Of a DNA stretch of 59,808 bases, positions 1 to 59,808 are shown in pieces. The stretch spans positions 1 to 59,808 of the forward strand of contig JACDHS010000011.1 in NCBI GenBank assembly GCA_013820875.1, in the 5' to 3' direction. Numbering within the stretch: position 1 is the first letter of the stretch; each line of letters opens with the position of its first letter. The DNA is from Verrucomicrobiota bacterium. GTDB taxonomy: Bacteria > Verrucomicrobiota > Verrucomicrobiia > Limisphaerales > JACDHS01. The position numbers and the translations under genes were made by a program. The notes beneath the pieces are model-generated. The model saw nothing but the letters and a program-made list of their open reading frames with translations, had not been told where the DNA came from and did no database searches.

Positions 1-186
1 GCGATCACCTGATATTAGGCGAATGACAGTCGAAAGCGGGAAAATCGGACACACCCGCCCCAAGTAAAACCAACCCTTTTCGCGGCCCTCGCTGAAAAAC
101 ACGAGTTTCCGGCCAGACACTAAATAGGCAGCGTAAACGCTATGGACGTCGTCGCGATCGTCGAGGGCATTGATTGCAATCTGCAT
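1..186 (-). CDS. Partial hypothetical protein, N-terminal 62 residues
   Basis: Reading the - strand from an ATG at 186, 62 codons stay open to the left edge of the window, so only the N-terminus of a possible gene is present. It begins MQIAINALDD and contains a charged stretch (DDRDD) and an aromatic-rich stretch (GWFYLG). A GGAAG about 8 bases upstream of the ATG could be the ribosome binding site. I recognise no family. It lies just left of the 42-bp repeat array, whose own ORFs I do not accept. The absence of stops over 186 bases is modest evidence only. Confidence 0.4.
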   Translation of the reverse strand, partial: MQIAINALDDRDDVHSVYAAYLVSGRKLVFFSEGREKGWFYLGRVCPIFPLSTVIRLISGDR

Positions 187-265
187 GGGTCGCTTCCACG
201 ACACCGATGTGATTGAAGAAAAGGGGAGCGATTCGGAACAAAAACCTGAGTTTGGGCGCAAAATG

Positions 266-603
266 ACAAAAAAAGGGATTTTTGACACCCAACAAACCTT
301 GCTGAAGATCAAAAAAGCCTTTTTGCGACCCCCGCAAGGGTTGCGGACTGCCAAAAAAGCCTTTTTGGGGAGTGCGCAAAGCTTGCTGACAGTCAAAAAA
401 CCCTTTTTCGACACCCAACAAAGCTTGCTGAGGGTCAAAAAAGGCTTTTTGCGACCTCCGCAAGGTTTGCGGACAGTCAAAAAAGCAATTTTGAGGAGTG
501 CGCAAAGGTTGCTGACAGTCAAAAAACGCTTTTTCGACACCCAACAACCTTTGCTGACTCCCCAAAATCCCTTTTTTGCCGGTGCGCAAACCCTCACGGA
601 AGC
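266..603. repeat. 42-bp tandem array 1 (eight units)
   Basis: A-tracts recur at 269, 311, 353, 395, 437, 479, 521 and about 563, exactly 42 bases apart. Each unit has an A5-6 run followed after 3-4 bases by T5, then a second dyad of the form GCAA-N3-TTGC or CCGCAA-N3-TTGCGG (perfect at 332-346 and 458-472). Three unit types (CGACACCCAACAA, GCGACCYCCGCAAGG, GGAGTGCGCAAAG) follow the order A-B-C-A-B-C-A-C', giving a 126-base higher-order period. Because 42 is divisible by three and units lack stops, long ORFs open on both strands; I treat these as by-products. The rest of 187-777 contains no gene I can support. Confidence 0.9.
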
Positions 604-683
604 ATTAAAAACTTTAAATTGAATAAGGAAATCGGAATGCTTGCACACGAAAATACTACGCCAGCCAGTTAGAATCAGACCCG

Positions 684-699
684 TGTGCCCTCGGGCACA
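684..699. repeat. Perfect inverted repeat downstream of the MBL-fold gene
   Basis: TGTGCCC, a two-base spacer, then GGGCACA. It lies about 80 bases past the stop of the - strand hydrolase gene. No T-run follows it, so a role as terminator is possible but not shown. Confidence 0.45.
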
Positions 700-777
700 G
701 CAAGGTTGAGCCATGAAATACCTGAAAGCTGTCGGCAATCTGGCATTGCTGCGTTCGGGACGGGGCGCACTCCGGCC

Positions 778-1731
778 TCAGTTCAAGACGAATGTTTCTC
801 CCACATCGCGCAGGGCAACCCGTTCCGGCTCTGCGGAAAGCGCTTCTTGAAAACGTTCGATCGGTTCCTTGAACGGCTCACGCCCCAAAGCAAATGCCTG
901 ATGATGAATCGGCAGAATGTGACGGGCACCGGCGTCGTTCGACATCTTGATCGCCTCTTCCGGTGTGCAATGGGCGCGTATCCAAGGGTTGTAGGCGCCA
1001 ATCGGCATGATCGCCAGTTCGAAAGGTCCTTTGCCGCGCTGATTGCGAAAACTGTCGGACATAGCAGTGTCGCCTCCGAAAATGATGCGCTTCCCTTCCC
1101 GGGAGATAACATAACCGTTGTAACCTCGCTGGGCGTCGTGCTGCCATCGCGCTCCCCAGTGATTCACTTCGATGCCTTCAATTTCCACATCACCGTTCTG
1201 GGTTTTCACGGTCGTCTTTTCACCCCAACCGAGTTCGTGCGGGTTTTTGAGCTTTGTGCGGGATAACAGATCCGCGGTTTTACGGGCCGTCACCACCTTT
1301 GTGTTTTCACGGAAGTTCCTTAAGGTAGGCAAATCAAAGTGGTCGAGGTGGGCATGAGACAAGAGGACGAGATCGATCGGCGGCAACTCTTCCACGGTGA
1401 GCGCCGGGGCAATCGCCCGTTTCGGCCCGACAGTTCCTATGCGCAGATCAGCGCCAACTCGTGACATTAGAACCGGGTCAGTCAGGATTTTCACTCCGTA
1501 GAAATTCACCAGGACCGTCGCGTGACCCAGCCAGGTGGCTGTCAGGGCATTGTCATTCCAGGTGCCTGGGGTTGGCTTATGATGGGGCGATGCAATTTTC
1601 TGACCGAGTTCGGCGAAGCGCTCGCGAATAAAACGCGCTGGAAAACTTTGGGATTTCGCAATCCAATAGGTTCCCAAAGTCACACCACTCAAGACAGCAA
1701 AACATCCGCTGGAAAATTTCTTTGATCTCAT
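778..1731 (-). CDS. Metallo-beta-lactamase-fold hydrolase (UlaG/NAPE-PLD-like)
   Basis: A 317-aa protein with a hydrophobic N-terminal stretch (about residues 8-27) that may be a signal anchor. The metallo-beta-lactamase signature HxHxDH is present as SHAHLDHFD, preceded by the TWLGHATVLV and LTDPVL strands typical of the UlaG/NAPE-PLD branch. Later metal-ligand regions are FGGDTAMS and LPIHHQAF. These enzymes hydrolyse phosphodiester, phosphoester or lactone bonds using two metal ions; the substrate here cannot be read from the sequence. The ATG at 1731 is supported by a GGAGG about 5 bases upstream. The gene stands alone between array 1 and the DUF1080 gene. Confidence 0.9.
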   Translation of the reverse strand: MRSKKFSSGCFAVLSGVTLGTYWIAKSQSFPARFIRERFAELGQKIASPHHKPTPGTWNDNALTATWLGHATVLVNFYGVKILTDPVLMSRVGADLRIGTVGPKRAIAPALTVEELPPIDLVLLSHAHLDHFDLPTLRNFRENTKVVTARKTADLLSRTKLKNPHELGWGEKTTVKTQNGDVEIEGIEVNHWGARWQHDAQRGYNGYVISREGKRIIFGGDTAMSDSFRNQRGKGPFELAIMPIGAYNPWIRAHCTPEEAIKMSNDAGARHILPIHHQAFALGREPFKEPIERFQEALSAEPERVALRDVGETFVLN

Positions 1732-1960
1732 TTACCTCCAAAAAGAGTTCCGAAAAGAAACTCGTGGTCAAACAGCGTGCAGGTTTTGTTCCGTTCTTGC
1801 AAACGGCCCGCAAAAGTTTCGATGCACCCCAAAATCGCCTCTCCCGGCAGTCTCCAGGCTTTACAGATGTCTCCAGACAGGACACCGCCTTTCAGCTAAA
1901 CGAACATGATTTTTGCTCTCGCGCTTGCCAAGGGAGGTCGGTCGGACTACAAAGTCACCC

Positions 1961-2647
1961 ATGAAAACACTTGCCCTATGCACGTTGATCTCGTCGCTGG
2001 CCTTTTCTGCATTCTCCCAGACTGAACCCGGCAAAGCGGTTCCAGAAAAACCCGGTAAGAAAGGTTGGATTGAACTGTTCGATGGAAAAACCCTCAGCGG
2101 CTGGAGCGCGGTGGATCCCGGTCAGTGGGAAGTGAAAGACGGGATATTGATCGGACAAGGAAATGTGAGCCACCTGTTCAGCCCGAATACCTACACGAAC
2201 ATGGAATTCAAAGCTGAAGTTCGCACCAAACCAAATGCGAATAGCGGGATGTATTTCCATGCCGAACGCGGCTCCGGTTGGCCAAAGGGTTATGAAGCGC
2301 AGGTGAACAACACTTATAAAGATCCGCAAAAAACCGGCGGCCTTTACAATTTCCATAAAATCATGGAATCACCCACCAAGGACAACGAATGGTGGACTCA
2401 ACACATTGTTGCCATCGGCAATCGCACCATCATCAAGGTGAACGATAAGGTCGTGACCGATTATGTGGATGAGAAGAATACGTTCAAGTCCGGTCACCTC
2501 GCCTTTCAACAACACGATCCGGGCAGCTATGTCGAATACCGCAACGTGATAGTGAAACGCCTTTCCAACGACGAAAAAGAAGCCTTGAAAGAAGCGAGCA
2601 AAGATCTGCCCGAACTGAAAAAGGAAAAGAAGGCGAAGAGCAAGTAA
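1961..2647 (+). CDS. Secreted DUF1080 protein (3-keto-disaccharide hydrolase domain)
   Basis: A 228-aa protein with an N-terminal signal peptide (MKTLALCTLISSLAFSAFSQ) and a single DUF1080 domain that opens with the family signature GWIELFDGKTLSGW. The fold is a concanavalin-like beta sandwich; characterised relatives hydrolyse 3-keto-glycosides, and the family is greatly expanded in Verrucomicrobia and Planctomycetes. The C-terminus is a Lys/Glu-rich tail. I chose the ATG at 1961 because it places the signal peptide at the N-terminus; an in-frame upstream start at 1913 would bury it. An AGGGAGG lies about 24 bases upstream, farther than usual. Expected in the periplasm or outside the cell. 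Confidence 0.88.
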   Translation: MKTLALCTLISSLAFSAFSQTEPGKAVPEKPGKKGWIELFDGKTLSGWSAVDPGQWEVKDGILIGQGNVSHLFSPNTYTNMEFKAEVRTKPNANSGMYFHAERGSGWPKGYEAQVNNTYKDPQKTGGLYNFHKIMESPTKDNEWWTQHIVAIGNRTIIKVNDKVVTDYVDEKNTFKSGHLAFQQHDPGSYVEYRNVIVKRLSNDEKEALKEASKDLPELKKEKKAKSK

Positions 2648-2709
2648 TCGTTTGTGCGGGTGGCGGTTCCCTACTGCTCCTCTGACGAACGCTTTTCTTT
2701 ACATCGATG

Positions 2710-2770
2710 AATGGTTGCATTGTTACATGGTGAAGGAGCGCTTCCCCCACTATGCAAGGATGCAACCATT
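2710..2770. repeat. Intergenic inverted repeat, 11-bp arms
   Basis: AATGGTTGCAT at 2710-2720 is the exact reverse complement of 2760-2770; the 39-base spacer holds a further GGAGCGCTTCC palindrome. It sits in the 273-base gap between the DUF1080 gene and the efflux operon. The short ORFs opening across it on both strands are not supported as genes. It looks like one of the many dispersed palindromes of this genome, or a transcript end without a T-run. Confidence 0.6.
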
Positions 2771-2882
2771 GAACCATGCAACTCCTCCTCCTGAGTTTTT
2801 AAAATTCGCAACTCACTTTTCGAAACTCTGCCCATCAACTTGTTGGAACTAAAAATTTGACGTGCCATGCACTTCCTCTAGT

Positions 2883-2900
2883 TTCAAACGAGCGTTTGAA
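2883..2900. promoter_or_regulatory. Putative TetR-type operator before the RND efflux operon
   Basis: TTCAAACG, spacer AG, CGTTTGAA: a perfect dyad with 8-bp arms, ending 20 bases before the ATG of the efflux adaptor gene. Short, near-perfect palindromes in this position are typical binding sites of TetR/AcrR repressors of RND pumps. No tetR gene lies within the window, so the regulator, if any, would be encoded elsewhere. The assignment rests on geometry only. Confidence 0.5.
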
Positions 2901-2920
2901 TCGTTCGTTCTCGTTTTACT

Positions 2921-3991
2921 ATGAAGTTGGATCGTCTTCTCTTTCTTTTACTTGTGCCGTGTTTGCTGGTCGCCTGCAAAGATCGCAAGAGCACCGCGGG
3001 CCCGGGCGGACCGCCCACCGCGCAGGTCGTTGTTGTTCCTGCCAAGTCGCAATCTCTTGAGGAAAAGATTTCTCTCGTCGGCAATGTCCTGGCCAATGAA
3101 GCGGTGGAAGTGAAAAGTGAAATCGACGGCACAGTCAGCGAGATTCATTTCAAGGAAGGGCAATCGATTGAGAAAGGCGCTCCACTCGTCACACTCGATG
3201 ACCGGAAGCTACGGGCAGAAGCTCAGCAGGCGGATGCTAACTTCAAACTCAGTGAATCGAACGTCGAACGAGCCAGGCAACTCGTTAAAGAGAATCTCAT
3301 CTCCCAGCAGGAATTCGATCAACTCTCGTTTACCTATCAAGCCACCGAAGCCAACCTTGAGCTCAAACGACAGCAACTGCGCGATGTTAAAATCACCGCG
3401 CCATTTGAAGGCGTAGTCGGCGCGCGTTTTGTCAGCCCCGGACAAGTCATCAGCAAGAACAGTCCGATTACGTGGGTCACAGATCTGGATCCGGTCAAAG
3501 TGGATGTTAACGTGCCGGAACGTTTTCTCGGTCAATTGAAAGTCGGCCAGGCGCTCGACATCAAAGTAGCGGCTTACCCGAATGAGACGTTTCGTGGAAA
3601 AGTATATTTCGTCGCGCAGAATGTTGATCCATCCAATCGCACTGCATTAATTAAAGCTGAATTGGCAAACCCTGATTACAAATTGAAACCCGGGATGTTC
3701 GCCAACCTGGAACTCACGATGGCCACTCGCGAAAACGCTGTGGTCATTCCCGAAGTGGCTTTGACCCGTGTTCTCGATAACAACCGCGCCATGGTGTTCG
3801 TGGTGGACAGCAACAACATCGCCCAGTTACGTCCGGTGGAGTTGGGCATCCGGATGCCGGGTGAAGTGGAGATTCAAAAAGGTATTGAACCGGGTGAAAT
3901 CGTCATTGTGGAAGGTATGCAGAAGACAATCCCCGGCAGACCGGTCAAGCTCGCGCCACCGGAAGCAGCGGCTCGTTATCAGCGGCCCTGA
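2921..3991 (+). CDS. RND efflux periplasmic adaptor lipoprotein (AcrA/MexA-like)
   Basis: A 356-aa membrane-fusion protein. The N-terminus is a lipoprotein signal with lipobox LVAC, which would anchor it to a membrane. A biotinyl-lipoyl-like half (about residues 50-85), a coiled-coil hairpin (about 85-145, rich in QQADANFKLSESNVERA-like heptads) and a second lipoyl half with the family motif ITAPFEGVVG follow. A beta-barrel and membrane-proximal domain complete it (VVIPEVAL, FVVDSN). It bridges the inner-membrane pump encoded next with an outer-membrane channel not present here. It is the first gene of a two-gene operon, 22 bases ahead of the pump gene, with a possible TetR operator just upstream. 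Confidence 0.93.
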   Translation: MKLDRLLFLLLVPCLLVACKDRKSTAGPGGPPTAQVVVVPAKSQSLEEKISLVGNVLANEAVEVKSEIDGTVSEIHFKEGQSIEKGAPLVTLDDRKLRAEAQQADANFKLSESNVERARQLVKENLISQQEFDQLSFTYQATEANLELKRQQLRDVKITAPFEGVVGARFVSPGQVISKNSPITWVTDLDPVKVDVNVPERFLGQLKVGQALDIKVAAYPNETFRGKVYFVAQNVDPSNRTALIKAELANPDYKLKPGMFANLELTMATRENAVVIPEVALTRVLDNNRAMVFVVDSNNIAQLRPVELGIRMPGEVEIQKGIEPGEIVIVEGMQKTIPGRPVKLAPPEAAARYQRP

Positions 3992-4013
3992 GATTAAGAA
4001 CCCCTAGACCCTC

Positions 4014-7000
4014 ATGTTTCTCCCACGCATCAGCATCAAACGTCCCGTTCTGACGGTGATGATGAATTTGGCCCTGGTACTGTTCGGCATCATCAGCCTC
4101 ACCCGCCTGCCGGTCCGCGAGTTGCCGGACATCGATCCTCCAATCGTTTCCATCACGACGGTTTACCCGGGAGCAAACGCGGCAGTTGTCGAAACCGAAG
4201 TCACGGAGCGAATCGAAGAGGCGGTTAATAACATTGAGGGAATTAAAACGCTGACCAGCCAGAGCCGCGAACAGGTCAGCAGCATCACCATAGAATTTGA
4301 TCTATCCCGCAGTATTGATCTTGCCGCGCAGGATGTTCGGGACCGCGTTTCACGGGTGCGTGGGGTCATGCCCGACGAAATCAATGAACCGATCGTCGCG
4401 AAACAGGATGCGGATGCTAATCCAATTCTCTGGATTGGTGTAAACAGTGAACGTTACACGCCGCTCGAACTGACCACCTATGCCGAGCGCAATATTAAGA
4501 ACCGCCTTGAAACGGTTGGTGGGGTTTCTTCCATTCGCATCGGTGGTGAGCAACGGTTCGCCATCCGACTGTCATTGGACAGTGAGAAAATGGCCGCCCA
4601 TCAGGTCACTGTTCTGGACGTGCAGAGCGCCTTGCGACAGCAGAACGTCGAACTCCCGAGCGGACGCGTTGAGAATTACGACCGCGAGATGACCATTCAA
4701 ACCCGGGGCGAACTCAAAACCGCCGAGGAGTTCAATCAACTCGTTCTTAAAATGGATGGCGCCAAAATCCTTCGCCTGCGTGACGTCGGTATCGCCAGGG
4801 AAGGTGTTGAGAACGAGAGAACCAGGGCTCGCAACAATGGTCGCCCCTGTATTTTCCTTGGCATCGTCAAACAATCCAAGGCCAACACCGTGGCTGTGGC
4901 CAGGGACATCAAAGCCGAGGTTGAAAGAATCCGTGAGACGCTGCCTGCGGGAATTGAGATGATTTATAACTATGACGAGTCCATTTACGTTGAGCGCGCC
5001 ATCAACGAAGTCTGGGAAACGTTGTTGATCGCATTTCTTCTTGTCGTGCTGGTTATTTATCTTTTTCTGCGCGATATCCGTTCCACCCTTATTCCGGCGA
5101 TCGCCATTCCCGTTTCCATTACAGCGACATTCCTGGTTCTTAACTGGCTCGGTTACTCCATCAATATTCTTACGATGCTGGCTCTCGTGCTGGCCATCGG
5201 CATTGTTGTAGATGATGCCATCGTCGTGTTGGAAAACATTTATCGGCACATCGAAGAAGGGATGACCCCGATGGATGCGGCATACAAAGCGATGGATGAA
5301 ATTTCATTCGCGATCCTGGCGATCACTTTTTCGCTGGTAGCGGTGTTCCTTCCCCTCGCCTTTCAAACCAGTGCCACCGGACAGTTGTTCGTGGAGTTTG
5401 CGGTTGCCGTTGCCGGATCAGTCATCATTTCAGCATTTGTGGCGCTGACCCTGGCCCCGATGCTTTCCTCCAGGATTCTTCGCAGTGTGGATCATCGGCA
5501 TGACAACTTTGTTCTCCGCTTTTTTGAACGGTTACTTAACTGGTTTAATCGCCGCTATGGACAACTGCTCCGCTGGTCGCTGGCACATCGCGCCGTGATC
5601 CTGATCATTGGTGTCTGCAGCCTGGGTTTGACTATTTTCCTTTTCGTTTCTTTGGAAAAAGAATTCCTCCCGGAAGAAGACAAAGGACGTTTGATGGCGT
5701 TTGCCAATGCTCCAGAAGGGTCCACTGTCGAATACACCAGCCGCATGGTCGAAAAGATGGAAGAAATCCTCCGCAACACTCCTGAGATCGAGGCCTATGG
5801 TTCGGTCGTAGCTTTCGGGCAAGGCGCTCCCGGACGGGGGAATAGCGCGATTCTTTTCATCCGTTTAAAGACGGATCGCAAACGCAGTGTTCAGGAAATC
5901 ACCAGCGGTCCTGACGGAATCAAGGCGAGGTTCATGCGCGAAGTGGAAGGAGCCATTGCTATCGCCCAGATTCCGAAGGCAATCGTGCGCGGTTTCGGCG
6001 CTCCATTCCAAGTCGTGATCAAAGGACAGGATCTGCATGAATTGGATGCCTACGCGACGGAGCTTGCCAACACTCTGCGCGGGTCCGGTTATCTGCAAAA
6101 CGTCCAATCCTCTTTTGATCTCAACAAACCTGAACTTCGATTAAACATTGATCGTAATCGTGCTGCGGCCCTCGGCGTTTCCATTGAGGACGTTTCGCGA
6201 ACCCTGCAAATCCTGTTCGGCGGCCTGGATCTGAGCCGGATCAAAGTGAGCGGAAAAGAATATGATGTCATCGCCCAGGTGGAACGCATGTCACGGCTGA
6301 CCCCGCAAAGCCTCGATAGCCTTTATGTGCGCAATGCCAGTGGCGAATTGATCCAGTTGAGCAGCATCGTCTCGCGTGAAACAGGCGCCGCCCCCAACGT
6401 GATCGAACATTACAATCGTCTGCGTAGCGCCACCATTTCCGGGACACCCGCCGGTGTGCCGATGGGAACTGCCATGGAAAATGTCGCGCAATTGCTCAGC
6501 ACGAATATGCCGGCGCAGTTTCAGTATGAATGGGCCGGTGAAGCGCGCGATCTGCGAGATGCCGGACGGGAAGTTTGGTTCGTCCTGATCCTGGCCCTGA
6601 TCATCGTTTTCATGGTATTGGCAGCGCAGTTTGAAAGTCTTGTTCATCCGCTCACCGTCATGCTGGCAGTTCCACTCGCCGGAGTCGGAGCATTAGGACT
6701 GCTCTGGCTGGTCGGCTCGCTCAGTTATTTCGACATTAACGTGCCGGCCATGAACATCAATCTCTTTAGCCAAATTGGTTTAATCCTGCTGGTCGGTTTG
6801 GTGACAAAAAATTCCATTCTGCTGGTGGAATTTGCGAACCAGCGACGCGAGCAAGGTGCGAATGCGCATGACGCCATGTTGCAAGCCGGAATTGTCCGTC
6901 TGCGTCCTATTTTGATGACCGCTTTTTCAACGATCGCTGGTATCTTGCCGATTGCGATTGGCTTCGGAGCTGGCGCAGAAAGCCGGCGTCCCATGGGCGT

Positions 7001-7154
7001 TGCCGTAGTGGGCGGCATGCTGACCAGCACCTTCCTGACCCTGGTGATTATTCCAGTGGTTTACACTGTCTTTAGCGATCTGAGCGAGAAATTCACACGG
7101 CGCAAACCAGCACCAGCAGCGACCCTCCCAGAGACTGTCGAAAAAGAAGCGTAA
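4014..7154 (+). CDS. RND (HAE1 family) multidrug efflux transporter, AcrB/MexB-like
   Basis: A 1,046-aa inner-membrane pump of the usual length for the family, with two repeats of one plus five membrane segments and two large periplasmic loops. The proton-relay aspartates are visible in TM4 (GIVVDDAIVVLENIYRH) and the partner lysine in TM10 (GLVTKNSILLVEFAN). The start MFLPRISIKRPVLTVMMNL is the canonical N-terminus. It exports drugs or other amphiphiles by proton antiport together with the adaptor encoded 22 bases upstream. The outer-membrane channel is missing from the operon and would be shared or encoded elsewhere. The substrate cannot be read from the sequence. Confidence 0.95.
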   Translation: MFLPRISIKRPVLTVMMNLALVLFGIISLTRLPVRELPDIDPPIVSITTVYPGANAAVVETEVTERIEEAVNNIEGIKTLTSQSREQVSSITIEFDLSRSIDLAAQDVRDRVSRVRGVMPDEINEPIVAKQDADANPILWIGVNSERYTPLELTTYAERNIKNRLETVGGVSSIRIGGEQRFAIRLSLDSEKMAAHQVTVLDVQSALRQQNVELPSGRVENYDREMTIQTRGELKTAEEFNQLVLKMDGAKILRLRDVGIAREGVENERTRARNNGRPCIFLGIVKQSKANTVAVARDIKAEVERIRETLPAGIEMIYNYDESIYVERAINEVWETLLIAFLLVVLVIYLFLRDIRSTLIPAIAIPVSITATFLVLNWLGYSINILTMLALVLAIGIVVDDAIVVLENIYRHIEEGMTPMDAAYKAMDEISFAILAITFSLVAVFLPLAFQTSATGQLFVEFAVAVAGSVIISAFVALTLAPMLSSRILRSVDHRHDNFVLRFFERLLNWFNRRYGQLLRWSLAHRAVILIIGVCSLGLTIFLFVSLEKEFLPEEDKGRLMAFANAPEGSTVEYTSRMVEKMEEILRNTPEIEAYGSVVAFGQGAPGRGNSAILFIRLKTDRKRSVQEITSGPDGIKARFMREVEGAIAIAQIPKAIVRGFGAPFQVVIKGQDLHELDAYATELANTLRGSGYLQNVQSSFDLNKPELRLNIDRNRAAALGVSIEDVSRTLQILFGGLDLSRIKVSGKEYDVIAQVERMSRLTPQSLDSLYVRNASGELIQLSSIVSRETGAAPNVIEHYNRLRSATISGTPAGVPMGTAMENVAQLLSTNMPAQFQYEWAGEARDLRDAGREVWFVLILALIIVFMVLAAQFESLVHPLTVMLAVPLAGVGALGLLWLVGSLSYFDINVPAMNINLFSQIGLILLVGLVTKNSILLVEFANQRREQGANAHDAMLQAGIVRLRPILMTAFSTIAGILPIAIGFGAGAESRRPMGVAVVGGMLTSTFLTLVIIPVVYTVFSDLSEKFTRRKPAPAATLPETVEKEA

Positions 7155-7166
7155 GTTTGTTCGTTT

Positions 7167-7198
7167 GTTCTCTCTTAATCTTGATCTTAAGAGGGAAC
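7167..7198. terminator. Strong hairpin after the efflux operon (possible terminator)
   Basis: GTTCTCTCTTAA (7167-7178) pairs with TTAAGAGGGAAC (7187-7198) over 12 positions, with one G-U wobble and an 8-base loop. It begins 13 bases after the pump stop codon. A C-run, not a T-run, follows, so it may stabilise the mRNA end or act with Rho and is not a classical intrinsic terminator. Confidence 0.5.
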
Positions 7199-7271
7199 GC
7201 CCCCCTGCGTCAGCTTTCACTTCGAATTCTCTTGAGCAGGTGTTCCATTTGGAGGGAAAGTGTAAAGACAC

Positions 7272-7472
7272 ATGAAAAAACATCACATCAAACTGGCTAG
7301 TTCAGAACGAGCTCTCCTGGACGCCTCGGCCCAAATCTTTTCAGCGTTTATTGAAGCTGGTCAATATCACGAAGCGCAGGAGAAAGAATTGGCGGAAAGA
7401 TCAATTCAGTTGGCGATTCTCCTGGCGCAACGCATTGATCAACTCGTGGTTGCAGACGAAGAATTGCCGTAA
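7272..7472 (+). CDS. Small conserved-looking helical protein, 66 aa
   Basis: A 66-aa, probably all-helical acidic protein (MKKHHIKLASSERALLD...LVVADEELP) with no membrane segment or known motif. A GGAGGG lies about 15 bases before the ATG, somewhat far. It is the first gene of a + strand run that continues with the ACT-domain gene 69 bases later. Composition and reading direction fit a real gene, but I recognise no family and give it moderate confidence only. Confidence 0.5.
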   Translation: MKKHHIKLASSERALLDASAQIFSAFIEAGQYHEAQEKELAERSIQLAILLAQRIDQLVVADEELP

Positions 7473-7541
7473 GCTACTCACAAAGCTTTTGCACCGCGGT
7501 TTCATTTCCTCTAGGTTCCTGTGCGAAAGGCTTGGAGGTTT

Positions 7542-7934
7542 ATGGAAATTACGAAACAACTCGCCCTGTTTTTGGAAAACCGACCGGGAACCCTTGCCCG
7601 CGTTTGTGACGCTCTGGCGAAGGCAAAAATCAATATCTACGCCATTGCGACGAGCGACACGGTGGATCACACCGTTGTTCGCATGGTGGTGAGCGATTAC
7701 CGCAAGGCGCTTCATCTCTTCGAGGAACACGGCAGCCTGGTCGTGGATGATGATGTGCTCATGATCAAGGGAGACAATAAACCCGGTTCCCTTGCCAAAA
7801 TCGCGCACACCCTTGCCAAGGCCAAAGTAAACATCGAATACGCCTATTGCGCCACCCCGCCGGACGCCCGAAATGGCCTTCTCATCCTGCGCGTTTCCGA
7901 TCCTAAAAAAGCTCTCAAAGCATTAAACAGTTGA
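7542..7934 (+). CDS. Double ACT-domain protein
   Basis: A 130-aa protein consisting of two ACT domains (about residues 3-65 and 70-130). The typical ligand-loop sequences appear as ENRPGTLARVCDALA and DNKPGSLAKIAHTLA. ACT domains bind small ligands, usually amino acids; stand-alone tandem ACT proteins are thought to sense amino acids or regulate biosynthetic enzymes. The ATG at 7542 follows a GGAGG at 7534-7538; an upstream GTG at 7521 has no such site. It precedes ispF by 48 bases. No catalytic domain is attached, so it is probably regulatory. Confidence 0.88.
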   Translation: MEITKQLALFLENRPGTLARVCDALAKAKINIYAIATSDTVDHTVVRMVVSDYRKALHLFEEHGSLVVDDDVLMIKGDNKPGSLAKIAHTLAKAKVNIEYAYCATPPDARNGLLILRVSDPKKALKALNS

Positions 7935-7982
7935 TCACAATAAGCTTGGTGACGATTAACGCCGTCGCTATGGTCTGCCCAC

Positions 7983-8477
7983 ATGAATCGTGTGGGTATT
8001 GGATATGATGTTCATCAACTCGTTGCCGGCCGGAAATTGATCCTCGGCGGCGTCGAAATTCCTCATCCAACAGGTCTCGATGGTCATTCTGATGCGGACG
8101 TTTTACTGCACGCCATTTGCGACGCGGTTCTTGGCGCGCTCGGCGAACCCGATATTGGAAACTTTTTTCCCAATACCGATCCCCGCTGGCGAAATGCCCC
8201 CAGTAAAGTATTTTTGCAGGAAGCCGCGCGACAAGTGGTATTTCACGGAGGAAAAATCATTAACGTCGATGCCACACTGATCGCCGAAGCGCCAAAAATC
8301 ACGCCCCACATTCAAGCGATGAAATTCAATGTTGCCGAAGCGCTGGGGATTAATCCCTCCCGCATCGGAATCAAGGCCACGACCAATGAACGCCTGGGAT
8401 TTCTCGGGCGGGAAGAAGGAATGGCGGCGATGGCGGTTGCGAGTGTTGATTTGCCCGAAAATTATGGCCAAAGCTGA
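7983..8477 (+). CDS. ispF: 2-C-methyl-D-erythritol 2,4-cyclodiphosphate synthase
   Basis: A 164-aa IspF, the usual length. It cyclises CDP-methylerythritol 2-phosphate to methylerythritol cyclodiphosphate in the non-mevalonate isoprenoid pathway in the cytosol. The zinc ligands are seen in GYDVH (Asp, His) and in [14 protein letters not shown], and the conserved [15 protein letters not shown] region forms the CDP site. The start [13 protein letters not shown] matches the family exactly. The next gene begins inside its last codons (14-base overlap), suggesting translational coupling. The companion ispD is not adjacent. Confidence 0.97.
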
Positions 8478-8748
8478 AATTAGTTGGAGACGCGTCACCG
8501 ATGAAGGTGAAAAGATCGATTGCTATGCGCACCGGTTCGGTGGCGAATACATTTTTTATCGTCGCGCGCGTCGCTACGACCAATGGCAGCGGATTGATAA
8601 TCCACCGTTGGTGGATTGGCTCGCGTTGCTCGACTCCGTCCAGCGCCGCATTACCCGAAGTTTACTGCCGGAGGTGGAAGAAACCCGGGTAAAGAAAATG
8701 ATCCTGGACCGCTATCCCGGGACCGATTTTGAACCGGTCGACGAATGA
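8464..8748 (+). CDS. Hypothetical protein, 94 aa, coupled to ispF
   Basis: A 94-aa soluble protein ([15 protein letters not shown]...), rich in Arg, Trp and Tyr, with an N-terminal beta-rich part ([23 protein letters not shown]) and a helical C-terminal half containing [14 protein letters not shown] recognise no named domain. The ATG at 8464 lies inside the 3' end of ispF, a 14-base overlap in another frame, which implies translation from the same message. Earlier in-frame starts would extend much further into ispF and are not used. Function unknown. Confidence 0.7.
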
Positions 8749-8773
8749 AGCGGATCACCAAAGTTCTTCGGCA

Positions 8774-9535
8774 ATGAAACGCCCCTTGATCCTGGTTTCT
8801 CCGAGCACCGCACAAAACGGCTCTGAATTCGCTGATGCTTCCATCAGCCTTTCCAATTGTTATTTCGAGGCTGTCCTCGCCGCGGGTGGTCTCCCCGTGG
8901 CAATTCCGTGTGTGAGTTCGCGCGAGGTGATTGCTGAATATGTGAACCGGTGTGATGGAGTCCTGCTTACTGGCGGCGACGATGTGCAGACAAATATCTA
9001 CGCTCCGGATTTGCCGGCGGAACTCGCGACCAAAGCCGGGCGCGCCAAACCGATTCGGGATATTTTGGACTTACTCTTAATTGACGAAGTGTTTCGGCAG
9101 CGCAAACCGCTCCTTGCGATTTGCCGTGGTCATCAGATCCTGAATGTCGCCCTCGGCGGAACCTTGATCGTGGATATTCCAACGCAGATTCCAGGAGCAA
9201 TCGATCACCGGTGCATGGAGCGCAAAGATGAACCAGTCCACAGTGTGCAATTGACGTCAGGGTCAGATTTGTCAAAGTGCCTTGGCTGTAAGGTAATCCA
9301 GGTGAATAGCACTCATCATCAGGCAGTCGGGGAGGTCGCGGAAGCTTTTACGATTGTTGCGACGAGCGAAGATGGGGTGGTCGAAGCAATGGAATTAAAA
9401 GACAAATCCATGCTGCCGTTTTTGATCTCTGTGCAATTTCATCCAGAGCGGATGATTGATATAAACAAAAAATTTGGTAAGTTGTTTAGTAGTTTTATGC
9501 TAGTGAGCGCAGCGGAGTCTCGGAAAAACATATGA
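8774..9535 (+). CDS. Class-I glutamine-amidotransferase-like hydrolase (peptidase C26, PuuD-like)
   Basis: A 253-aa protein of the gamma-glutamyl-gamma-aminobutyrate hydrolase family. The nucleophile Cys is in LLAICRGHQILNVALGG, and the catalytic His and Glu are in SVQFHPERM; GVLLTGGDDV is the family oxyanion region. Relatives cleave gamma-glutamyl amides, for example in putrescine breakdown. The ATG at 8774 gives the usual MKRPLILVSP N-terminus; an ATG at 8729 would overlap the gene upstream. Its stop overlaps the start of the next gene (ATGA, 9532-9535), so it is probably co-translated with the NtrC-type regulator, an uncommon partner. Confidence 0.9.
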   Translation: MKRPLILVSPSTAQNGSEFADASISLSNCYFEAVLAAGGLPVAIPCVSSREVIAEYVNRCDGVLLTGGDDVQTNIYAPDLPAELATKAGRAKPIRDILDLLLIDEVFRQRKPLLAICRGHQILNVALGGTLIVDIPTQIPGAIDHRCMERKDEPVHSVQLTSGSDLSKCLGCKVIQVNSTHHQAVGEVAEAFTIVATSEDGVVEAMELKDKSMLPFLISVQFHPERMIDINKKFGKLFSSFMLVSAAESRKNI

Positions 9536-10872
9536 AAGGCAAAATTATGGTGGTGGAGGACACGGAGGAAGTTCGTGAACTCCTGAGCAAAATTCTAAAG
9601 GTCGGCGGTTACGAGCCTATCTTAAAAAGCAGCGCCGCCGAGTTGAAGGAAAGCTTCTCAGATACTCAGCCGGACATCATGTTTCTCGACCTCGTCCTGC
9701 CTGATGGCGATGGACTGGAACTCCTGCCACTCATTAAACGGCAATGGCCTGAGACCGAGGTAATCGTCCTCACCGGCAACGCCACTTTCGATGCTGCCGT
9801 CGAAGCCACCAAACGCGGCGCGTATCACTTTCAAAATAAACCGTTTGATCCCAAAGCTCTCCTGGTCCAGGTGGAACGTGCGCTCGAACACAAACGGTTA
9901 ACTGAAGAAGCCAGCAACCTACGGCAAGCGCTTACCACGATGAGCGGCACTACGTCGCCCATCTTTCAGAGTCCCTCAATGAAGAATGTGGTGCGCACCA
10001 TTGAACGTGTCGCCCCAAGCGATGTCTCCATTTTGATCACCGGCGAGAGCGGTACTGGCAAAGAAGTGATTGCTGATTTAATCCACACTTTGAGCCCACG
10101 CAACAAAGGGCCCATTATCAAGATCAACTGTGCCGCACTCCCTCGGGAATTGATCGAAAGCGAATTGTTTGGATCTGTCAAAGGCGCGTTCACTGGCGCC
10201 AATGTGGATCGTGATGGCCTTTTCCGTCAGGCTGAAGGCGGCACCCTTCTGCTGGATGAAATTTCTGAAATGCCGATCGACACGCAGAGCAAACTGCTGC
10301 GGGTTCTCCAGGAAAAGGAAGTCCGCCCAGTTGGCGGTCGAACCAGTTACAAGACGGATTGCCGGATTATTGCCGCCACCAACCGGAAGCCCGATGAGGC
10401 GATCAAGGACGGGAAATTGCGTGAAGACTTGTATTACCGCATCAGCGCCATCTCCGTTCATCTGCCCCCACTGCGCGAACGGCGCGAAGACATTTTGCCG
10501 CTTGCGAATGCGTTCCTCAGAAAATTCGCGGCGCAAGCCAACCGAAACATCACTGGTTTCAGCGAATCAGCCGGGGAAAAATTGCGCGCATTCGATTGGC
10601 CCGGAAATGTTCGCCAGTTACAGAACGAAGTGCAACGCGCCGTGCTGATGTCTGAAGGCACCCAGATTGATGTGCCGGATTTATCGATCATTGGCGCGCC
10701 CGGCCCTGAAGGTGAAGTGCAGGATTTGACTCTGATGGAAGCCATGGAACGCAACACCATCATGCAGGTCTTGAAGGAGACTGGCGGAAACAAGCTGGAG
10801 ACAGCCCGTCGCCTGGGTATCGGAAGGCAGACGCTCTACAACAAGATAAAGATCTACGGCATTGAGACGTGA
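9532..10872 (+). CDS. NtrC/AtoC-family sigma-54-dependent response regulator
   Basis: A 446-aa three-domain activator. A receiver domain (about 1-120) has the phosphoacceptor Asp in DIMFLDLVLPDGDG and Lys in NKPFDP. An AAA+ domain (about 140-375) has Walker A GESGTGKE, the sigma-54 contact loop GAFTGA and Walker B GGTLLLDEI. A Fis-type helix-turn-helix closes the protein (NKLETARRLGIGRQTLYNKIK). It would open sigma-54 promoters after phosphorylation by a kinase, but no kinase gene is adjacent, so it is an orphan. It overlaps the hydrolase gene upstream by four bases. I saw no clear -24/-12 promoter nearby. Confidence 0.95.
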   Translation: MKGKIMVVEDTEEVRELLSKILKVGGYEPILKSSAAELKESFSDTQPDIMFLDLVLPDGDGLELLPLIKRQWPETEVIVLTGNATFDAAVEATKRGAYHFQNKPFDPKALLVQVERALEHKRLTEEASNLRQALTTMSGTTSPIFQSPSMKNVVRTIERVAPSDVSILITGESGTGKEVIADLIHTLSPRNKGPIIKINCAALPRELIESELFGSVKGAFTGANVDRDGLFRQAEGGTLLLDEISEMPIDTQSKLLRVLQEKEVRPVGGRTSYKTDCRIIAATNRKPDEAIKDGKLREDLYYRISAISVHLPPLRERREDILPLANAFLRKFAAQANRNITGFSESAGEKLRAFDWPGNVRQLQNEVQRAVLMSEGTQIDVPDLSIIGAPGPEGEVQDLTLMEAMERNTIMQVLKETGGNKLETARRLGIGRQTLYNKIKIYGIET

Positions 10873-10933
10873 CTGCTTAGGTTCAGGCACCGGCACACTG
10901 GCGCTCAGCCAATCATTCGCGGTCCGAAATCCG

Positions 10934-11971
10934 TCAATCTCGCAATCCGGCCATCTCTGGAACGCTGATGTTCTGTTCCGTCCACGTCGGACCTGCGCAA
11001 CGCGGTCCGTTATCGGTCCATTCGAGTTTATCCATGCACATAAGACGGGATTTCATTTCGATATCCCAGGCGTGATAAACCATGTATTCCGTCTGATCGT
11101 CAGGTCCGTTCACAATTGAAATGTGCCCAGGGCCGGGGACACGTCCCGGAACGGTCTTCAGCACACGCGGCCCACTTTCATTCCCTTCATCTGAGTAGGG
11201 GCCCATCACGTTTTCAGCGACACCATAGTCCACACCGTAAGTGTCATTCTCGTAACAACCGCCGCTGTAGAAGCAGTAATACAACCCGTTGCGCTTACGG
11301 ACGCATGGACCTTCCATGGTATGCCAGTCCCATATTTTGCCGTACATCTCCCGTTGCGCCTTGAAGAGTTGCCAATTGCACTTTGAACGCAAAACAACTT
11401 TTTCTTCGCCTGCCAATTTTGTCATTCCATTCAAGCGATCCACCACCAGAGCGGTCCCGGCATTTGCGCCACCTTCCTGATTTAGAAAATCGCGCGCATA
11501 GAAAAGGTACCATTGCCCGTCATCATCCAGGAAAGCGTGTCCATCAATTGCGAAAGGACAATCGTGTGTATCACCGATCAATCGTCCGAGATCCTCGTAA
11601 GGGCCGTCAGGAAAGCGGCTCTTTGCCACGCGCAACATGTGCCGAAGCCCTTCCATGGCGGTGGAGTAATAGAGATAAAAATGATCTTTGTGAAATGCGA
11701 CTTCCGGAGCCCAGAACGGTTTGTGTTTCAAATCCGGGGGAACACGCAATGCACCGCCGGCAAATTTCCAATCCACAAAATTATCTGAAGTCAGAACAGG
11801 AATCGCCCGTTCTTCCCCCTGGAAATCCGAACTGCTCAGATCCTCGTCCTGCACCGTATGATCGTTGGTCCCAAGCGGCCCGGTGCCGACGGCGTAATAT
11901 TTCCCATCGTGCTTCCAGACATAAGGGTCGGCGAAGTATTTAGAGTAAACGGGATTCTTGTAAGTCAGCAT
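10934..11971 (-). CDS. Glycoside hydrolase family 43 protein
   Basis: A 345-aa five-bladed beta-propeller glycosidase. The putative catalytic base is the Asp of FADPYVW near the N-terminus, the pKa-modulating Asp lies in AIDGHAFLDDDG and the acid Glu in MEGPCVRKRNG. GH43 enzymes usually remove arabinose or xylose from plant polysaccharides. No signal peptide is visible, so it probably works on imported oligosaccharides. The start at 11971 is supported by GGAGG about 8 bases upstream. It converges with the NtrC-type gene (61 bases apart). The exact substrate cannot be predicted. Confidence 0.9.
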   Translation of the reverse strand: MLTYKNPVYSKYFADPYVWKHDGKYYAVGTGPLGTNDHTVQDEDLSSSDFQGEERAIPVLTSDNFVDWKFAGGALRVPPDLKHKPFWAPEVAFHKDHFYLYYSTAMEGLRHMLRVAKSRFPDGPYEDLGRLIGDTHDCPFAIDGHAFLDDDGQWYLFYARDFLNQEGGANAGTALVVDRLNGMTKLAGEEKVVLRSKCNWQLFKAQREMYGKIWDWHTMEGPCVRKRNGLYYCFYSGGCYENDTYGVDYGVAENVMGPYSDEGNESGPRVLKTVPGRVPGPGHISIVNGPDDQTEYMVYHAWDIEMKSRLMCMDKLEWTDNGPRCAGPTWTEQNISVPEMAGLRD

Positions 11972-12061
11972 TGCAAACCTCCTGGGTGAAACAACCTAGC
12001 TCACCTTGGAGGAATTCCAATGCCCTGGCCGGACGCAAAGTCGTTTGCGGGAATGCCCTGC

Positions 12062-12733
12062 TCAGACTTTCAAATTATGCGCCCATTGCATGGCATGGCG
12101 CAGCAAATCAGTCCCGTCTTCCAGTTTCAATTTGTCTTTGATCCGGGCGCGGTAAGATTCAACGGTTTTGATGCCGAGATGCAATTCCTCTGCGATTTTG
12201 CGGGTGTTATGACCGCGGCCGATCAACTGAAAGACTTCCAGTTCCCGGTCAGTCAGGCGTTCAATGGAGAAAGACTGATGATCCCGGCGTCCCACGACCA
12301 GCTTGTTAAGCATGCGGATGGACATTTTTTCGCTGAGATAGATTTGCCCGTCCAAAACCTGGCGAATAGCGACGAGCACCCTTTTGGTTGCCTCTTGTTT
12401 GGTGATGTATCCCTTGGCGCCGGCGCGAAGAACGCGTTCCGCATACAATGATTCATCATGCATCGAGAGAACGAGAATCGGCAACTCCGCATGACTCTCC
12501 TGCAATTCCTTGATCAGATCGAGTCCGTGGCTGGTGCGTAACGTGATGTCCACAATCGCGATATCAGGCTTTGCCTCCGTGATGCTCGCCAGCGCCTCTT
12601 TGGTGTCATCTGCCTCACCGCAAATCGTCAAGTCAGGCTCGCGCTCAATGAGCAACCCCAGCCATTCGCGCACCAATGGATGATCATCAACAAGGAAGAT
12701 ACGACGTTTTTCAGGCTGTTTTGGATCGCTCAT
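12062..12733 (-). CDS. NarL/FixJ-family response regulator
   Basis: A 223-aa regulator with a receiver domain (about residues 10-127; phosphoacceptor Asp in DIAIVDITLRTSHG, Lys in AKGYITKQE) and a LuxR-type helix-turn-helix (about 155-215; LTDRELEVFQLIGRGHNTRKIAEELHL, broken here by the motif TRKIAEEL). It is a DNA-binding output protein. Its ATG lies within the 3' end of the sensor kinase gene (23-base overlap), so the two form a coupled two-component pair. The target genes are not evident from this window. Confidence 0.95.
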   Translation of the reverse strand: MSDPKQPEKRRIFLVDDHPLVREWLGLLIEREPDLTICGEADDTKEALASITEAKPDIAIVDITLRTSHGLDLIKELQESHAELPILVLSMHDESLYAERVLRAGAKGYITKQEATKRVLVAIRQVLDGQIYLSEKMSIRMLNKLVVGRRDHQSFSIERLTDRELEVFQLIGRGHNTRKIAEELHLGIKTVESYRARIKDKLKLEDGTDLLRHAMQWAHNLKV

Positions 12734-14117
12734 GGCTATTCATTACTTGATTCGTGTTCAAAAATGAACAAATAACGCCTGTCCCACCACTATTTCCTCG
12801 CCGAATTTCCAAAGACGCCCCAATCAACCGCGCTCGATACCTCATGATATGGAGCCCCATCCCGCCTTGCGTAGTGACTTTTCCTGGCAAAAACCCAATT
12901 CCATCATCATTCACAGTCAGCATCACCTCTTCTTCAACGGCTTCTAATTCAATAATAATGCTCTTCGCTTTACTGTGTTTGACTGCGTTGTTTACGGCTT
13001 CCTGGGCGATCCGATATAAATTAGTGCCTGCAACGGCATCGTGGATCAATACGGCCTGTTCACACTCAAAATGGCAGGATATTCCCGAAATGTTTTCGGT
13101 GCTTTCGGCCAATTCTTCCAAAGCCGAGCTCAGGCCATCCAAATCAAGCTTCACAGGATACAGGCCCCGGGCGAGGCTGCGGGAATCGCTAATGGCGTCA
13201 TTCAGCAGATCCACAATCTGTTCGGCAGTTTTCGATTCTGGAAGGCTCTTTTCAATTAAACGCTGATGCAGAACGCTGGCGGCAAAAGCGGTGCTGACCA
13301 ATTGCTGGCAAACACCGTCATGCAAATCGTGCCCCATGCGGAGCTGTTCTCGATCGCTGATCTCGGCAATTTGTTTTTCCAATAATTTACGTGCCGAAGC
13401 ATCACTGAGCACCAGGACACCGCCGTTACCCTTTGTATTCACAATCAAAGGCCGTCCCGTGGCAACGAGCCATATCTCTTCTGCCGAATTTGAATCACGC
13501 ACAAACATTTCCACCCCGGTCGTTGCCTCGCCCAGGATGGCTTTCTGCAACGGATGTTCCCGCGCCGGATATGGAGTCAATCTGTCGGGCAGGAAAATCT
13601 CCTCCTTCGCAAGCCAGTCCCGCAAAGTGGTGTTTGCCAGCGAACTCCTGAGTAATCGTTCAGCCGCTGGATTGTAGAGAATGATGCGACCTTGCGAATC
13701 TGTGACCATCACGCCATCTCCCATGCTGTTGAGGATGGATTGCAGGACACTGGTTTGACTCCGAAGCGTCTCCTCAATCTTTTTCCGGAAGGCAACTTCC
13801 GAAATCAGCGCCGCCGAAACCAAGAAAAAACCGGCTCGAACTGCCCCATTCCAGAAAGGCACCACAGGATGCGAATACTCACTAATCGAAAGTAATTCCG
13901 CTGCAAGCCACGCCACAGCACCCACTCCTGCTGCCAAGACACCCGACCTGCGCCCCAGGAACCATGCGATCGCCCCAATCGGAAACAAATAGAAAATCGA
14001 AACACCAATCTCCCGACCACTGAAGTAATCAATGGACCCGACGATCACAATTCCCATCAACGCATACAGCCAGAGGATATGCCTCGGTTGTCGGCTGAGG
14101 TAATCGAGAAGCTTCAT
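12711..14117 (-). CDS. Membrane sensor histidine kinase (NarX/DesK-type, HisKA_3) with PAS domain
   Basis: A 468-aa kinase. About four hydrophobic segments fill residues 12-110 and form the membrane sensor. A PAS domain follows (about 120-245; SILNSMGDGVMVTDSQGRI). The dimerisation/phosphoacceptor helix holds the His in MGHDLHDGVCQQL, and the HATPase domain has the N box EAVNNAVKHS and G boxes NDDGIGF and GGMGLHIM. It would phosphorylate the overlapping NarL-type regulator encoded just downstream. The upstream region contains array 2, so its promoter must lie in or near the 42-bp repeats. Confidence 0.95.
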   Translation of the reverse strand: MKLLDYLSRQPRHILWLYALMGIVIVGSIDYFSGREIGVSIFYLFPIGAIAWFLGRRSGVLAAGVGAVAWLAAELLSISEYSHPVVPFWNGAVRAGFFLVSAALISEVAFRKKIEETLRSQTSVLQSILNSMGDGVMVTDSQGRIILYNPAAERLLRSSLANTTLRDWLAKEEIFLPDRLTPYPAREHPLQKAILGEATTGVEMFVRDSNSAEEIWLVATGRPLIVNTKGNGGVLVLSDASARKLLEKQIAEISDREQLRMGHDLHDGVCQQLVSTAFAASVLHQRLIEKSLPESKTAEQIVDLLNDAISDSRSLARGLYPVKLDLDGLSSALEELAESTENISGISCHFECEQAVLIHDAVAGTNLYRIAQEAVNNAVKHSKAKSIIIELEAVEEEVMLTVNDDGIGFLPGKVTTQGGMGLHIMRYRARLIGASLEIRRGNSGGTGVICSFLNTNQVMNSHERSKTA

Positions 14118-14283
14118 TCCGGATATAAGAGCCTAAATGGCACCATTTCTCAATCTTCAACCAATCGCTTCGAACAATTGTAAATCAATCCAGAAGTAAC
14201 TGGCCTTTTCAAAGACACAGTTAGAGAAAAAAAGCGAAGGTAGGACGTCCGATGAAATATCCTCAGGGAGGGAACCCAAATGT

Positions 14284-14505
14284 TTAACAACCTCCGACGG
14301 AGTCGCTGGGCATTAAATACATTTTGATTGGGCTTTGACGCCGTCGTAAGCGGATAAACACGTATTTAACGGCTTACGACGGCATCACTCGGCGTTAAAA
14401 CGTGTTTAACGTGCTGCGACGCGGTCGGGGGCCGTTAAAAACGTGTTTATCCGCTTACGACGGCGTCGGAGCGTGGTAAATACGTGCGGATTTTTCAGTG
14501 ACGCC
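14284..14505. repeat. 42-bp tandem array 2 (about five to six degenerate units)
   Basis: A CGACGG/TGACG core recurs at about 14295, 14336, 14378, 14417, 14458 and 14499, spacings 41, 42, 39, 41 and 41. Units contain GACGGCGTC-like dyads and a perfect CGTTAAA (14393-14399) / TTTAACG (14405-14411) stem. It occupies the divergent gap between the sensor kinase and the FN3 gene. The unit shares the core GACGGMGTCGG with array 4. Confidence 0.8.
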
Positions 14506-14546
14506 GGAAGGGGCGGATTTCTGCGTGGTGAACCATTTTTTCTCTC

Positions 14547-14573
14547 GTTTGAAGAAGATTTTTTTCTTCAAAC
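14547..14573. repeat. Perfect 10-bp inverted repeat with T-rich loop
   Basis: GTTTGAAGAA (14547-14556) and TTCTTCAAAC (14564-14573) flank a GATTTTT loop. It lies just right of array 2 and about 190 bases before the FN3 gene. It could be a regulatory hairpin in the leader of that gene. Confidence 0.45.
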
Positions 14574-14641
14574 AGGTCCAATTCTTCGTAAACGGCTTAT
14601 CCACAAGCATTAGGGACTGCGAAAATAATTTCATTTTGCAG

Positions 14642-14674
14642 GAGGGGGGGTGCAGCAGATGCCTCCCCCCCTGT
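14642..14674. repeat. G7/C7 hairpin upstream of the FN3 gene
   Basis: Seven G (14644-14650) and seven C (14665-14671) flank a 14-base loop. A perfect DnaA-box-like TTATCCACA occurs 40 bases earlier (14597-14605), alone and therefore not taken as an origin. The region 14118-14764 holds only array 2 and these hairpins; small ORFs across it are unconvincing. Confidence 0.4.
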
Positions 14675-14764
14675 GAGAAGATGTTGATGTTCGTTTGATG
14701 ATGAAATGTCGAACGGACGCGAGAACAGTCACAAAACAAAAACTGAGAAAGGTTGATTAATCAT

Positions 14765-15196
14765 ATGAGAAATTCAGTTGAAACATCTCCAACCAAAGTG
14801 CTCGCCCAGGGCTCGGAGATCGCCCAGGGCGCAGCCAAACATGGCGGGACAATTGATCTCGGGCCCAACACGGCTGTTAATATCCGCCTGGATGTTGCGG
14901 CGGTGAGAGCGGCGATCGCGGCGTATGGGAACGGCAAGGATGAACTCGATAAACGGCGTCGGGAGTTGGAGAAGTTGGTGGTCGAAGGGCGGCAGTTCTT
15001 CATGGCGGGGCGCGACAGCCTGAAACCGTTGCTGGGTTACACTTACAATATGAATTGGGACAGCACCGGCCTGGTGCGTTCGTTGAAGATCCCTGATTAT
15101 TATTCGGCCTTATTGCCTTTATTGGGTTTCTTCGCGCGGTATCTCGAGGATCGCCCAACGTTGGAACTGGCGAGCAGGGGCATCACCGCTTTATGA
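14765..15196 (+). CDS. FN3-type protein, N-terminal part (gene interrupted by frameshift)
   Basis: A 143-aa reading frame (MRNSVETSPTKVLAQG...) ending at a TGA at 15194-15196, with GAAAGG about 12 bases before the ATG. It has a helical, charged middle (DELDKRRRELEKLVVEGRQF) and no signal peptide. The last residues ITAL run straight into sequence that continues in the +1 frame as YDDMDNAIGAVNKQ. I think this and the next frame are one gene: a two-base loss (GCTCTTTAT to GCTTTAT) or a +1 shift at TTA-TGA would join them. The joined product resembles small verrucomicrobial proteins of unknown function with a C-terminal fibronectin-III domain; that likeness is from memory. Confidence 0.65.
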   Translation: MRNSVETSPTKVLAQGSEIAQGAAKHGGTIDLGPNTAVNIRLDVAAVRAAIAAYGNGKDELDKRRRELEKLVVEGRQFFMAGRDSLKPLLGYTYNMNWDSTGLVRSLKIPDYYSALLPLLGFFARYLEDRPTLELASRGITAL

Positions 15197-15200
15197 TGAC

Positions 15201-15683
15201 ATGGATAATGCAATCGGTGCTGTGAATAAACAGATCACGGTGGTGGGAAACCTGTTGCTCGATCGCAATGCTAAAACGACGAAACTGCGTCGTCGCCTGC
15301 GCGGAACGATCGCGGCGCTTACCCAATCGCTTGATCCCCTGGATATGCTTTGGGAATCGTTTGGCTTAAATCGGCCGGGGCAAAAAGCGCGTCCGGATCA
15401 GCCGGAGAAACCAACGGTGGTCCTGGTTGATAACGAGGCCGCCTCGTTGCAATGGAAACGGCCGGCGCGCGCGGCTCATTATCGCGTCTGGATGAAGGTG
15501 AAGGGTGTTGATGGGGAATTTCTGCCGGTAGGCAGTCCGGCGGACCTGGATTTTACTTATGAAAAGCTGCCGCCGAATGCGGAGGTGGAGTTCTCGATTT
15601 CCGCAGTGAATCCCGGCGGCGAAAGCCCGCTTAGCGAAGGGGTGACGGTGAGGACGTTGCCAGTAAAGGGGGAAGAAGTTTAG
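15201..15683 (+). CDS. FN3-domain protein, C-terminal part of the same interrupted gene
   Basis: A 160-aa frame starting four bases after the stop of the preceding frame. Residues about 1-60 are helical (LRRRLRGTIAALTQSLDPLD). Residues about 75-155 form a fibronectin type III-like beta sandwich (AASLQWKRPARAAHYRVWMK, then PNAEVEFSISAVNPGGESPLSE). The frame is already open before its ATG (LYDDM precedes it), which is what a broken longer gene would show. It may still be translated from the ATG at 15201 by coupling. Function unknown. Confidence 0.65.
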   Translation: MDNAIGAVNKQITVVGNLLLDRNAKTTKLRRRLRGTIAALTQSLDPLDMLWESFGLNRPGQKARPDQPEKPTVVLVDNEAASLQWKRPARAAHYRVWMKVKGVDGEFLPVGSPADLDFTYEKLPPNAEVEFSISAVNPGGESPLSEGVTVRTLPVKGEEV

Positions 15684-15728
15684 ACACGAATTAGCACGAA
15701 GTTTTCCCAGCGCGGCGAAGCCGCAAAT

Positions 15729-15841
15729 CGGAGCGCGGCGTAACCGCAGAGCGTGAATCTTTCAAGCTGTCTTGAAAATCTGGACGCTACAATTACAGCC
15801 GTACCCGCTGCGGCTGATCCTTCGGACACAGCCGCGCTCCG
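15729..15841. mobile_element. MITE-like palindromic element, copy 1
   Basis: The ends are CGGAGCGCGGC (15729-15739) and its exact reverse complement (15831-15841). Bases 15806-15841 are the exact reverse complement of 41237-41272, 36 of 36. The rest of 15684-15938 is GC-rich repeat-like DNA without a gene. This is a short, non-coding dispersed repeat; mobility is inferred only from two copies with inverted ends. Confidence 0.65.
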
Positions 15842-15938
15842 CACGAAAGAGCGTTGCGCTGTGACATCTTTGCGGTGCTGGAACCAGCTATGGCCAAGCT
15901 ATCGGTTCCTCGCCGCTTCCAGCAGATCGAACCTTGTG

Positions 15939-18900
15939 TCATTCGACCACGTTTCGGTTGAGAATTGGATTTAATTCCTCAGCCAACTTCCGCACCAGCG
16001 GTTCGCGCACAATCGCCCCGTGGTAGCCAGGAACTTCAAAGATTTCGAGTCCACCCTGAATGAGAGTGCCCCAGCCATTGGTCGGGTCTTCATGGATCCC
16101 GACCGGTTGTTTAGTGGCGCGAAAGAGCACTGCATTTCCAGAATACGGTTTGTGACGGTAGTTGAGGCAGGACCGGTAATTTGCGGTGGCCACCTGGGTA
16201 TAGGATTTCGGCAGTTTAAAATGCCAGAGATCGCCTCCGTCATCGCCAGTCCACTTGAATTGATTTCGCAGGACGCGCGGCAAAAAGAGAAAGCGAACAT
16301 TCTGTTTTAGCTTTTTCATTTTCCGCTGCCAGCGCACTGGCAACTTCGCGAGCTTCTCGCGCACGTAACCCGGCCACTCACGGGCTTGCATCATGCGCAA
16401 ATTGTTGATGTGCATTTCCCAACGAGCCATGGACTTGAGCAACCGGTGTCGCGAGATGCCAAGGCTCGGCAATGGCGTAGGATAATCTTTTCCATAGGAA
16501 TCGAAGAAGGCGAGCAACGCCACCTGCTCACCGGACGCATGGAGTTGCTGCGCCATTTCGTACGCTACGATGCCGCCAAAGGAAGAACCACCGATTGAAT
16601 AGGGTCCATTCGGTTGGATCCGTTTGATTTCCTGAACGTAACGAGTCGCCATTTCCTCAATCGTTTTCAGCCACGCTTCTTTGCCATCTAGACCTTGCGC
16701 CTGGATTCCGTAGAACGGTTGGTCGGGATCAAGGTAACTTGCCATGTGCGAATATTCGAGGACAGCGCCTCCGACTCCATGAACACAGAAGAATGGAGTT
16801 CGGGCGCCAGTCGGTTTAATCGGCACAATAAGATTGGAACGACCGCTCTGCCCGGTCTCAATGGCCACTTCGCCTCCACCCACGACGGCGGCAAGCTTTT
16901 CGACGGTCGGCGCTTCAAACAATGTGGCGAGTGGGATTTCTTTGCCCGTAAGCTTTTTGATTTTTGCGAACACGGTGAGGGCCAGCAAGGAATGCCCGCC
17001 CAGTTTGAAGAAATCATCCTGCACACCCACCTTATCGATGCCTAACACCTGCTGCCATATCTCAACCAGCGCCTTCTCAGTTTCATTTCTTGGGGCAAGG
17101 TAATTGGAGGAAATCTGTGGTCGGGCGTATTTCTTCCCCTTCTCTTTGACGACAATTTCTTCCCCTTTGGAATGGGGCGTAGAATGACGTTCTATCTGCA
17201 CGCTGACCTCTTCAGGTGAGACGATGATTTGTGGACTCGATTGGTTGAGTATCCGCGAGAATGCCTCTGCGCCTTCGCCCGGTCGGATGCCCATTTTCAA
17301 AGACCGCGCCCGTTCAGCCTGTAATTCCTGGGGCACTTTCGTGTTCACTGCCATGCCGACTTCCTGCCATGCATACCAGTTGATGGAAATGAAGTTTTCC
17401 GAACGATGCTTCCGAGCGTAAGCATCCAGGAAGGCGTTGGCCGCGCAATAGTCCACCTGCCCTACCCCGCCGAGAAAAGAGTTGATCGTCGAACAAAGAA
17501 CAACGAAATCCGGCTTCTCCCCTGCGAGAGCATTCTTGAGAGCAATGGTGCCATGGACTTTTCCGGAGAGGACGCGCTCAGCCGCCTGGCGAGTTTTGAT
17601 TTGCATGATGCCGCCCCCGGCAACACCTGCCGCGTGAATCACTCCATTGATTGCGCCGAAGCGGGACCGGACTTGATCTATGGCACGCTTCATCTCCTGC
17701 TCATTGGTGACATCGGCATTGATGACCAGTACTTCGCTGCCGAGACGTTCGAGCGTTTCGATCTTGCGGAGTTTAAGAGTGGTTGGATCCTGAGCATCGT
17801 GTTGCTCAATCCATTGTTTCCATTCGGCTCTGCCAGGAAGAGGTTGCCGAGCGATCAATACCAAACTCGCGCCAACGGTTTGCGCAAGGTGTTCGGCGAG
17901 CGCAAGGCCAATTCCACCTAAGCCACCGGTAATTAAATAAACGCCGTTCTTGCGAAGCGCTGGTTTCCCAGCCCGTTCGGCTGGAACGTGTGTTGGTTCA
18001 AAGCATTCGACCCAACGATGAGCGCCGCGATGCGCTACAACGCTGTCGGTTGTGTTCGCAAAGATTTCGTCCAGCAACAGTTCATTAAACTTCTCCGCTT
18101 TCGCTGCCGACTCCGGCAAGACCACGTCAATGCTTGAGCATTGGATGTTTTCGAACTCCTGCGAAACGACACGGCACGGACCGAGAACAAGCGACTTTTC
18201 AGGCACGCACGTTTCATCGCCAGTCACTTCCTGTAGCTCATTCGAAATCACCTTGAGTTCGATCTGCAATTCCGATGCTTGCTCGCCCAGGGTTTGGGCG
18301 AGATACAGCAAACTGTAGAAACTCAGATCGAGCGATGAATCCACACCGCTACCATTCCTGTTCCTATTCTTCCGCGCATCCGGTGTGACAGACCAGAGGT
18401 GAATGATCTTCGTGGGGAGTCGGCCCAGAAAGGATAAGGATTCGAAAAGCGTTCGAAAATCTTTTGGCTCACCCGGATTGATCACATAGGTATCGTTGCT
18501 CTTCTTCTCATATTCTTCTCCGATGGAAACGACGGCTGCGAGTTGCCCAAGCTCTTTCAACTGGCGCGCCAAATTTGCTCCAAGGCCGCAGGGATCAATA
18601 AACAACAACCATGAGACACGCTTTTCAGCCGACTTCTCGGCAACTGTATGATCGATGGCGCGACGTTTCCACGATGGGACATAAAACCATTTCTCAAACT
18701 CCTGCCGATGCGACTGGCTCTTTGTGGAAAGCGAAACCTCCTTCGACTCTTCCACCCAATATCTTTGCCGTTCGAAAGGATACGTCGGCAAGGGCACACG
18801 TCGCCGTTGTTCCTTCGAGTAAAAACCGCTCCAATCAATCTCGACACCGAGCAGCCAGAGTTGGCCGAGCGTCCCAATGATGTGTTGTTCGTCAGATATT

Positions 18901-21900
18901 TGATCGGTGGGATGGCCCAACGATGGGAAAGCTCTTTGGGGCGCGCCAGAGCTTGTATGCAGCTTTGTTAATGAGGTGAGCGTTTGTCCCGGCCCCGCTT
19001 CGATGAACACGCGGTCCGGCTCTTTAAGCAGCTCCTGGATGCCCTGCGAAAACCGCACCGTATTTCGGAGATGTTTTGCCCAGTAGGCGGGATCCGTTGC
19101 CTGCTTTGGTTCAATCCATGTGCCAGTGAGATTCGAGATATAGGGCAACTTTGGGGCATTCAACTGCACCTGCGTCACTCGCCGGGTAAATGCCTCCAGG
19201 ATGGGTTCCATCATTGGAGAATGAAACGCATGAGAGGTGTGCAAACGCTTGCAGTTAAGCCCCTCGCCGGTGAGTCGTCCGGCGAGCTTTTCGATGGCTT
19301 CATTTTCACCCGAGACAACATTCAAACAGGGACCATTGCTCGCGGCGAGTGCGAGGTGATCATTGAGAAAGGGTTGAATGTTCTTTTCAGAAAGCGGCAC
19401 CACCAGCATGGATCCGCCCGGCAGCCTTTGCATAAGCCGACCCCGTTCAGCAACCAACCGAAGCGCGTCTTCGAGACTGAAAACGCCAGACAGGCAAGCC
19501 GCAACATATTCGCCAATACTATGCCCGAGCATCGCTTCAGGCTGGATGCCCCAACTGATCCATAGTTTGGCCAAAGCGTATTCAATCGCAAAGAGAGCGG
19601 GCTGAGCGAAAGCGGTTTGATTGAGTTGCCGTGTGGCGGCTTCGGCGTCTTCGTCATGAAACAACAGGACGCGGATATCACAGCCGATTTCCGTTCTGAG
19701 AATTTCCGCACAAGCATCAAACGTTTCGCGGAAAAGCTCTTCCTGCTGATAGATATCCCACGCCATCCTGAAATGTTGCGCGCCTTGCCCCGAGAAAAGG
19801 AAAACGATCTTCCGGTCACGGGGTTCTTCCATCGCGAAACAAAGCTTTTCAGGATCTTCGAGAACACCAATCGTTTCCTCAATGTTTCTCCCCACGGCGA
19901 AGCAACGCTGTTCAAAATGTTTACGACCGCTTTGTAGCGTGTGGGCCACATCCGGAAGATTGGTTTCTGGATTCTCCTTTAAATGATTGGCCAGATTTCC
20001 AACCAGTGACGACAAAGCTGAATCTGTTTTGGAAGATAACAAAAATAGCTGATGCGGTCTGGATTGCTCACACGCCTGATAGGACGGCGCTTCTTCAAGG
20101 ACAAGATGAGCGTTTGTTCCACCAATCCCGAACGCGCTCACACCCGCGCGCCGTGGAGCACCATTTGTTTTCCAATCCTGAAGCGTGGCATTGACGTAGA
20201 AGGGACTGTTTTCAAAGTCGATTTTTGGATTCGGCTGCTCGAAATGTAAGCTGGGCGGGATTGCTTTATGTCGCAGCGCGAGGACGGTTTTGATTAATCC
20301 CGTCACCCCGGCTGCAACATCGAGATGCCCGAGGTTACTTTTGACAGAACCAACAGCGCAAAATTGTTTCTTTTCAGTTTTCTCGCGGAAGGCCTGCGTA
20401 AGCGCGGCAATCTCAATCGGATCGCCCATGGGTGTTCCTGTTCCGTGCGCTTCGATATAGGTGATGGTTTCCGGATCCACCTGCGCCGCTGCCTGCGCCA
20501 TTTTCACCACTTCGGCCTGGCCTGAAATACTTGGCGCGGTGTAACCAACCTTCTCAGCGCCGTCATTATTGATCGCACCGCCCAGGATGATTGCCTGAAT
20601 CGTATCGCCATCTTCCAAGGCGTCGGAAAGTCGTTTCAACGCAACGATACCAACTCCCATCCCGGAGACTGTTCCCTGCGCTTCTGCATCGAAGGCGCGG
20701 CAGTGTCCATCTGGTGAAAGGATCATTCCCTCCTGGAAAAGATAGCCGCGGCGTTGCGGTTGATTGGCGCACACGCCACCAGCGAGGGCCATATCGCATT
20801 CTCCAGCCAGCAGGCTTTGACACGCGAGTTGCACGGCGACAAGCGATGTGGAACAAGCTGTTTGAACGGCGAAACTCGGTCCGCGTAAATTTAATTTGTA
20901 GGAAACGCGAGTCGCGAGGAAGTCTTTGTCATTCCCGATCATCGCTTGATAGAGCTCGTTGACCGCCATCTCGCTTCGTTTGCCGAATCGCGCAGCATAA
21001 GTGTTCATGCTCGATCCGGCGTAAACCCCAATTGCCCCCGGAAAATTATCCGGATTGCAGCCCGCATTCTCCAAAGCCTCCCACGCAGCTTCGAGGAAGA
21101 GGCGATGCTGCGGATCCAGGATTTCAGCTTCCTTAGGATTGAAACCAAAGAAACCTGCGTCGAACTGATCCAAGTTTTCCAAAGCAGTTCCTGCTTTGAC
21201 ATAGTTTGGATCCTGCAGTTCCTCAGCGGAAACGCCCTGGCTCAGTAAATCTTCATCCCGCCAGGGAAAAATGCCTTCAACCCCGTCCCGCAGATTACGC
21301 CAAAACTCTTCCACATTGTTTGCCCCAGGAAAACGACCGGCCATTCCTACGATCGCAATGCGCTCGGGTTGCCCCTCCTTGGAGTCACGCTGCCTGGTCT
21401 GCCTTTTCGAATTCAACTTTTCATCGGTAACGTCCTCCGCAAAGAATCCGGCCAAAGAATCAATCGTGGAATGCCGAAACATTTCGACCATCGGGATTTC
21501 TTTGGCGAACGTTTGGCTTAATTGATTATGCACCCTGGCGACCAGCAACGAGTGCCCACCCAGATCGAAAAAGTTGTCATGAACCCCCACCTTGGATAAG
21601 CCGAGAGCCTCCTGCCAAATCTGCGCGATCGTCTGTTCAATCTGATTACGCGGCGGAATCCGTTTGGAATCACTATCAGACTGCGCAGCATCGGGTATCG
21701 GCAAAGCACGCCGATCCACCTTCCCATTCGGTGTGAGCGGCAAAGCGTCGAGCCAGACAAACACCGAGGGAATCATGAACTCAGGAAGCTGCCGTCCGAT
21801 GAACTGCTTGATTTCTGAGGTCTCTGGAGTGGATTGCGATTTCGGCACGGCATAAGCAATCAGGCGTTTGTTGCCGGGAGTTGTTTCCCGCGCAACCACC

Positions 21901-24728
21901 ACGGCCTCCCGCACATTCGCGTGTTGACGCAAAACTGTTTCGATTTCACCCAACTCAATGCGGAAGCCACGAATCTTAACCTGGTTATCGAGCCGACCAA
22001 GATATTCAATCGTGCCATCCGCCCGGTAACGTGCGAGGTCTCCTGTTCGATACATGCGCGCACCCGGTTCCTCGCTAAATGGGTTCGGAACAAACTTCTC
22101 CTGCGTAAGATCGGGACGATTCAAATAGCCGCGCGCCAACCCGGCTCCCGCGATGTGAAGTTCTCCCGGTACACCGATTGGCACCATTTGCCGATACTCG
22201 TCTAAAATATAAATCTGCTCGTTTGCAAGCGGCCTGCCAATGTTTGCTGGTTCTCCGGGTTTCCTGAGGGTGAACGTCGAGTAAGTCGTCGTTTCGGTTG
22301 GCCCATACAAATCGAACACGCGTCGCACTGAATTAGTTGCATAGATTTCGTCCACGAGCGTCATCGGCAACGCTTCGCCCGCGAGGTTCACCGTTTGAAT
22401 CGAGGCCGGGAGTGCCTTCATCCTGAGCAGTTCCGCCATTGCGGATGGAACGGTGTTGATCAAACGCACTTCATTGCGCGTGGGGAGCGTGGGCAAAGCC
22501 AATGCGTTCTCGGCAATGATCACCTTTCCGCCCCAGGCGAGTGTTACGAGCAGTTCAAAAACAGAAAGGTCGAAACAAACAGAGGTGGAGAAGAGAACGC
22601 CATCAAACTCTTCCGCAGAAAAAATATCTTTGGCCCAATAAGCAAACGCCGCCACGCTGCGATGCTCAATCGCTACACCTTTCGGTTTGCCGGTTGAACC
22701 CGAGGTAAACAGCACGTAGGCGAGATGACTCGGATTTATGTAAACCGAAACGTTTCCCTCGTCCGCCTGAGAAATGGACTCCCATTCCGTATCGACACAA
22801 ATAATTTTGCGCCTCTCAGCGCCCCCCTGCTCTGCCCATTCCCGCAATTCCACTGAACCGCCCAGTTGACGCGAGCTTGTCAGCAAAAGCGCAGCGCCGG
22901 AATCCTGTAGCGTAAAAATCTGTCGGTCCTTCGGATACGCCGGATCAATCGGCACGTAAGCACCACCCGATTTCAGGATTCCGAGAATCGCAACAACCAG
23001 ATCAATAGAACGTTCAAGGCACAGCCCCACCAAAGCATCAGGTCCAACTCCGAGAGAACGCAAATGCTGCGCGAGTTGATTGGAGCGCGTATCAAGATCC
23101 CCGTACCTCAGTCTTCGATCTCCATCCACGAGCGCGGTTTTTTCCGGATGTTGTTGAGCTTGCTGTTGGAACAGTTCAGGAATGCAGGCATCCTTGGCAT
23201 AAGGAAGTTCGGTTCTGTTCCACTGCGCCATCTGCTCAATCTCACTTTCCGGAATCATCTCAAGTGCCCGAATTTCCTGCGATGGATCATTGCCAATGGC
23301 TTCCAATAGTTTGCAGAAATGAGAAGCCATTCGCTGCATTGTTTCCCGCTCAAACAAATCGCTGTTGTATTCAAAGAAGCACGCTGCGCCATCTGCCGTT
23401 TCATTGACATCCAGGCACAAATCGAATTTCGACACCCCACAGTCGATCGGGACGGACTGCACTTTCAATCCCGCCAGTTCCATGTCTTCGGCAGGTAAAC
23501 TTTGGAACGAAAAGAGAACCTGAAAGATTGGGGTATGGCTGAGATCTCGAGTTGGCTTGATTGCTTCCACTAATTTATCAAAAGGCACGTCCTGATTCTC
23601 GATCGCGTTCAACCAGTTCTCGAACACATCAAACAGCAGTTCACAAAAGCTCAGGTCTCCTTCGACGAAAGTGCGTAGCGCATGAGTATTTACGAAGAAA
23701 CCAATCTGATCGCTCAGTTCAGGAAGATTACGGCCGTTCGCCAGTGTCCCGACGATTATATCCTCCTCACGCGTGTAACGGAAGAGCAGGACATTGAAAG
23801 CAGCGAGATAAATGCTGAAAATGGTCGTCCGTTCCTGCTGTTGAATCTTGTGTAACGCATCAACAATGGGGCGAGGAACATTAAAACGAACCATCGCACC
23901 GCGAGAGGTTTGGACTGCGGGCCGCGGATGATCCGATGGCAGTTCCAGAATGGGCAATGGGCCACCGAGTTGTTCCTTCCAGTATTCCAATTGCCGGGCA
24001 ACAACCTCTCCTTCAGATTGCCTCTTCTGCCACACAGCATAATCCGCATATTGAAGAGATAACTTCGGCAGGGACGGGTCTCCCCCTTCCAAAAAGCTTT
24101 TATAAAACATTCGTAACTCCCGAAAAAACACGCCCAATGAAGTGCCATCAAAGATAATGTGATGAACAACCAGAAGGAGGAGATGTTCTTCATCAGTTAT
24201 GCGAAATAGTTGCGCCCGGAAGAGTGGTCCCACCGCCAGATCAAACGGATTGTGCGCAGTTAACCGCACCTCCCGTTTTGCTTCGCCCTCGGCGTCCGGC
24301 AGTGCCCGCAAATCCATCGTCTCAACCTTAAACCGCCCGAACGAACAGATCTTCTGATGAGGCAACCCGTTAACCAACGGGAAAACCGTTCGGAAAACCT
24401 CATGACGCTGCACGATGGCGTCAATGCTCCGCTCGAGCAACTCTGGTTGAAGCGCCCCTGAAATTTTCCAGGAGAACGCGATATTATAGGCGGTGCTCTC
24501 CGGATTCGATTGATGAATAAACCAGAGGCGTTGTTGCGGGGAAGAAAGGGGTAACAACTGATCCCGCGATGCGCGTTGAAGTGGGAATCCCTCACCCGGA
24601 GCATCTAAAGATTTTCCGACCGCGCCAAGGGTGCCTCGGGGTTCCCGTTCCACGTCAGTTCCCGCTATTTCAAGCTCTGTTTCCATTTCGTTGTATTTGT
24701 TCATTTGGCCTGTTCTGAATGTCCACAA
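15939..24728 (-). CDS. Hybrid NRPS-PKS megasynthase (C-A-T-KS-AT-KR-T-TE)
   Basis: A 2,929-aa single-protein assembly line. Domains by residue: condensation 58-480 (HHIIFDG at 189-195); adenylation 510-1010 (LFTSGSTGKPKG, YRTGDLAR, NGKVDR); carrier (Ser 1060 in GGHS); ketosynthase 1122-1548 (Cys 1292 in TACSTS, His 1428 and 1468); acyltransferase 1640-1930 (GHSIGE, and HAFH as in malonyl-CoA-specific domains); ketoreductase 2015-2515 (GGLGGIG, Ser 2413, Tyr 2427); carrier (Ser 2580); thioesterase 2635-2929 (GGSSFGG, His 2903). No DH, ER or methyltransferase is seen. My by-eye adenylation code is D-L-F-A-N-A-L-T-Y-K, close to an alanine-type code as I remember it. A likely product is an N-acylated beta-hydroxy-gamma-amino acid or a derivative. 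The start is either TTG at 24728 (AGGGAG upstream) or ATG at 24704. Confidence 0.96.
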   Translation of the reverse strand: MWTFRTGQMNKYNEMETELEIAGTDVEREPRGTLGAVGKSLDAPGEGFPLQRASRDQLLPLSSPQQRLWFIHQSNPESTAYNIAFSWKISGALQPELLERSIDAIVQRHEVFRTVFPLVNGLPHQKICSFGRFKVETMDLRALPDAEGEAKREVRLTAHNPFDLAVGPLFRAQLFRITDEEHLLLLVVHHIIFDGTSLGVFFRELRMFYKSFLEGGDPSLPKLSLQYADYAVWQKRQSEGEVVARQLEYWKEQLGGPLPILELPSDHPRPAVQTSRGAMVRFNVPRPIVDALHKIQQQERTTIFSIYLAAFNVLLFRYTREEDIIVGTLANGRNLPELSDQIGFFVNTHALRTFVEGDLSFCELLFDVFENWLNAIENQDVPFDKLVEAIKPTRDLSHTPIFQVLFSFQSLPAEDMELAGLKVQSVPIDCGVSKFDLCLDVNETADGAACFFEYNSDLFERETMQRMASHFCKLLEAIGNDPSQEIRALEMIPESEIEQMAQWNRTELPYAKDACIPELFQQQAQQHPEKTALVDGDRRLRYGDLDTRSNQLAQHLRSLGVGPDALVGLCLERSIDLVVAILGILKSGGAYVPIDPAYPKDRQIFTLQDSGAALLLTSSRQLGGSVELREWAEQGGAERRKIICVDTEWESISQADEGNVSVYINPSHLAYVLFTSGSTGKPKGVAIEHRSVAAFAYWAKDIFSAEEFDGVLFSTSVCFDLSVFELLVTLAWGGKVIIAENALALPTLPTRNEVRLINTVPSAMAELLRMKALPASIQTVNLAGEALPMTLVDEIYATNSVRRVFDLYGPTETTTYSTFTLRKPGEPANIGRPLANEQIYILDEYRQMVPIGVPGELHIAGAGLARGYLNRPDLTQEKFVPNPFSEEPGARMYRTGDLARYRADGTIEYLGRLDNQVKIRGFRIELGEIETVLRQHANVREAVVVARETTPGNKRLIAYAVPKSQSTPETSEIKQFIGRQLPEFMIPSVFVWLDALPLTPNGKVDRRALPIPDAAQSDSDSKRIPPRNQIEQTIAQIWQEALGLSKVGVHDNFFDLGGHSLLVARVHNQLSQTFAKEIPMVEMFRHSTIDSLAGFFAEDVTDEKLNSKRQTRQRDSKEGQPERIAIVGMAGRFPGANNVEEFWRNLRDGVEGIFPWRDEDLLSQGVSAEELQDPNYVKAGTALENLDQFDAGFFGFNPKEAEILDPQHRLFLEAAWEALENAGCNPDNFPGAIGVYAGSSMNTYAARFGKRSEMAVNELYQAMIGNDKDFLATRVSYKLNLRGPSFAVQTACSTSLVAVQLACQSLLAGECDMALAGGVCANQPQRRGYLFQEGMILSPDGHCRAFDAEAQGTVSGMGVGIVALKRLSDALEDGDTIQAIILGGAINNDGAEKVGYTAPSISGQAEVVKMAQAAAQVDPETITYIEAHGTGTPMGDPIEIAALTQAFREKTEKKQFCAVGSVKSNLGHLDVAAGVTGLIKTVLALRHKAIPPSLHFEQPNPKIDFENSPFYVNATLQDWKTNGAPRRAGVSAFGIGGTNAHLVLEEAPSYQACEQSRPHQLFLLSSKTDSALSSLVGNLANHLKENPETNLPDVAHTLQSGRKHFEQRCFAVGRNIEETIGVLEDPEKLCFAMEEPRDRKIVFLFSGQGAQHFRMAWDIYQQEELFRETFDACAEILRTEIGCDIRVLLFHDEDAEAATRQLNQTAFAQPALFAIEYALAKLWISWGIQPEAMLGHSIGEYVAACLSGVFSLEDALRLVAERGRLMQRLPGGSMLVVPLSEKNIQPFLNDHLALAASNGPCLNVVSGENEAIEKLAGRLTGEGLNCKRLHTSHAFHSPMMEPILEAFTRRVTQVQLNAPKLPYISNLTGTWIEPKQATDPAYWAKHLRNTVRFSQGIQELLKEPDRVFIEAGPGQTLTSLTKLHTSSGAPQRAFPSLGHPTDQISDEQHIIGTLGQLWLLGVEIDWSGFYSKEQRRRVPLPTYPFERQRYWVEESKEVSLSTKSQSHRQEFEKWFYVPSWKRRAIDHTVAEKSAEKRVSWLLFIDPCGLGANLARQLKELGQLAAVVSIGEEYEKKSNDTYVINPGEPKDFRTLFESLSFLGRLPTKIIHLWSVTPDARKNRNRNGSGVDSSLDLSFYSLLYLAQTLGEQASELQIELKVISNELQEVTGDETCVPEKSLVLGPCRVVSQEFENIQCSSIDVVLPESAAKAEKFNELLLDEIFANTTDSVVAHRGAHRWVECFEPTHVPAERAGKPALRKNGVYLITGGLGGIGLALAEHLAQTVGASLVLIARQPLPGRAEWKQWIEQHDAQDPTTLKLRKIETLERLGSEVLVINADVTNEQEMKRAIDQVRSRFGAINGVIHAAGVAGGGIMQIKTRQAAERVLSGKVHGTIALKNALAGEKPDFVVLCSTINSFLGGVGQVDYCAANAFLDAYARKHRSENFISINWYAWQEVGMAVNTKVPQELQAERARSLKMGIRPGEGAEAFSRILNQSSPQIIVSPEEVSVQIERHSTPHSKGEEIVVKEKGKKYARPQISSNYLAPRNETEKALVEIWQQVLGIDKVGVQDDFFKLGGHSLLALTVFAKIKKLTGKEIPLATLFEAPTVEKLAAVVGGGEVAIETGQSGRSNLIVPIKPTGARTPFFCVHGVGGAVLEYSHMASYLDPDQPFYGIQAQGLDGKEAWLKTIEEMATRYVQEIKRIQPNGPYSIGGSSFGGIVAYEMAQQLHASGEQVALLAFFDSYGKDYPTPLPSLGISRHRLLKSMARWEMHINNLRMMQAREWPGYVREKLAKLPVRWQRKMKKLKQNVRFLFLPRVLRNQFKWTGDDGGDLWHFKLPKSYTQVATANYRSCLNYRHKPYSGNAVLFRATKQPVGIHEDPTNGWGTLIQGGLEIFEVPGYHGAIVREPLVRKLAEELNPILNRNVVE

Positions 24729-25014
24729 TCTGGTCTCCCTGTTTATTGATCGTCAGCCTCGTATTGATTCTCCGGATCTGTCGCGTAAAACGTCACCCAC
24801 TCTTGCTGCAACGCCCATTTCCGGGGCGATCGATGTTTCCAGTGTTAATAGAAAACGATGAAGTTCGTGTCCCTGGGTAGATCCGAGGTTTGATTGGTGG
24901 ATCTGTGTAATTATTAGGCGAGCTTCTTTCCAGATTTCAGGCAGTCTCTATTTTTCACATCAGTCATCCTGCCAAAAACAGTTAAAAATAGTTTTCGAGC
25001 AATAAACCGAAGCA

Positions 25015-25037
25015 AAACCGCATCGCTAGCGCGGTTT
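25015..25037. promoter_or_regulatory. Inverted repeat in the divergent NRPS-PKS / exoprotein gap
   Basis: AAACCGC (25015-25021) and GCGGTTT (25031-25037) flank a 9-base loop, 46 bases before the exoprotein ATG at 25083. The 354-base gap 24729-25082 is AT-rich towards its right end and must hold both divergent promoters. I see no other convincing operator and no riboswitch. Confidence 0.35.
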
Positions 25038-25082
25038 CCTACTGTTCCAAACAAGTTTTCCTTCTTAATAAATCCATTTGGT

Positions 25083-28000
25083 ATGCAGTTAGCTAATGCA
25101 CTGCTTACAATGATAAAAGCGAAAGTTGTTCTATTATTGTCAGCTTTGGCGCTCGCCTCTCCGGTGCGTGCCGCGGAATTTTACGTGGCTCCTGACGGTA
25201 AGTCCACGAACACGGGAACTATATCGAGTCCCTGGGACTTACAAACGGCATTGAATCATCCCGCCACACTGAAACCGGGAGACACGGTCTGGCTCCGCAA
25301 CGGTATTCACCGGATGGACAATCGGATCACCAAGTTCACCAGTCGCCTGGCAGGAACATCGACTGCCCCAATAACGGTTCGGCAATATCCCGGTGAACGC
25401 GCCACGATTGACGGCAATATTTTGCAGTCCACTGGTGGTTGGGTGAATTATTGGGGTTTTGAAATTTATAACTCCAACACCAATCGTTACACCTCACAAA
25501 CTGGCCCATGGCCCACCACATGGTGGGTCAAGTATGATGGTAAGGACGTTGATCTCTGTGTCAGCGGCTTTGATCTACAGGCTCCAAATGTCAAACTGAT
25601 CAACCTGGTCGTCCGCGATTCGATTGGCGGCGGTTTCGGCATCAGTAAGACAGCGCAGAACACCGAGATGTATGGCTGTTTGTCTTACTACAATGGTTGG
25701 CTGGCCCCGGATCGCGCTCATGGCCATGGATTGTACGGACAAAACGCAGCTCCCTACACCAAGAACATCATGGAAAATCTGTTCTACGGGAACCTCGCTC
25801 TAGGTCTTCAAGCTACCGGGAATGGCCCTGAACCAATCGCAGATAACTTCAACCTGGAAGGCAATGCCCTGTTTCAGAATGGTATTCTCGCCACTAAACA
25901 CCAGGCCAATATTCTCGTTGGAGCGTGGCAGGGTCGCGCCCAAAACCCGCGCATTATCGGCAACATGGTTTATGACACGATGGGTAGCGGCTCGGATTCC
26001 TACATCGGTTACAGCGGCGGAACGGATAACGCTGTGGTGCAGAACAATTACTTCGGCACCAGCGCCATGTTCTCCACCGCGAACTTTAATATGACCGTGT
26101 CCGGAAACCTGTTCGGCGGCGGAATAATCAATCTCGACAAAACCAAGTATCCGAATAACACCTTTCTCTCAGCAAAGCCGACTCAGAACGCGATCTTCGT
26201 GCGCCCAAACAAGTATGAAGCGGGCCGCGGCAATATCGTCATTTACAACTGGCAGAAGCTGAACACAATTTCAGTTGATCCTTCGGCGGCTGGGTTGAAG
26301 TCCGGCGACGTTTATGAATTGCGTAACGCGCAGAACTTCTACGGCGATGTCATCACCGGCACTTACAATGGTGGTTCCATTTCCATTCCAATGACCGGTC
26401 GCACAGTTGCGAAACCGCAAGGAGCAAACTTCACAACGCCTGCATCCACGTTCCCGGAATTCGGTGTATTCGTGATCATGAAGAAAGCTGGCAGCGCACC
26501 GCCGCCAGTGAACACCGCCCCCGTTGTTTCTTCCATCGCAAATCAAACGATCCAGGAAGATTCGGCGACTGCACCAATCTCATTCACTGTTAGCGACGCA
26601 GAAACTGCTGCCGCAAACCTGAGTGTTACCGCAAGCTCTTCCAATCAGACGCTCGTTCCGAACGCAAACATCGCATTAGGCGGAAGCGGTGGAAATCGCA
26701 CCATCACCGTCACACCTGCAAAGGAACAATCCGGTTCAGCTACGATTACAATCTTCGTTAGCGACGGCATTAATGTGGTGAACAGAAGCTTTGCTCTGAC
26801 GGTTACGGCTATCAACCGCGCTCCGCAGATATCCGCAATTGCAAATCAAACCATCAAGGAGAATACCAGCGCGGGGCCGATCGGCTTCACAGTAAGTGAC
26901 CGCGAAACCTCGGCAGCAAACCTATCGGTCACCGGCACCTCCTCTAACACGACGCTTGTTCCAAACGGCAATATCGTCTTTGGCGGCAGCGGTTCGAATC
27001 GCACGATTACAGTAACGCCAGCGGCAAATCAATTCGGCACAGCCACAATTACCGTTCGAGTGAGTGATGGTGTGAATATCACAAGCCAGAGCTTTGCTTT
27101 GATTGTTGAGGCCGTGAACTCGGCTCCTGTCATTTCAAGTATCGGCAACCAGAGCATTCCGGAAGATGGAACCACGAGCGCAATTGGTTTCACCGTGAGC
27201 GACCGCGAAACTGCCGCTGCCAACCTGGCAGTCACTGCAAGCTCCGCAAATCAGACGCTTGTTCCGAATGCAAACATTACGTTGGGCGGAAGCGGCAGCA
27301 ACCGCACCATCACAGTTAAACCGGCAGCCGATCAGTTCGGCACTGTGGCAATTACAGTTGCGGTCAGTGATGGCGCGCTCACAGCAACCACCAGCTTCAC
27401 CCTGGTGGTCACCGCAGTGAACGATGCCCCGACGATCTCGAGCATCCCCGATCAAACCACCCAGCAAGATACTGCAACCGGGCAGATTCCTTTTGTGATC
27501 GGCGATATTGATACTCCGATTGCAAACCTGAGTCTGGCGGGCGGTTCTTCGAATCCAACGCTTGTTCCGAATGCCAACATTGTATTCGGCGGCAGCGGAA
27601 CGAACCGAACGGTTAAGGTCACCCCCGCAAGCGGACAATCCGGCAGCGCCGTCATCACCGTCTCCGTCAACGACGGCGCGGCCAGCGCGAGCAAGAGCTT
27701 CAACCTGACCGTGGACAAGATCGACGACGGCGGCACCAATACCACGGACAACGTGTATCTCGGAATTGAAGCCGAAGACGCTGTTATCGTTTCGCCGATG
27801 ACCGTGGTGACGGACACGAAAGTTCCCAGCCGCCGTTATGTGCATACGCCGCTCGCGAACCAGGGCACAGCGACTTACACCGTCGAGGTTCCCAAGACAG
27901 GCACCTACATCATCTGGAGCAAAATCCTGGGTGAAACGTTTGCCAGCGATTCGTTCTTCGTTGCCGTCAACGGAGAGGAAGACGTCTTTGATGCAGCGGA

Positions 28001-29189
28001 AAACAAAACTTCTCCTGAATGGCAATGGAGCATTGTCAACGGACGCGGCGGCACAGGAACGCCGTTGAAGCTTGCCCCACGCACGTTTAACTTGTCGCAA
28101 GGCCTGAACACAATTCTGATTCGAGGTCGTGAAGCAAACGCTGGCCTGGATCGATTCATCATCACCGATGACCTGAACTACACGCCAACGGAACTTATGG
28201 CAACCGATGACGTTGTGGCCGCTTACGCAGGAACAACAACCCAGATCGGGCACACCGATCTGTTACAGAATGACAATTCCTTGTTCGAAGACAAATTGAC
28301 CATTATCGCAGTCAGTCCCGCCGCGAACGGCACTGTGGTGCTTACCAGCAGCACCATCAGTTATACGCCCAAGGCTGGTTTCAGCGGCATTGACAATTTC
28401 AGCTACACCGTCAAAAACGACACTGGCGCGACCAGCACAGCCAACGTCACAGTGGAAGTAAAATCCGCGGACAGGATTCATCTTGGATTCGAAGCGGAGT
28501 CCGGGACGTTGGTCTCCCCAATGGTTCTGGAGACTGACAACCTCGTTCCTGACCGCAAATACATCTGGAGCACAAAACAGAACAAAGGAACAGCCACCTA
28601 CACAATTGATATTCCCAGGACAGACACTTACGTGATCTGGGCGAAAATATTGGGTATCAAGTTCAACAGCGATTCCTTCTTCGTCTCGGTGGACGGCGAT
28701 AACGACATCTTCGACGCCGCTGAAGGGAAAGAATCCCCCAACTGGCAGTGGAGCGTGGTGAATGGACGTGGATCAAGCGGGAAAGTTCTGGCACTAAATC
28801 CCCGAACCTTCACTCTGGCCGCTGGCAAACATACAATCGTGGTCGGTGGCCGCGAATCAAAGGCCGGTCTGGACCGAATCATCATCACCAATGATCGCGA
28901 TTATGTGCCGCAAGAGGTCATTGCGGTGGCAGATCAGATCACTGCGAGCGCCGGAAGTGTTAAAAAAATTGCAGCGCAGGACCTGCTCTTGAATGACATT
29001 TCACTGTTTCAAAACATTCTGACAATCACAGCCGTGAAAAGTGGCGCAACCGGAACGGCAACTCTCAGCGGCAGCACTGTGAGCTACGCTCCGAAGGCTG
29101 GTTTCACCGGCACAGACACATTCACCTACACGATCAGTGACGGCCAGGGCAGCACGAGCACCGGGACTGTCACAGTGACGGTTCAATAA
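25083..29189 (+). CDS. Large secreted beta-helix / cadherin-like / CBM-like exoprotein
   Basis: A 1,368-aa secreted protein. After a signal peptide ending near SPVRAAEF comes a right-handed parallel beta-helix domain (about 30-465; EFYVAPDGKSTNTGT, many N-rich turns), as in polysaccharide lyases. Four near-identical cadherin/Ig-like repeats of about 101 aa begin at about 476, 577, 678 and 779 (NxAPxISSIxNQT starts). Then a carbohydrate-binding-like domain (888-1039), a Big_9/VCBS-like repeat (1040-1127), a second copy of each (1131-1275, 1277-1368) and the C-terminus. The likely role is binding and cutting extracellular polysaccharide, or adhesion; catalytic residues are not clear. ATG 25083 or 25110 are both possible; neither has a good ribosome site. 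A terminator follows. Confidence 0.9.
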   Translation: MQLANALLTMIKAKVVLLLSALALASPVRAAEFYVAPDGKSTNTGTISSPWDLQTALNHPATLKPGDTVWLRNGIHRMDNRITKFTSRLAGTSTAPITVRQYPGERATIDGNILQSTGGWVNYWGFEIYNSNTNRYTSQTGPWPTTWWVKYDGKDVDLCVSGFDLQAPNVKLINLVVRDSIGGGFGISKTAQNTEMYGCLSYYNGWLAPDRAHGHGLYGQNAAPYTKNIMENLFYGNLALGLQATGNGPEPIADNFNLEGNALFQNGILATKHQANILVGAWQGRAQNPRIIGNMVYDTMGSGSDSYIGYSGGTDNAVVQNNYFGTSAMFSTANFNMTVSGNLFGGGIINLDKTKYPNNTFLSAKPTQNAIFVRPNKYEAGRGNIVIYNWQKLNTISVDPSAAGLKSGDVYELRNAQNFYGDVITGTYNGGSISIPMTGRTVAKPQGANFTTPASTFPEFGVFVIMKKAGSAPPPVNTAPVVSSIANQTIQEDSATAPISFTVSDAETAAANLSVTASSSNQTLVPNANIALGGSGGNRTITVTPAKEQSGSATITIFVSDGINVVNRSFALTVTAINRAPQISAIANQTIKENTSAGPIGFTVSDRETSAANLSVTGTSSNTTLVPNGNIVFGGSGSNRTITVTPAANQFGTATITVRVSDGVNITSQSFALIVEAVNSAPVISSIGNQSIPEDGTTSAIGFTVSDRETAAANLAVTASSANQTLVPNANITLGGSGSNRTITVKPAADQFGTVAITVAVSDGALTATTSFTLVVTAVNDAPTISSIPDQTTQQDTATGQIPFVIGDIDTPIANLSLAGGSSNPTLVPNANIVFGGSGTNRTVKVTPASGQSGSAVITVSVNDGAASASKSFNLTVDKIDDGGTNTTDNVYLGIEAEDAVIVSPMTVVTDTKVPSRRYVHTPLANQGTATYTVEVPKTGTYIIWSKILGETFASDSFFVAVNGEEDVFDAAENKTSPEWQWSIVNGRGGTGTPLKLAPRTFNLSQGLNTILIRGREANAGLDRFIITDDLNYTPTELMATDDVVAAYAGTTTQIGHTDLLQNDNSLFEDKLTIIAVSPAANGTVVLTSSTISYTPKAGFSGIDNFSYTVKNDTGATSTANVTVEVKSADRIHLGFEAESGTLVSPMVLETDNLVPDRKYIWSTKQNKGTATYTIDIPRTDTYVIWAKILGIKFNSDSFFVSVDGDNDIFDAAEGKESPNWQWSVVNGRGSSGKVLALNPRTFTLAAGKHTIVVGGRESKAGLDRIIITNDRDYVPQEVIAVADQITASAGSVKKIAAQDLLLNDISLFQNILTITAVKSGATGTATLSGSTVSYAPKAGFTGTDTFTYTISDGQGSTSTGTVTVTVQ

Positions 29190-29210
29190 AAGACGCCAAG
29201 TCATCTCACG

Positions 29211-29242
29211 GCCCTTGCTTCAGAAATGGAGCAAGGGCTTTT
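29211..29242 (+). terminator. Intrinsic terminator after the exoprotein gene
   Basis: GCCCTTGCT (29211-29219) and AGCAAGGGC (29230-29238) form a 9-bp stem with a 10-base loop, followed by TTTT. It lies 22 bases after the stop codon and just before the convergent polysaccharide locus. Confidence 0.85.
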
Positions 29243-29245
29243 CTG

Positions 29246-29995
29246 TCACCAGACAGAACGCCCTGCCGCGTGAAACCGCGCAACCGCTTCCCGATCCGGC
29301 CATGAATAATATGAGCCCTCGGCAAGATTTAGCGGACTGCGATCCATTTCACCCAGCCTCATTTCCGTCAAAACTTGTAACAGTAACTCCGCGGCAATTG
29401 CCTTTGAACGCCGCAGAAACTTGTCCAGGCATTCCCCGGGTTCCACATCGAAACTTCGCTGCGCACAAAGGTCACCGGCATCAATTTTTTCATTCACGAA
29501 ATAGATCGATACCCCTGCCCTTTTTTCTCCGTTCGCCAACATCCAGAAACTTGGCATGACGCCCCGGTAATGCGGAAGGATGGCGCCATGGATATTCAGA
29601 ATTCCTCTCGGGGGAAGGTTGATCAGTGGAGCTTTAAAAACCTGCGGGCAACTCACGGAAACGAGCACATCCGGGGCAAGCGCCCGGAGTGATTCCAAAA
29701 ACTGCGGAGAGTTCACATTGGAAATCGTTGCATAACGCACACGTCGCTTCCGGCAAACTGTTGAAATCGAATTGCCCCGCAGTTTCGCCGCTAATACGCG
29801 AGCAGCCAACCCGGCAAAAGCACCGGAACCAAACGTTCCCAAATACTTCCGCGCAGCCATCAACGACGTCTCCTTTCTGTATAACGGGGGCACTGCGTAA
29901 ACGGCTAACGTTTCAACCGCGCACCAATCTAATACTTTTTCGAAAAAGCTCGGTAAATAGAGCGGATCCTCTGTCGTTAAGAAGGCGATTCTCAT
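29246..29995 (-). CDS. Formyltransferase-family protein (Fmt-like) in the polysaccharide locus
   Basis: A 249-aa protein with the formyl-transferase fold. The catalytic Asn-His pair is in LNIHGAILPHYRG and the Asp in EKIDAGDLC, the arrangement of enzymes that use 10-formyltetrahydrofolate. It lacks the C-terminal tRNA-binding domain of methionyl-tRNA formyltransferase, so it more likely formylates an amino sugar, as in other surface polysaccharide clusters. Its ATG overlaps the stop of the deacetylase gene by four bases (29992-29995). It is the last gene of the - strand locus. The acceptor is unknown. Confidence 0.85.
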   Translation of the reverse strand: MRIAFLTTEDPLYLPSFFEKVLDWCAVETLAVYAVPPLYRKETSLMAARKYLGTFGSGAFAGLAARVLAAKLRGNSISTVCRKRRVRYATISNVNSPQFLESLRALAPDVLVSVSCPQVFKAPLINLPPRGILNIHGAILPHYRGVMPSFWMLANGEKRAGVSIYFVNEKIDAGDLCAQRSFDVEPGECLDKFLRRSKAIAAELLLQVLTEMRLGEMDRSPLNLAEGSYYSWPDREAVARFHAAGRSVW

Positions 29996-30876
29996 GGAAT
30001 TACATTGTTGGCTAACACTTCATCGAAACGTCCGAATGGGAATGACTTCAGGAGATGCTGCATCCGCTCGCGGAAGAAGCGGCGTCCGAGTCCCTGGGTA
30101 AAAATGAGCCGACTCGAAACTTTACCTCGGAAGGTTTGCAGTTCATCCGGATTAAATTCATAGGGATGGCAGTAAAGAATGACTGTCTTCCGCTGATCCG
30201 TAAGCGCTTTCACCGCTTCATGGATAATGCGTTTCGGCATCAGACGAAAATAACCGCCGCCAGCGACTGGGATGCGCATTCCACCGATCTGCAACATTGC
30301 GACAGGGGCTTCGAGAATGGACTTTCCATTTGCGAGCATCAGTCGCTCTGGAAAACAATTCCAACCGCCAATTCCGTATCGCTTCATCTTTTTTGGAAAA
30401 ACAGAGGAATCCACCTCAAAACCCGCCTCCGCGAGGATTTCCAAAGCCCAAAGATTCTCTTCCAGAATGGAAAAATCGGGCGCACGGAAAGCGGTGACAC
30501 GCGCGCCGCAAGCGTCTTCCACTGATTTTTTTGCTGACTCTAATTCAGATCGCAAGGCCCGCCGATCCATCTTAAAAAGAGGACGGTGCGTGTGTCCGTG
30601 CGATTGAATTTCGTGTCCCTCACGCACTAACTCTTGCAGCAGGATGGGAAACCTTTTTGCAACAAGTCCCTGAACGAAAAAAGTGCCTTTGACCTTAACC
30701 TCATCGAGCATGGCCAGCACACGTTCCATATTGTGCAGCACCCGTTCGCTGATAGGCGCATCGAAATCGACGCTCGATTGATACCAATCCTCCACGTCCA
30801 CAGTGAAGGCGCATAGTGGAACTAATTTCGACCTGGGCTCCATGCCCGGAAACACTTCGTTTTTCGTGACAACCAT
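29992..30876 (-). CDS. Polysaccharide deacetylase (XrtA-associated/NodB-like)
   Basis: A 294-aa NodB-fold deacetylase. The metal- and base-forming residues are in FTVDVEDWYQ and IQSHGHTHRPLF, followed by FRAPDFSI, the set seen in deacetylases of exosortase-linked exopolysaccharide clusters. It would remove N-acetyl groups from polysaccharide or its precursors. The ATG at 30876 has AGGTGA about 9 bases upstream. It is translationally coupled to the formyltransferase, which suggests that the freed amine is then formylated. A 1,074-base repeat-rich gap separates it from the next upstream gene. Confidence 0.92.
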   Translation of the reverse strand: MVVTKNEVFPGMEPRSKLVPLCAFTVDVEDWYQSSVDFDAPISERVLHNMERVLAMLDEVKVKGTFFVQGLVAKRFPILLQELVREGHEIQSHGHTHRPLFKMDRRALRSELESAKKSVEDACGARVTAFRAPDFSILEENLWALEILAEAGFEVDSSVFPKKMKRYGIGGWNCFPERLMLANGKSILEAPVAMLQIGGMRIPVAGGGYFRLMPKRIIHEAVKALTDQRKTVILYCHPYEFNPDELQTFRGKVSSRLIFTQGLGRRFFRERMQHLLKSFPFGRFDEVLANNVIP

Positions 30877-30944
30877 AAAATGATCACCTGGTCAGCGGAG
30901 GGTCTTGATACTGACAGCTTAACAGCCGAATGAGGTGCATACAG

Positions 30945-31092
30945 GCATCTTGACACTGCCCCCGAAATTCGATTGCTGCAGGTTGCAGCCGTGCCGCCCA
31001 ATGTGCTGCCGACATCCTGCCGACAGATCGAGCGACTCGGGCTTTTTCTGCCGGCAGGATGCCGACAGCACATTGGGGCAGTGTCAAGATGC
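30945..31092. repeat. Nested long palindromic element
   Basis: The outer arms 30945-30962 and 31075-31092 (GCATCTTGACACTGCCCC and its complement) are perfect over 18 bases. The inner arms 30997-31022 and 31052-31077 match at 24 of 26. The whole 148 bases can fold as one cruciform. It lies in the upstream region of the deacetylase gene and holds no gene. Confidence 0.8.
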
Positions 31093-31124
31093 GCCCGTGC
31101 ATACATCGCCTGACCGCGATAGCT

Positions 31125-31155
31125 TTCAATCCTAAGCGATCCACTCAGGATTGAA
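31125..31155. repeat. Palindrome flanking array 3, left copy
   Basis: TTCAATCCTAAG (31125-31136) and CTCAGGATTGAA (31144-31155) match with one mismatch around a 7-base spacer. The core ATCCTAAGYGATCYACTYAG is shared with the copy at 31761-31787 on the other side of array 3, in the same orientation. Confidence 0.7.
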
Positions 31156-31242
31156 GTTTTAACCCCTCAAAACGTTGCCTCTCCCAACCGGAGAATGGCC
31201 AAACAAGCGGGCTAGCGTGACAACAATCTTCAATCCCTGCGA

Positions 31243-31620
31243 CGTGGCCAACACAGTGTGCGGACGTCGTTTCTGCAGTTTCAAAGTGGACAACACACTG
31301 TGCGGACGTCGTTTCCACAGTTTCAAAGTGGACAACACACTGTGCGGGCGTCGTTTCCGCAGTTTCAAAGTGGACAACACACTGTGCGGACGTCGTTTCC
31401 GCAGTTTCAAAATGGACAACACACTGTGCGGACGTCGTTTCCGCAGTTTCAAAATGGACAACACACTGTGCGGACGCCGTTTCCGCAGTTTTAAAATGGA
31501 CAACACACTGTGCGGACGCCGTTTCCGCAGTTTTAAAATGGACAACACACTGTGCGGACGTCGTTTCCGCAGTTTCAAAGTGGACAACACACTGTGTTGG
31601 CGTCGTTTTCGGAACCACAG
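31243..31620. repeat. 42-bp tandem array 3 (nine units)
   Basis: The core TGCGG recurs at 31259, 31301, 31343, 31385, 31427, 31469, 31511 and 31553, with a degenerate ninth unit at 31595; all spacings are 42. Each unit has GCGGA-N7-TCCGC, a GACGTC palindrome and CACACTGTG. Neighbouring units share variants (TTTCAAAGTGG, TTTCAAAATGG, TTTTAAAATGG), consistent with local duplication. All-frame ORFs through it are by-products. It lies in the 30877-31950 gap, which contains only repeats. Confidence 0.93.
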
Positions 31621-31760
31621 AGGAAATAAACCCTTATAATTCCCGCTTTTAATCCGGAGGAACGCGGTTTTTTGGTGCGCGAAGGCAATTTTCCCGAATT
31701 TGGGCCGAGAAAATTCTGTTCGCAAAAGGGATTTTCCTCGTGAGGTCGGGACACTGGTTT

Positions 31761-31787
31761 GTATCCTAAGTGATCTACTTAGGATAC
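31761..31787. repeat. Palindrome flanking array 3, right copy
   Basis: GTATCCTAAGT (31761-31771) and ACTTAGGATAC (31777-31787) are perfect 11-bp arms around GATCT. Related to 31125-31155. Confidence 0.75.
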
Positions 31788-31799
31788 TGGGATTGAAGG

Positions 31800-31890
31800 A
31801 GCAGGCCGGGAGGACTGCTCTACGTAACGTAGCCGTCCTCGGCTGCGGTTCACTGGGTGTCTCGCCCAGTGTTCAGGACTGAGACGCACT
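31800..31890. repeat. Dispersed-repeat-like element with three small dyads
   Basis: CTACGT-A-ACGTAG (31820-31832) sits inside AGGAC...GTCCT arms, and CACTGGG (31851-31857) pairs with CCCAGTG (31865-31871). It lies about 60 bases beyond the 3' end of the - strand glycosyltransferase gene and could end that transcript. Confidence 0.5.
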
Positions 31891-31950
31891 GCAAGAAAAC
31901 TGAAATACGCCCTCACCCACGTCTCTTTTCGTTCCTTTTTTGACGCCAAC

Positions 31951-33033
31951 TCAGCGGGTGGACTCGGCAAACAATCTCGAAGTCCCGGAACGTTGGCGCA
32001 CATATTGAGGGCAGCTCAAAACAAATCCGAATCCGTAACCGATATGCATGCAAATCAAAGCGATGACAACTCCAGGGATCTGTTTAATTTCTCCCCGCAT
32101 CTGCATCAGGGAGGCGACCGTGAGGGTCGTTAAGTAAACGCCTGCCAAAACAAGGAAGCAGAGCAATGCCGTTGGATACAACAGCGAGAGCATCGCTAAA
32201 GTGGTCAGCGCAAGAACGAAACCTGCAGGCGCAACATGTCTTAGACTCGCCTGCCTTGGATGCCTGCGAATCACGTGAACTTTCCAAAAGCCATATTGGA
32301 CGAACTGGAGGAACAACTTTTCAAAGCTGGCCCTCACGTGATAGACGACGCGCAGCGAGAGGCATTGGAATATCTTTCCATTGGTTTTCCTCAACCGAAA
32401 ACTGAGTTCATCGTCCTGGTTTCGAACCATCTCTTCATCAAAGCCTCCCACCTCCAGCAGTCGTTCCCGCCTCCAACATCCGCCATGCACCGCATCCACT
32501 TCCCGGATTGTTTCCGCCCCTGCTGATGCTTTCAGTGCAGCGCCACCCAAACCGACCCGGGAATAGTAAGCCGCAGCCACTGCCCGCTGCACATAGTTCT
32601 TGCCGACAGGAACCAATACCCCGCCGATGTTGTCGGCACCCGTTTGTTGCCGCAATTCCACCACTCTCCTGACGTAATCCTTCGGATACTCACAATGGCC
32701 ATCAAGTCGAACGATGATTTCCCCTTGTGCAGAGGCGATCGCTCGATTCAATCCGGTGGGAACAATCCGTTTAGGATTGTCGATAAGGCGAATGTTTGAG
32801 TGGCGGGATTGGAACAAAGCCACTATTTCCCGCGTGCGATCATTGGACATTCCGTCGGCAATGATGATCTCCAGCTTATCAATTGGATAATCCTGCTTAA
32901 GCACAGCCTCAAGACAGCGATGGATGAACGGTTCTTCGTTATAAACCGGGATAACAACACTGACCACCGGCAACATTGCAGCGGTCATTGCCGATTCAGG
33001 TGATATGCCTGAACAGTCCAGATGCGTTTTCAT
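31951..33033 (-). CDS. Family 2 glycosyltransferase with C-terminal membrane segments (ExoA-like)
   Basis: A 360-aa GT2 enzyme. The GT-A core (about 22-245) shows VSVVIPVYNEE, the nucleotide-binding ADGMSNDRT, the DxD-type RLDGHCEY and NQDDELSFR. Three or four hydrophobic segments follow (about 265-345), so it works at the cytoplasmic membrane face, adding sugar to a lipid-linked precursor. The ATG at 33033 is next to the stop of the CapK-like gene (TGATATG), implying coupling; internal ATGs at 32988 and 32976 are less likely. It is the last gene before the repeat-rich gap. Confidence 0.92.
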   Translation of the reverse strand: MKTHLDCSGISPESAMTAAMLPVVSVVIPVYNEEPFIHRCLEAVLKQDYPIDKLEIIIADGMSNDRTREIVALFQSRHSNIRLIDNPKRIVPTGLNRAIASAQGEIIVRLDGHCEYPKDYVRRVVELRQQTGADNIGGVLVPVGKNYVQRAVAAAYYSRVGLGGAALKASAGAETIREVDAVHGGCWRRERLLEVGGFDEEMVRNQDDELSFRLRKTNGKIFQCLSLRVVYHVRASFEKLFLQFVQYGFWKVHVIRRHPRQASLRHVAPAGFVLALTTLAMLSLLYPTALLCFLVLAGVYLTTLTVASLMQMRGEIKQIPGVVIALICMHIGYGFGFVLSCPQYVRQRSGTSRLFAESTR

Positions 33034-33034
33034 A

Positions 33035-34483
33035 TCAACTCAGCCCTGTGTTGCTTGTTGTGTGACATTCAGTGTGCGTTCTGGGCAATGGCACTTTTGA
33101 AATGACTCCCCGGAATTTGCCCCGGTCTGTTCGCGGGATTTCCGGCACGCGCTGAATGTGAACTGAAACGTTTCCGATTCGTTCCATGAATCTGCGTCGA
33201 ATCATTGCATCCACCTCTTTGCTCGAATCGCCGGAGGTGACAAGATTGATAGTAAAACGATCAACGGCCTCCTGGATGATCTGCCCTTCCATGACACCGG
33301 GAAGATCGATAAACACCCAATGAAAGCGCACCGTCTGCCGTCCGTCAGGTCCGACAATCACATCTTCCATTCGACCAACCACCTCTTTCAGCACAGGAAG
33401 ATGATTTCTCCCGCAAGGACAGGATTCGTTCGACCATGCCCCCACATCACCGATTTCATAACGGATGAGCGGTTGTGCCTCATTCAGCAGTGAGGTGCAT
33501 AGAATCCGCCCTTCCACGCCTGGAGGAACTGGATGCCCATTATCATCCACAATCTCCATGATTCCAAAATCCGGACTGACATGAAGCCGGCCGCATTCGC
33601 ACTCAGTGGCGAGAACGCAATTTTCAACGGCGCCATATTCTTCATAAGCCCGTGTCCGCAGCGCCCGTTTGATAACCGTCTTCATGGCTCGCGTAAGCTT
33701 CTCACTGCAAAGCACAGCCGCCACAGGTTCGTAATCGAGGGTCAACCCCTGCTCAGCCATCATCCGGGCCAGGGAGAAATGCGAATGCGCATAGCCGGTG
33801 AGCACGATCGGTTGGTAATGGTTCAGCGCATCGACGTAAAAGCGCACGTTTTCCGGCGAAATATGATAAGCCGAAAAATAGACCTGCCGTTCAGCCCAAT
33901 TGTATCTCTCAAAAGGAGGACGCGATATTCCCCGGGGCACAACCAGCCTTCCACCAATCATCGAGCGTGGCGCATGAATGCTTGTTCCCGCCCATCCCAA
34001 CGACCGAACCTCTCGCGCGGCAATGAATCGGCGGTGATCGTCTGCGGTGCAAACAGCGGTGATCGGTGTTCCTGTGCTGCCACTGCTTTGATAGCGCAAC
34101 AGTTTTTCCTGGCCCTTGGTTTTCTGCGCCACGAAGGAATCGGGATCAGAACGCAAATCAGTCTTCGGCGTCACCGGCAAATGCGACAACCTCTTGGGAG
34201 TTATTCCTTCCAGGTCATTTTTGTTTATTCCCGCTCGCTGCCATTTTTTCCGGTAATATGGAACGTGTTCAAATGCGTGGCGCAGAACCCGGCTGAGTTC
34301 GGTTTGCACATATTCCTGCATTTCTTCCGGCGACCAACGATCGCGCTCGCGAAATCCGCGCACGTATTCCTGGAACTTGCCACCGAGTCGTTCCCGCTTC
34401 CAGGCCAGTCCAAAAATGGATATGCCGAGATTCTGTATGGAGACGGGGACGTACGGATACAATCGTTCAAGAAAATGAGCCAT
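33035..34483 (-). CDS. CapK/PaaK-like adenylate-forming enzyme
   Basis: A 482-aa member of the phenylacetate-CoA ligase-like branch of adenylate-forming enzymes. The P-loop-like motif is SSGSTGTPI (about 131-139), and the AMP-site region EEYGAVENCVLATEC and the C-terminal RTDRGKFRGV are typical. Proteins of this type (CapK) occur in many capsule clusters, where they are thought to activate an acyl or amino acid group that decorates the polymer. Four conserved Cys (ATECECG, ESCPCG) may bind a metal. It sits between a GT2 gene and a GT4 gene. The acyl substrate is unknown. Confidence 0.88.
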   Translation of the reverse strand: MAHFLERLYPYVPVSIQNLGISIFGLAWKRERLGGKFQEYVRGFRERDRWSPEEMQEYVQTELSRVLRHAFEHVPYYRKKWQRAGINKNDLEGITPKRLSHLPVTPKTDLRSDPDSFVAQKTKGQEKLLRYQSSGSTGTPITAVCTADDHRRFIAAREVRSLGWAGTSIHAPRSMIGGRLVVPRGISRPPFERYNWAERQVYFSAYHISPENVRFYVDALNHYQPIVLTGYAHSHFSLARMMAEQGLTLDYEPVAAVLCSEKLTRAMKTVIKRALRTRAYEEYGAVENCVLATECECGRLHVSPDFGIMEIVDDNGHPVPPGVEGRILCTSLLNEAQPLIRYEIGDVGAWSNESCPCGRNHLPVLKEVVGRMEDVIVGPDGRQTVRFHWVFIDLPGVMEGQIIQEAVDRFTINLVTSGDSSKEVDAMIRRRFMERIGNVSVHIQRVPEIPRTDRGKFRGVISKVPLPRTHTECHTTSNTGLS

Positions 34484-34507
34484 AACGTTTAAAGCGGGTT
34501 GAGTCTG

Positions 34508-35623
34508 TTAGCTGGCCTTCGTGATCAACTCAAACCAGTCGGCTTGTTCCTGAACAGCGCGTTGCTGTTCAAAATGAGAAAGAAATCGTTTCCGCGCTTC
34601 GCAATGCATTTGATGCCGCAACTCCGGCGCAGAAAGGATCTTGTGCATGGCAGCGGCGAGTAAGCCTGGATCATCAGGCGGCACCAACAAACCATCCAGG
34701 CCGTCCCGCACGATTTCAACAATGCCACCCACTTTTGAGGCAATGACCGGAGTGCCAACCGCCATGGATTCGATGTTCACCATCCCGAACGCTTCACTTC
34801 GGCTGGGGACAATTGTGGCAATCGCATTGGCCATTCGTTGCAAGACCTCCGCATGGCCCAACTGGCCGATGAAATGGCATCGGTCTCGAACTCCCAATTC
34901 AGACGCCAAATCAGCCAGCGCACCCCGCCCCGGACCTTGTCCGATGAATTCCACATGCAGAAGAGGATTGCTTTCCCCCAACAAGGCCAATGCCCGAATC
35001 AAAACGTCCTGTCCTTTGGAGGGAAACAACCTGCCGACACAAATTAGCTTACCCGGTTTCGGCGTTTCACCGGTCACGCGAAGTTTACAGGCAGGATCCG
35101 CCAATGAATTGTGAAACAGGCGAACTTTAGAATCAGGAATTCTGTAATGCCGTTTCAGATCCGCTGCACTTGCAAGCGAGTTCGCCACAAGATGAGTGGC
35201 ACGGCCGTAAACGAACCTTTTGCGCCAATTACAAAGTGCATTTTTGAAACTCATCCCTCCTGCATCGCGAACGAGTTGCTCTGTCACGGTGTGATACCAT
35301 GCGACGCGCCTGGGAATGCGCTCAATCCAACCCACGGTCAGCATAAGATTCACAGCAGCAAAATTCGCGATCAGACAACTGGGATGATGTTTTTCAAAGA
35401 GATCCTTCAAGAATCTTGCATCGTGCAAGTTCGTTGGCCTCTCCGAAGGCCAGGTATAAATCGCAGGCTGGCCGTCATGTTTCTCCAGATCCGTGCGGCG
35501 GTGTGGCGCAAGGATCAATACCCGGTGCCCGCGCCCCACCAGTTCGTTTGCAAGCGCGACAAAGTGATGCGGCACAGGATTGTCGCCCAAACTTGTTCCG
35601 ATGAAAAAACATTGAGAGTTCAC
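34508..35623 (-). CDS. Family 4 glycosyltransferase
   Basis: A GT-B fold glycosyltransferase of about 371 aa. The C-terminal donor domain has LICVGRLFPSKGQDVLI and the retaining-GT4 signature SRSEAFGMVNIESMAVGTPVIAS. The N-terminal part reads GDNPVPHHFVALANELVGRGHRV. The frame is open to an ATG at 35719, but that would overlap the upstream gene by 82 bases. I prefer the GTG at 35623, which gives MNSQCFFIGTSLGDN and a 14-base gap. Transfers a sugar from an activated nucleotide donor during repeat-unit assembly; donor unknown. Confidence 0.92.
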   Translation of the reverse strand: MNSQCFFIGTSLGDNPVPHHFVALANELVGRGHRVLILAPHRRTDLEKHDGQPAIYTWPSERPTNLHDARFLKDLFEKHHPSCLIANFAAVNLMLTVGWIERIPRRVAWYHTVTEQLVRDAGGMSFKNALCNWRKRFVYGRATHLVANSLASAADLKRHYRIPDSKVRLFHNSLADPACKLRVTGETPKPGKLICVGRLFPSKGQDVLIRALALLGESNPLLHVEFIGQGPGRGALADLASELGVRDRCHFIGQLGHAEVLQRMANAIATIVPSRSEAFGMVNIESMAVGTPVIASKVGGIVEIVRDGLDGLLVPPDDPGLLAAAMHKILSAPELRHQMHCEARKRFLSHFEQQRAVQEQADWFELITKAS

Positions 35624-35637
35624 GACTGCAACAGGTT

Positions 35638-36696
35638 TTAAGCCGCACAGGAAGGGACTGCGGATTCGTCGGTGGACAATCGCAATACTTTCTTCCACTT
35701 GGGTAATATGACCGACCAATCTAACTCTTCAGCCTTGGACCGGGCGTTGCCTGAAAGTTTTTCTGCCAGGCCAGGTTCATCGAGAATCCTGCAAACCGCC
35801 GAGGACATTGCATCTGCATCTCCCACAGGAACCAAAAGAGCATCGTGTTCTTTCTTCAGAAGAAAAGGAATCCCGCCAACCTCCGTGCTGATAACACACA
35901 ACCCGCACGCCAACGCCTCAAGGACACTCACCGGGGTGTTATCAATGGTTGACGTATTTAGAAAAATGTCAGCGCGTGCCAGCCAGTTTGGCACCTCGTC
36001 TTTTCGAATCCCTCCCACAAATGTCACCTGTTTCTCCACGCACAAATCTCTCGCCAACTTTTTGGTTTTCTCGAGACTGCCATCCTTTTTGTCTGGTCCC
36101 ACCATCGTCAAATGCGCTTCGGGAAACTGATCGGCAATCAGCTTCAACACTCGTGGCGCCAGTGTTGGATTGTATATCTCGTGAAAGGATCGCAACCAGA
36201 TGAGCGATGGTTTAGCGCAACGCCGCAGGCGGAATGAATACCGATGCAAATCCAATGCATTCTCCATCAAACGAACATCAGTTCGGTACATGGACATGCT
36301 CTCCTGCAGGTAACCAGAAGGCGAAAGAACCGACTGTGCCGACTCCAGCAACCGCCTCACACGATCAGCATTGGCTTGCGCAAAAACGGGAAGATTCCCC
36401 CCATGCAATGTCAGGACATATGGTTTGTTCAAACGGCGCAGTAACCCGCAACAGGCTTCTGCCCAGATGAATGCAGGCCCGCTAAAGACTGCCACATGGG
36501 CAATTTGATAATCGTGCCGCCGAGACCATACGGTTCGCAGCATATCGAATAATCGAGGCAACCGCGCAGCTTTTCTGGAGGTGGTAATGACATTTGTTCC
36601 CTCAACAACAAGTCGTTCTGCCAATTCTTCACAGACCGTCTTGGATCCATGACCGTTGGCAAAAAGAAAATTACTTATCAGCAGAATACTTTTCAT
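35638..36696 (-). CDS. Family 4 glycosyltransferase
   Basis: A 352-aa GT-B glycosyltransferase. It begins MKSILLISNFLFANGHGSKTVCEELA, shown here by its ISNFLF and GHGSKT parts. The donor domain has TMVGPDKKDGSLEK and the EX7E-like region TPVSVLEALACGLCVISTEVGGIP. No membrane segments. Its start overlaps the stop of the upstream glycosyltransferase gene by four bases (36693-36696), so the two are translationally coupled. It would add one sugar of the polysaccharide repeat at the cytoplasmic side; the donor and linkage cannot be predicted. Confidence 0.93.
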   Translation of the reverse strand: MKSILLISNFLFANGHGSKTVCEELAERLVVEGTNVITTSRKAARLPRLFDMLRTVWSRRHDYQIAHVAVFSGPAFIWAEACCGLLRRLNKPYVLTLHGGNLPVFAQANADRVRRLLESAQSVLSPSGYLQESMSMYRTDVRLMENALDLHRYSFRLRRCAKPSLIWLRSFHEIYNPTLAPRVLKLIADQFPEAHLTMVGPDKKDGSLEKTKKLARDLCVEKQVTFVGGIRKDEVPNWLARADIFLNTSTIDNTPVSVLEALACGLCVISTEVGGIPFLLKKEHDALLVPVGDADAMSSAVCRILDEPGLAEKLSGNARSKAEELDWSVILPKWKKVLRLSTDESAVPSCAA

Positions 36697-37811
36697 GCGC
36701 GTCCCGTTTGTCTCCCCTGCTCCATCACCACGTCGTAGATCTCACAGATTTTGTGGAGCACTGAATCCGCGCTGTAATGTTCGGCAACACGACGCGAAAA
36801 GCTGTTGGAGAATTCCTTGCGCATCTTCGCAGACCGAAGAAGAAGAAGAAGCGCGTGAGCGAGGGTGTCCGGTGACGATGGCGGCACCAGAAGACCGACT
36901 CTTCCCTGGTCGAGAACTGCACCGCATTCGCCCACATTGGTTGCAACTGCCGGCAACCCGGCCATCCCATATTCTATCAACGCAAGAGGCAAACCCTCTG
37001 ATGAGGAACTCAACACACCGATGTCGCAGTTCTTTAATATGCCTTGAACGTCAGTCCGGGAGCCTAGCCATGTAACACTTTGACAGAGATTCAACTGTTC
37101 AATCGTCTCTTTGAGTCGCGCCAGGCATTTTGGGTCATTTGCCGCCCCGACAAGCAACAGATGCGCGTCAGGAACATTGCGAACGACACGTCCGAATGCG
37201 TGAAGAAGGTTTAAATGGTTTTTTTCCGGACGCAGATTTGCCACACAGACAATCCGGAAACCAACCTTCCCGGGAAGCTTACAGGCGCCGACTGCGGCAC
37301 CGTCCGAAAACGAAGCAAAATTAGATACGTACCAGACACGTTCCGATCTGATGCCTAATTTTTCCCGTGCCCAGGCAGCGAGCGGTTCGGTAACACTGAT
37401 GATTCCTGCCGTTCTTTTTGCGGCAAACCGGTACACCGCAGCTTTCCGTTCCTCCGTTTCAAAACGCCCGTAGTGATCGTGCCAGATGAGTTTAATCTGC
37501 CGCCGCAGCAGTGACGCAGCCACTCCAATAAACAAAGAGGTGCCGTGTGCATGTAGAATATGAATCTGATGGTCGCAGAGGTACCGGCTGAGCTTGCGAA
37601 TGGCTTCAAGGTCAAAGCGCCCCCTGCGCGACAAAGACAACGTCATTACATCGGGAGATACTTCTTTTTCCAAAGAACCCGTCTGGCGAGTGATGCAAAG
37701 ATGAGAGCGATACTGTTTCGGAGGCAAACTGTTGGCCAGGTTTACCGCCATTCGTTCCAACCCTCCCGGCGACAGGGTATCCGTTATCTGCATGACTCCG
37801 ATGCGTTCCAT
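36693..37811 (-). CDS. Family 4 glycosyltransferase
   Basis: A 372-aa GT4 enzyme starting MERIGVMQITDTLSPGGLER, with the GGLER acceptor-side motif common in this family. The donor domain carries IVCVANLRPEKNHLNLL and SSSEGLPLALIEYGMAGLPAVAT. The ATG at 37811 is preceded by GAGGG at about 7 bases; the frame also contains a TTG five codons earlier, without such support. It ends in a four-base overlap with the next glycosyltransferase gene. Cytoplasmic; the sugar donor is unknown. Confidence 0.93.
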   Translation of the reverse strand: MERIGVMQITDTLSPGGLERMAVNLANSLPPKQYRSHLCITRQTGSLEKEVSPDVMTLSLSRRGRFDLEAIRKLSRYLCDHQIHILHAHGTSLFIGVAASLLRRQIKLIWHDHYGRFETEERKAAVYRFAAKRTAGIISVTEPLAAWAREKLGIRSERVWYVSNFASFSDGAAVGACKLPGKVGFRIVCVANLRPEKNHLNLLHAFGRVVRNVPDAHLLLVGAANDPKCLARLKETIEQLNLCQSVTWLGSRTDVQGILKNCDIGVLSSSSEGLPLALIEYGMAGLPAVATNVGECGAVLDQGRVGLLVPPSSPDTLAHALLLLLRSAKMRKEFSNSFSRRVAEHYSADSVLHKICEIYDVVMEQGRQTGRA

Positions 37812-37860
37812 TTTTGTTGCCCTCAAACCTTCAACGAACTAAAAGCCCACCTTCTCCACC

Positions 37861-40800
37861 TCAATACATCACGTAAACCGAGTCCGAGACCCCTTCTTCC
37901 ACACTTTCGGTGGCGGGATACTGCAACCCAAGTTTAATCACCTTTTCAACCACTGGTTGCAGCGCTTCCTTAACCGTGCCCGTACTCCAGAACTGAGTAA
38001 TAGCCTGCGCCATTCCGGCAGGATCTGGTTCAGCCATATCCATCTCCTGTGGGATACAAAATATTGATTCCGCCGAATAGAAGTTCGCGTGCTTCGCCCA
38101 GGTGCTGGACGAGCCAGGGGATTGAATGGAGATGCGCCCCCCATACTCCTTTTGCGCCCTGGCCACTGCTCTCAAGAAATCGTTCCGGTAAATTTTTTGT
38201 AACGCTTTGTTAAAAGCCGCATCATTTGGGGGTGCCGGAGCGTCCTCATTTTCTTCGACGTGCCCTTTGGCTTCGGGCCATTCCAGTTGGTCTTCTTTAA
38301 ACAAAATGACGTTCCCCATCACGAGCACATCCATTTCGGTACGCATGAAACAGCGATAAGCATCGTGCGGAGTGCAGATGATCGGTTCACCGCGAACATT
38401 GAAGGAAGTGTTCACGATCACGCCATAGCCGGTGTCTTTTTCAAAAGCGCGAATGAGATCATAATACTCCGGATGATCCGCCCGGGTGATCGTTTGCACG
38501 CGCGCCGAATAATCAATGTGCGTCACAGCAGGAATGTCGCTGCGCTGTTGTTTGACTACCTTCGTCAGATCGTCCCCTGGCGTACGAGCAAACGGAATGC
38601 ATCGATCTTTCTTAACTGGCGCCACCAGCAACATGTAAGGGCTCTCACTTTGGAGCTCGAAATATTCGCTTACCTTCTCCGCCAGCACGGTGGGAGCGAA
38701 GGGACGGAATGATTCGCGATACTTGATTTTCAAGTTGAGCGTCGCCTGCATCTCCACATTCCGCGCATCGCCAATGATCGAACGCGCACCGAGTGCTCGC
38801 GGCCCAAACTCGAGGCGTCCGGAAAAATGTCCCACTACTTTTCCATCAGCCAATAGTTTTGCCACCGTTTCCGCCCGCTCTGCTTTTGGCAGAACTCGAT
38901 GCGGATAATCGTTTGTTTCGACGAATGCGCGGATTTCGTTTTCGGAAAACTCAGGCCCAAGGTAGGAACCTCCTTGCCGATGTCGTTCCCCTGATTTCAT
39001 CGGTCGAGGCAGGCTGAAGTAAGTATGGCAGGCATCGAGAGCCGCTCCGAGCGCGCATCCGGAATCACCTGCCGCTGGCTGTATCCAAATATCCTCAAAC
39101 GGCCCTTCACGCAGAAGACGGCCATTCGCCACGCAGTTCAAAGCAACGCCACCCGCCAGGCAGAGCCTTTTCATTCCGGTCAACCGATGCACGTAACGCG
39201 CCATCCGCAGCAGGCACTCTTCGGTGACCACCTGGATGGATCGCGCCAGATCCATTTCGCGTTGCGTAATCCAATCATCGGGTTTGCGAGCTGGTCCGCC
39301 GAATAAGTCAGCGAAACGCCCATTGGTCATCGATTGTTCGGAAAGAAATCCGAAATACTCCATGTTCAATGCGATCGATCCGTCCTCCTTCAAGTCAACG
39401 AGATGTTTTAAAATGGTCTCCACATATTTAGGTTCACCATAAGGAGCCAGCCCCATCATTTTGTATTCGCCAGAGTTCACTTTGAACCCGGTGAACTGAG
39501 TGAACGCTGAATAGAGCAACCCAAGCGAATGAGGAAAATTCATCTGCTTCAACATTTGGATCCGATTCCCGCGACCCATGCCAATGGAAGCAGTCGCCCA
39601 TTCCCCCACCCCGTCCACTGTGAGAATGGCAGCGCTTTGGAATGGCGACGGATAAAACGCGCTCGCGGCATGCGAGCGATGATGTTCTTCCTGGAGAACC
39701 AACCCGTCATACTTCAGATAGCGCCGGATGAGCTGCGGCAGATGAAGTTTGTAACGCGCCCACGACGGCAGAATTCTCATCCAGGCATCCTCGCCATTTG
39801 GAGCAATAGCCAATTGCGTGTGCATCAAGCGCTCAAAGGTCTGCGCGGCGTTGTCGTAATAAACCACAGCCGCGAGATCCCGCTGATGAATACCCCCTTC
39901 TTCGAGGCAATAATTTGCCGCGTAATGTGGAAAGCCGCGATCGTTCTTTTTGCGCGTGAACCGTTCTTCTTCGGCTGCGGCAATGATTTCTCCATCCTTG
40001 ATCAGGCAGGCAGCCGAATTGTGATAGAAGCATGAAAGTCCAAGGATATACGTCGGTTTCGTTTTGAGGCCAGCCGAGCCGGAATAAAACGTTTTCTCTT
40101 TCACAGCCGGCAGCAGCTTCCGAGAGCGAATCTCTTCAGAAATTAATTCTGCCACCTTCCGATGGCCATTCTGGCAGAAGTGCCCATCGTGCTTGAACGT
40201 GAGTCCAATCCGTTCCTTGCGAGAGAGTTTAAGAAGTGGAGTCGTAATATCCGCCACATGCACATTCTCCGACGGTGCTTCCAGTTTTCCATACAGTTTC
40301 TGATAAACCGGGGCCAGACGGTGTACGGAGAAGTAATAGCTGGGAATCGGAACAATCATCACCGGCTTCGGCGAAGCTCCAGAAAGAAACCGCTTTAGAA
40401 TGGCTTGCATCAATTGCCACCCCGGACTGCCTTCCGAAGCGTAATCCGGATGCGGCTGTAAACCGTTCAATCGTAAGATTCTCGAACGCAGTTCCACAGA
40501 CAACTCCGACTTCGTGTTGCCCATCAAGTCACGCAAGCGCGAAAACTTAGGATCATTCCGATACATTTCAATGGCGCGACTAAACAGTGAGTGATCGTCA
40601 TCAGACTTAACGTCATCCGCCGATGGCCTTTGTAGCGGCACCGGAACATGGTTCAGGATTAACTGCCCGTCTTTCAGGGTGAAATACGGCTTCGGCACCA
40701 GGATCCGTTCTTGTGTCACACGATCAATGGATGGCCGATGCGAGAGCTTGATCCTTTCAATGTTTTCCACAAAGACGCAGAGCACGATCAGGTCGGCGTC

Positions 40801-41154
40801 AACATCGCGGGCGTATTGTTCAAAGATAAGCAACTGCTGGTCTGTGCCAGAACCCGAGAGTGCATAATTGAAGATCTCCGCATTGAGCGTTTGCCCAATC
40901 AGATCTGAAAAACGTTCATGATTATCCACCCCATCGCCCGCGGTATAGGAATCCCCAAAAAACAGAATGCGCGGACGCTCGCCCTTCGGCTTGTTGAATT
41001 CAACGTCTGAGCGGAAACCCTCGGAATTCGTGCGCACGAAATAGCCGCCTGATTCGTTCGGGATTCGAGCATTCAGATTGGAAACAAAAAGATGCCCGAT
41101 CTGTTCATGATGCCGCAGAACCATTCGATGCGTGGATTGTTGTAGCAGAAACAT
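37861..41154 (-). CDS. SGNH hydrolase - carbamoyltransferase (NodU/CmcH family) fusion
   Basis: A 1,097-aa protein with two catalytic modules. Residues 1-345 resemble an SGNH/GDSL esterase: the nucleophile Ser 69 is in FFGDSYTAGDG, and the Asp/His pair is in KHDGHFCQNGH (323-325). Residues about 366-970 are a NodU/CmcH-type O-carbamoyltransferase: ILGLSCFYHNSAACL, AAAEEERFTRKKND, the metal-site HHRSHAASAF, VDGVGEW, and a C-terminal GPRALGARSI and NTSFNVRGEPI. A C-terminal extension of about 125 aa has no known domain. Such modules are usually separate genes in polysaccharide clusters. It would carbamoylate the glycan from carbamoyl phosphate, and the SGNH part may add or remove acyl groups. 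Gap of 49 bases to the next gene. Confidence 0.93.
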   Translation of the reverse strand: MFLLQQSTHRMVLRHHEQIGHLFVSNLNARIPNESGGYFVRTNSEGFRSDVEFNKPKGERPRILFFGDSYTAGDGVDNHERFSDLIGQTLNAEIFNYALSGSGTDQQLLIFEQYARDVDADLIVLCVFVENIERIKLSHRPSIDRVTQERILVPKPYFTLKDGQLILNHVPVPLQRPSADDVKSDDDHSLFSRAIEMYRNDPKFSRLRDLMGNTKSELSVELRSRILRLNGLQPHPDYASEGSPGWQLMQAILKRFLSGASPKPVMIVPIPSYYFSVHRLAPVYQKLYGKLEAPSENVHVADITTPLLKLSRKERIGLTFKHDGHFCQNGHRKVAELISEEIRSRKLLPAVKEKTFYSGSAGLKTKPTYILGLSCFYHNSAACLIKDGEIIAAAEEERFTRKKNDRGFPHYAANYCLEEGGIHQRDLAAVVYYDNAAQTFERLMHTQLAIAPNGEDAWMRILPSWARYKLHLPQLIRRYLKYDGLVLQEEHHRSHAASAFYPSPFQSAAILTVDGVGEWATASIGMGRGNRIQMLKQMNFPHSLGLLYSAFTQFTGFKVNSGEYKMMGLAPYGEPKYVETILKHLVDLKEDGSIALNMEYFGFLSEQSMTNGRFADLFGGPARKPDDWITQREMDLARSIQVVTEECLLRMARYVHRLTGMKRLCLAGGVALNCVANGRLLREGPFEDIWIQPAAGDSGCALGAALDACHTYFSLPRPMKSGERHRQGGSYLGPEFSENEIRAFVETNDYPHRVLPKAERAETVAKLLADGKVVGHFSGRLEFGPRALGARSIIGDARNVEMQATLNLKIKYRESFRPFAPTVLAEKVSEYFELQSESPYMLLVAPVKKDRCIPFARTPGDDLTKVVKQQRSDIPAVTHIDYSARVQTITRADHPEYYDLIRAFEKDTGYGVIVNTSFNVRGEPIICTPHDAYRCFMRTEMDVLVMGNVILFKEDQLEWPEAKGHVEENEDAPAPPNDAAFNKALQKIYRNDFLRAVARAQKEYGGRISIQSPGSSSTWAKHANFYSAESIFCIPQEMDMAEPDPAGMAQAITQFWSTGTVKEALQPVVEKVIKLGLQYPATESVEEGVSDSVYVMY

Positions 41155-41227
41155 ATTTTCTTCTTAAGTGATTTGACCAAGATGCCCGGGAGGAATCGGA
41201 CAGAACGTTGAGATGTTTTAACGGATT

Positions 41228-41377
41228 ACGTTGCTACGGAGCGCGGCTGTGTCCGAAGGATCAGCCGCAGCGCGTGAGATTGTTCGAGTGTCATAGAAGG
41301 CTCGACAGCGCAACGTTCCAGCCTTGAGCGCTACGGCTGATGCTTCGCACACAACCGCGCTCCGAACGTAGCAACGT
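41228..41377. mobile_element. MITE-like palindromic element, copy 2
   Basis: The left arm 41228-41272 and right arm 41329-41377 are imperfect reverse complements over about 45 bases, sharing ACGTTGCTAC ends, around a 56-base centre. Within it CGGAGCGCGG (41237-41246) and CCGCGCTCCG (41355-41364) match the ends of the element at 15729-15841, and 41237-41272 is identical to the reverse complement of 15806-15841. It fills the 222-base gap between the fusion gene and a GT4 gene. Confidence 0.75.
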
Positions 41378-42561
41378 CAAGGTGCGCCCCTCCCGCTGGG
41401 AGAGGGGATTCGCGTCTTGAGTTGCCAATGTTCAATCATCACCTGGCGCAATGCCTCCCGAAGTCCTTCCAAAGAATAACGCTGCGCCCATTCCGCTGCG
41501 CAGCGAGCCATCGCCCGGGCCTCTTCGGGTTGATCAGCGATTTGCTGCAATGCTTTTCCTAATGCAACAGGATCGCGCGGTGGAACGAGAAAGCCGCGTC
41601 CCTCTCCCAACATCTGCGGCATCATCCCGCGTTCCGTGCCGATGCAGACGCAACCGAAGGCCATTCCTTCCGCGACCGCTTTCGGCCATCCCTCTATATT
41701 CGATGCAAGCACGAGCACATCCGCTTCTTCGTATTGGCTCAACACATCATTAAAGCTCAGACCGCCGAGGAATTTCACTTGATGACCGACCCGCAATTCA
41801 GCAGCCAGATTGCGCAACTTTTCTTCCTCAGGCCCTTCTCCCACCACGACACATTCGACCGCTCGATTCGGAACATTCAGCGTTGCGACTGCCCGGAGAA
41901 GAACGTCCACATTCTTCGAAGCGGAAAGGCGTCCGACGAACAGGATTCGGTAAACATCTGGATCGCGCGGACGAACCGCTGCGGATCTTGCCTGGCCAAT
42001 TTGTTCCTCCGTCAACATCGAGGTAAAAAAAGGAACCACATTCGCCGGTTGGTCCGGCCACCGACCATAAACTGTCACCGGACTGTTCCACCACTTCGAG
42101 CGAAGCAGGAACCGTTGGAATCGCCACGCAGACGGTTCTCCCGCATACGGCAACCATTGCGTGGCATATTTTGCGATGAGCTTTCGACTGAAAAGCGGCC
42201 CCAGCAGAAGCGTGACAAGTCCAAGATCACACGGGCACCGGGTGTGAATGGCATCGGCACCGCGCATGTATTTTGCCACCTGGAAAAGAATCCCTGGAAG
42301 TGCAAAGAGTTGGAGAAACTTTGCCTTCAAGCCATCGCCACCCGCTTCTTCCACCGGCACTACCCGGACGTTGCGTTGTGCGAACAGACTACAATCTGCC
42401 GGAGGGACTCCCCTTCTTAAGGTTCCGGCCACTGTAACGTCGCCAAACAATTCGGCCCAAACATCGATCTCCCTCGCATACGGTGTGTAAGCGTAATAGC
42501 GCCCTTGATGCAAATAATGATCCACCCGCGTCACAACCAACAGTTTTCTGGGGAAAATCAT
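41377..42561 (-). CDS. Family 4 glycosyltransferase
   Basis: A 394-aa GT-B enzyme. The donor domain shows ILFVGRLSASKNVDVLL, VVVGEGPEEEKL and the signature NIEGWPKAVAEGMAFGCVCIG. The last ten or so residues (IPSPSGRGAP) are encoded by a palindromic repeat at 41387-41407, so the natural C-terminus was probably overwritten or extended by repeat DNA. The gene stands apart from its neighbours: a palindromic element lies downstream and array 4 upstream, so it may have its own promoter. The sugar donor is unknown. Confidence 0.92.
   Translation of the reverse strand: MIFPRKLLVVTRVDHYLHQGRYYAYTPYAREIDVWAELFGDVTVAGTLRRGVPPADCSLFAQRNVRVVPVEEAGGDGLKAKFLQLFALPGILFQVAKYMRGADAIHTRCPCDLGLVTLLLGPLFSRKLIAKYATQWLPYAGEPSAWRFQRFLLRSKWWNSPVTVYGRWPDQPANVVPFFTSMLTEEQIGQARSAAVRPRDPDVYRILFVGRLSASKNVDVLLRAVATLNVPNRAVECVVVGEGPEEEKLRNLAAELRVGHQVKFLGGLSFNDVLSQYEEADVLVLASNIEGWPKAVAEGMAFGCVCIGTERGMMPQMLGEGRGFLVPPRDPVALGKALQQIADQPEEARAMARCAAEWAQRYSLEGLREALRQVMIEHWQLKTRIPSPSGRGAP
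41387..41407. terminator. GC-rich hairpin at the 3' end of the GT4 gene
   Basis: CCCCTCCC-GCT-GGGAGAGGGG forms a near-perfect hairpin overlapping the last codons of the GT4 gene. It resembles a dispersed repeat that often serves as a transcript end. No T-run follows. Confidence 0.55.
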
Positions 42562-42564
42562 ACT

Positions 42565-42836
42565 ACGATAACGTTATTCCTGCGAATTGAGCGCGTCAGA
42601 GTCGCCAGAACGTTATTCCTGCCATTTGACGGAGTCAGGCGATGCCTGAGAACGTTATTCCTGCCGTTTGACGGAGTCGGACGGTGCCTGAGAACGTTAT
42701 TCCTGCCGTTTGACGGAGTCGGACAGTGCCTGAGAACGTTATTCCTGCCGTTTGACGGAGTCAGACGATGCCTGAGAACGTTATTCCTGCCGTTTGACGG
42801 AGTCGGACGATGCCTGAGTACGTTATTCCTGCCAAT
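42565..42836. repeat. 42-bp tandem array 4 (about seven units)
   Basis: ACGTTATTCCTGC recurs at 42571, 42610, 42652, 42694, 42736, 42778 and 42820; the first spacing is 39, all others 42. Each unit holds CCGT-TTG-ACGG and GAC-GGA-GTC dyads plus an AACGTT palindrome. It fills the 323-base gap 42562-42884 between the GT4 gene and the Wzy/ligase gene. The 123-aa ORF reading through it (repeating FLPFDGV) is not taken as a gene. Confidence 0.93.
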
Positions 42837-42884
42837 TAAGGACTACTTGGGCGTAATCCCACGCAACTTCGGTTAGGAATCAGG

Positions 42885-44369
42885 TTACCGGCCCTCCCGT
42901 TTACCCTCGCGCACTTGTGAACTGGGAGTGCACAGATGCATGTTATCAGGCCCTCTAACGCCATCAATCCGGGCGACGGAATACGCCGTACCAAGAAGAG
43001 CCATTCCAAGCAAAATACCCGAATTGATATCATTTCCGGAAACCGAAACCATCGTCAGCGCATAAGCGAAAAAGCATGCCATTGGGAAAAGCCCGTGTTC
43101 ACGGACACGGAACCCTATTTTCGAAAAAATCATTAGCAGCCACGCCAGAAAGCTGATCAATCCAACCAAGCCGACCTCGACCAGTAGTTGCATAAACAAA
43201 GAATGGAGCGCCACCCTTTTTCCCACGGCATACTGCACCCCCGGAACTTCCGGAGAATATTTGGCATACATCTCCGGCCCACGCCCGGGACCGTGTCCAT
43301 GGATGATGCTGTTGATCGATCGTGTGAATGCATATTCTGACACCATCCATTGATCTGATCGTCCGCTGGTCTTCTTGCGCACAGATTGACCCTCACCAAA
43401 TGTGCGTTCCCAACCTTTCTTCAAAGCAACACCGTAGGGACTCATCAAAACGATGCCTATGCCGATAATGCCTACGATGCAAAGCGACACCAACCGCGTC
43501 CTTTGCTGTTTTCCGAAGAGGAGCAGAATTAAAACTCCAACAGCAGCAACCAGCCACGATGCCCGGGATGTTGTCAGCGCCAGAAGAACTGCAGTTGGCG
43601 CCAGCATCAACCAACGGCACATTGGCTTTTCCTGGAGGTGAAGCCAGCGCCCGCGATCAAACATCAGTGCCAACAAACCGAACGCGAGAGGGAGACCTAG
43701 TTGTCCGGGATTTCCAAGCAGACGTCCTTCAACCGCAATAATGCCAAGTCGATCAGAAGTTCCCATTTGAGGAATCATGGCCAATCCCACCAGCCACGCT
43801 GAAATGATGGTTCCAGTCAGCGCCACCCCCAGCAGGAGACGATTGCGGCTCAATAAAAGAACGCACAGAACCGTGAATGCCAGTTCGAACAGGCGCAGGT
43901 TGATTGCGTAATCGCGGGTGTTGTAGAGGCTCAGGGTATAGTAAATGCCAACCCATATCACCACTCCCCAAAACAAACCAAACTGGCGCAACGTCTGCGA
44001 GAAACGATTGGACGCTGAAAAAAAGTAAAATCCGAGAAGCACAAGGAACATCGCGATGATCACATTGTAGAAAACAAAGCTGCGCAGCAGATTCAAGAAA
44101 GGCGCCGCAGCCAGGATCAGGCAAAGAAGTTCATCTCGCCTCCCCATCAGCATCGCTCGCAACAGGACGAGGCCAAACAAAAGCCAAAAACATTTCCCAG
44201 CCCATTCTGCGCGGCCAGTGGCCAGGAGAGCGGCCGCAGGGAGAGTGCAAAACAAAAGTTGGAGCAGGAAAGCTCGCAGTGAAAAGCGATATACGTAAAC
44301 CGGTTTACTTACCTGGGGAAGACGCGCCCCTGAATGCAGCGGCCTGACAGTTGATGCATAACTGTTCAT
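42885..44369 (-). CDS. O-antigen ligase / polymerase family membrane protein (Wzy-like)
   Basis: A 494-aa integral membrane protein with about 11-12 hydrophobic segments and a larger periplasmic loop around residues 310-385. That loop holds the Wzy_C-type region: TSGRSDQWMVSEYAF, HGHGPGRGPEMY and ALHSLFMQLLVEVGLVG. Proteins of this family polymerise flipped repeat units (Wzy) or ligate them to a lipid carrier (WaaL). In this locus, with a flippase and a BY-kinase, the polymerase role is the more likely. Its ATG overlaps the stop of the GT2 gene upstream (ATGA, 44366-44369). Confidence 0.9.
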   Translation of the reverse strand: MNSYASTVRPLHSGARLPQVSKPVYVYRFSLRAFLLQLLFCTLPAAALLATGRAEWAGKCFWLLFGLVLLRAMLMGRRDELLCLILAAAPFLNLLRSFVFYNVIIAMFLVLLGFYFFSASNRFSQTLRQFGLFWGVVIWVGIYYTLSLYNTRDYAINLRLFELAFTVLCVLLLSRNRLLLGVALTGTIISAWLVGLAMIPQMGTSDRLGIIAVEGRLLGNPGQLGLPLAFGLLALMFDRGRWLHLQEKPMCRWLMLAPTAVLLALTTSRASWLVAAVGVLILLLFGKQQRTRLVSLCIVGIIGIGIVLMSPYGVALKKGWERTFGEGQSVRKKTSGRSDQWMVSEYAFTRSINSIIHGHGPGRGPEMYAKYSPEVPGVQYAVGKRVALHSLFMQLLVEVGLVGLISFLAWLLMIFSKIGFRVREHGLFPMACFFAYALTMVSVSGNDINSGILLGMALLGTAYSVARIDGVRGPDNMHLCTPSSQVREGKREGR

Positions 44370-45445
44370 ACTGTCTTTGCAGATACCACGGCTGCATTCG
44401 TTTCGCGGAGGTTAAATGCGTATTCACTCCGAGCAGGAGATTCCTGATGGCGCGGAGGTGAAACCAGGCACTCAATCAGCCCTTTGGTGGTGCCAGTCGC
44501 AAAACCCAGGTAATAAGGCCTCCAGGGACGAACCAGGAACGAAGCGGTGTAATAGGCGGTCATCAACACATGATCCATCCAGAATAGGAACTGATTCTTC
44601 GCCCCCGGATCCGGCGAGTGACGTCTCCAGATGAAATAACGATTTCGAACCGCCATTTGCCCTCGCGCAATTCCCGCCGGTCTCCCGCTGTCTGCATGAT
44701 GATGATCCACCCGCGCATCGCCGCACACGAGCAACTTCCATTCTTTGCCGATGCGCAGCGACATCTCCATGTCTTCTCCCTGCGCATACCCGTAAAAGAA
44801 CTCGGAGAAACGATGTTTCAAAAACACTTCACGCCGATAGGCAGCCGCTCCGCCTGAAAGAAGGTCCACTGGTCTATTCCCACTGAAGGGCTGCACCATG
44901 TCCCATGTTCCAGAAGAACCACAGTGATGATATTGCCCCGGTGCCCCCTGTGGAACGATACGAAGTGCATGTCGTAACCGCCAAAGTAACGTTTTGGGCT
45001 TGTTGATCCCGTTTGTCAGAAAACCGCGCACCGCTCCGACTTCACCCTTTGTATCCGCGACGAACACACCGTGAATCGATTCGAAATAGCCGGGCTCTGG
45101 CAAGCAATCATCATCCAGAAAAAAGATAAACTCTCTCGTGCAGGCATCGATGCCTACGTTCCGTTGCCGGGTGAGGCCAGCCGGACTCCTGACATAAACG
45201 AGATTGAACGGTAATTCCTTATCTTTGGCCCAATCCTGAATCGCGCGATCGACGGCATCATCTGGTGAACCATCAATAACAAGGAACTCACCAGGCGCAT
45301 CTTCCAGCATCGCAACAACTCCAAGCAGCCTGACCATTTCTGCCGGCCGGCGAAATGTCGGCACAATCAACGCGCACTGGGGCAAGGCAGAATAACCGGT
45401 GGCCAGCTTGTGCCACCCCTGCAATTCCTGGAGTTCCTGTTTCAT
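44366..45445 (-). CDS. Family 2 glycosyltransferase
   Basis: A 359-aa GT-A enzyme. The core shows CALIVPTFRRPAEMVRLL, LVIDGSPDDAVD, the metal-site FFLDDDCLPEPGYF and a late YGYAQGEDMEMSLR. C-terminal hydrophobic patches suggest membrane association. The ATG at 45445 gives MKQELQELQG and an 8-base gap after the methyltransferase gene; an upstream start at 45517 would overlap that gene. It is coupled by a four-base overlap to the Wzy-like gene, consistent with assembly just before polymerisation. Donor unknown. Confidence 0.92.
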   Translation of the reverse strand: MKQELQELQGWHKLATGYSALPQCALIVPTFRRPAEMVRLLGVVAMLEDAPGEFLVIDGSPDDAVDRAIQDWAKDKELPFNLVYVRSPAGLTRQRNVGIDACTREFIFFLDDDCLPEPGYFESIHGVFVADTKGEVGAVRGFLTNGINKPKTLLWRLRHALRIVPQGAPGQYHHCGSSGTWDMVQPFSGNRPVDLLSGGAAAYRREVFLKHRFSEFFYGYAQGEDMEMSLRIGKEWKLLVCGDARVDHHHADSGRPAGIARGQMAVRNRYFIWRRHSPDPGAKNQFLFWMDHVLMTAYYTASFLVRPWRPYYLGFATGTTKGLIECLVSPPRHQESPARSEYAFNLRETNAAVVSAKTV

Positions 45446-45453
45446 TGTGTGAT

Positions 45454-46482
45454 CTATACTTTCTGAAACACAAGGAACTGACTCGCCCCCGTGGATTCCG
45501 CTCGAGTCGCCACCCATTCGTGGTCAGCGAGGGACTTCAACAATTTCGCCAAAGGCAAATAAATCCAGCGCACAGGAATCGCAGCATAGGCTGCGGTCTT
45601 TTTAAGCCCGCTAAATCCTTGCGCTTTGCGGCGGAGATCCATATTCGCGAGGAAGACCGGCGATGTGAGAAGCAGAAGGGTTTTCGAAATGGCTAGTGTT
45701 GCTTTTGCTTTCACACTTTTGCCCCGCGACACCTGCAACCATTTCAGAACCATCCCTGGGCCGCACGCGCAAACGCCTTCAACGCCGCCCCAGAATTGGT
45801 TTCCAAAGAATGAAGTTTGCAGCCGCAGGTCGTGCCTGGAGAAAAGCGCCACCAGGTCACGACTCTTCATCCTGCGAAGATGACTGGGATCTTCCCAGCA
45901 CCATTTTTCTTCACCAGTCGGTGATTCAATACAGCCATCGCGCATCAAAGTGGTGAGCTTCCACTCAAGGGAACCTTCGTTGGCACACGGCAGCGTGATG
46001 CAAACGCAACCGCCTTTCCGCACCATTCTCGCCATGTCGAAAATGCTCTTCTCAAGATCCAGGACGTGTTCCAGAACATGACTCGAAAAAATCAGGTCGA
46101 AGCTTTCCCCTGGATAGGAAGCAAGCGCGCCGTCGAACCCGGCAAAATAACAATCCGGATACCTCGTTTGAGCCGTCCGAATCGCCTCGTTCGAAATGTC
46201 TATCCCGTGAATCTCAGATTCTGGAAAAAATTCTTTCAGTAATTCAGTGCAGCCACCCGCGCCGCATCCGTAATCGAGCACTTTGGCGCAGGAAAGCGTC
46301 CGGGGCACACACTCCAACATCGTCTGCAATTGCTCGTTATGACGGTCATGATGTTTCTTGCAATATTCGCCCGAGAATCGCCTGTCATAATACTCGGTCA
46401 GATCCGCCAGATCCGGTGCGGACACCGATGGATGGTGCGCCAGATCAGCAATGTTCGCCGTTATACGATTTGCTTTACTCAT
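45454..46482 (-). CDS. SAM-dependent class I methyltransferase
   Basis: A 342-aa protein with a Rossmann-type methyltransferase domain (about 60-180). Motif I is VLDYGCGAGGCTELL, the acidic ribose-binding residue is in IHGIDISNEA, and post-motif FDLIFSSHVLEHV and GGCVCITLPCANEGS follow. The C-terminal third (about 240-342) is hydrophobic and basic and could lie against the membrane. In a polysaccharide locus such enzymes O-methylate a sugar, often as a chain modification or cap. Five bases separate it from the glycosyltransferase gene upstream. Confidence 0.9.
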   Translation of the reverse strand: MSKANRITANIADLAHHPSVSAPDLADLTEYYDRRFSGEYCKKHHDRHNEQLQTMLECVPRTLSCAKVLDYGCGAGGCTELLKEFFPESEIHGIDISNEAIRTAQTRYPDCYFAGFDGALASYPGESFDLIFSSHVLEHVLDLEKSIFDMARMVRKGGCVCITLPCANEGSLEWKLTTLMRDGCIESPTGEEKWCWEDPSHLRRMKSRDLVALFSRHDLRLQTSFFGNQFWGGVEGVCACGPGMVLKWLQVSRGKSVKAKATLAISKTLLLLTSPVFLANMDLRRKAQGFSGLKKTAAYAAIPVRWIYLPLAKLLKSLADHEWVATRAESTGASQFLVFQKV

Positions 46483-46487
46483 GATCG

Positions 46488-47555
46488 TCAGTGGTTTTGC
46501 CCGGAGCGCACCTTCTCAAAAGTATCGAGCATCACGGGGAGCCAACGCTTAACCGAGTATTCCTCTTCACAACGCTTTCGCCCTTCAATTCCCATCGCTG
46601 CACGCAATTCAAAGTTTTGCAGCAGACACTTCAATGCCGCATACCACTCATTGTCGTTGCCGGCCAACAGACCTGTCACTTGATGCTGCACAACTTCGCG
46701 GTTCGCTCCCACGGGCGAGGCCACTGTTGGCAAACCTGCCGCCATGTATTGCAACAGCTTTAAAGCGCATTTCCCCTTTTGAAATGGATCGTCTGCCAAT
46801 GGCATGATCCCGATATCGAATTTTTCCTGTAGAGATGCTTCCTCCTCCTTTTTCCACGGAATGAATTTCCAACGCAGAGACGCAGGCAAAGTCGTCGGCC
46901 GGGTATTTGTGATAACGACCAACTCGAAGTCGGCCTGACGCTGCAAATTCTCTAGCATCGGGAGATACGGCAGGAGTGTCGGTCCAATGGATTGATCCGA
47001 ACCACTCCAACCGATTCGTACCGTGCCCTTTGTCTTCGTCTGATCGTATGCTTTCGGAACATAGCCATCCGTATCAACAACGGTGGGAATAATGGTGATG
47101 CGATCGGTGTATTGGCGCGCGTACTGGGCCAGGTATTCGTTGCCGGGAGTGACCCACGCGGCATTCTGACAAAGCCAACGCACAATTTTTTCTCCCTTTC
47201 TGCCAGTGAAGATGGCGTCGTCAAAATCGTAAACACTCTTCCTCATGACATGTTGAAACGCCGACTGGAAGATTGGTCCTTCAGAGGCCAAATCGCGCCC
47301 GACATAGATCACGTCAAACTGATCGGCCTGCAAAAGGTCACGCGCGCGGTTGATCCTCATCAGGCCCCGGCCCATGCGATAGTGTATCGCCCGCCCAACT
47401 CGCGATGCCAACGGACTCTTCCACTGGCGATCCGGATTGTTGGGCCGATGATCCACCTGCCATCCAGATTGTTCCAGGTACGGAATGAACTGGATAAATC
47501 GGAAGCGGCTGGCCGGGCAAAATCCGCTTTGTGTAATCCCCAGAAGTTTCGGCAT
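46488..47555 (-). CDS. GT-B glycosyltransferase (GT4-like)
   Basis: A 355-aa protein with a GT4-like donor domain: RIGWSGSDQSIGPTLLPYL, FELVVITNTRP, then FDIGIMPLADDPFQKGKCALKLLQYMAAGLPTVASPVG, where the KLLQYMAAG part replaces the usual EX7E segment. The N-terminal acceptor half (SRFRFIQFIPYLEQSGW) matches a subgroup found in polysaccharide clusters. No membrane helix. It lies between a methyltransferase gene (5-base gap) and a gene for a GT-B-like protein (30-base gap) in the same transcript. The donor cannot be predicted. Confidence 0.88.
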   Translation of the reverse strand: MPKLLGITQSGFCPASRFRFIQFIPYLEQSGWQVDHRPNNPDRQWKSPLASRVGRAIHYRMGRGLMRINRARDLLQADQFDVIYVGRDLASEGPIFQSAFQHVMRKSVYDFDDAIFTGRKGEKIVRWLCQNAAWVTPGNEYLAQYARQYTDRITIIPTVVDTDGYVPKAYDQTKTKGTVRIGWSGSDQSIGPTLLPYLPMLENLQRQADFELVVITNTRPTTLPASLRWKFIPWKKEEEASLQEKFDIGIMPLADDPFQKGKCALKLLQYMAAGLPTVASPVGANREVVQHQVTGLLAGNDNEWYAALKCLLQNFELRAAMGIEGRKRCEEEYSVKRWLPVMLDTFEKVRSGQNH

Positions 47556-47585
47556 AGAAGTTAATTGCTAATTGGCTTGTTGAAA

Positions 47586-48806
47586 TCACTGCCCCCGGGC
47601 TGTCGCTGCCAGTTTACGAACCCCGCTCTTCACCCAGGAACCGAGTTGGACACGCTTCTTCAACTCCGCATTGTCCGCTCGTAAACGGGTATTTTCATTC
47701 TCAGCACGCGCGAGGCGGATCTGCAGCTTTTCCGGATCAAGTTCCTCGAAAACCGACTGTCCTGCGTATAATTGGTTCAGTCGTTTTTGCGGAAAAAAAG
47801 TATAAGAACTCTGAGTGCCCAGGAGATCGGAAGGCATACGGCATTGCTTCAGGTTCGAGCTGGCGGCGAACGCAACCATTTTCCGGATCAAGGCGCAAAC
47901 CCGCTGAACTGAACTGCCGTCACAGACCAAATTATCCGCCAATGATTCCTGCTGAAAAGCGATCTTCGCAGGCGGAGGATCGAGCAACTCGGGAATGACC
48001 GTCCGGATGTGTTCTGGCGCCGAGATCACCCAGGCAGTTCGAACAAACGTGGGGACATTATGATAATCAAGCGCGGCCACCGGTCGCCCGAGCAACATCG
48101 CTTCCAGCATGGCGGTGCTCGGTGTGCTGATCACCGCATCCACATTTTCAACAACACCCACCAACTCAGCACTCGCGATTTGATCAAGTTGATTTGCGAC
48201 ACCCAGTTCAGTCGCAACTCCCCTACTGAGTCGCCAAAGTGTTTGGATATGGGAAAGCGTATCAAGATGGGCTTTCAACTCGCGCAATGAGCGGAGGGTT
48301 GTTTCCCGCTGACGCGCATTAAACCCCGGGTTCTTCGCAGTCATCACTAGAAGGCGTCGTCCTGGTTTCTCCGTCGGCTCTGACGCGCGGGAGCAAAGGT
48401 AGTCGAGCCGAGGCATGCCGGTGAGTTCGACCCGTGCGTCATTCCCCCATCCGGCGATTCGACGCAAACTTTCATGTCCGATGCAGGCAATCTTGTCTGC
48501 CATTACGGGTTGATGCTGCGGAGCACCGCCACCCGCCCCGAACAATGGGTTTTCATACTGGCAACGCCATTCAAGGATGCCGTCCTGAAGAACCAACGAC
48601 GGGATTCCGTCTCCACGGGCAGCATCCAGGCAGCGCAGAATATCCAGCGGATAATCATTGATGCACAACACGAGATTAGGTTTCTCTCGGACCATGGGCG
48701 ACGGATCCCATTCGCTGTCGTGGATAAACTCCGCCTCCGAAGCCATTGCTTCTTCAATGGGTTTGATATGCGCGAGCTGGTCTCGCAAGAGGCACCAGAT
48801 TTTCAT
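47586..48806 (-). CDS. Probable GT-B-fold transferase with C-terminal coiled coil
   Basis: A 406-aa protein of uncertain family. The N-terminal half starts MKIWCLLRDQLAHIKP and shows LVLCINDYPLDILRC. The C-terminal half resembles the CDP-glycerol glycerophosphotransferase / capsule polysaccharide GT-B fold (DAVISTPSTAMLEAMLLGRP, the donor-binding loop). Residues about 345-395 (LARAENENTRLRADNAELKKRV) form a coiled coil, possibly for oligomerisation or membrane contact. I infer transfer of a sugar or polyol phosphate, or processing of the glycan, but the family assignment is weak. It is 18 bases from the epimerase gene upstream. Confidence 0.7.
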   Translation of the reverse strand: MKIWCLLRDQLAHIKPIEEAMASEAEFIHDSEWDPSPMVREKPNLVLCINDYPLDILRCLDAARGDGIPSLVLQDGILEWRCQYENPLFGAGGGAPQHQPVMADKIACIGHESLRRIAGWGNDARVELTGMPRLDYLCSRASEPTEKPGRRLLVMTAKNPGFNARQRETTLRSLRELKAHLDTLSHIQTLWRLSRGVATELGVANQLDQIASAELVGVVENVDAVISTPSTAMLEAMLLGRPVAALDYHNVPTFVRTAWVISAPEHIRTVIPELLDPPPAKIAFQQESLADNLVCDGSSVQRVCALIRKMVAFAASSNLKQCRMPSDLLGTQSSYTFFPQKRLNQLYAGQSVFEELDPEKLQIRLARAENENTRLRADNAELKKRVQLGSWVKSGVRKLAATARGQ

Positions 48807-48824
48807 TAGCAGAAAGGATACGAA

Positions 48825-49850
48825 TCAGTGAGCCACCAACCCGGCACGCGTGGAGAGGGCTGAGTTCCAACTGGGTGGCATGTTCTTTCGCACCTCGATA
48901 TTCTCGAAAGAACCACTCTGGCGCGCGCCGACCCGTCGCGCCCACTTGGCCATCCGCATAATTCCATCCTGCAATTCCACGCATTCACCATCGCCAAAGA
49001 GACGCCTGGCCTTTTCGTGGCTTGCGTAAACGTGCTGCACTTCGTTGCGCGGTGGCAGGAACTTGATTTCCGGTTGCACGTCAAACGCGCAGGCAACCAC
49101 CTCGGCGAGCTGCTTTACGCTGTAAGGTCTGTCTGCGCCGATATTGATCACTTCGTTGTAGGCAGAGCGCACATTCACACTGCGGGCAATGTGCGGCGCA
49201 AGATCATCAATATGGCTAAACGCGCGTGTCTGGCTGCCATCACCGAAAATGGTCATCGGCTGTCCCTGCATGATTTGGTTCATGAAAATACCAATGACAT
49301 TCCGATAGCGGTCCCCGATATTTTGATTCTCGCCGTAAACATTGTGTGGCCGGAAAACGACGTAATTCAGCCCAAACATTTCATGGGCAGCTTTCAAGTC
49401 GAGTTCCACAGCATACTTGCTGACGCCATACGGATCTTCCGGTCGCGGGATCATCCGCTCTTCCATCGGCAGGCGGTTTGCGCCGTACACTGCAATGGAT
49501 GAGGCAAAGACGAAACATTTGCATTCGTGACTGATCGCGGCATTGATCAGGTTAACGCTCCCAATAAGATTATTTGTGTAATTGAATCTTCGGATAAAGT
49601 GAGAGAGTCCTTCCGCCGCGTAAGCCGCCAGGTGATAAACGTAGTCAAAATCGTAAACTTCAAATAACTGGTTGATCAGTTTGTGGTCAGTGACAGAACC
49701 CTCAACAAAATCAACGCCGCTGGGAACATGATCTTTAAAGCCACCGCTCAGATCATCCAGAACCACCACCCGCTGCCCCATATCACGGCAATGCCGCGCA
49801 ACGTGTGATCCAATGAAACCTGCCCCGCCAGTCACCAATGATGTGTACAT
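48825..49850 (-). CDS. NAD-dependent sugar epimerase/dehydratase (extended SDR, GalE/WbpP-like)
   Basis: A 341-aa extended short-chain dehydrogenase. The NAD motif is TGGAGFIGSHVA at the N-terminus, and catalytic Ser-Tyr-Lys are in FASSIAVYG and YGVSKYAVE. The substrate-side motif RPHNVYGENQ places it among NDP-sugar 4-epimerases and dehydratases. It would make an activated sugar, such as a galactose- or galacturonate-type nucleotide, for the repeat unit. About 30 C-terminal residues look unstructured. It lies between the GT-B-like gene and the arabinose-5-phosphate isomerase gene. Confidence 0.92.
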   Translation of the reverse strand: MYTSLVTGGAGFIGSHVARHCRDMGQRVVVLDDLSGGFKDHVPSGVDFVEGSVTDHKLINQLFEVYDFDYVYHLAAYAAEGLSHFIRRFNYTNNLIGSVNLINAAISHECKCFVFASSIAVYGANRLPMEERMIPRPEDPYGVSKYAVELDLKAAHEMFGLNYVVFRPHNVYGENQNIGDRYRNVIGIFMNQIMQGQPMTIFGDGSQTRAFSHIDDLAPHIARSVNVRSAYNEVINIGADRPYSVKQLAEVVACAFDVQPEIKFLPPRNEVQHVYASHEKARRLFGDGECVELQDGIMRMAKWARRVGARQSGSFENIEVRKNMPPSWNSALSTRAGLVAH

Positions 49851-49897
49851 AGTTCTCCTTAAAATTCCCGAATTTAGTTCCTGTTGATGTTACTGCC

Positions 49898-50896
49898 TCA
49901 GCTTGCCGCTGGATTGTAGATGTCATGAATCCGAAGCAAACCGAGACATCGATTTTCCCGATCTACAACCGGCAAAACCGAAATTTGCGAAGGACGATTC
50001 TCCATCAGCCGAAGCGCCTCGTTCAAACGGGCGTCCGGTGAAATGGAAATGGGATTGCGCGTCATGATTTGCTCCGCACGCAATCCGCGAATGTCATCAT
50101 GCTCCTGCAGGGCACGACGCAAATCGCCATCTGTGATGATTCCTTCCAGCACTTCGCCGGCTCCCGCCACACACGCAGCGCCCAAAGGAAATTTCGTCAT
50201 GGCTACCACCACTTCCTTCAGAGTGCTGTCGCGACGAACCGTCGCCACGCATGCTTTCCCATGAAAAACTTCACGCACTTTTGCCAGCAACGTGCGCCCT
50301 AGCTGTCCGCCTGGATGAAATCTCGCGAAATCATCCAGGGTAAAATTACGCGCCTTCATCAGCGCGCAACAAAGGGCATCTCCCAAAGCGAGGGCAACTA
50401 TCGCACTGCTGGTCGGCGCGATGTTGCAGGGATCCGCTTCGCAATGAACGGATGCATCGAGCACTACATCCACCGCTGTGGAAAGTGCGCAGGTTGTGCT
50501 GCCAAGAATTCCAATAATCGGAGATTGAAATTGCCGTAGCGTCGGCACCAACCGAACGAGTTCCACGGTGCTGCCACTCTTTGAGAGTAGAATCGTGGGA
50601 TCTCCTGGCGAATAAACTCCCAGATCGCCGTGCAACGCCTCTGCCGGGTGCATATAAACCGCCGGAGTTCCCGTGCTACAAAGGGTGGCCGCGATCTTTT
50701 GGCCAATCAGCCCTGATTTCCCGAGGCCGCTCACAATCACCTTGCCACGATGCGCGAGGATCAGTTCGACGGCTTCAATCAGGTTTCCATCAAGTCTGCC
50801 AGCCGCGGATTGGATGGCTTCCGCTTCCACCTCCATGACGGATCGCGCGAGACTGACGCTTACTGCGACGGGACTACTGTTGACCTTGGCTGCCAT
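49898..50896 (-). CDS. kdsD: Arabinose-5-phosphate isomerase (KpsF/GutQ family)
   Basis: A 332-aa protein with an N-terminal SIS sugar-isomerase domain (about 45-180; KVIVSGLGKSGLIGQKIAAT, split here by motif GLGKSG, and LLSKSGST) and two CBS domains (about 210-332; ITDGDLRRAL, MTRNPISISPDARL). The catalytic region PTSSAIVALALGDALCCAL and FHPGGQLGRTLL match the family. It converts ribulose 5-phosphate to arabinose 5-phosphate, the first step to CMP-Kdo. Located in a polysaccharide locus, it is the KpsF-type copy. Kdo may link the polymer to a lipid or occur in the chain. Three bases from the methyltransferase gene. Confidence 0.94.
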   Translation of the reverse strand: MAAKVNSSPVAVSVSLARSVMEVEAEAIQSAAGRLDGNLIEAVELILAHRGKVIVSGLGKSGLIGQKIAATLCSTGTPAVYMHPAEALHGDLGVYSPGDPTILLSKSGSTVELVRLVPTLRQFQSPIIGILGSTTCALSTAVDVVLDASVHCEADPCNIAPTSSAIVALALGDALCCALMKARNFTLDDFARFHPGGQLGRTLLAKVREVFHGKACVATVRRDSTLKEVVVAMTKFPLGAACVAGAGEVLEGIITDGDLRRALQEHDDIRGLRAEQIMTRNPISISPDARLNEALRLMENRPSQISVLPVVDRENRCLGLLRIHDIYNPAAS

Positions 50897-50899
50897 AAG

Positions 50900-51652
50900 T
50901 CAGATTTCAGTCCAATCGCCGCTCTTCTTGCGGAACACGGACATCGATCCTGCTTCCTGGACGAGTTCAAGTTCAGCAGATTGCCGACTCAAAATATCTG
51001 AGCGCAGCCGAGCCAACTCGTTCCATTGAGTGGCCAGTTTTCTGCCATTGCCCATGTCATGATGAATGACAAAACCGCCACGGCGCACCAACTTGCCCCA
51101 TTTGTTATGGTCCCGTTTGGCGCCTTCATAGGAATGGTCGCCATCAATGAAAACGAAATCGATGAGATCCTTCCGTGGAATCTTATTGGCATCGCCGACC
51201 ACCAGTTCAACTCGGTTCCGCACCTTTGCCTTCTGCAGCACACAATCGAGAACAGCGTCGTCCTGCGGACTAATATCGATGGAAGCCAATTTCCCGTTCT
51301 GCCCAATGGCAACCGCCAGCAGCAGTGTGCTCCCCCCGTTGAACCGACCGATCTCTACACCGATCGGATCCGGCAAACTTCGCACCCAACGGAACAACGC
51401 CGCCGCCTCATCGAAATCCTGCCGGATGATTCCCCGCGTCATGGGACTCAAGTCGAATAGCGACACAAGATCTTCGAACTTTTCGGGGCGCTCGGAGATT
51501 TTGGCATTGCTCCAGTCGAACTGGAACGCTCGATTAAACTCTCGCGCGACGAGTTCGTAATGATGTTTGCGCAATGAGTTGAGAATGGCCTGCGGCGCTA
51601 AACCGACCAGGCGATCACAGCAAAATGTAGCAGTCTGTTTCAATGGATTCAT
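50900..51652 (-). CDS. Class I SAM methyltransferase (Methyltransf_24 / CmcI-like)
   Basis: A 250-aa protein with motif I in PIGVEIGRFNGGSTLLLA, the acidic loop KLASIDISPQDD, and IDFVFIDGDHSYEGAKRDH, the metal-linked motif typical of the cephalosporin-hydroxylase/Methyltransf_24 group. It probably methylates a sugar hydroxyl. The ATG at 51652 has AGGAG about 6 bases upstream; the frame runs on to 51742, but that region reads like non-coding sequence. It is closely followed by the isomerase gene (3-base gap). A hairpin at 51712-51734 separates it from the flippase gene. Confidence 0.88.
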   Translation of the reverse strand: MNPLKQTATFCCDRLVGLAPQAILNSLRKHHYELVAREFNRAFQFDWSNAKISERPEKFEDLVSLFDLSPMTRGIIRQDFDEAAALFRWVRSLPDPIGVEIGRFNGGSTLLLAVAIGQNGKLASIDISPQDDAVLDCVLQKAKVRNRVELVVGDANKIPRKDLIDFVFIDGDHSYEGAKRDHNKWGKLVRRGGFVIHHDMGNGRKLATQWNELARLRSDILSRQSAELELVQEAGSMSVFRKKSGDWTEI

Positions 51653-51711
51653 AAAACTCCTAATACCTGTCTGGGTGTCTAATGCGGTGTGCTGCCCTCT
51701 CTGAACTCGGC

Positions 51712-51734
51712 GGGCTGGCAGCAGATGGCAGCCC
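51712..51734. repeat. Small hairpin between flippase and methyltransferase genes
   Basis: GGGCTG (51712-51717) and CAGCCC (51729-51734) enclose 11 bases. It lies in the 96-base gap after the flippase stop. No T-run; it could modulate read-through within the operon. Confidence 0.4.
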
Positions 51735-51748
51735 CTTTCCAACCAGAT

Positions 51749-53314
51749 CTAACGTGCGAAACTGCGGGTCAGCAACCGTGCGGCACGGTCATATATTTTC
51801 ACATGCAACCTGGAGAGAATGACCCGTTCTCGAACCGATTTGTCGAGGACCATAAACCAACCCAATACCAACCCGGAGATGCCGGTCAGAGTAGCGCCGG
51901 CAAATGCGCCACCAAAACCGGAGATATTCATGGCCACAGACCTGGCGACATAGGCAATTGGGAACAATACGATCATCAACAGGACGGCCCGTGATGCATC
52001 GTCCCAGAGAAACCTCCAAAACGAGTATTTAAACATCCTCGCCGTCAGCAACGGCATCAGCCACATCGAGGTCAACAGTGCAGCCAGGAAGTTAGCGGCA
52101 ACCACACCGATCAAACCATATTTTAGCCCCAGCCAGACGGAGAGGCTGAGATTGACCACCCCTTCCAGCATGCGAACGAGACATTGACCGCGCACCGCCA
52201 GGTTGGCAGAAAGGATAACCCGGTTGGGCATGTTCCATAAACCTGCGATGATCGTGAACGCCAGGGCCAGGTCCACCAGTGGTCCAGCGTAATTCACATC
52301 CCCCACCCACTTGCCGATGAAGTTGGCATTTCCCGCCCAGACACTGAAAGCGAAAACCACTGCCAACCCGCTGGAAATTCCAAACAATTGCCGGTAAGCG
52401 AACAGGCTTTCGCTCATCTTATTTTGGCCCAGCATCTGGCCGAGCATGGGCCGGGCATTCTCAGAAATTAACCAGACCAACCCGGAGGTTAATTCATAGA
52501 AGCGACCCGTCAGGACCAATGCCGTGATGGCCTCCACGGATACGACTTTGGCGGCAATCGCGCTATCCATTGAATGAATGGCCATTCCGGCGATACCGCC
52601 CAGACTGAACCAAATGCCCAACCCACCGATCTGTTTGAAGTCCTGCCAGGAGGCGAGGCGGTAACGAATCCGCAGATTTGGCAACAAACGATAGACTCTA
52701 AACGCAGCAAGAATGGCCGTGGTTGTGCGGGAAACGACGTGAGCAATCGCGAGCGAAAACACGCCAAAACCAAGTTTCAAAAGCACAACCGTCAAAACAG
52801 TCCGAATTACAATCAGCAGAAGACCAATCAGGTTGTCCACATGCATCTGCTGGTTCGCGACCAGGAGAGCGGAAAATGTCTGGCTGCCAATTGAAACCGC
52901 AACACCCAGGACCGATAACGCCATCATCAAAGTAGCGTCCCGATGCAGATCCGGGCGGATCGGGAAAAAGTGAGGAAACGCAAAAGACATTGCGATTCCC
53001 AGCACAAGTATCACGAGGACAATCAGGTTCTGCGCAAAAAATGCGGTGCTTGCGAGTCGATTGATTTTATCTGTATCGGTCAGGTTACTGAGCCGCGCTG
53101 CTTGCGTGCGTAATCCAGCGGTTATTCCTATGTCGAGCAGCGCGAGCCAGGTCAGGACATCCAGTGTCAGACTGAAAATTGCGAATTCCTCACGATCCAG
53201 GTAGCGCAACGTGAAGGGCGTCAAAAAGAGACCGACCAACACGTGAAGCAACATCCGGACAGACCCCGTGCTGACTCCGGCAAGATAATTTTGGAAGCGA
53301 GTGCTTTGAGACAT
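51749..53314 (-). CDS. Polysaccharide flippase (Wzx, MATE/MOP superfamily)
   Basis: A 521-aa membrane protein with about 12-14 hydrophobic segments and the N-terminal family pattern: SVRMLLHVLVGLFLTPFTLR, then DREEFAIFSLTLD. It would flip undecaprenyl-linked repeat units to the periplasmic face for polymerisation by the Wzy-like protein encoded at 42885-44369. The length is slightly above the usual 420-500 aa. Charged residues in the membrane regions (such as RLLPNLRIRYR between segments) are in the expected cytoplasmic loops. It follows the UDP-sugar dehydrogenase gene after 53 bases. Confidence 0.93.
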   Translation of the reverse strand: MSQSTRFQNYLAGVSTGSVRMLLHVLVGLFLTPFTLRYLDREEFAIFSLTLDVLTWLALLDIGITAGLRTQAARLSNLTDTDKINRLASTAFFAQNLIVLVILVLGIAMSFAFPHFFPIRPDLHRDATLMMALSVLGVAVSIGSQTFSALLVANQQMHVDNLIGLLLIVIRTVLTVVLLKLGFGVFSLAIAHVVSRTTTAILAAFRVYRLLPNLRIRYRLASWQDFKQIGGLGIWFSLGGIAGMAIHSMDSAIAAKVVSVEAITALVLTGRFYELTSGLVWLISENARPMLGQMLGQNKMSESLFAYRQLFGISSGLAVVFAFSVWAGNANFIGKWVGDVNYAGPLVDLALAFTIIAGLWNMPNRVILSANLAVRGQCLVRMLEGVVNLSLSVWLGLKYGLIGVVAANFLAALLTSMWLMPLLTARMFKYSFWRFLWDDASRAVLLMIVLFPIAYVARSVAMNISGFGGAFAGATLTGISGLVLGWFMVLDKSVRERVILSRLHVKIYDRAARLLTRSFAR

Positions 53315-53367
53315 TTGGTTGAATCAGCAGCCGCTGATGAACGTTTCGTTTCCATCCGACCTTCGGA

Positions 53368-54657
53368 TCAAGCCTTGAAAATTTTGCAGCTTTCGGCGAC
53401 TGGCACGCCGGCCATTGCGTTGCGGGTGTCAACAATTGTGCCCACCCATTTTCCAAGTTGCTTGTAATTGACGGCATCGTGCGCGGTGGCAATCACAACA
53501 GCGTCAAACTCCCTGATGGTTTGCTGATTCCATGAAATGGATTGCATTCCAGCCCAATGAGAATGCTCGCGCGATGGACGAATCACCGGCACGTGGGGAT
53601 CAAAATAGGCAACCTGTGCGCCGCCCTGCTTGAGGATATCCATCAAGTGATAACTCGGCGATTCCCGGTCATCATCCACGTTTGGTTTATAAGCCAGTCC
53701 AACAATCAAAATACGACTGCCATTAACTGGCTTGCCGTTTGTGTTCAGCGCATGGGCGATCTGATCCACAACGTGTTGAGGCATCGCCGTGTTGATTTCG
53801 CCGGCTAATTCTATGAATCGGGTGTGCTGGCCATATTCACGGGCTTTCCATGTCAGATAAAATGGATCGATTGGAATGCAGTGCCCGCCCAGGCCGGGCC
53901 CGGGATAAAATGGCATATAACCGAACGGCTTTGTTTTCGCCGCGCCGATGACTTCCCAGATATCAACTCCCATTGCGGCATAAACAATTTTGAGTTCGTT
54001 CACCAACGCGATGTTCACGCTGCGAAAAATGTTTTCCAAAAGCTTGGTCGCTTCCGCAGCGCGACATGAGGAAACAGGGACAACCGTTTTGATGGCCAGA
54101 CAGTAAAGCGCTTTGGCTCTCTCGGTGCATGCCGCCGTATAACCACCGACAATTTTTGGTATCTCGGAAACACGGCTGAGCGGATTGCCCGGGTCTTCCC
54201 TTTCCGGGGAAAACGCGAGGTGAAAGTCCACACCCGCCTGCAAGCCGGAACCTTTCTCCAGAACAACCCGCAGCTCATCCTCCGTTGTGCCCGGATAAGT
54301 CGTTGACTCTAACACCACAAGCACTCCTCGTTGCAGATGCGGCGCGACGGCTTCTCCGGTTTTAATGATGTAGGAAATATCCGGCTCCCGATGTTTTGTC
54401 AGCGGAGTCGGAACACAGATAATCACCGCTTCAACCTCCTGAACACGTTGGAAATCTGCGCAGGCGGAGAAACGTCCAGCGTAAACCTCTTTTTCAACTT
54501 CAGCAGATTCGATGTGTTTGATGTAGCTCTTCCCCGCGCTGATCGAATCTACTTTGGTTTGATCCACATCCAACCCGAGCACCTTGACGCCTGCGCGAGC
54601 AAAGTGCAGGGAAAGAGGCAAACCAACATAGCCAAGTCCAATGATAGCAATATGCAT
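53368..54657 (-). CDS. UDP-sugar 6-dehydrogenase (UDP-GlcNAc/ManNAc dehydrogenase type, WbpA/WecC-like)
   Basis: A 429-aa nucleotide-sugar dehydrogenase. The NAD motif is IIGLGYVGLPLSLHFA at the N-terminus, the catalytic Cys is in PGLGGHCIPIDPFY, and the C-terminal UDP-binding domain shows GLAYKPNVDDDRESPS. The GHCIPIDP form and EVIGAAKTKPFG segment match the group acting on UDP-N-acetylhexosamines, giving uronic acids and therefore an acidic polymer. The start at 54657 gives the canonical MHIAIIGLGYVG; the open frame continues to 54927, but that would overlap the kinase gene. The exact hexosamine is not certain. Confidence 0.94.
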   Translation of the reverse strand: MHIAIIGLGYVGLPLSLHFARAGVKVLGLDVDQTKVDSISAGKSYIKHIESAEVEKEVYAGRFSACADFQRVQEVEAVIICVPTPLTKHREPDISYIIKTGEAVAPHLQRGVLVVLESTTYPGTTEDELRVVLEKGSGLQAGVDFHLAFSPEREDPGNPLSRVSEIPKIVGGYTAACTERAKALYCLAIKTVVPVSSCRAAEATKLLENIFRSVNIALVNELKIVYAAMGVDIWEVIGAAKTKPFGYMPFYPGPGLGGHCIPIDPFYLTWKAREYGQHTRFIELAGEINTAMPQHVVDQIAHALNTNGKPVNGSRILIVGLAYKPNVDDDRESPSYHLMDILKQGGAQVAYFDPHVPVIRPSREHSHWAGMQSISWNQQTIREFDAVVIATAHDAVNYKQLGKWVGTIVDTRNAMAGVPVAESCKIFKA

Positions 54658-54716
54658 AGGTAAAATCTGTAAAGGGAATAAATGCGGATCGAGTGCGGCT
54701 CTGAAGGAAGAATGTT

Positions 54717-56903
54717 TCAGGATTTTAGTAATACTCTCGACTCGGGCGCTTCGCCGTAAGTGCCGTTCCCGTAGGCATCTTTCGGAGCGTAGTAATAATA
54801 ATTGCCACTGCGCTCCGGAAGGTAGTTGAGAACGATGCCAGAAGGTTCCACGTTTGCCCGAACCATCAGGTCTACCGCTCGTTTGATTGCGCGTTGCGGA
54901 GTTCCACCTGATTTCACGACGAGGCACACCTGGTCAACAAAAGGTAAAATCAAAAATGTGTCACTGACCGCGTTGATCGGCGCGGTATCAACGATGATGC
55001 GATCAAAGTGGCTGCCTGCTTCGGCGAGCATATCCTGCACAGAACCATTCGCCAGCGCCTCTGCTGGATTCGGAATGCGTGGACCGGAACAGAGAACAAA
55101 CAGATTTGGATAGTTTGTCGGCTGGACCAGTCGGTTCAGGCGAGTGTCACTAACAAAGTAGTCTGTTACCCCGGGTGTTTCCGGCGGTAAATCAAAATTA
55201 GCGCCGACACTTGGCTTTCTCAGGTCGAGGTCGATCAAGAGGGTGCGCTTTCCTTCCTGCGCCTGGCATATCGCGTAATTCAAGCTGCAGAACGTTTTCC
55301 CCTCCGCCGGAGCAGCACTGGTGAAAAGCATGGTCCTCTTTTCATTTTTAATATCAACAATGCTGGATGTTGTTCGCAATGTGCGAAAACCTTCCGAGCA
55401 AAGAGAAGCAGGTGATTCGGCAGTAATGTGCGGAAATTTCTTATTCTTTCCTTTAGCCGTTGCTGGAATGGCCGCCCAAACAGGCAGCCTGAGAATATCT
55501 TCGGCTTCATCAACAGTTTGAATCGAACCGCGAACGGATCGCAGCAGGTAAAGCAGCGCAACCATCCCGATAAAACTCAGCATAAAAGAGCCGCCCGCCA
55601 GGATCAGCCTTGAACGCGCGATTGGAGTCGCGGGCTGGCTGGCCGGTTCCACCATCGTCAAGCTCGCTTGTCCCAATCCTTTGCTGAGATCGGTCTCCTT
55701 CAGCCTTTTCAAAACGGAATCGTAGAGCGCCCGATCCGATTGCAATTCTCTCAGCAGAACGTTGTACCCAACGCTTTTCTTATCCAACTCCATCGCCTCT
55801 GCCTGGGTTTGCCTCAATGCCTGTTCCAGATTCTTTTCGCGGGCGAGAGCGGCATCGTAGGAAGCCTGGACGGAGGAACGGACTTTCTCGGCAAAGCTAT
55901 AAACAACTTTCTCCAGTTCGACCAGTTGTTGCCGCGCCTGCCGCAATTTTGGAAATGTCGGTTGATACTCAACTGCCAGTAACGCCACCCTTGTCTCTTG
56001 CTCGACCAAACGCTTTCGGAGTTCCGATACTGCCATATCAGCCTGCACACTGGGTAAGGCGAGGATGGCTGCCGGGTTTGTGCTGATGCTGTTGAGCTGA
56101 TCCACTTCTGCCTGGATACCAAGGCGAGCGGATTGAGCGTCCGTGTATCGCGAAGTCAAATCCCGGATCTTGCCAAGGGTAATATGCTCCCGGTCTTCAA
56201 TCGAAATGGTTTGGGTCGCTTCCCTATAAGTCTGTATCTCCTGTTCCGATTCCTCCAACTTCGCTTTCAGTTTCATGGCTTCCTCATGGAGTAAACCGTT
56301 GGCGGCTTTCGAAGTGCTGAACTGGTCATACAAGTTTTGCCGAATGAATTCCTGCGATACGGAGTTGGCTAACATAATCGTCATCTCCGAATCCCGATGC
56401 TGAACCGTGATATCAATCAAACGCGTCTCTGGCCGCAGCTTAACGCTAATCATTCCTGCAAGCGCTCGAACCAACTTTGCTTCCGACACAGGTCCGTCCT
56501 TTTGAAGGATGAAGCCTGGGTTCGAAGCCAATTCGTTGGTCTCAATGACGCGGCGCAACACACTGCTATTCTTTACATTCTGGACAATCGTGTTGATCGC
56601 TTCCGGGGAGCGCAGATCGTGACGGGACACAGAGTCGGTTCCAATCAGCTTACGTTCCTCCTGTTCCACTTGCAGCACCGCTTTGGCCTGGTATTTCAAC
56701 GGAGTACGTGACGCATAATAAAATACGCCTCCAGCCGCAGTCAGGCTTACAAGCAGGATTAAAAGCCACTTTTCCAGCAGCAAATGGAATAGCCCGCGGA
56801 AATCAAACGGCTTCGTGACATCAATTATTTCAGCAGACGCCGGCATGGGCTGCCGATCGGGCGCCGAGTGATTGGACCCATTCTTTGACATTTCAAACTT
56901 CAT
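54717..56903 (-). CDS. Chain-length regulator / BY-type tyrosine autokinase (Wzc-like)
   Basis: A 728-aa protein. A Wzz domain begins near residue 30 with a membrane segment (about 46-66). A long coiled-coil periplasmic region (about 190-400) and a second membrane segment (about 430-455) follow. The C-terminal P-loop kinase has Walker A SAAPAEGKT (528-537), Walker A' LLIDLDLRKP and Walker B IIVDTAPI. The tail carries a YYYY cluster at 702-705 plus Tyr 711 and 716, the usual autophosphorylation sites. It controls polymer length and export with Wzy and an outer-membrane channel. The start at 56903 has GGAG about 12 bases upstream; a frame open to 57032 would overlap the next gene. No phosphatase (Wzb) gene is seen. 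Confidence 0.94.
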   Translation of the reverse strand: MKFEMSKNGSNHSAPDRQPMPASAEIIDVTKPFDFRGLFHLLLEKWLLILLVSLTAAGGVFYYASRTPLKYQAKAVLQVEQEERKLIGTDSVSRHDLRSPEAINTIVQNVKNSSVLRRVIETNELASNPGFILQKDGPVSEAKLVRALAGMISVKLRPETRLIDITVQHRDSEMTIMLANSVSQEFIRQNLYDQFSTSKAANGLLHEEAMKLKAKLEESEQEIQTYREATQTISIEDREHITLGKIRDLTSRYTDAQSARLGIQAEVDQLNSISTNPAAILALPSVQADMAVSELRKRLVEQETRVALLAVEYQPTFPKLRQARQQLVELEKVVYSFAEKVRSSVQASYDAALAREKNLEQALRQTQAEAMELDKKSVGYNVLLRELQSDRALYDSVLKRLKETDLSKGLGQASLTMVEPASQPATPIARSRLILAGGSFMLSFIGMVALLYLLRSVRGSIQTVDEAEDILRLPVWAAIPATAKGKNKKFPHITAESPASLCSEGFRTLRTTSSIVDIKNEKRTMLFTSAAPAEGKTFCSLNYAICQAQEGKRTLLIDLDLRKPSVGANFDLPPETPGVTDYFVSDTRLNRLVQPTNYPNLFVLCSGPRIPNPAEALANGSVQDMLAEAGSHFDRIIVDTAPINAVSDTFLILPFVDQVCLVVKSGGTPQRAIKRAVDLMVRANVEPSGIVLNYLPERSGNYYYYAPKDAYGNGTYGEAPESRVLLKS

Positions 56904-56970
56904 ACATGGAAAGAACTCCAAACGGAGGACGGTAGTTTTTAAGACGAATCCCGACGTGGATAAGACAGGA

Positions 56971-58929
56971 TCAAGCGGGAACTTCCACGAGGCATCGCGG
57001 TTGTTTCGCCGTCCTGGTTTGCCGACTGGCAATTTCCTGCAACCTGTCGGGAGCTTCAGTAACGCTCTTAAGAAAAGGTTTATACTCCGGAACGATTCCC
57101 TGCATGATCGTCTTCAAATGCCCGGGTTTCGAAACGTGCAAACAACTCTGCATCTGGGAGAACTGATCACAGAGCCAACTCAATGGAAGCGGCTCGGATA
57201 TGAATCGTAGAATCTTGGGATGATTGGTCGGCGCAAGGTTTTCACCTTCATGCTGTAACTCTTCATACAGTTTTTCCCCCGGTCGCAACCCAACGTATTC
57301 GATTTCAATGTCCTCGCCGGCTTTCAATCCGCAGAGTTCGATCAACTGTTTGGCCAGATCGAGAATTTTGATCGGCTTACCCATATCCAGCACAAATATT
57401 TCGCCTCCCGAACCAAGAGCACCGCTTTGCAGAACGAGACTTACCGCTTCAGGAATGGTCATGAAGTACCGGGTCATGTCGGGATGCGTTACTTTGACCG
57501 GACCACCCGCCGCGATCTGCCGTTTGAATGTTGGAATAACGCTGCCCGATGATCCTAGAACATTCCCAAACCGAACGGCCATGAAACGCGTCCGCTCCGG
57601 AGCGGACGCGTGCAGAGACTGAACGTAAAGTTCCGCCAACCGCTTTGTCGCCCCCATCACGCTTGTAGGATTGATGGCTTTGTCCGTTGAGATCATCACA
57701 AAGCGTTCGACCCCATATTCCTGCGCTAAACGGGCCAGCAGAGCTGTGCCCATGGTATTGTTTTTAATCGCTTCCGCAGGCTGCTCTTCCATCAACGGCA
57801 CATGCTTGTGCGCGGCTGCATGAAAGACGACGTCGGGCGCGTACTCCTGGAAAATCTGGCGCATCCGGAATTCATCAACAATATCCCCGACCAGCGGACT
57901 AATGAGGCGGGCGTAACCTCTTTCAATCAGTTCCTGTTCGATAAGAAACAATTGCACCTCGGATTGATCCAGGAGGAGCAGCTTGCCAGGATTGAATAGC
58001 GCGATTTGTCGGCAGAGTTCACTGCCGATGCTGCCACCGGCGCCGGTGACAAGGACCACTTTGTCCTGGAGGCATTCTTCAATGTTGGTTTTATCCAGCG
58101 TGATCGGTTCGCGGCCCAAAAGATCTTCAATCTCAACGGGACGCAACCGACTCGCCCGAACTTTTCCCGAGGCAAGTTGATCGAGTGAAGGCACAGTGGT
58201 GAATCTTCTGTTGCCCCGTTGCAGAAGTGTGACCACTTCCTTCATTCGCTTTGCGGAAGCGGATGGCATCGCAATGACCACTTCATCCATGTAAAGGCTG
58301 AAGCGCGGATCCGCCAGCATCTCGGGTCCACCCAGGACTGGCACATTATGAACACGCGAACGCCACTTGTTCTTGTTGTCATCGAAGAACGCAACGGGAT
58401 ACATGCCGAGTCCCCGTTTGCTGAGCAGATCACGCACGAGCGCCGCCCCAACATCGCCAGCTCCAATGATCCCGATGCGACGGCACTGCTGACGCCGTTT
58501 TCCACCCGGCGAAAGCAAACGCTCGCGGGCAACCCTGAAGAACAACCGACTGGTGCAAAGCCCGCCAAAAGCCAGGACGAATTGCGACAGGAGCACGCAA
58601 TCCGACGGCAAACGATTGCTATTATCGAAATAGCCCCAGGTGAACAAGGCCGCTGATGGAATTGCCAGGCCACAAAATAATCGTCGAAGATCCGGAAGGC
58701 TGAAATAACTAAGCAGGCCCGCGCATTGCCCCACGAATAGAAGAAACGCTAATTGAATAGGCACGACATGCAGGAGATGCCTCGGAAAATACTTCCAATC
58801 AACTGCTGGAATGTGAAAGTCGAATCTCAACTGATAGGCAGCCCAGAGGCTGCCGACCAGGACACTGCTATAGACCGTCGTCACGATCAAAATGCGTAAA
58901 TACCGTCGATTGGGATTTGTTGCTGTCAT
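56971..58929 (-). CDS. Membrane NDP-sugar 4,6-dehydratase (WbpM/CapD/PglF family)
   Basis: A 652-aa protein with about four N-terminal membrane segments (about 10-135), a CoA-binding-like Rossmann domain (about 150-270; IGIIGAGDVGAALVRDLL) and a C-terminal SDR dehydratase. The latter has TGAGGSIGSELCRQ (294-307) and the STDKAINPTSVMGATK motif, in which Met replaces the usual catalytic Tyr, as expected for this family. It would convert UDP-GlcNAc to the 4-keto-6-deoxy sugar, the first step to bacillosamine, QuiNAc or FucNAc. The ATG at 58929 is preferred; a GTG at 58959 is also in frame. No clear ribosome site for either. Confidence 0.94.
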   Translation of the reverse strand: MTATNPNRRYLRILIVTTVYSSVLVGSLWAAYQLRFDFHIPAVDWKYFPRHLLHVVPIQLAFLLFVGQCAGLLSYFSLPDLRRLFCGLAIPSAALFTWGYFDNSNRLPSDCVLLSQFVLAFGGLCTSRLFFRVARERLLSPGGKRRQQCRRIGIIGAGDVGAALVRDLLSKRGLGMYPVAFFDDNKNKWRSRVHNVPVLGGPEMLADPRFSLYMDEVVIAMPSASAKRMKEVVTLLQRGNRRFTTVPSLDQLASGKVRASRLRPVEIEDLLGREPITLDKTNIEECLQDKVVLVTGAGGSIGSELCRQIALFNPGKLLLLDQSEVQLFLIEQELIERGYARLISPLVGDIVDEFRMRQIFQEYAPDVVFHAAAHKHVPLMEEQPAEAIKNNTMGTALLARLAQEYGVERFVMISTDKAINPTSVMGATKRLAELYVQSLHASAPERTRFMAVRFGNVLGSSGSVIPTFKRQIAAGGPVKVTHPDMTRYFMTIPEAVSLVLQSGALGSGGEIFVLDMGKPIKILDLAKQLIELCGLKAGEDIEIEYVGLRPGEKLYEELQHEGENLAPTNHPKILRFISEPLPLSWLCDQFSQMQSCLHVSKPGHLKTIMQGIVPEYKPFLKSVTEAPDRLQEIASRQTRTAKQPRCLVEVPA

Positions 58930-59097
58930 ACTACGAGTAAGATTAAGAGCACGCCTCACTGTCTGAGAATGAGCGGAACCGGCTGCCAGCCATTTTCGGC
59001 GGCAACCTGCCGAATGTTCAGACGACGCAATTATCGGGGTGTTGCGTGACTCGGCGGGCTATATAGCAGTTCGTTCCACCCACCCGAATGCCCTCGT

Positions 59098-59688
59098 TCA
59101 CGACGAGCGATTCGGCAGAAGAGTTCTAAAAATAATTTTTAAATCTTCCCAGAGATTGGCCCGGCGCGCGTATTCCAGGTTCAAGAGAATTTTTTGAGGC
59201 ACACAGTAATTCAGATAAAAGTTTTCGACGTTGGATGCCGATTTCAAAAGCATTTCTTCATTTCGGAACGCAAGTGTGGCGAGATCGGTAATGCCTGGTT
59301 TCAATTCCAACACTTGTCGCTGCTCCGGCGAATAGAGATCCACATATTTTGGCAACTCAGGGCGGGGCCCCACGAAACTCATCTCGCCTTTCAGCACGTT
59401 CAGCAATTGCGGCAATTCGTCCATCTTGCTTTTGCGAAGAAAACGGCCAATTCCTGTCACCCTGGGATCGCCATCCTTTGTAACGCCCGGCCCCCGGCTC
59501 TCCGCCTCCAGGATCATCGTTCTAAACTTCAGAATTTGAAACGGCCGGCCCTGGAACCCGATCCGGCGCTGCCGGAAAAAAGCCGGTCCTCCATCATAAA
59601 GCGTAACGCTGGCGGCAATAACCAGAAGGAGCGGACCTAGTATGAACAAGCCGGCCAGCGAAAAAACAAAATCGAAAATGCGTTTCAC
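59098..59688 (-). CDS. Initiating sugar-phosphate transferase (PglC/WcaJ-type, polyprenyl-phosphate)
   Basis: A 196-aa monotopic phosphoglycosyl transferase. A re-entrant membrane helix follows the start ([19 protein letters not shown]). Then [45 protein letters not shown] and the [12 protein letters not shown] segment are the catalytic signature; the Asp-Glu pair of KMDELPQ is the expected active site. It moves a sugar phosphate, probably a UDP-diNAcBac/QuiNAc-type sugar made by the neighbouring dehydratase, onto undecaprenyl phosphate to begin each repeat. The frame is open to 59784, but that stretch is repeat DNA (array 5 and a palindrome), so I prefer the GTG at 59688. Confidence 0.9.
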
Positions 59689-59709
59689 AGTTTTTTTTGG
59701 GGAACCAGG

Positions 59710-59743
59710 CTGTCCTACCGGCTTCGCCGCCAGAGTAGGACAG
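59710..59743. repeat. Inverted repeat upstream of the initiating transferase
   Basis: CTGTCCTAC (59710-59718) and GTAGGACAG (59735-59743) are perfect 9-bp arms with a GC-rich loop containing GGCTTCGCC. It lies between the preferred GTG start and array 5 and looks like another dispersed palindrome. Confidence 0.6.
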
Positions 59744-59747
59744 CGCA

Positions 59748-59808
59748 GATCATCCGGAAACCGTCCGCACACGTTCCAGGCCATTTTCGGATCATCCGGA
59801 AACCGTCC
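59748..59808. repeat. 42-bp tandem array 5 (start only, cut by window edge)
   Basis: Bases 59748-59766 recur exactly at 59790-59808, an interval of 42. On the reverse strand the unit contains TGTGCGGACG, GTTTCCG and AAAATGG in the same order as array 3 units (TGTGCGGACG-TC-GTTTCCG ... AAAATGG). The array is therefore homologous to array 3 in opposite orientation. The number of units beyond the edge is unknown. Confidence 0.75.

Follow-up and report, generated by a model that had tools for sequence, protein, structure and literature searches.

Intergenic tandem arrays of unlike sequence and a common 41–43-bp unit in a Verrucomicrobiota genome

Five mutually unlike tandem arrays in a 59,808-nt stretch of Verrucomicrobiota DNA (the window, i.e., the whole stretch analysed) belong to a genome-wide class in which unrelated sequences keep a unit length of 41–43 bp, close to four turns of the helix. 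Several features point to a helical basis for this length. The units show A/T-rich patches at roughly one per helical turn, higher predicted bending and abundant inverted repeats, and these signals return in eight held-out families, where bending and the single-unit A/T rhythm alone fall short of significance under the strictest control. At least one array family, judging by its sequence, owes its dispersal to small mobile DNA elements. We propose, with confidence evenly balanced for and against, that the arrays are the cores of dispersed, transposase-copied elements whose unit is held at four helical turns, probably for binding and bending by a protein.

Number, unit length and placement of the arrays

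A sequence-only reading of the window had described five arrays of unlike sequence and a single period of 42 bp. All five are real (Table 1), and arrays 1, 3 and 4 have clear 42-bp units. Family A (array 1), array 2, family D (array 3), array 4 and family E, the type to which array 5 belongs, show no mutual match at E ≤ 1e-3. Tandem Repeats Finder (TRF) calls array 1 at 279–558 with period 42, with a stronger score at 126 (3 × 42), array 3 at 31244–31608 (period 42, 95% matches) and array 4 at 42607–42833 (period 42, 94%). Array 2 receives a weak call (14355–14469, period 40/41) and passes the lag-scan threshold at lags 81 and 122 only; lag scanning of the window otherwise concurs with the TRF calls. 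Array 3 is matched at 31 places in the genome, array 2 has a single near copy (93%, at C157), and array 4, which occupies most of the gap between same-strand genes at 41377–42561 and 42885–44369, has distant copies at C130, C61 and C21. Array 5 is 93% identical over 61 bases to an array in L314 and 82% identical over 56 bases to family E in L027.

Table 1. Arrays and surrounding elements in the window
Feature	Position	Strand	Description	Basis
Array 1 (family A)	266..603	.	42-bp units, 126-bp higher-order period	TRF, lag scan
Family A element around array 1	216..618	.	Stretch aligning to other genome copies; limits give the alignable part only, and extent varies between copies	
Array 2	14284..14505	.	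Degenerate 40–42 bp units with GACGNNGTC-like dyads	
Array 3 (family D)	31243..31620	+	Nine 42-bp units	
Family D subtype-1 element around array 3	31103..31847	+	Part kept in other copies; ends vary between copies	
Array 4	42565..42836	.	42-bp units	
Array 5	59748..59808	.	E-type array; the contig stops 1.5 units into it	

The same unit length recurs across the 5.7-Mb genome of the window (G000). In a first sample of 385.5 kb (the window plus 20 stretches, five of them chosen on contigs with array-3 matches), 20 of 34 TRF groups with a score of at least 50 fall at 40–43, 82, 83, 125 or 126 bp. A second sample of 376 kb gave 22 groups with a score of at least 60, 17 of which lie at 41, 42, 43, 82 or 84; one of the remaining five lies at 164 (4 × 41) and four have other periods. 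Scaling up these 17 arrays, four of which touch contig ends, we estimate roughly 250 arrays per 5.7 Mb. The broad spread of unit lengths that would have spoken against a common length was thus not found. Of thirty representative arrays, 21 come from this genome and nine from another genus of the same family (G001). Their periods are 41 (16 arrays), 42 (10) or 43 (4), and they are mutually unlike in 433 of 435 pairs; weak similarity links F with L021a and J with O. The claim that unlike sequences keep one length therefore extends genome-wide and to a second genus, with the correction that the length class is 41–43 bp and not 42 bp alone. The further idea that a multiple of three preserves reading frames fails because of the 41- and 43-bp units.

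Within families the spacing can be rigid. Leaving aside gaps of 100 bp or more, units are spaced at 42 bp in 103/103 cases in family D, 93/93 in family E and 66/67 in family A, and at 41 bp in 26/26 cases in family G. Family C is looser (41 bp in 17 cases, 42 in 27, 43 in five and 83–86 in ten). The placement of all arrays between genes largely stood: among 29 arrays from the first samples of both genomes, 22 lie between length-called ORFs and six at sequence edges, and the last, from G001, falls within a possibly spurious frame of 921 bp. The neighbouring genes show no clear bias in orientation.

No such arrays appeared in ~1.1 Mb sampled from other relatives, and none were seen in 56 kb of G034. 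Matches to PF01797 (RAYT, a Y1 transposase) number seven in G000, three in G001, none in G016 and 14 in G034; these counts do not follow array presence, and we reject a RAYT link.

Mobile elements around the arrays

The family E array lies within a miniature inverted-repeat transposable element (MITE) of 549–676 bp that occupies many places in the genome. It has 18-bp terminal inverted repeats, with CCTNAAAACGGCAGTTAA at both ends in five copies, and perfect 5-bp target duplications in four of the five copies with both ends located (L097 is the exception). The terminus occurs 104 times in G000 versus two control matches, and is found neither in G001 nor in the window. The flanks of family E carry 280 substitutions and 100 gaps, while its arrays show no change of unit length, a difference that lends support to the four-turn idea.

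Other families share parts of this organization. Conserved ends are seen for families A, C and D, dispersed copies share ends within the genome, and the arrangement is that of BOX elements: end, tandem module, end. One common terminus borders some copies of families D, E, G, H and L021a, and D- and E-bearing elements have one end in common. A single terminus for all families is rejected, as only one three-mismatch match each lies near A and C copies. The families of arrays 1–4 show no clear inverted ends or target duplications. No autonomous transposase for the elements was found, nor an insertion sequence with family E ends among 20 stretches bearing the terminus. A search of G000 with PF13701, representing IS1380-type transposases, returned one partial match; this type is a weak candidate for the mover.

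Helical rhythm, predicted bending and inverted repeats

Inside the units, A/T-rich patches recur at ~10.5 bp. The fourth harmonic of A/T content is 0.144 for a set of 22 arrays, 0.099 for eight held-out arrays (p 0.022) and 0.054 for 2811 control segments, with z values of 7.5 for the 22 arrays and 7.7 for all 30. Against the strictest control, dinucleotide-shuffled units, the single-unit harmonic of the held-out families is 0.080 versus 0.052 (t 1.4, not significant). Predicted bend per 84 bp, from a crude table-based model, is 58.6 for the arrays, 56.2 for the held-out families and 31.6 for controls. It also exceeds that of dinucleotide-shuffled units (60.4 versus 48.2), with a difference in the held-out families alone that is not significant (56.9 versus 49.7, t 1.5). 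Half of the arrays (15/30) lie above the control 90th percentile; I, K and g136 lie at or below the control mean. Under this model many arrays appear built for DNA bending. The suggestion of four helical turns in the sequence-only reading thus gains from the A/T rhythm and the raised predicted bend, together with the rigid units of family E.

Inverted repeats are likewise enriched. Stems of 6 bp occur at 10.1 per kb in arrays of G000 and 19.2 in those of G001, compared with 2.7 and 2.6 for the intergenic DNA outside arrays. Column permutation gives 8.5 inverted repeats where 21 arrays contain 81, and 2.6 where the eight held-out families contain 36. A match to its own reverse complement is found for 18 of 30 arrays; in nine of 21, inverted repeats are no more frequent than the null for that array. 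Nine of 22 arrays have dyads spaced by half a unit (null 3.8), and the mean dyad autocorrelation has a weak peak at 20–21 bp; we do not put forward a strict two-dyad, half-unit design as a general rule. Within units there is little stem covariation and no convincing pairs.

Competing explanations and known systems

We conjecture that the arrays belong to many families of small MITE- or BOX-like elements, each consisting of an end, a run of 41–43-bp units and another end. A transposase acting on the ends would copy the elements into new intergenic sites, for families other than E by extension. Unequal recombination or slippage would multiply and homogenize the units within an array, as suggested by their near-identity and variable copy number. 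What holds the unit at 41–43 bp would be its span of four helical turns: with A/T patches once per turn and short inverted repeats, bends would sum and the dyads of every unit would face one side. Selection may then remove arrays that fall out of phase; the phasing itself has support. This geometry would most probably serve binding and bending by a dimeric protein of nucleoid or transposition type, and we infer that the function is bent DNA presenting binding sites on one face. It is a further possibility, and an unlikely one, that the arrays form a lineage-specific architectural code, in which many mobile-element families of unrelated sequence keep one four-turn dyad unit because a single host protein recognizes shape (bend and dyad spacing) and not sequence. 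By this means the protein would pack, insulate or mark some hundreds of sites between genes. If true, transposition would have spread a nucleoid system that is read by its shape.

The common length could instead reflect shared descent from one ancient element with ~42-bp units, whose sequences diverged while an inert array inherited its length. The end common to D and E, the terminus adjoining copies of five families and the weak likenesses between F and L021a and between J and O fit such a history. Neutral drift should, however, add indels, as it has in the flanks of family E but not in its arrays, and shared descent does not predict a 10.5-bp rhythm or raised inverted repeats across unlike families; we consider it doubtful. 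A copying process that sets length without selection on shape, such as hairpin-based slippage or template switching that favours a certain spacing, would suit the strong inverted repeats, and the higher-order periods of 82, 123 and 126 indicate unit-wise duplication. Yet inverted repeats are weak in D, arr4, O, Q and R, which keep the length, and polymerase slippage has no known preference for 41–43 bp; we consider this explanation improbable.

Transcription of the arrays as strings of hairpins acting on neighbouring genes is more improbable still. The RNA folds more stably on average than shuffled sequence does (mean z −3.6 and −3.5 for the two strands), and RNA folding is likewise predicted for BOX elements (PMC3049150). 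Both strands fold alike, however, six of the 22 arrays between ORFs lie between divergent genes, g44, g136 and arr4 do not fold, and the window has no Rfam match at gathering scores. Least probable is an assembly artefact. Although at least 13 of the 31 array-3 places reach a contig end, their flanks are of many kinds and 101 of their 123 units are distinct (array copy numbers may be collapsed in assembly), and the same array class is present in the independent assembly G001.

Several known kinds of repeat resemble these arrays in part. A CRISPR array is rejected: the units abut, their spacing equals the unit length, and there are no unique spacers. Phased A-tract curved DNA likewise has A/T patches about once per turn, matching the raised bending predicted here; it is not known to occur as dispersed arrays, numbering in the hundreds, with a common unit length. 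The LTRR of cyanobacteria and the MIRU of mycobacteria are dispersed intergenic tandem repeats at many places, but they form sequence families with their own unit lengths. A search of mostly open-access journal literature gave no earlier description of arrays like these from Verrucomicrobia; 54 short tandem repeats are reported for Methylacidiphilum SolV (PMC4210602). REP, BIME and REPIN sequences are short extragenic palindromes in many, often clustered copies. REPs are marked by GTAG or CGTC tags and in many cases linked to RAYT transposases (PMC3733652), whereas the unlike families here share only length.

The sequence-only reading knew of no described system of this kind, a view that does not hold, as there are close precedents in pneumococcal BOX and two Porphyromonas gingivalis elements. 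BOX elements of Streptococcus pneumoniae are dispersed, with boxA and boxC ends around a variable tandem boxB; by description, they have one family of boxB modules in the pneumococcus (PMC3049150). MITEs with internal minisatellites are already known: P. gingivalis has BrickBuilt and 464/PgRS, MITE-like elements that are small, lie between genes and enclose a tandem array between inverted ends (PMC4596501). As here, the two types have similar ends and unlike units. BrickBuilt units are 23 nt, unlike the 41–43 bp found here, and helical phasing is not mentioned in the portion of that account available. By description, two element types there stand against at least 19 sampled families here, and such published cases, as far as these accounts go, have one or two types per genome. 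Here many unlike families of one genome, and further ones in a second genus, keep a length near four turns, accompanied by inverted repeats, a rhythm in A/T content and a matching predicted bend. Selection on DNA shape, not sequence, thereby becomes testable in mobile intergenic DNA. The repeats of 464/PgRS are 41 nt, the length of most arrays here, which by analogy suggests that this unit length may recur across phyla.

One unit length in unlike arrays

The sequence-only reading held that five arrays of unlike sequence in the window share a 42-bp period, and TRF and lag scans agree on 42-bp arrays in three of them (arrays 1, 3 and 4). Array 2 is also present in these scans, but is degenerate, with 40–42 bp units; array 5 comprises just the first 1.5 units before the contig end cuts it, and it matches another array of the same genome at 93% over 61 bases. 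That genome (G000) is a draft of 5.70 Mb in 239 contigs with 52% GC, and the window is its 59,808-bp contig C167. The NtrC-like protein of the window shares 82% identity with MAG RYN_621 (G001 by its coordinates, the sole other same-family genome among 39 searched), 80% with RYN_625 (G016, likewise by coordinates), and 68–71% with several Limisphaerales, Pedosphaera or Verrucomicrobia MAGs. These identities probably put G000 in the Verrucomicrobia, close to Pedosphaera.

Positions of arrays and other features in the window
Feature	Position	Strand	Description
Array 1	266-603		family A
NtrC-like protein	9532-10872
Array 2	14284-14505
Stem-loop region	14540-14680		adjoins array 2; strong stem-loops TTTGAAGAAGA...TCTTCAAA; G-run opposite C-run
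NRPS-PKS type hybrid protein	15939-24728	-	2929 aa; condensation, AMP-binding, ketosynthase, acyltransferase, ketoreductase and thioesterase domains
303-bp coding repeat	26527-27708		in a protein of 1368 aa carrying Big_9 and cadherin-like domains
Long gene run	29246-59784		holds arrays 3, 4 and 5; several polysaccharide-type genes (some genes scanned): glycosyltransferases, O-antigen ligase domain, sugar transferase, carbamoyltransferase fused to GDSL/SGNH domain
Second small element	30946-31092		next to array 3; ~147 bp; 18-bp inverted ends GCATCTTGACACTGCCCC ... GGGGCAGTGTCAAGATGC; related letters in the flank of locus L096
Array 3	31243-31620		family D
Array 4	42565-42836
Array 5	59748-59808		E-type

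The unlikeness of the sequences is borne out by 30 representative arrays (21 from G000 and nine from G001), which form 435 pairs; just two of these, F/L021a and J/O, are similar at E ≤ 1e-3. A common length is likewise held across these unlike arrays, but it spans 41–43 bp and is not strictly 42: the best lag (range 20–69) is 41 in 16 arrays, 42 in ten and 43 in four. Because most arrays thus repeat at 41 bp, which is no multiple of three, keeping the reading frame is not the reason for the length.

Since the 30 arrays were chosen for a TRF period of 40–43 or a multiple, unbiased period figures come from genome samples. In the first (385.5 kb of G000, score ≥50), 20 of 34 tandem-repeat groups are at 40–43, 82, 83, 125 or 126, a share biased upward because five of its 20 stretches lie on contigs with array-3 matches. 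The second (376 kb, score ≥60), mostly from other regions but with two stretches carrying known family G matches, has 17 of 22 groups at 41, 42, 43, 82 or 84, one at 164 and four others; rough hand scaling gives ~250 arrays in the genome. G001 shows nine of 15 groups at 41, 42, 82 or 123 in 217 kb. Arrays of this class were absent from 277 kb sampled in eleven same-order genomes, from 320 kb covering 23 named verrucomicrobial loci, of which 6 kb belongs to G001, and from 549 kb sampled in ten members of the order, including four of the nearest by NtrC protein (9 kb of the relative G036 is in both order-member surveys). Across 57 loci from other groups (940 kb), the sole period near 40 is a low-complexity 39. 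On samples from each of the other genomes, the class therefore seems limited to the family of G000 and G001.

Dispersed elements around the arrays

Each array forms the core of an element dispersed in the genome, and copies of one family have common ends outside the array. Array 3 is found at 31 places in G000, 13 of them at a contig end (e.g. C19:1, C36:1, C64:4, C185:1), and has no match in 38 relatives. Other searched families occupy from at least one place (L021a) to at least about nineteen (E), these counts being minima with 40 of 96 and 40 of 87 candidates scored, and none has a place in G001. The family E terminus, too, often lies ~100 bp from a contig end, so arrays and elements are under-assembled in the draft.

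Family E elements measure 549–676 bp between 18-bp inverted repeats, and among 13 loci, four of the five copies with both ends located carry perfect 5-bp duplications. The terminus occurs 104 times in G000 at ≤2 mismatches, against two control matches; a slightly wider pattern at 1 mismatch occurs 98 times, against no control matches, with none in G001, none in G016 and one in the relative G034. It also adjoins some copies of D, G, H and L021a (at ≤3 mismatches for part of these). Family D has two flank subtypes, in one of which the right end corresponds, reversed, to the left end of family E. The ends of A and C are conserved too, but show no clear inverted repeats. Inverted ends and duplications thus show mobility of family E elements; we infer it for the other families. 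One array-3 relative, L011, joins the left flank of one D subtype to the right flank of the other and is either a recombinant or a mis-assembly. Three loci (L223, L231, L238) carry a variant terminus of CCTAAATCCGGCAGTTCA type near family E terminus copies, perhaps another element family.

Spacing, stems and predicted bend

Unit spacing is rigid in families D (103/103), E (93/93), A (66/67) and G (26/26), and looser in C. Family E flanks (nine left, six right) differ by 280 substitutions and 100 gaps in pairwise alignments. Array units of the same nine loci gave 1261 substitutions over 11,802 positions in an ungapped comparison, and the evidence that these arrays lack indels is their constant spacing. 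The contrast is large, although the pairs are not independent and copy-number differences are not scored as gaps.

Inverted-repeat stems, an A/T rhythm and predicted bend are shared by families of unlike sequence. Stems of 6 bp with loops ≤5 number 10.1 per kb in G000 arrays versus 2.7 in other intergenic DNA, and 19.2 versus 2.6 in G001. Column permutation of 21 arrays reduces inverted-repeat stems from 81 to 8.5, with 12 arrays above the 95th percentile of their own permuted null; eight families held out for re-testing have 36 versus 2.6, with stems present in five. A/T-rich patches recur roughly every helical turn: the A/T fourth harmonic (10.25–10.75 bp) has a mean power of 0.144 in 22 arrays versus 0.054 in 2811 intergenic segments (z 7.5). 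Taken separately, G000 (z 6.8) and G001 (z 3.8) both show the rise, but the first harmonic is also raised in the former and the third in the latter. In the eight held-out families the fourth harmonic has a power of 0.099 (p 0.022) and is the sole raised one with p <0.05; it is the largest in 12 of 30 families versus 11% of controls. Against dinucleotide shuffles, single units compare as 0.099 to 0.057 (t 2.7) and held-out units as 0.080 to 0.052 (t 1.4, not significant alone).

Predicted bend, computed with a wedge table in a crude model, is 58.6 per 84 bp (held-out, 56.2) versus 31.6 in 1235 control windows, and exceeds its own permuted mean in 20 of 22 arrays and seven of eight held-out families. 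Against dinucleotide-shuffled units of the same period it compares as 60.4 to 48.2 (higher in 19 of 22) and, held-out, as 56.9 to 49.7 (six of eight; not significant alone). When unit length is changed in the model, the summed bend is kept just between about −1 and +2 bp, a tolerance to be expected of any bent unit repeated in this way; the modelled range matches the observed 41–43 band.

Dispersed ends, rigid spacing, stems, A/T rhythm and predicted bend are best read as MITE/BOX-like elements whose internal arrays would be kept at the four helical turns proposed from sequence alone. A four-turn unit would hold bends and dyads on one face of the DNA, and our guess at a candidate reader of this geometry is a dimeric DNA-bending protein. 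RNA folding is similar for both strands, and at gathering scores Rfam gave no match in the window, which leaves a role as RNA possible but less probable. Gene context resembles background: arrays in G000 are 11 tandem, four divergent, one convergent and four at edges; in G001, two of each, with one more inside a frame.

Comparison with known repeat elements

The kind of element itself is known, although the first reading named no described system. In P. gingivalis, BrickBuilt is a MITE containing a 23-nt minisatellite, while the 464/PgRS elements found there have ends similar to those of BrickBuilt and unlike units, tandem repeats of 41 nt (PMC4596501); 41 bp is also the period of 16 of our 30 representatives. 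Pneumococcal BOX elements consist of tandem boxB modules flanked by boxA and boxC (PMC3049150), and REP families provide further precedent (PMC3733652). What seems new here is how many unlike families share one helical length within a single genome, together with the evidence for phasing.

Follow-up and report, generated by a model that had tools for sequence, protein, structure and literature searches.

The window analysed here, a 59.8-kb stretch of DNA, is the whole of one contig (C167) of the MAG of an uncultured soil bacterium (Verrucomicrobiota), with a genome of 5.7 Mb in 239 contigs. It encodes a hybrid NRPS-PKS gene on the minus strand (15939-24728), which reads as one ORF of 2,929 codons without interruption; a plus-strand reading of the same interval is ruled out by 51 stops. 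The start codon is TTG, and an in-frame ATG occurs 8 codons further in. The order C-A-T-KS-AT-KR-T-TE in a single 2,929-aa chain, as claimed in a sequence-only reading of this DNA, is borne out by the ORF and by Pfam. The single-ORF NRPS-PKS is confirmed as real, and the gene is no artefact because a full-length counterpart of the same architecture exists in a second genome. A literature search on the exact domain string found nothing relevant.

Upstream, a divergent 4.1-kb gene (25083-29189, plus strand) encodes a 1,368-aa Ig/cadherin-repeat protein that is possibly surface-exposed. It lies between the NRPS-PKS gene and a Wzx/Wzy-type polysaccharide cluster (29246-59784) encoding glycosyltransferases, Wzy, Wzz, carbamoyltransferase, formyltransferase and deacetylase functions. 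This cluster includes a 1,097-aa protein (37861-41154, minus strand) in which a GDSL/AlgX-like SGNH N-terminus is fused to a carbamoyltransferase, and two minus-strand ORFs without any Pfam match (33035-34483, 482 aa; 47586-48806, 406 aa). The 3' side of the NRPS-PKS gene is occupied by an fn3 ORF, a histidine kinase and a response regulator and, farther away, an RND pump (2921-7154). The statement that no other biosynthetic gene lies nearby holds for NRPS, PKS and adenylation genes, of which no other was found within the window, but overlooks the polysaccharide cluster and the pump.

Domain architecture and catalytic residues

The C, A and T domains are fused in frame to KS-AT-KR-T, making this a hybrid type I NRPS-PKS that combines its own loading (A-T) and its own release (a TE with Ser-Asp-His) in a single protein. 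An N-terminal extension of ~57 residues precedes the C domain (23229-24557, residues 58-500; Pfam Condensation, 374 bits), in which the HHIIFDG motif (189-195) is intact. The A domain (21720-23171, residues 520-1003) comprises AMP-binding (520-869) and C-terminal (928-1003) Pfam matches, and the first carrier domain (21435-21653, residues 1026-1098; PP-binding ~1032-1095) carries LGGHSL with Ser1060. The KS (20094-21365, residues 1122-1545; ketoacyl synthase 1122-1497 plus extension) has C1292, H1428, K1463 and H1468 in place, and the AT (18954-19808, residues 1641-1925; acyltransferase 1642-1920) displays GQGAQ, GHSIGE (S1737) and SHAFH. The KR (17361-18548, residues 2061-2456) consists of a structural half (2063-2204) and a catalytic half (2262-2456) with GGLGGIG, K2390, T2414, Y2427 and N2431. 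The second carrier domain (16869-17093, residues 2546-2620, as also placed by PP-binding at ~2546-2620) again has LGGHSL, with Ser2580, and the TE (15954-16838, residues 2631-2925; thioesterase match from 2645) is an alpha/beta-hydrolase with S2716, D2743 and H2903. Catalytic residues are kept in the C domain (HHxxxDG), the carriers (Ser), the KS (C-H-H) and the AT (Ser/His). In NCBIfam, the whole protein best fits general NRPS and PKS models, with scores far under their cut-offs.

Substrate and extender unit

The ten-residue adenylation code is DLFNNALTYK (D720, L721, F724, N758, N781, A783, L807, T815, Y816, K1003). An earlier by-eye version, DLFANALTYK, was right in nine letters and wrong in the fourth, which is N and not A. 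The code is that of the second module of McyA in microcystin producers that incorporate D-Ala (PMC3640908 Table 2), and the closest solved A core, with the window A core as query against the PDB, is also that of McyA (8jbr, 311 bits); this likeness concerns the A domain alone, and the window protein is no microcystin enzyme. Given the match to an A domain with known Ala incorporation, the pocket appears to be of the Ala type, and the alanine specificity previously proposed with low certainty now has stronger support. The same code also occurs in four other Verrucomicrobial loci.

A quick tree built from 41 KS domains places that of the window in a 22-member clade (100% SH-aLRT) that includes KS domains preceded by A-T modules, either in one chain or on the protein that comes before. 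Membership of this clade marks it as a KS of the kind that takes over aminoacyl or peptidyl chains bound to an NRPS. The nearest solved KS-AT structures include 8xjy, a PKS also solved in complex with a peptide synthetase (8xjz), and CurL. The KS departs from the consensus at only 1 of 117 near-invariant sites. The GHSIGE and HAFH motifs mark the AT as malonyl-type, in support of the suggestion that one amino acid is extended by one malonate.

The condensation domain and a possible partner protein

The N-terminal C domain might be fed by a second protein. A tree built from 56 C domains places it among elongation-type domains, although the bootstrap had not settled and its immediate neighbours are poorly resolved; it lies outside a group, itself strongly supported, of C domains located downstream of PKS modules. 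PDB bit scores are well above those of SrfA-C and TycB for Txo2/Txo1, DhbF and TycC6. The lipo-initiating RzmA C domain scores 57 bits compared with 260-334, but the comparison discriminates poorly, as a control C domain that follows an acyl ligase ranked the references similarly. Because the window C domain resembles ordinary elongation-type domains, the lipo-initiating starter role ascribed to it is unsupported, though possible.

In an alternative reading, the protein is the last part of a split line, in which the C domain accepts a peptidyl or acyl chain handed on by a protein encoded elsewhere in the genome, and the product is larger than one amino acid plus one malonate. The intact HHxxxDG motif and the placement of the C domain in the tree are consistent with this, and an N-terminal C domain without a nearby donor module counts against an enzyme that acts by itself. 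Homologous KS-AT-KR-T-TE proteins in Nostoc and in one other genome (G082) each stand at the end of a multi-protein line, and the MAG encodes further NRPS-like proteins. One of them, the control mentioned above, is a stand-alone acyl-ligase-T-C protein on contig C9 (L083:6917-10315, plus strand) and could be such a donor. No module is visible downstream of its terminal C domain. Another contig (C20) encodes a three-protein NRPS line beside an Sfp-type phosphopantetheinyl transferase (C20:91571), so the search for such an enzyme that had been recommended was successful elsewhere in the genome. However, the ORF and domain survey of the 59.8-kb contig revealed no donor module for the C domain, and no A, T or C gene besides the NRPS-PKS gene itself. 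A Pfam search of the N-terminus detected no docking domain, although the comparison proteins also lack a Pfam docking match. The 3'-side neighbour of the counterpart gene, on an 11.7-kb contig, is unrelated, being a HEAT/cytochrome-type gene (judged by reading its translation). On balance, we consider a split line a serious but unlikely alternative to the self-contained synthase.

Genomic context

The polysaccharide cluster, which includes formyltransferase, carbamoyltransferase, Wzy and Wzz genes, starts 4.5 kb upstream, raising the question of whether the synthase serves it by making an unusual amino-hydroxy acyl group for an amino sugar or lipid carrier. In favour of this, the same genome has an A-T-TE gene with a Pro-like code (DVQFIAQVVK) on contig C147 (L084:3622-6339, plus strand), which lies directly inside a Wzx/glycosyltransferase cluster, adjoining a phosphodiesterase gene. 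The C147 protein may itself function in amino-acid decoration of surface polysaccharide. The NRPS-PKS gene, however, is outside the polysaccharide operon, from which it is separated by the divergent Ig/cadherin-repeat gene, and the sole readable neighbour of the counterpart is the HEAT/cytochrome-type gene, not a polysaccharide gene. As polysaccharide clusters are common, the adjacency may be due to chance, and we view a role in polysaccharide modification as improbable.

Gene composition provides no signal of horizontal transfer (GC of 0.527, versus 0.52-0.53 in the surroundings and in other contigs). No viral relative was found, and plasmid matches are only to distant cyanobacterial and other PKS. 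The proposed Verrucomicrobial origin is supported: the counterpart is from 'Verrucomicrobiales bacterium RYN_621', a MAG of the same family.

Reduction and release

In the KR, the Lys-Ser-Tyr triad retains K2390 and Y2427, and the catalytic Ser, 13 positions before Tyr2427, is replaced by Thr2414 (Ser occurs in 10 and Thr in 2 of the 12 KRs compared). If this substitution in the SDR triad inactivated the domain, an alanyl-beta-keto thioester might cyclise as it is released, giving a 5-methyl tetramic acid of the tenuazonic-acid type, but this is highly improbable given that the nucleotide motif, K2390, Y2427 and N2431 are retained, that Thr is a conservative change also seen in a homologue (G079), and that the counterpart has Ser. 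Reduction of the keto group is likely, as had been suggested, and subsequent release by the TE is consistent with its Ser-Asp-His triad. The Ser-to-Asp spacing of 27 is the same as in EntF. A structure model of the TE (mean pLDDT 84.5) shows the type-I thioesterase fold, its lid long and helical, and its best solved matches (7crn, AB3403 and Pks13) do not separate hydrolysis from cyclisation. TEs of other Verrucomicrobial lines (L035, L084, L088, L109 and L110) carry Cys where the nucleophilic Ser would be (GYCFG or GWCYG), and their Asp is replaced by Glu or Asn.

A counterpart with a probably exchanged adenylation core

Among 320 genomes of the order, the whole architecture was detected in two only, both members of the same family, although single-module parts are common. 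In no other genome of this set does a match span the whole KR-T-TE half, and a contig scan with that half recovered the counterpart and three distant lines only. The counterpart (genome G001; JAQGOU010000098.1, contig C320, L034:2577-11390, minus strand) is full length and 57% identical. Four-fold degenerate third positions are 30% identical between the two genes, which is about chance, whereas second codon positions are 76% identical overall and 85-86% identical in the KS, AT and TE. Purifying selection has therefore acted along the whole gene and kept the entire protein.

This similarity breaks down in the A core (residues 690-830), where identity is 20-29%, compared with 56% and 61-69% on its outer sides. 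The window A core is 61-64% identical to other domains with the code DLFNNALTYK, and the G001 core is up to 68% identical to Gly-type domains. Its code, DILQLGLIWK, begins with the DILQLG typical of Gly activation (PMC12283262, PMC5466765). The simplest reading would be that the specificity segment of the A core was exchanged, and the same kind of exchange has been documented for the second A domain of McyA (PMC3640908).

The G001 protein also differs in its extension domains. The AT nucleophile is Gly (Ser in 27 of 28 ATs), the first Gln of GQGAQ is Glu, and the KS Lys is Glu (Lys in 40 of 41 KS domains); its KS departs at 10 of 121 near-invariant sites. Because the AT Ser and KS Lys are lost, extension is probably abolished or else provided in trans. 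Single-base errors in the MAG might also generate such changes, but this is less likely since there are three independent active-site differences. A decaying pseudogene is not favoured in view of the full-length frame and the contrast between second and four-fold positions. With these residues lost in one of two members, the family as a whole may not have conserved malonate extension.

We find the exchanged A core and the lost extension residues of the counterpart the most interesting part of this system. The pair constitutes a natural experiment, in which an Ala/Gly exchange and the loss of extension catalysts occurred in a gene that purifying selection has otherwise preserved. A more specific proposal is that the window enzyme is a one-family, stand-alone synthase of a free, small gamma-amino-beta-hydroxy acid or gamma-lactam, and that its relative became non-extending, with a different function, through acquisition of a Gly-type core and loss of AT and KS activity. 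We regard this combination as quite unlikely.

Proposed function and comparison with known systems

Taken together, the evidence makes it reasonably probable that the window encodes a compact hybrid NRPS-PKS carrying out the whole assembly, from loading of the amino acid to release of the product. From the architecture, motifs and code, which are read from the sequence, we infer the substrate, extension, reduction, form of release and role of the C domain as follows. A phosphopantetheinyl transferase, probably the Sfp-type enzyme at C20:91571, would activate both carriers, and the A domain would load L-alanine onto the first. The C domain might link the alanine to an acyl or aminoacyl group supplied by a second protein, or be idle. 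The KS would take the alanyl or acyl-alanyl chain and extend it with malonate loaded by the AT, and the KR would reduce the beta-keto group. The TE could then release a 4-amino-3-hydroxypentanoic-acid unit as the free acid, an ester or amide, or a gamma-lactam. The product unit is thus likely to be 4-amino-3-hydroxypentanoyl (Ala plus malonate, keto-reduced), possibly N-acylated.

The description of Verrucomicrobial biosynthesis as little studied was overstated, as divergent NRPS/PKS clusters from this group appear in several surveys (PMC8692599, PMC7298704). The enzyme class is well known, the chemistry of the product unit is known, and earlier surveys have covered Verrucomicrobial hybrid lines. 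Should the enzyme work alone, a single gene would suffice to turn alanine into a statine-like acid or lactam. Such a route would be easy to express and study, and comes from an uncultured group with highly divergent assembly lines.

A close chemical parallel is in bleomycin biosynthesis, where an NRPS Ala module (BlmVII) and a PKS module (BlmVIII) combine Ala with one malonate and reduce the keto group to generate a 4-amino-3-hydroxy-pentanoate-type unit. There, the unit is C-methylated, the modules are separate proteins within a long line, and no TE acts at the Ala-malonate point, whereas the window enzyme is a single protein with its own TE and without a methyltransferase. The fungal TAS1, which makes tenuazonic acid, is also a single-protein NRPS-PKS with a one-amino-acid product, but it ends in a cyclising KS and has no AT, KR, ACP or TE like those of the window enzyme. 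Terminal KS-AT-KR-T-TE proteins encoded on Nostoc plasmid pn1 (L117) and Planktothrix p3 (L116) share the PKS half and are 37% identical to the window protein over KR-T-TE. In these cyanobacterial lines, the NRPS module is on a separate protein and other modules occur upstream, whereas the window enzyme has all domains in one chain. Finally, 4-amino-3-hydroxypentanoic acid (4A3HPA) is a natural building block of chitinimine (PMC13291983). The same unit is thus found in a hybrid product, although there it is internal to a large PUFA-synthase/NRPS/PKS product.
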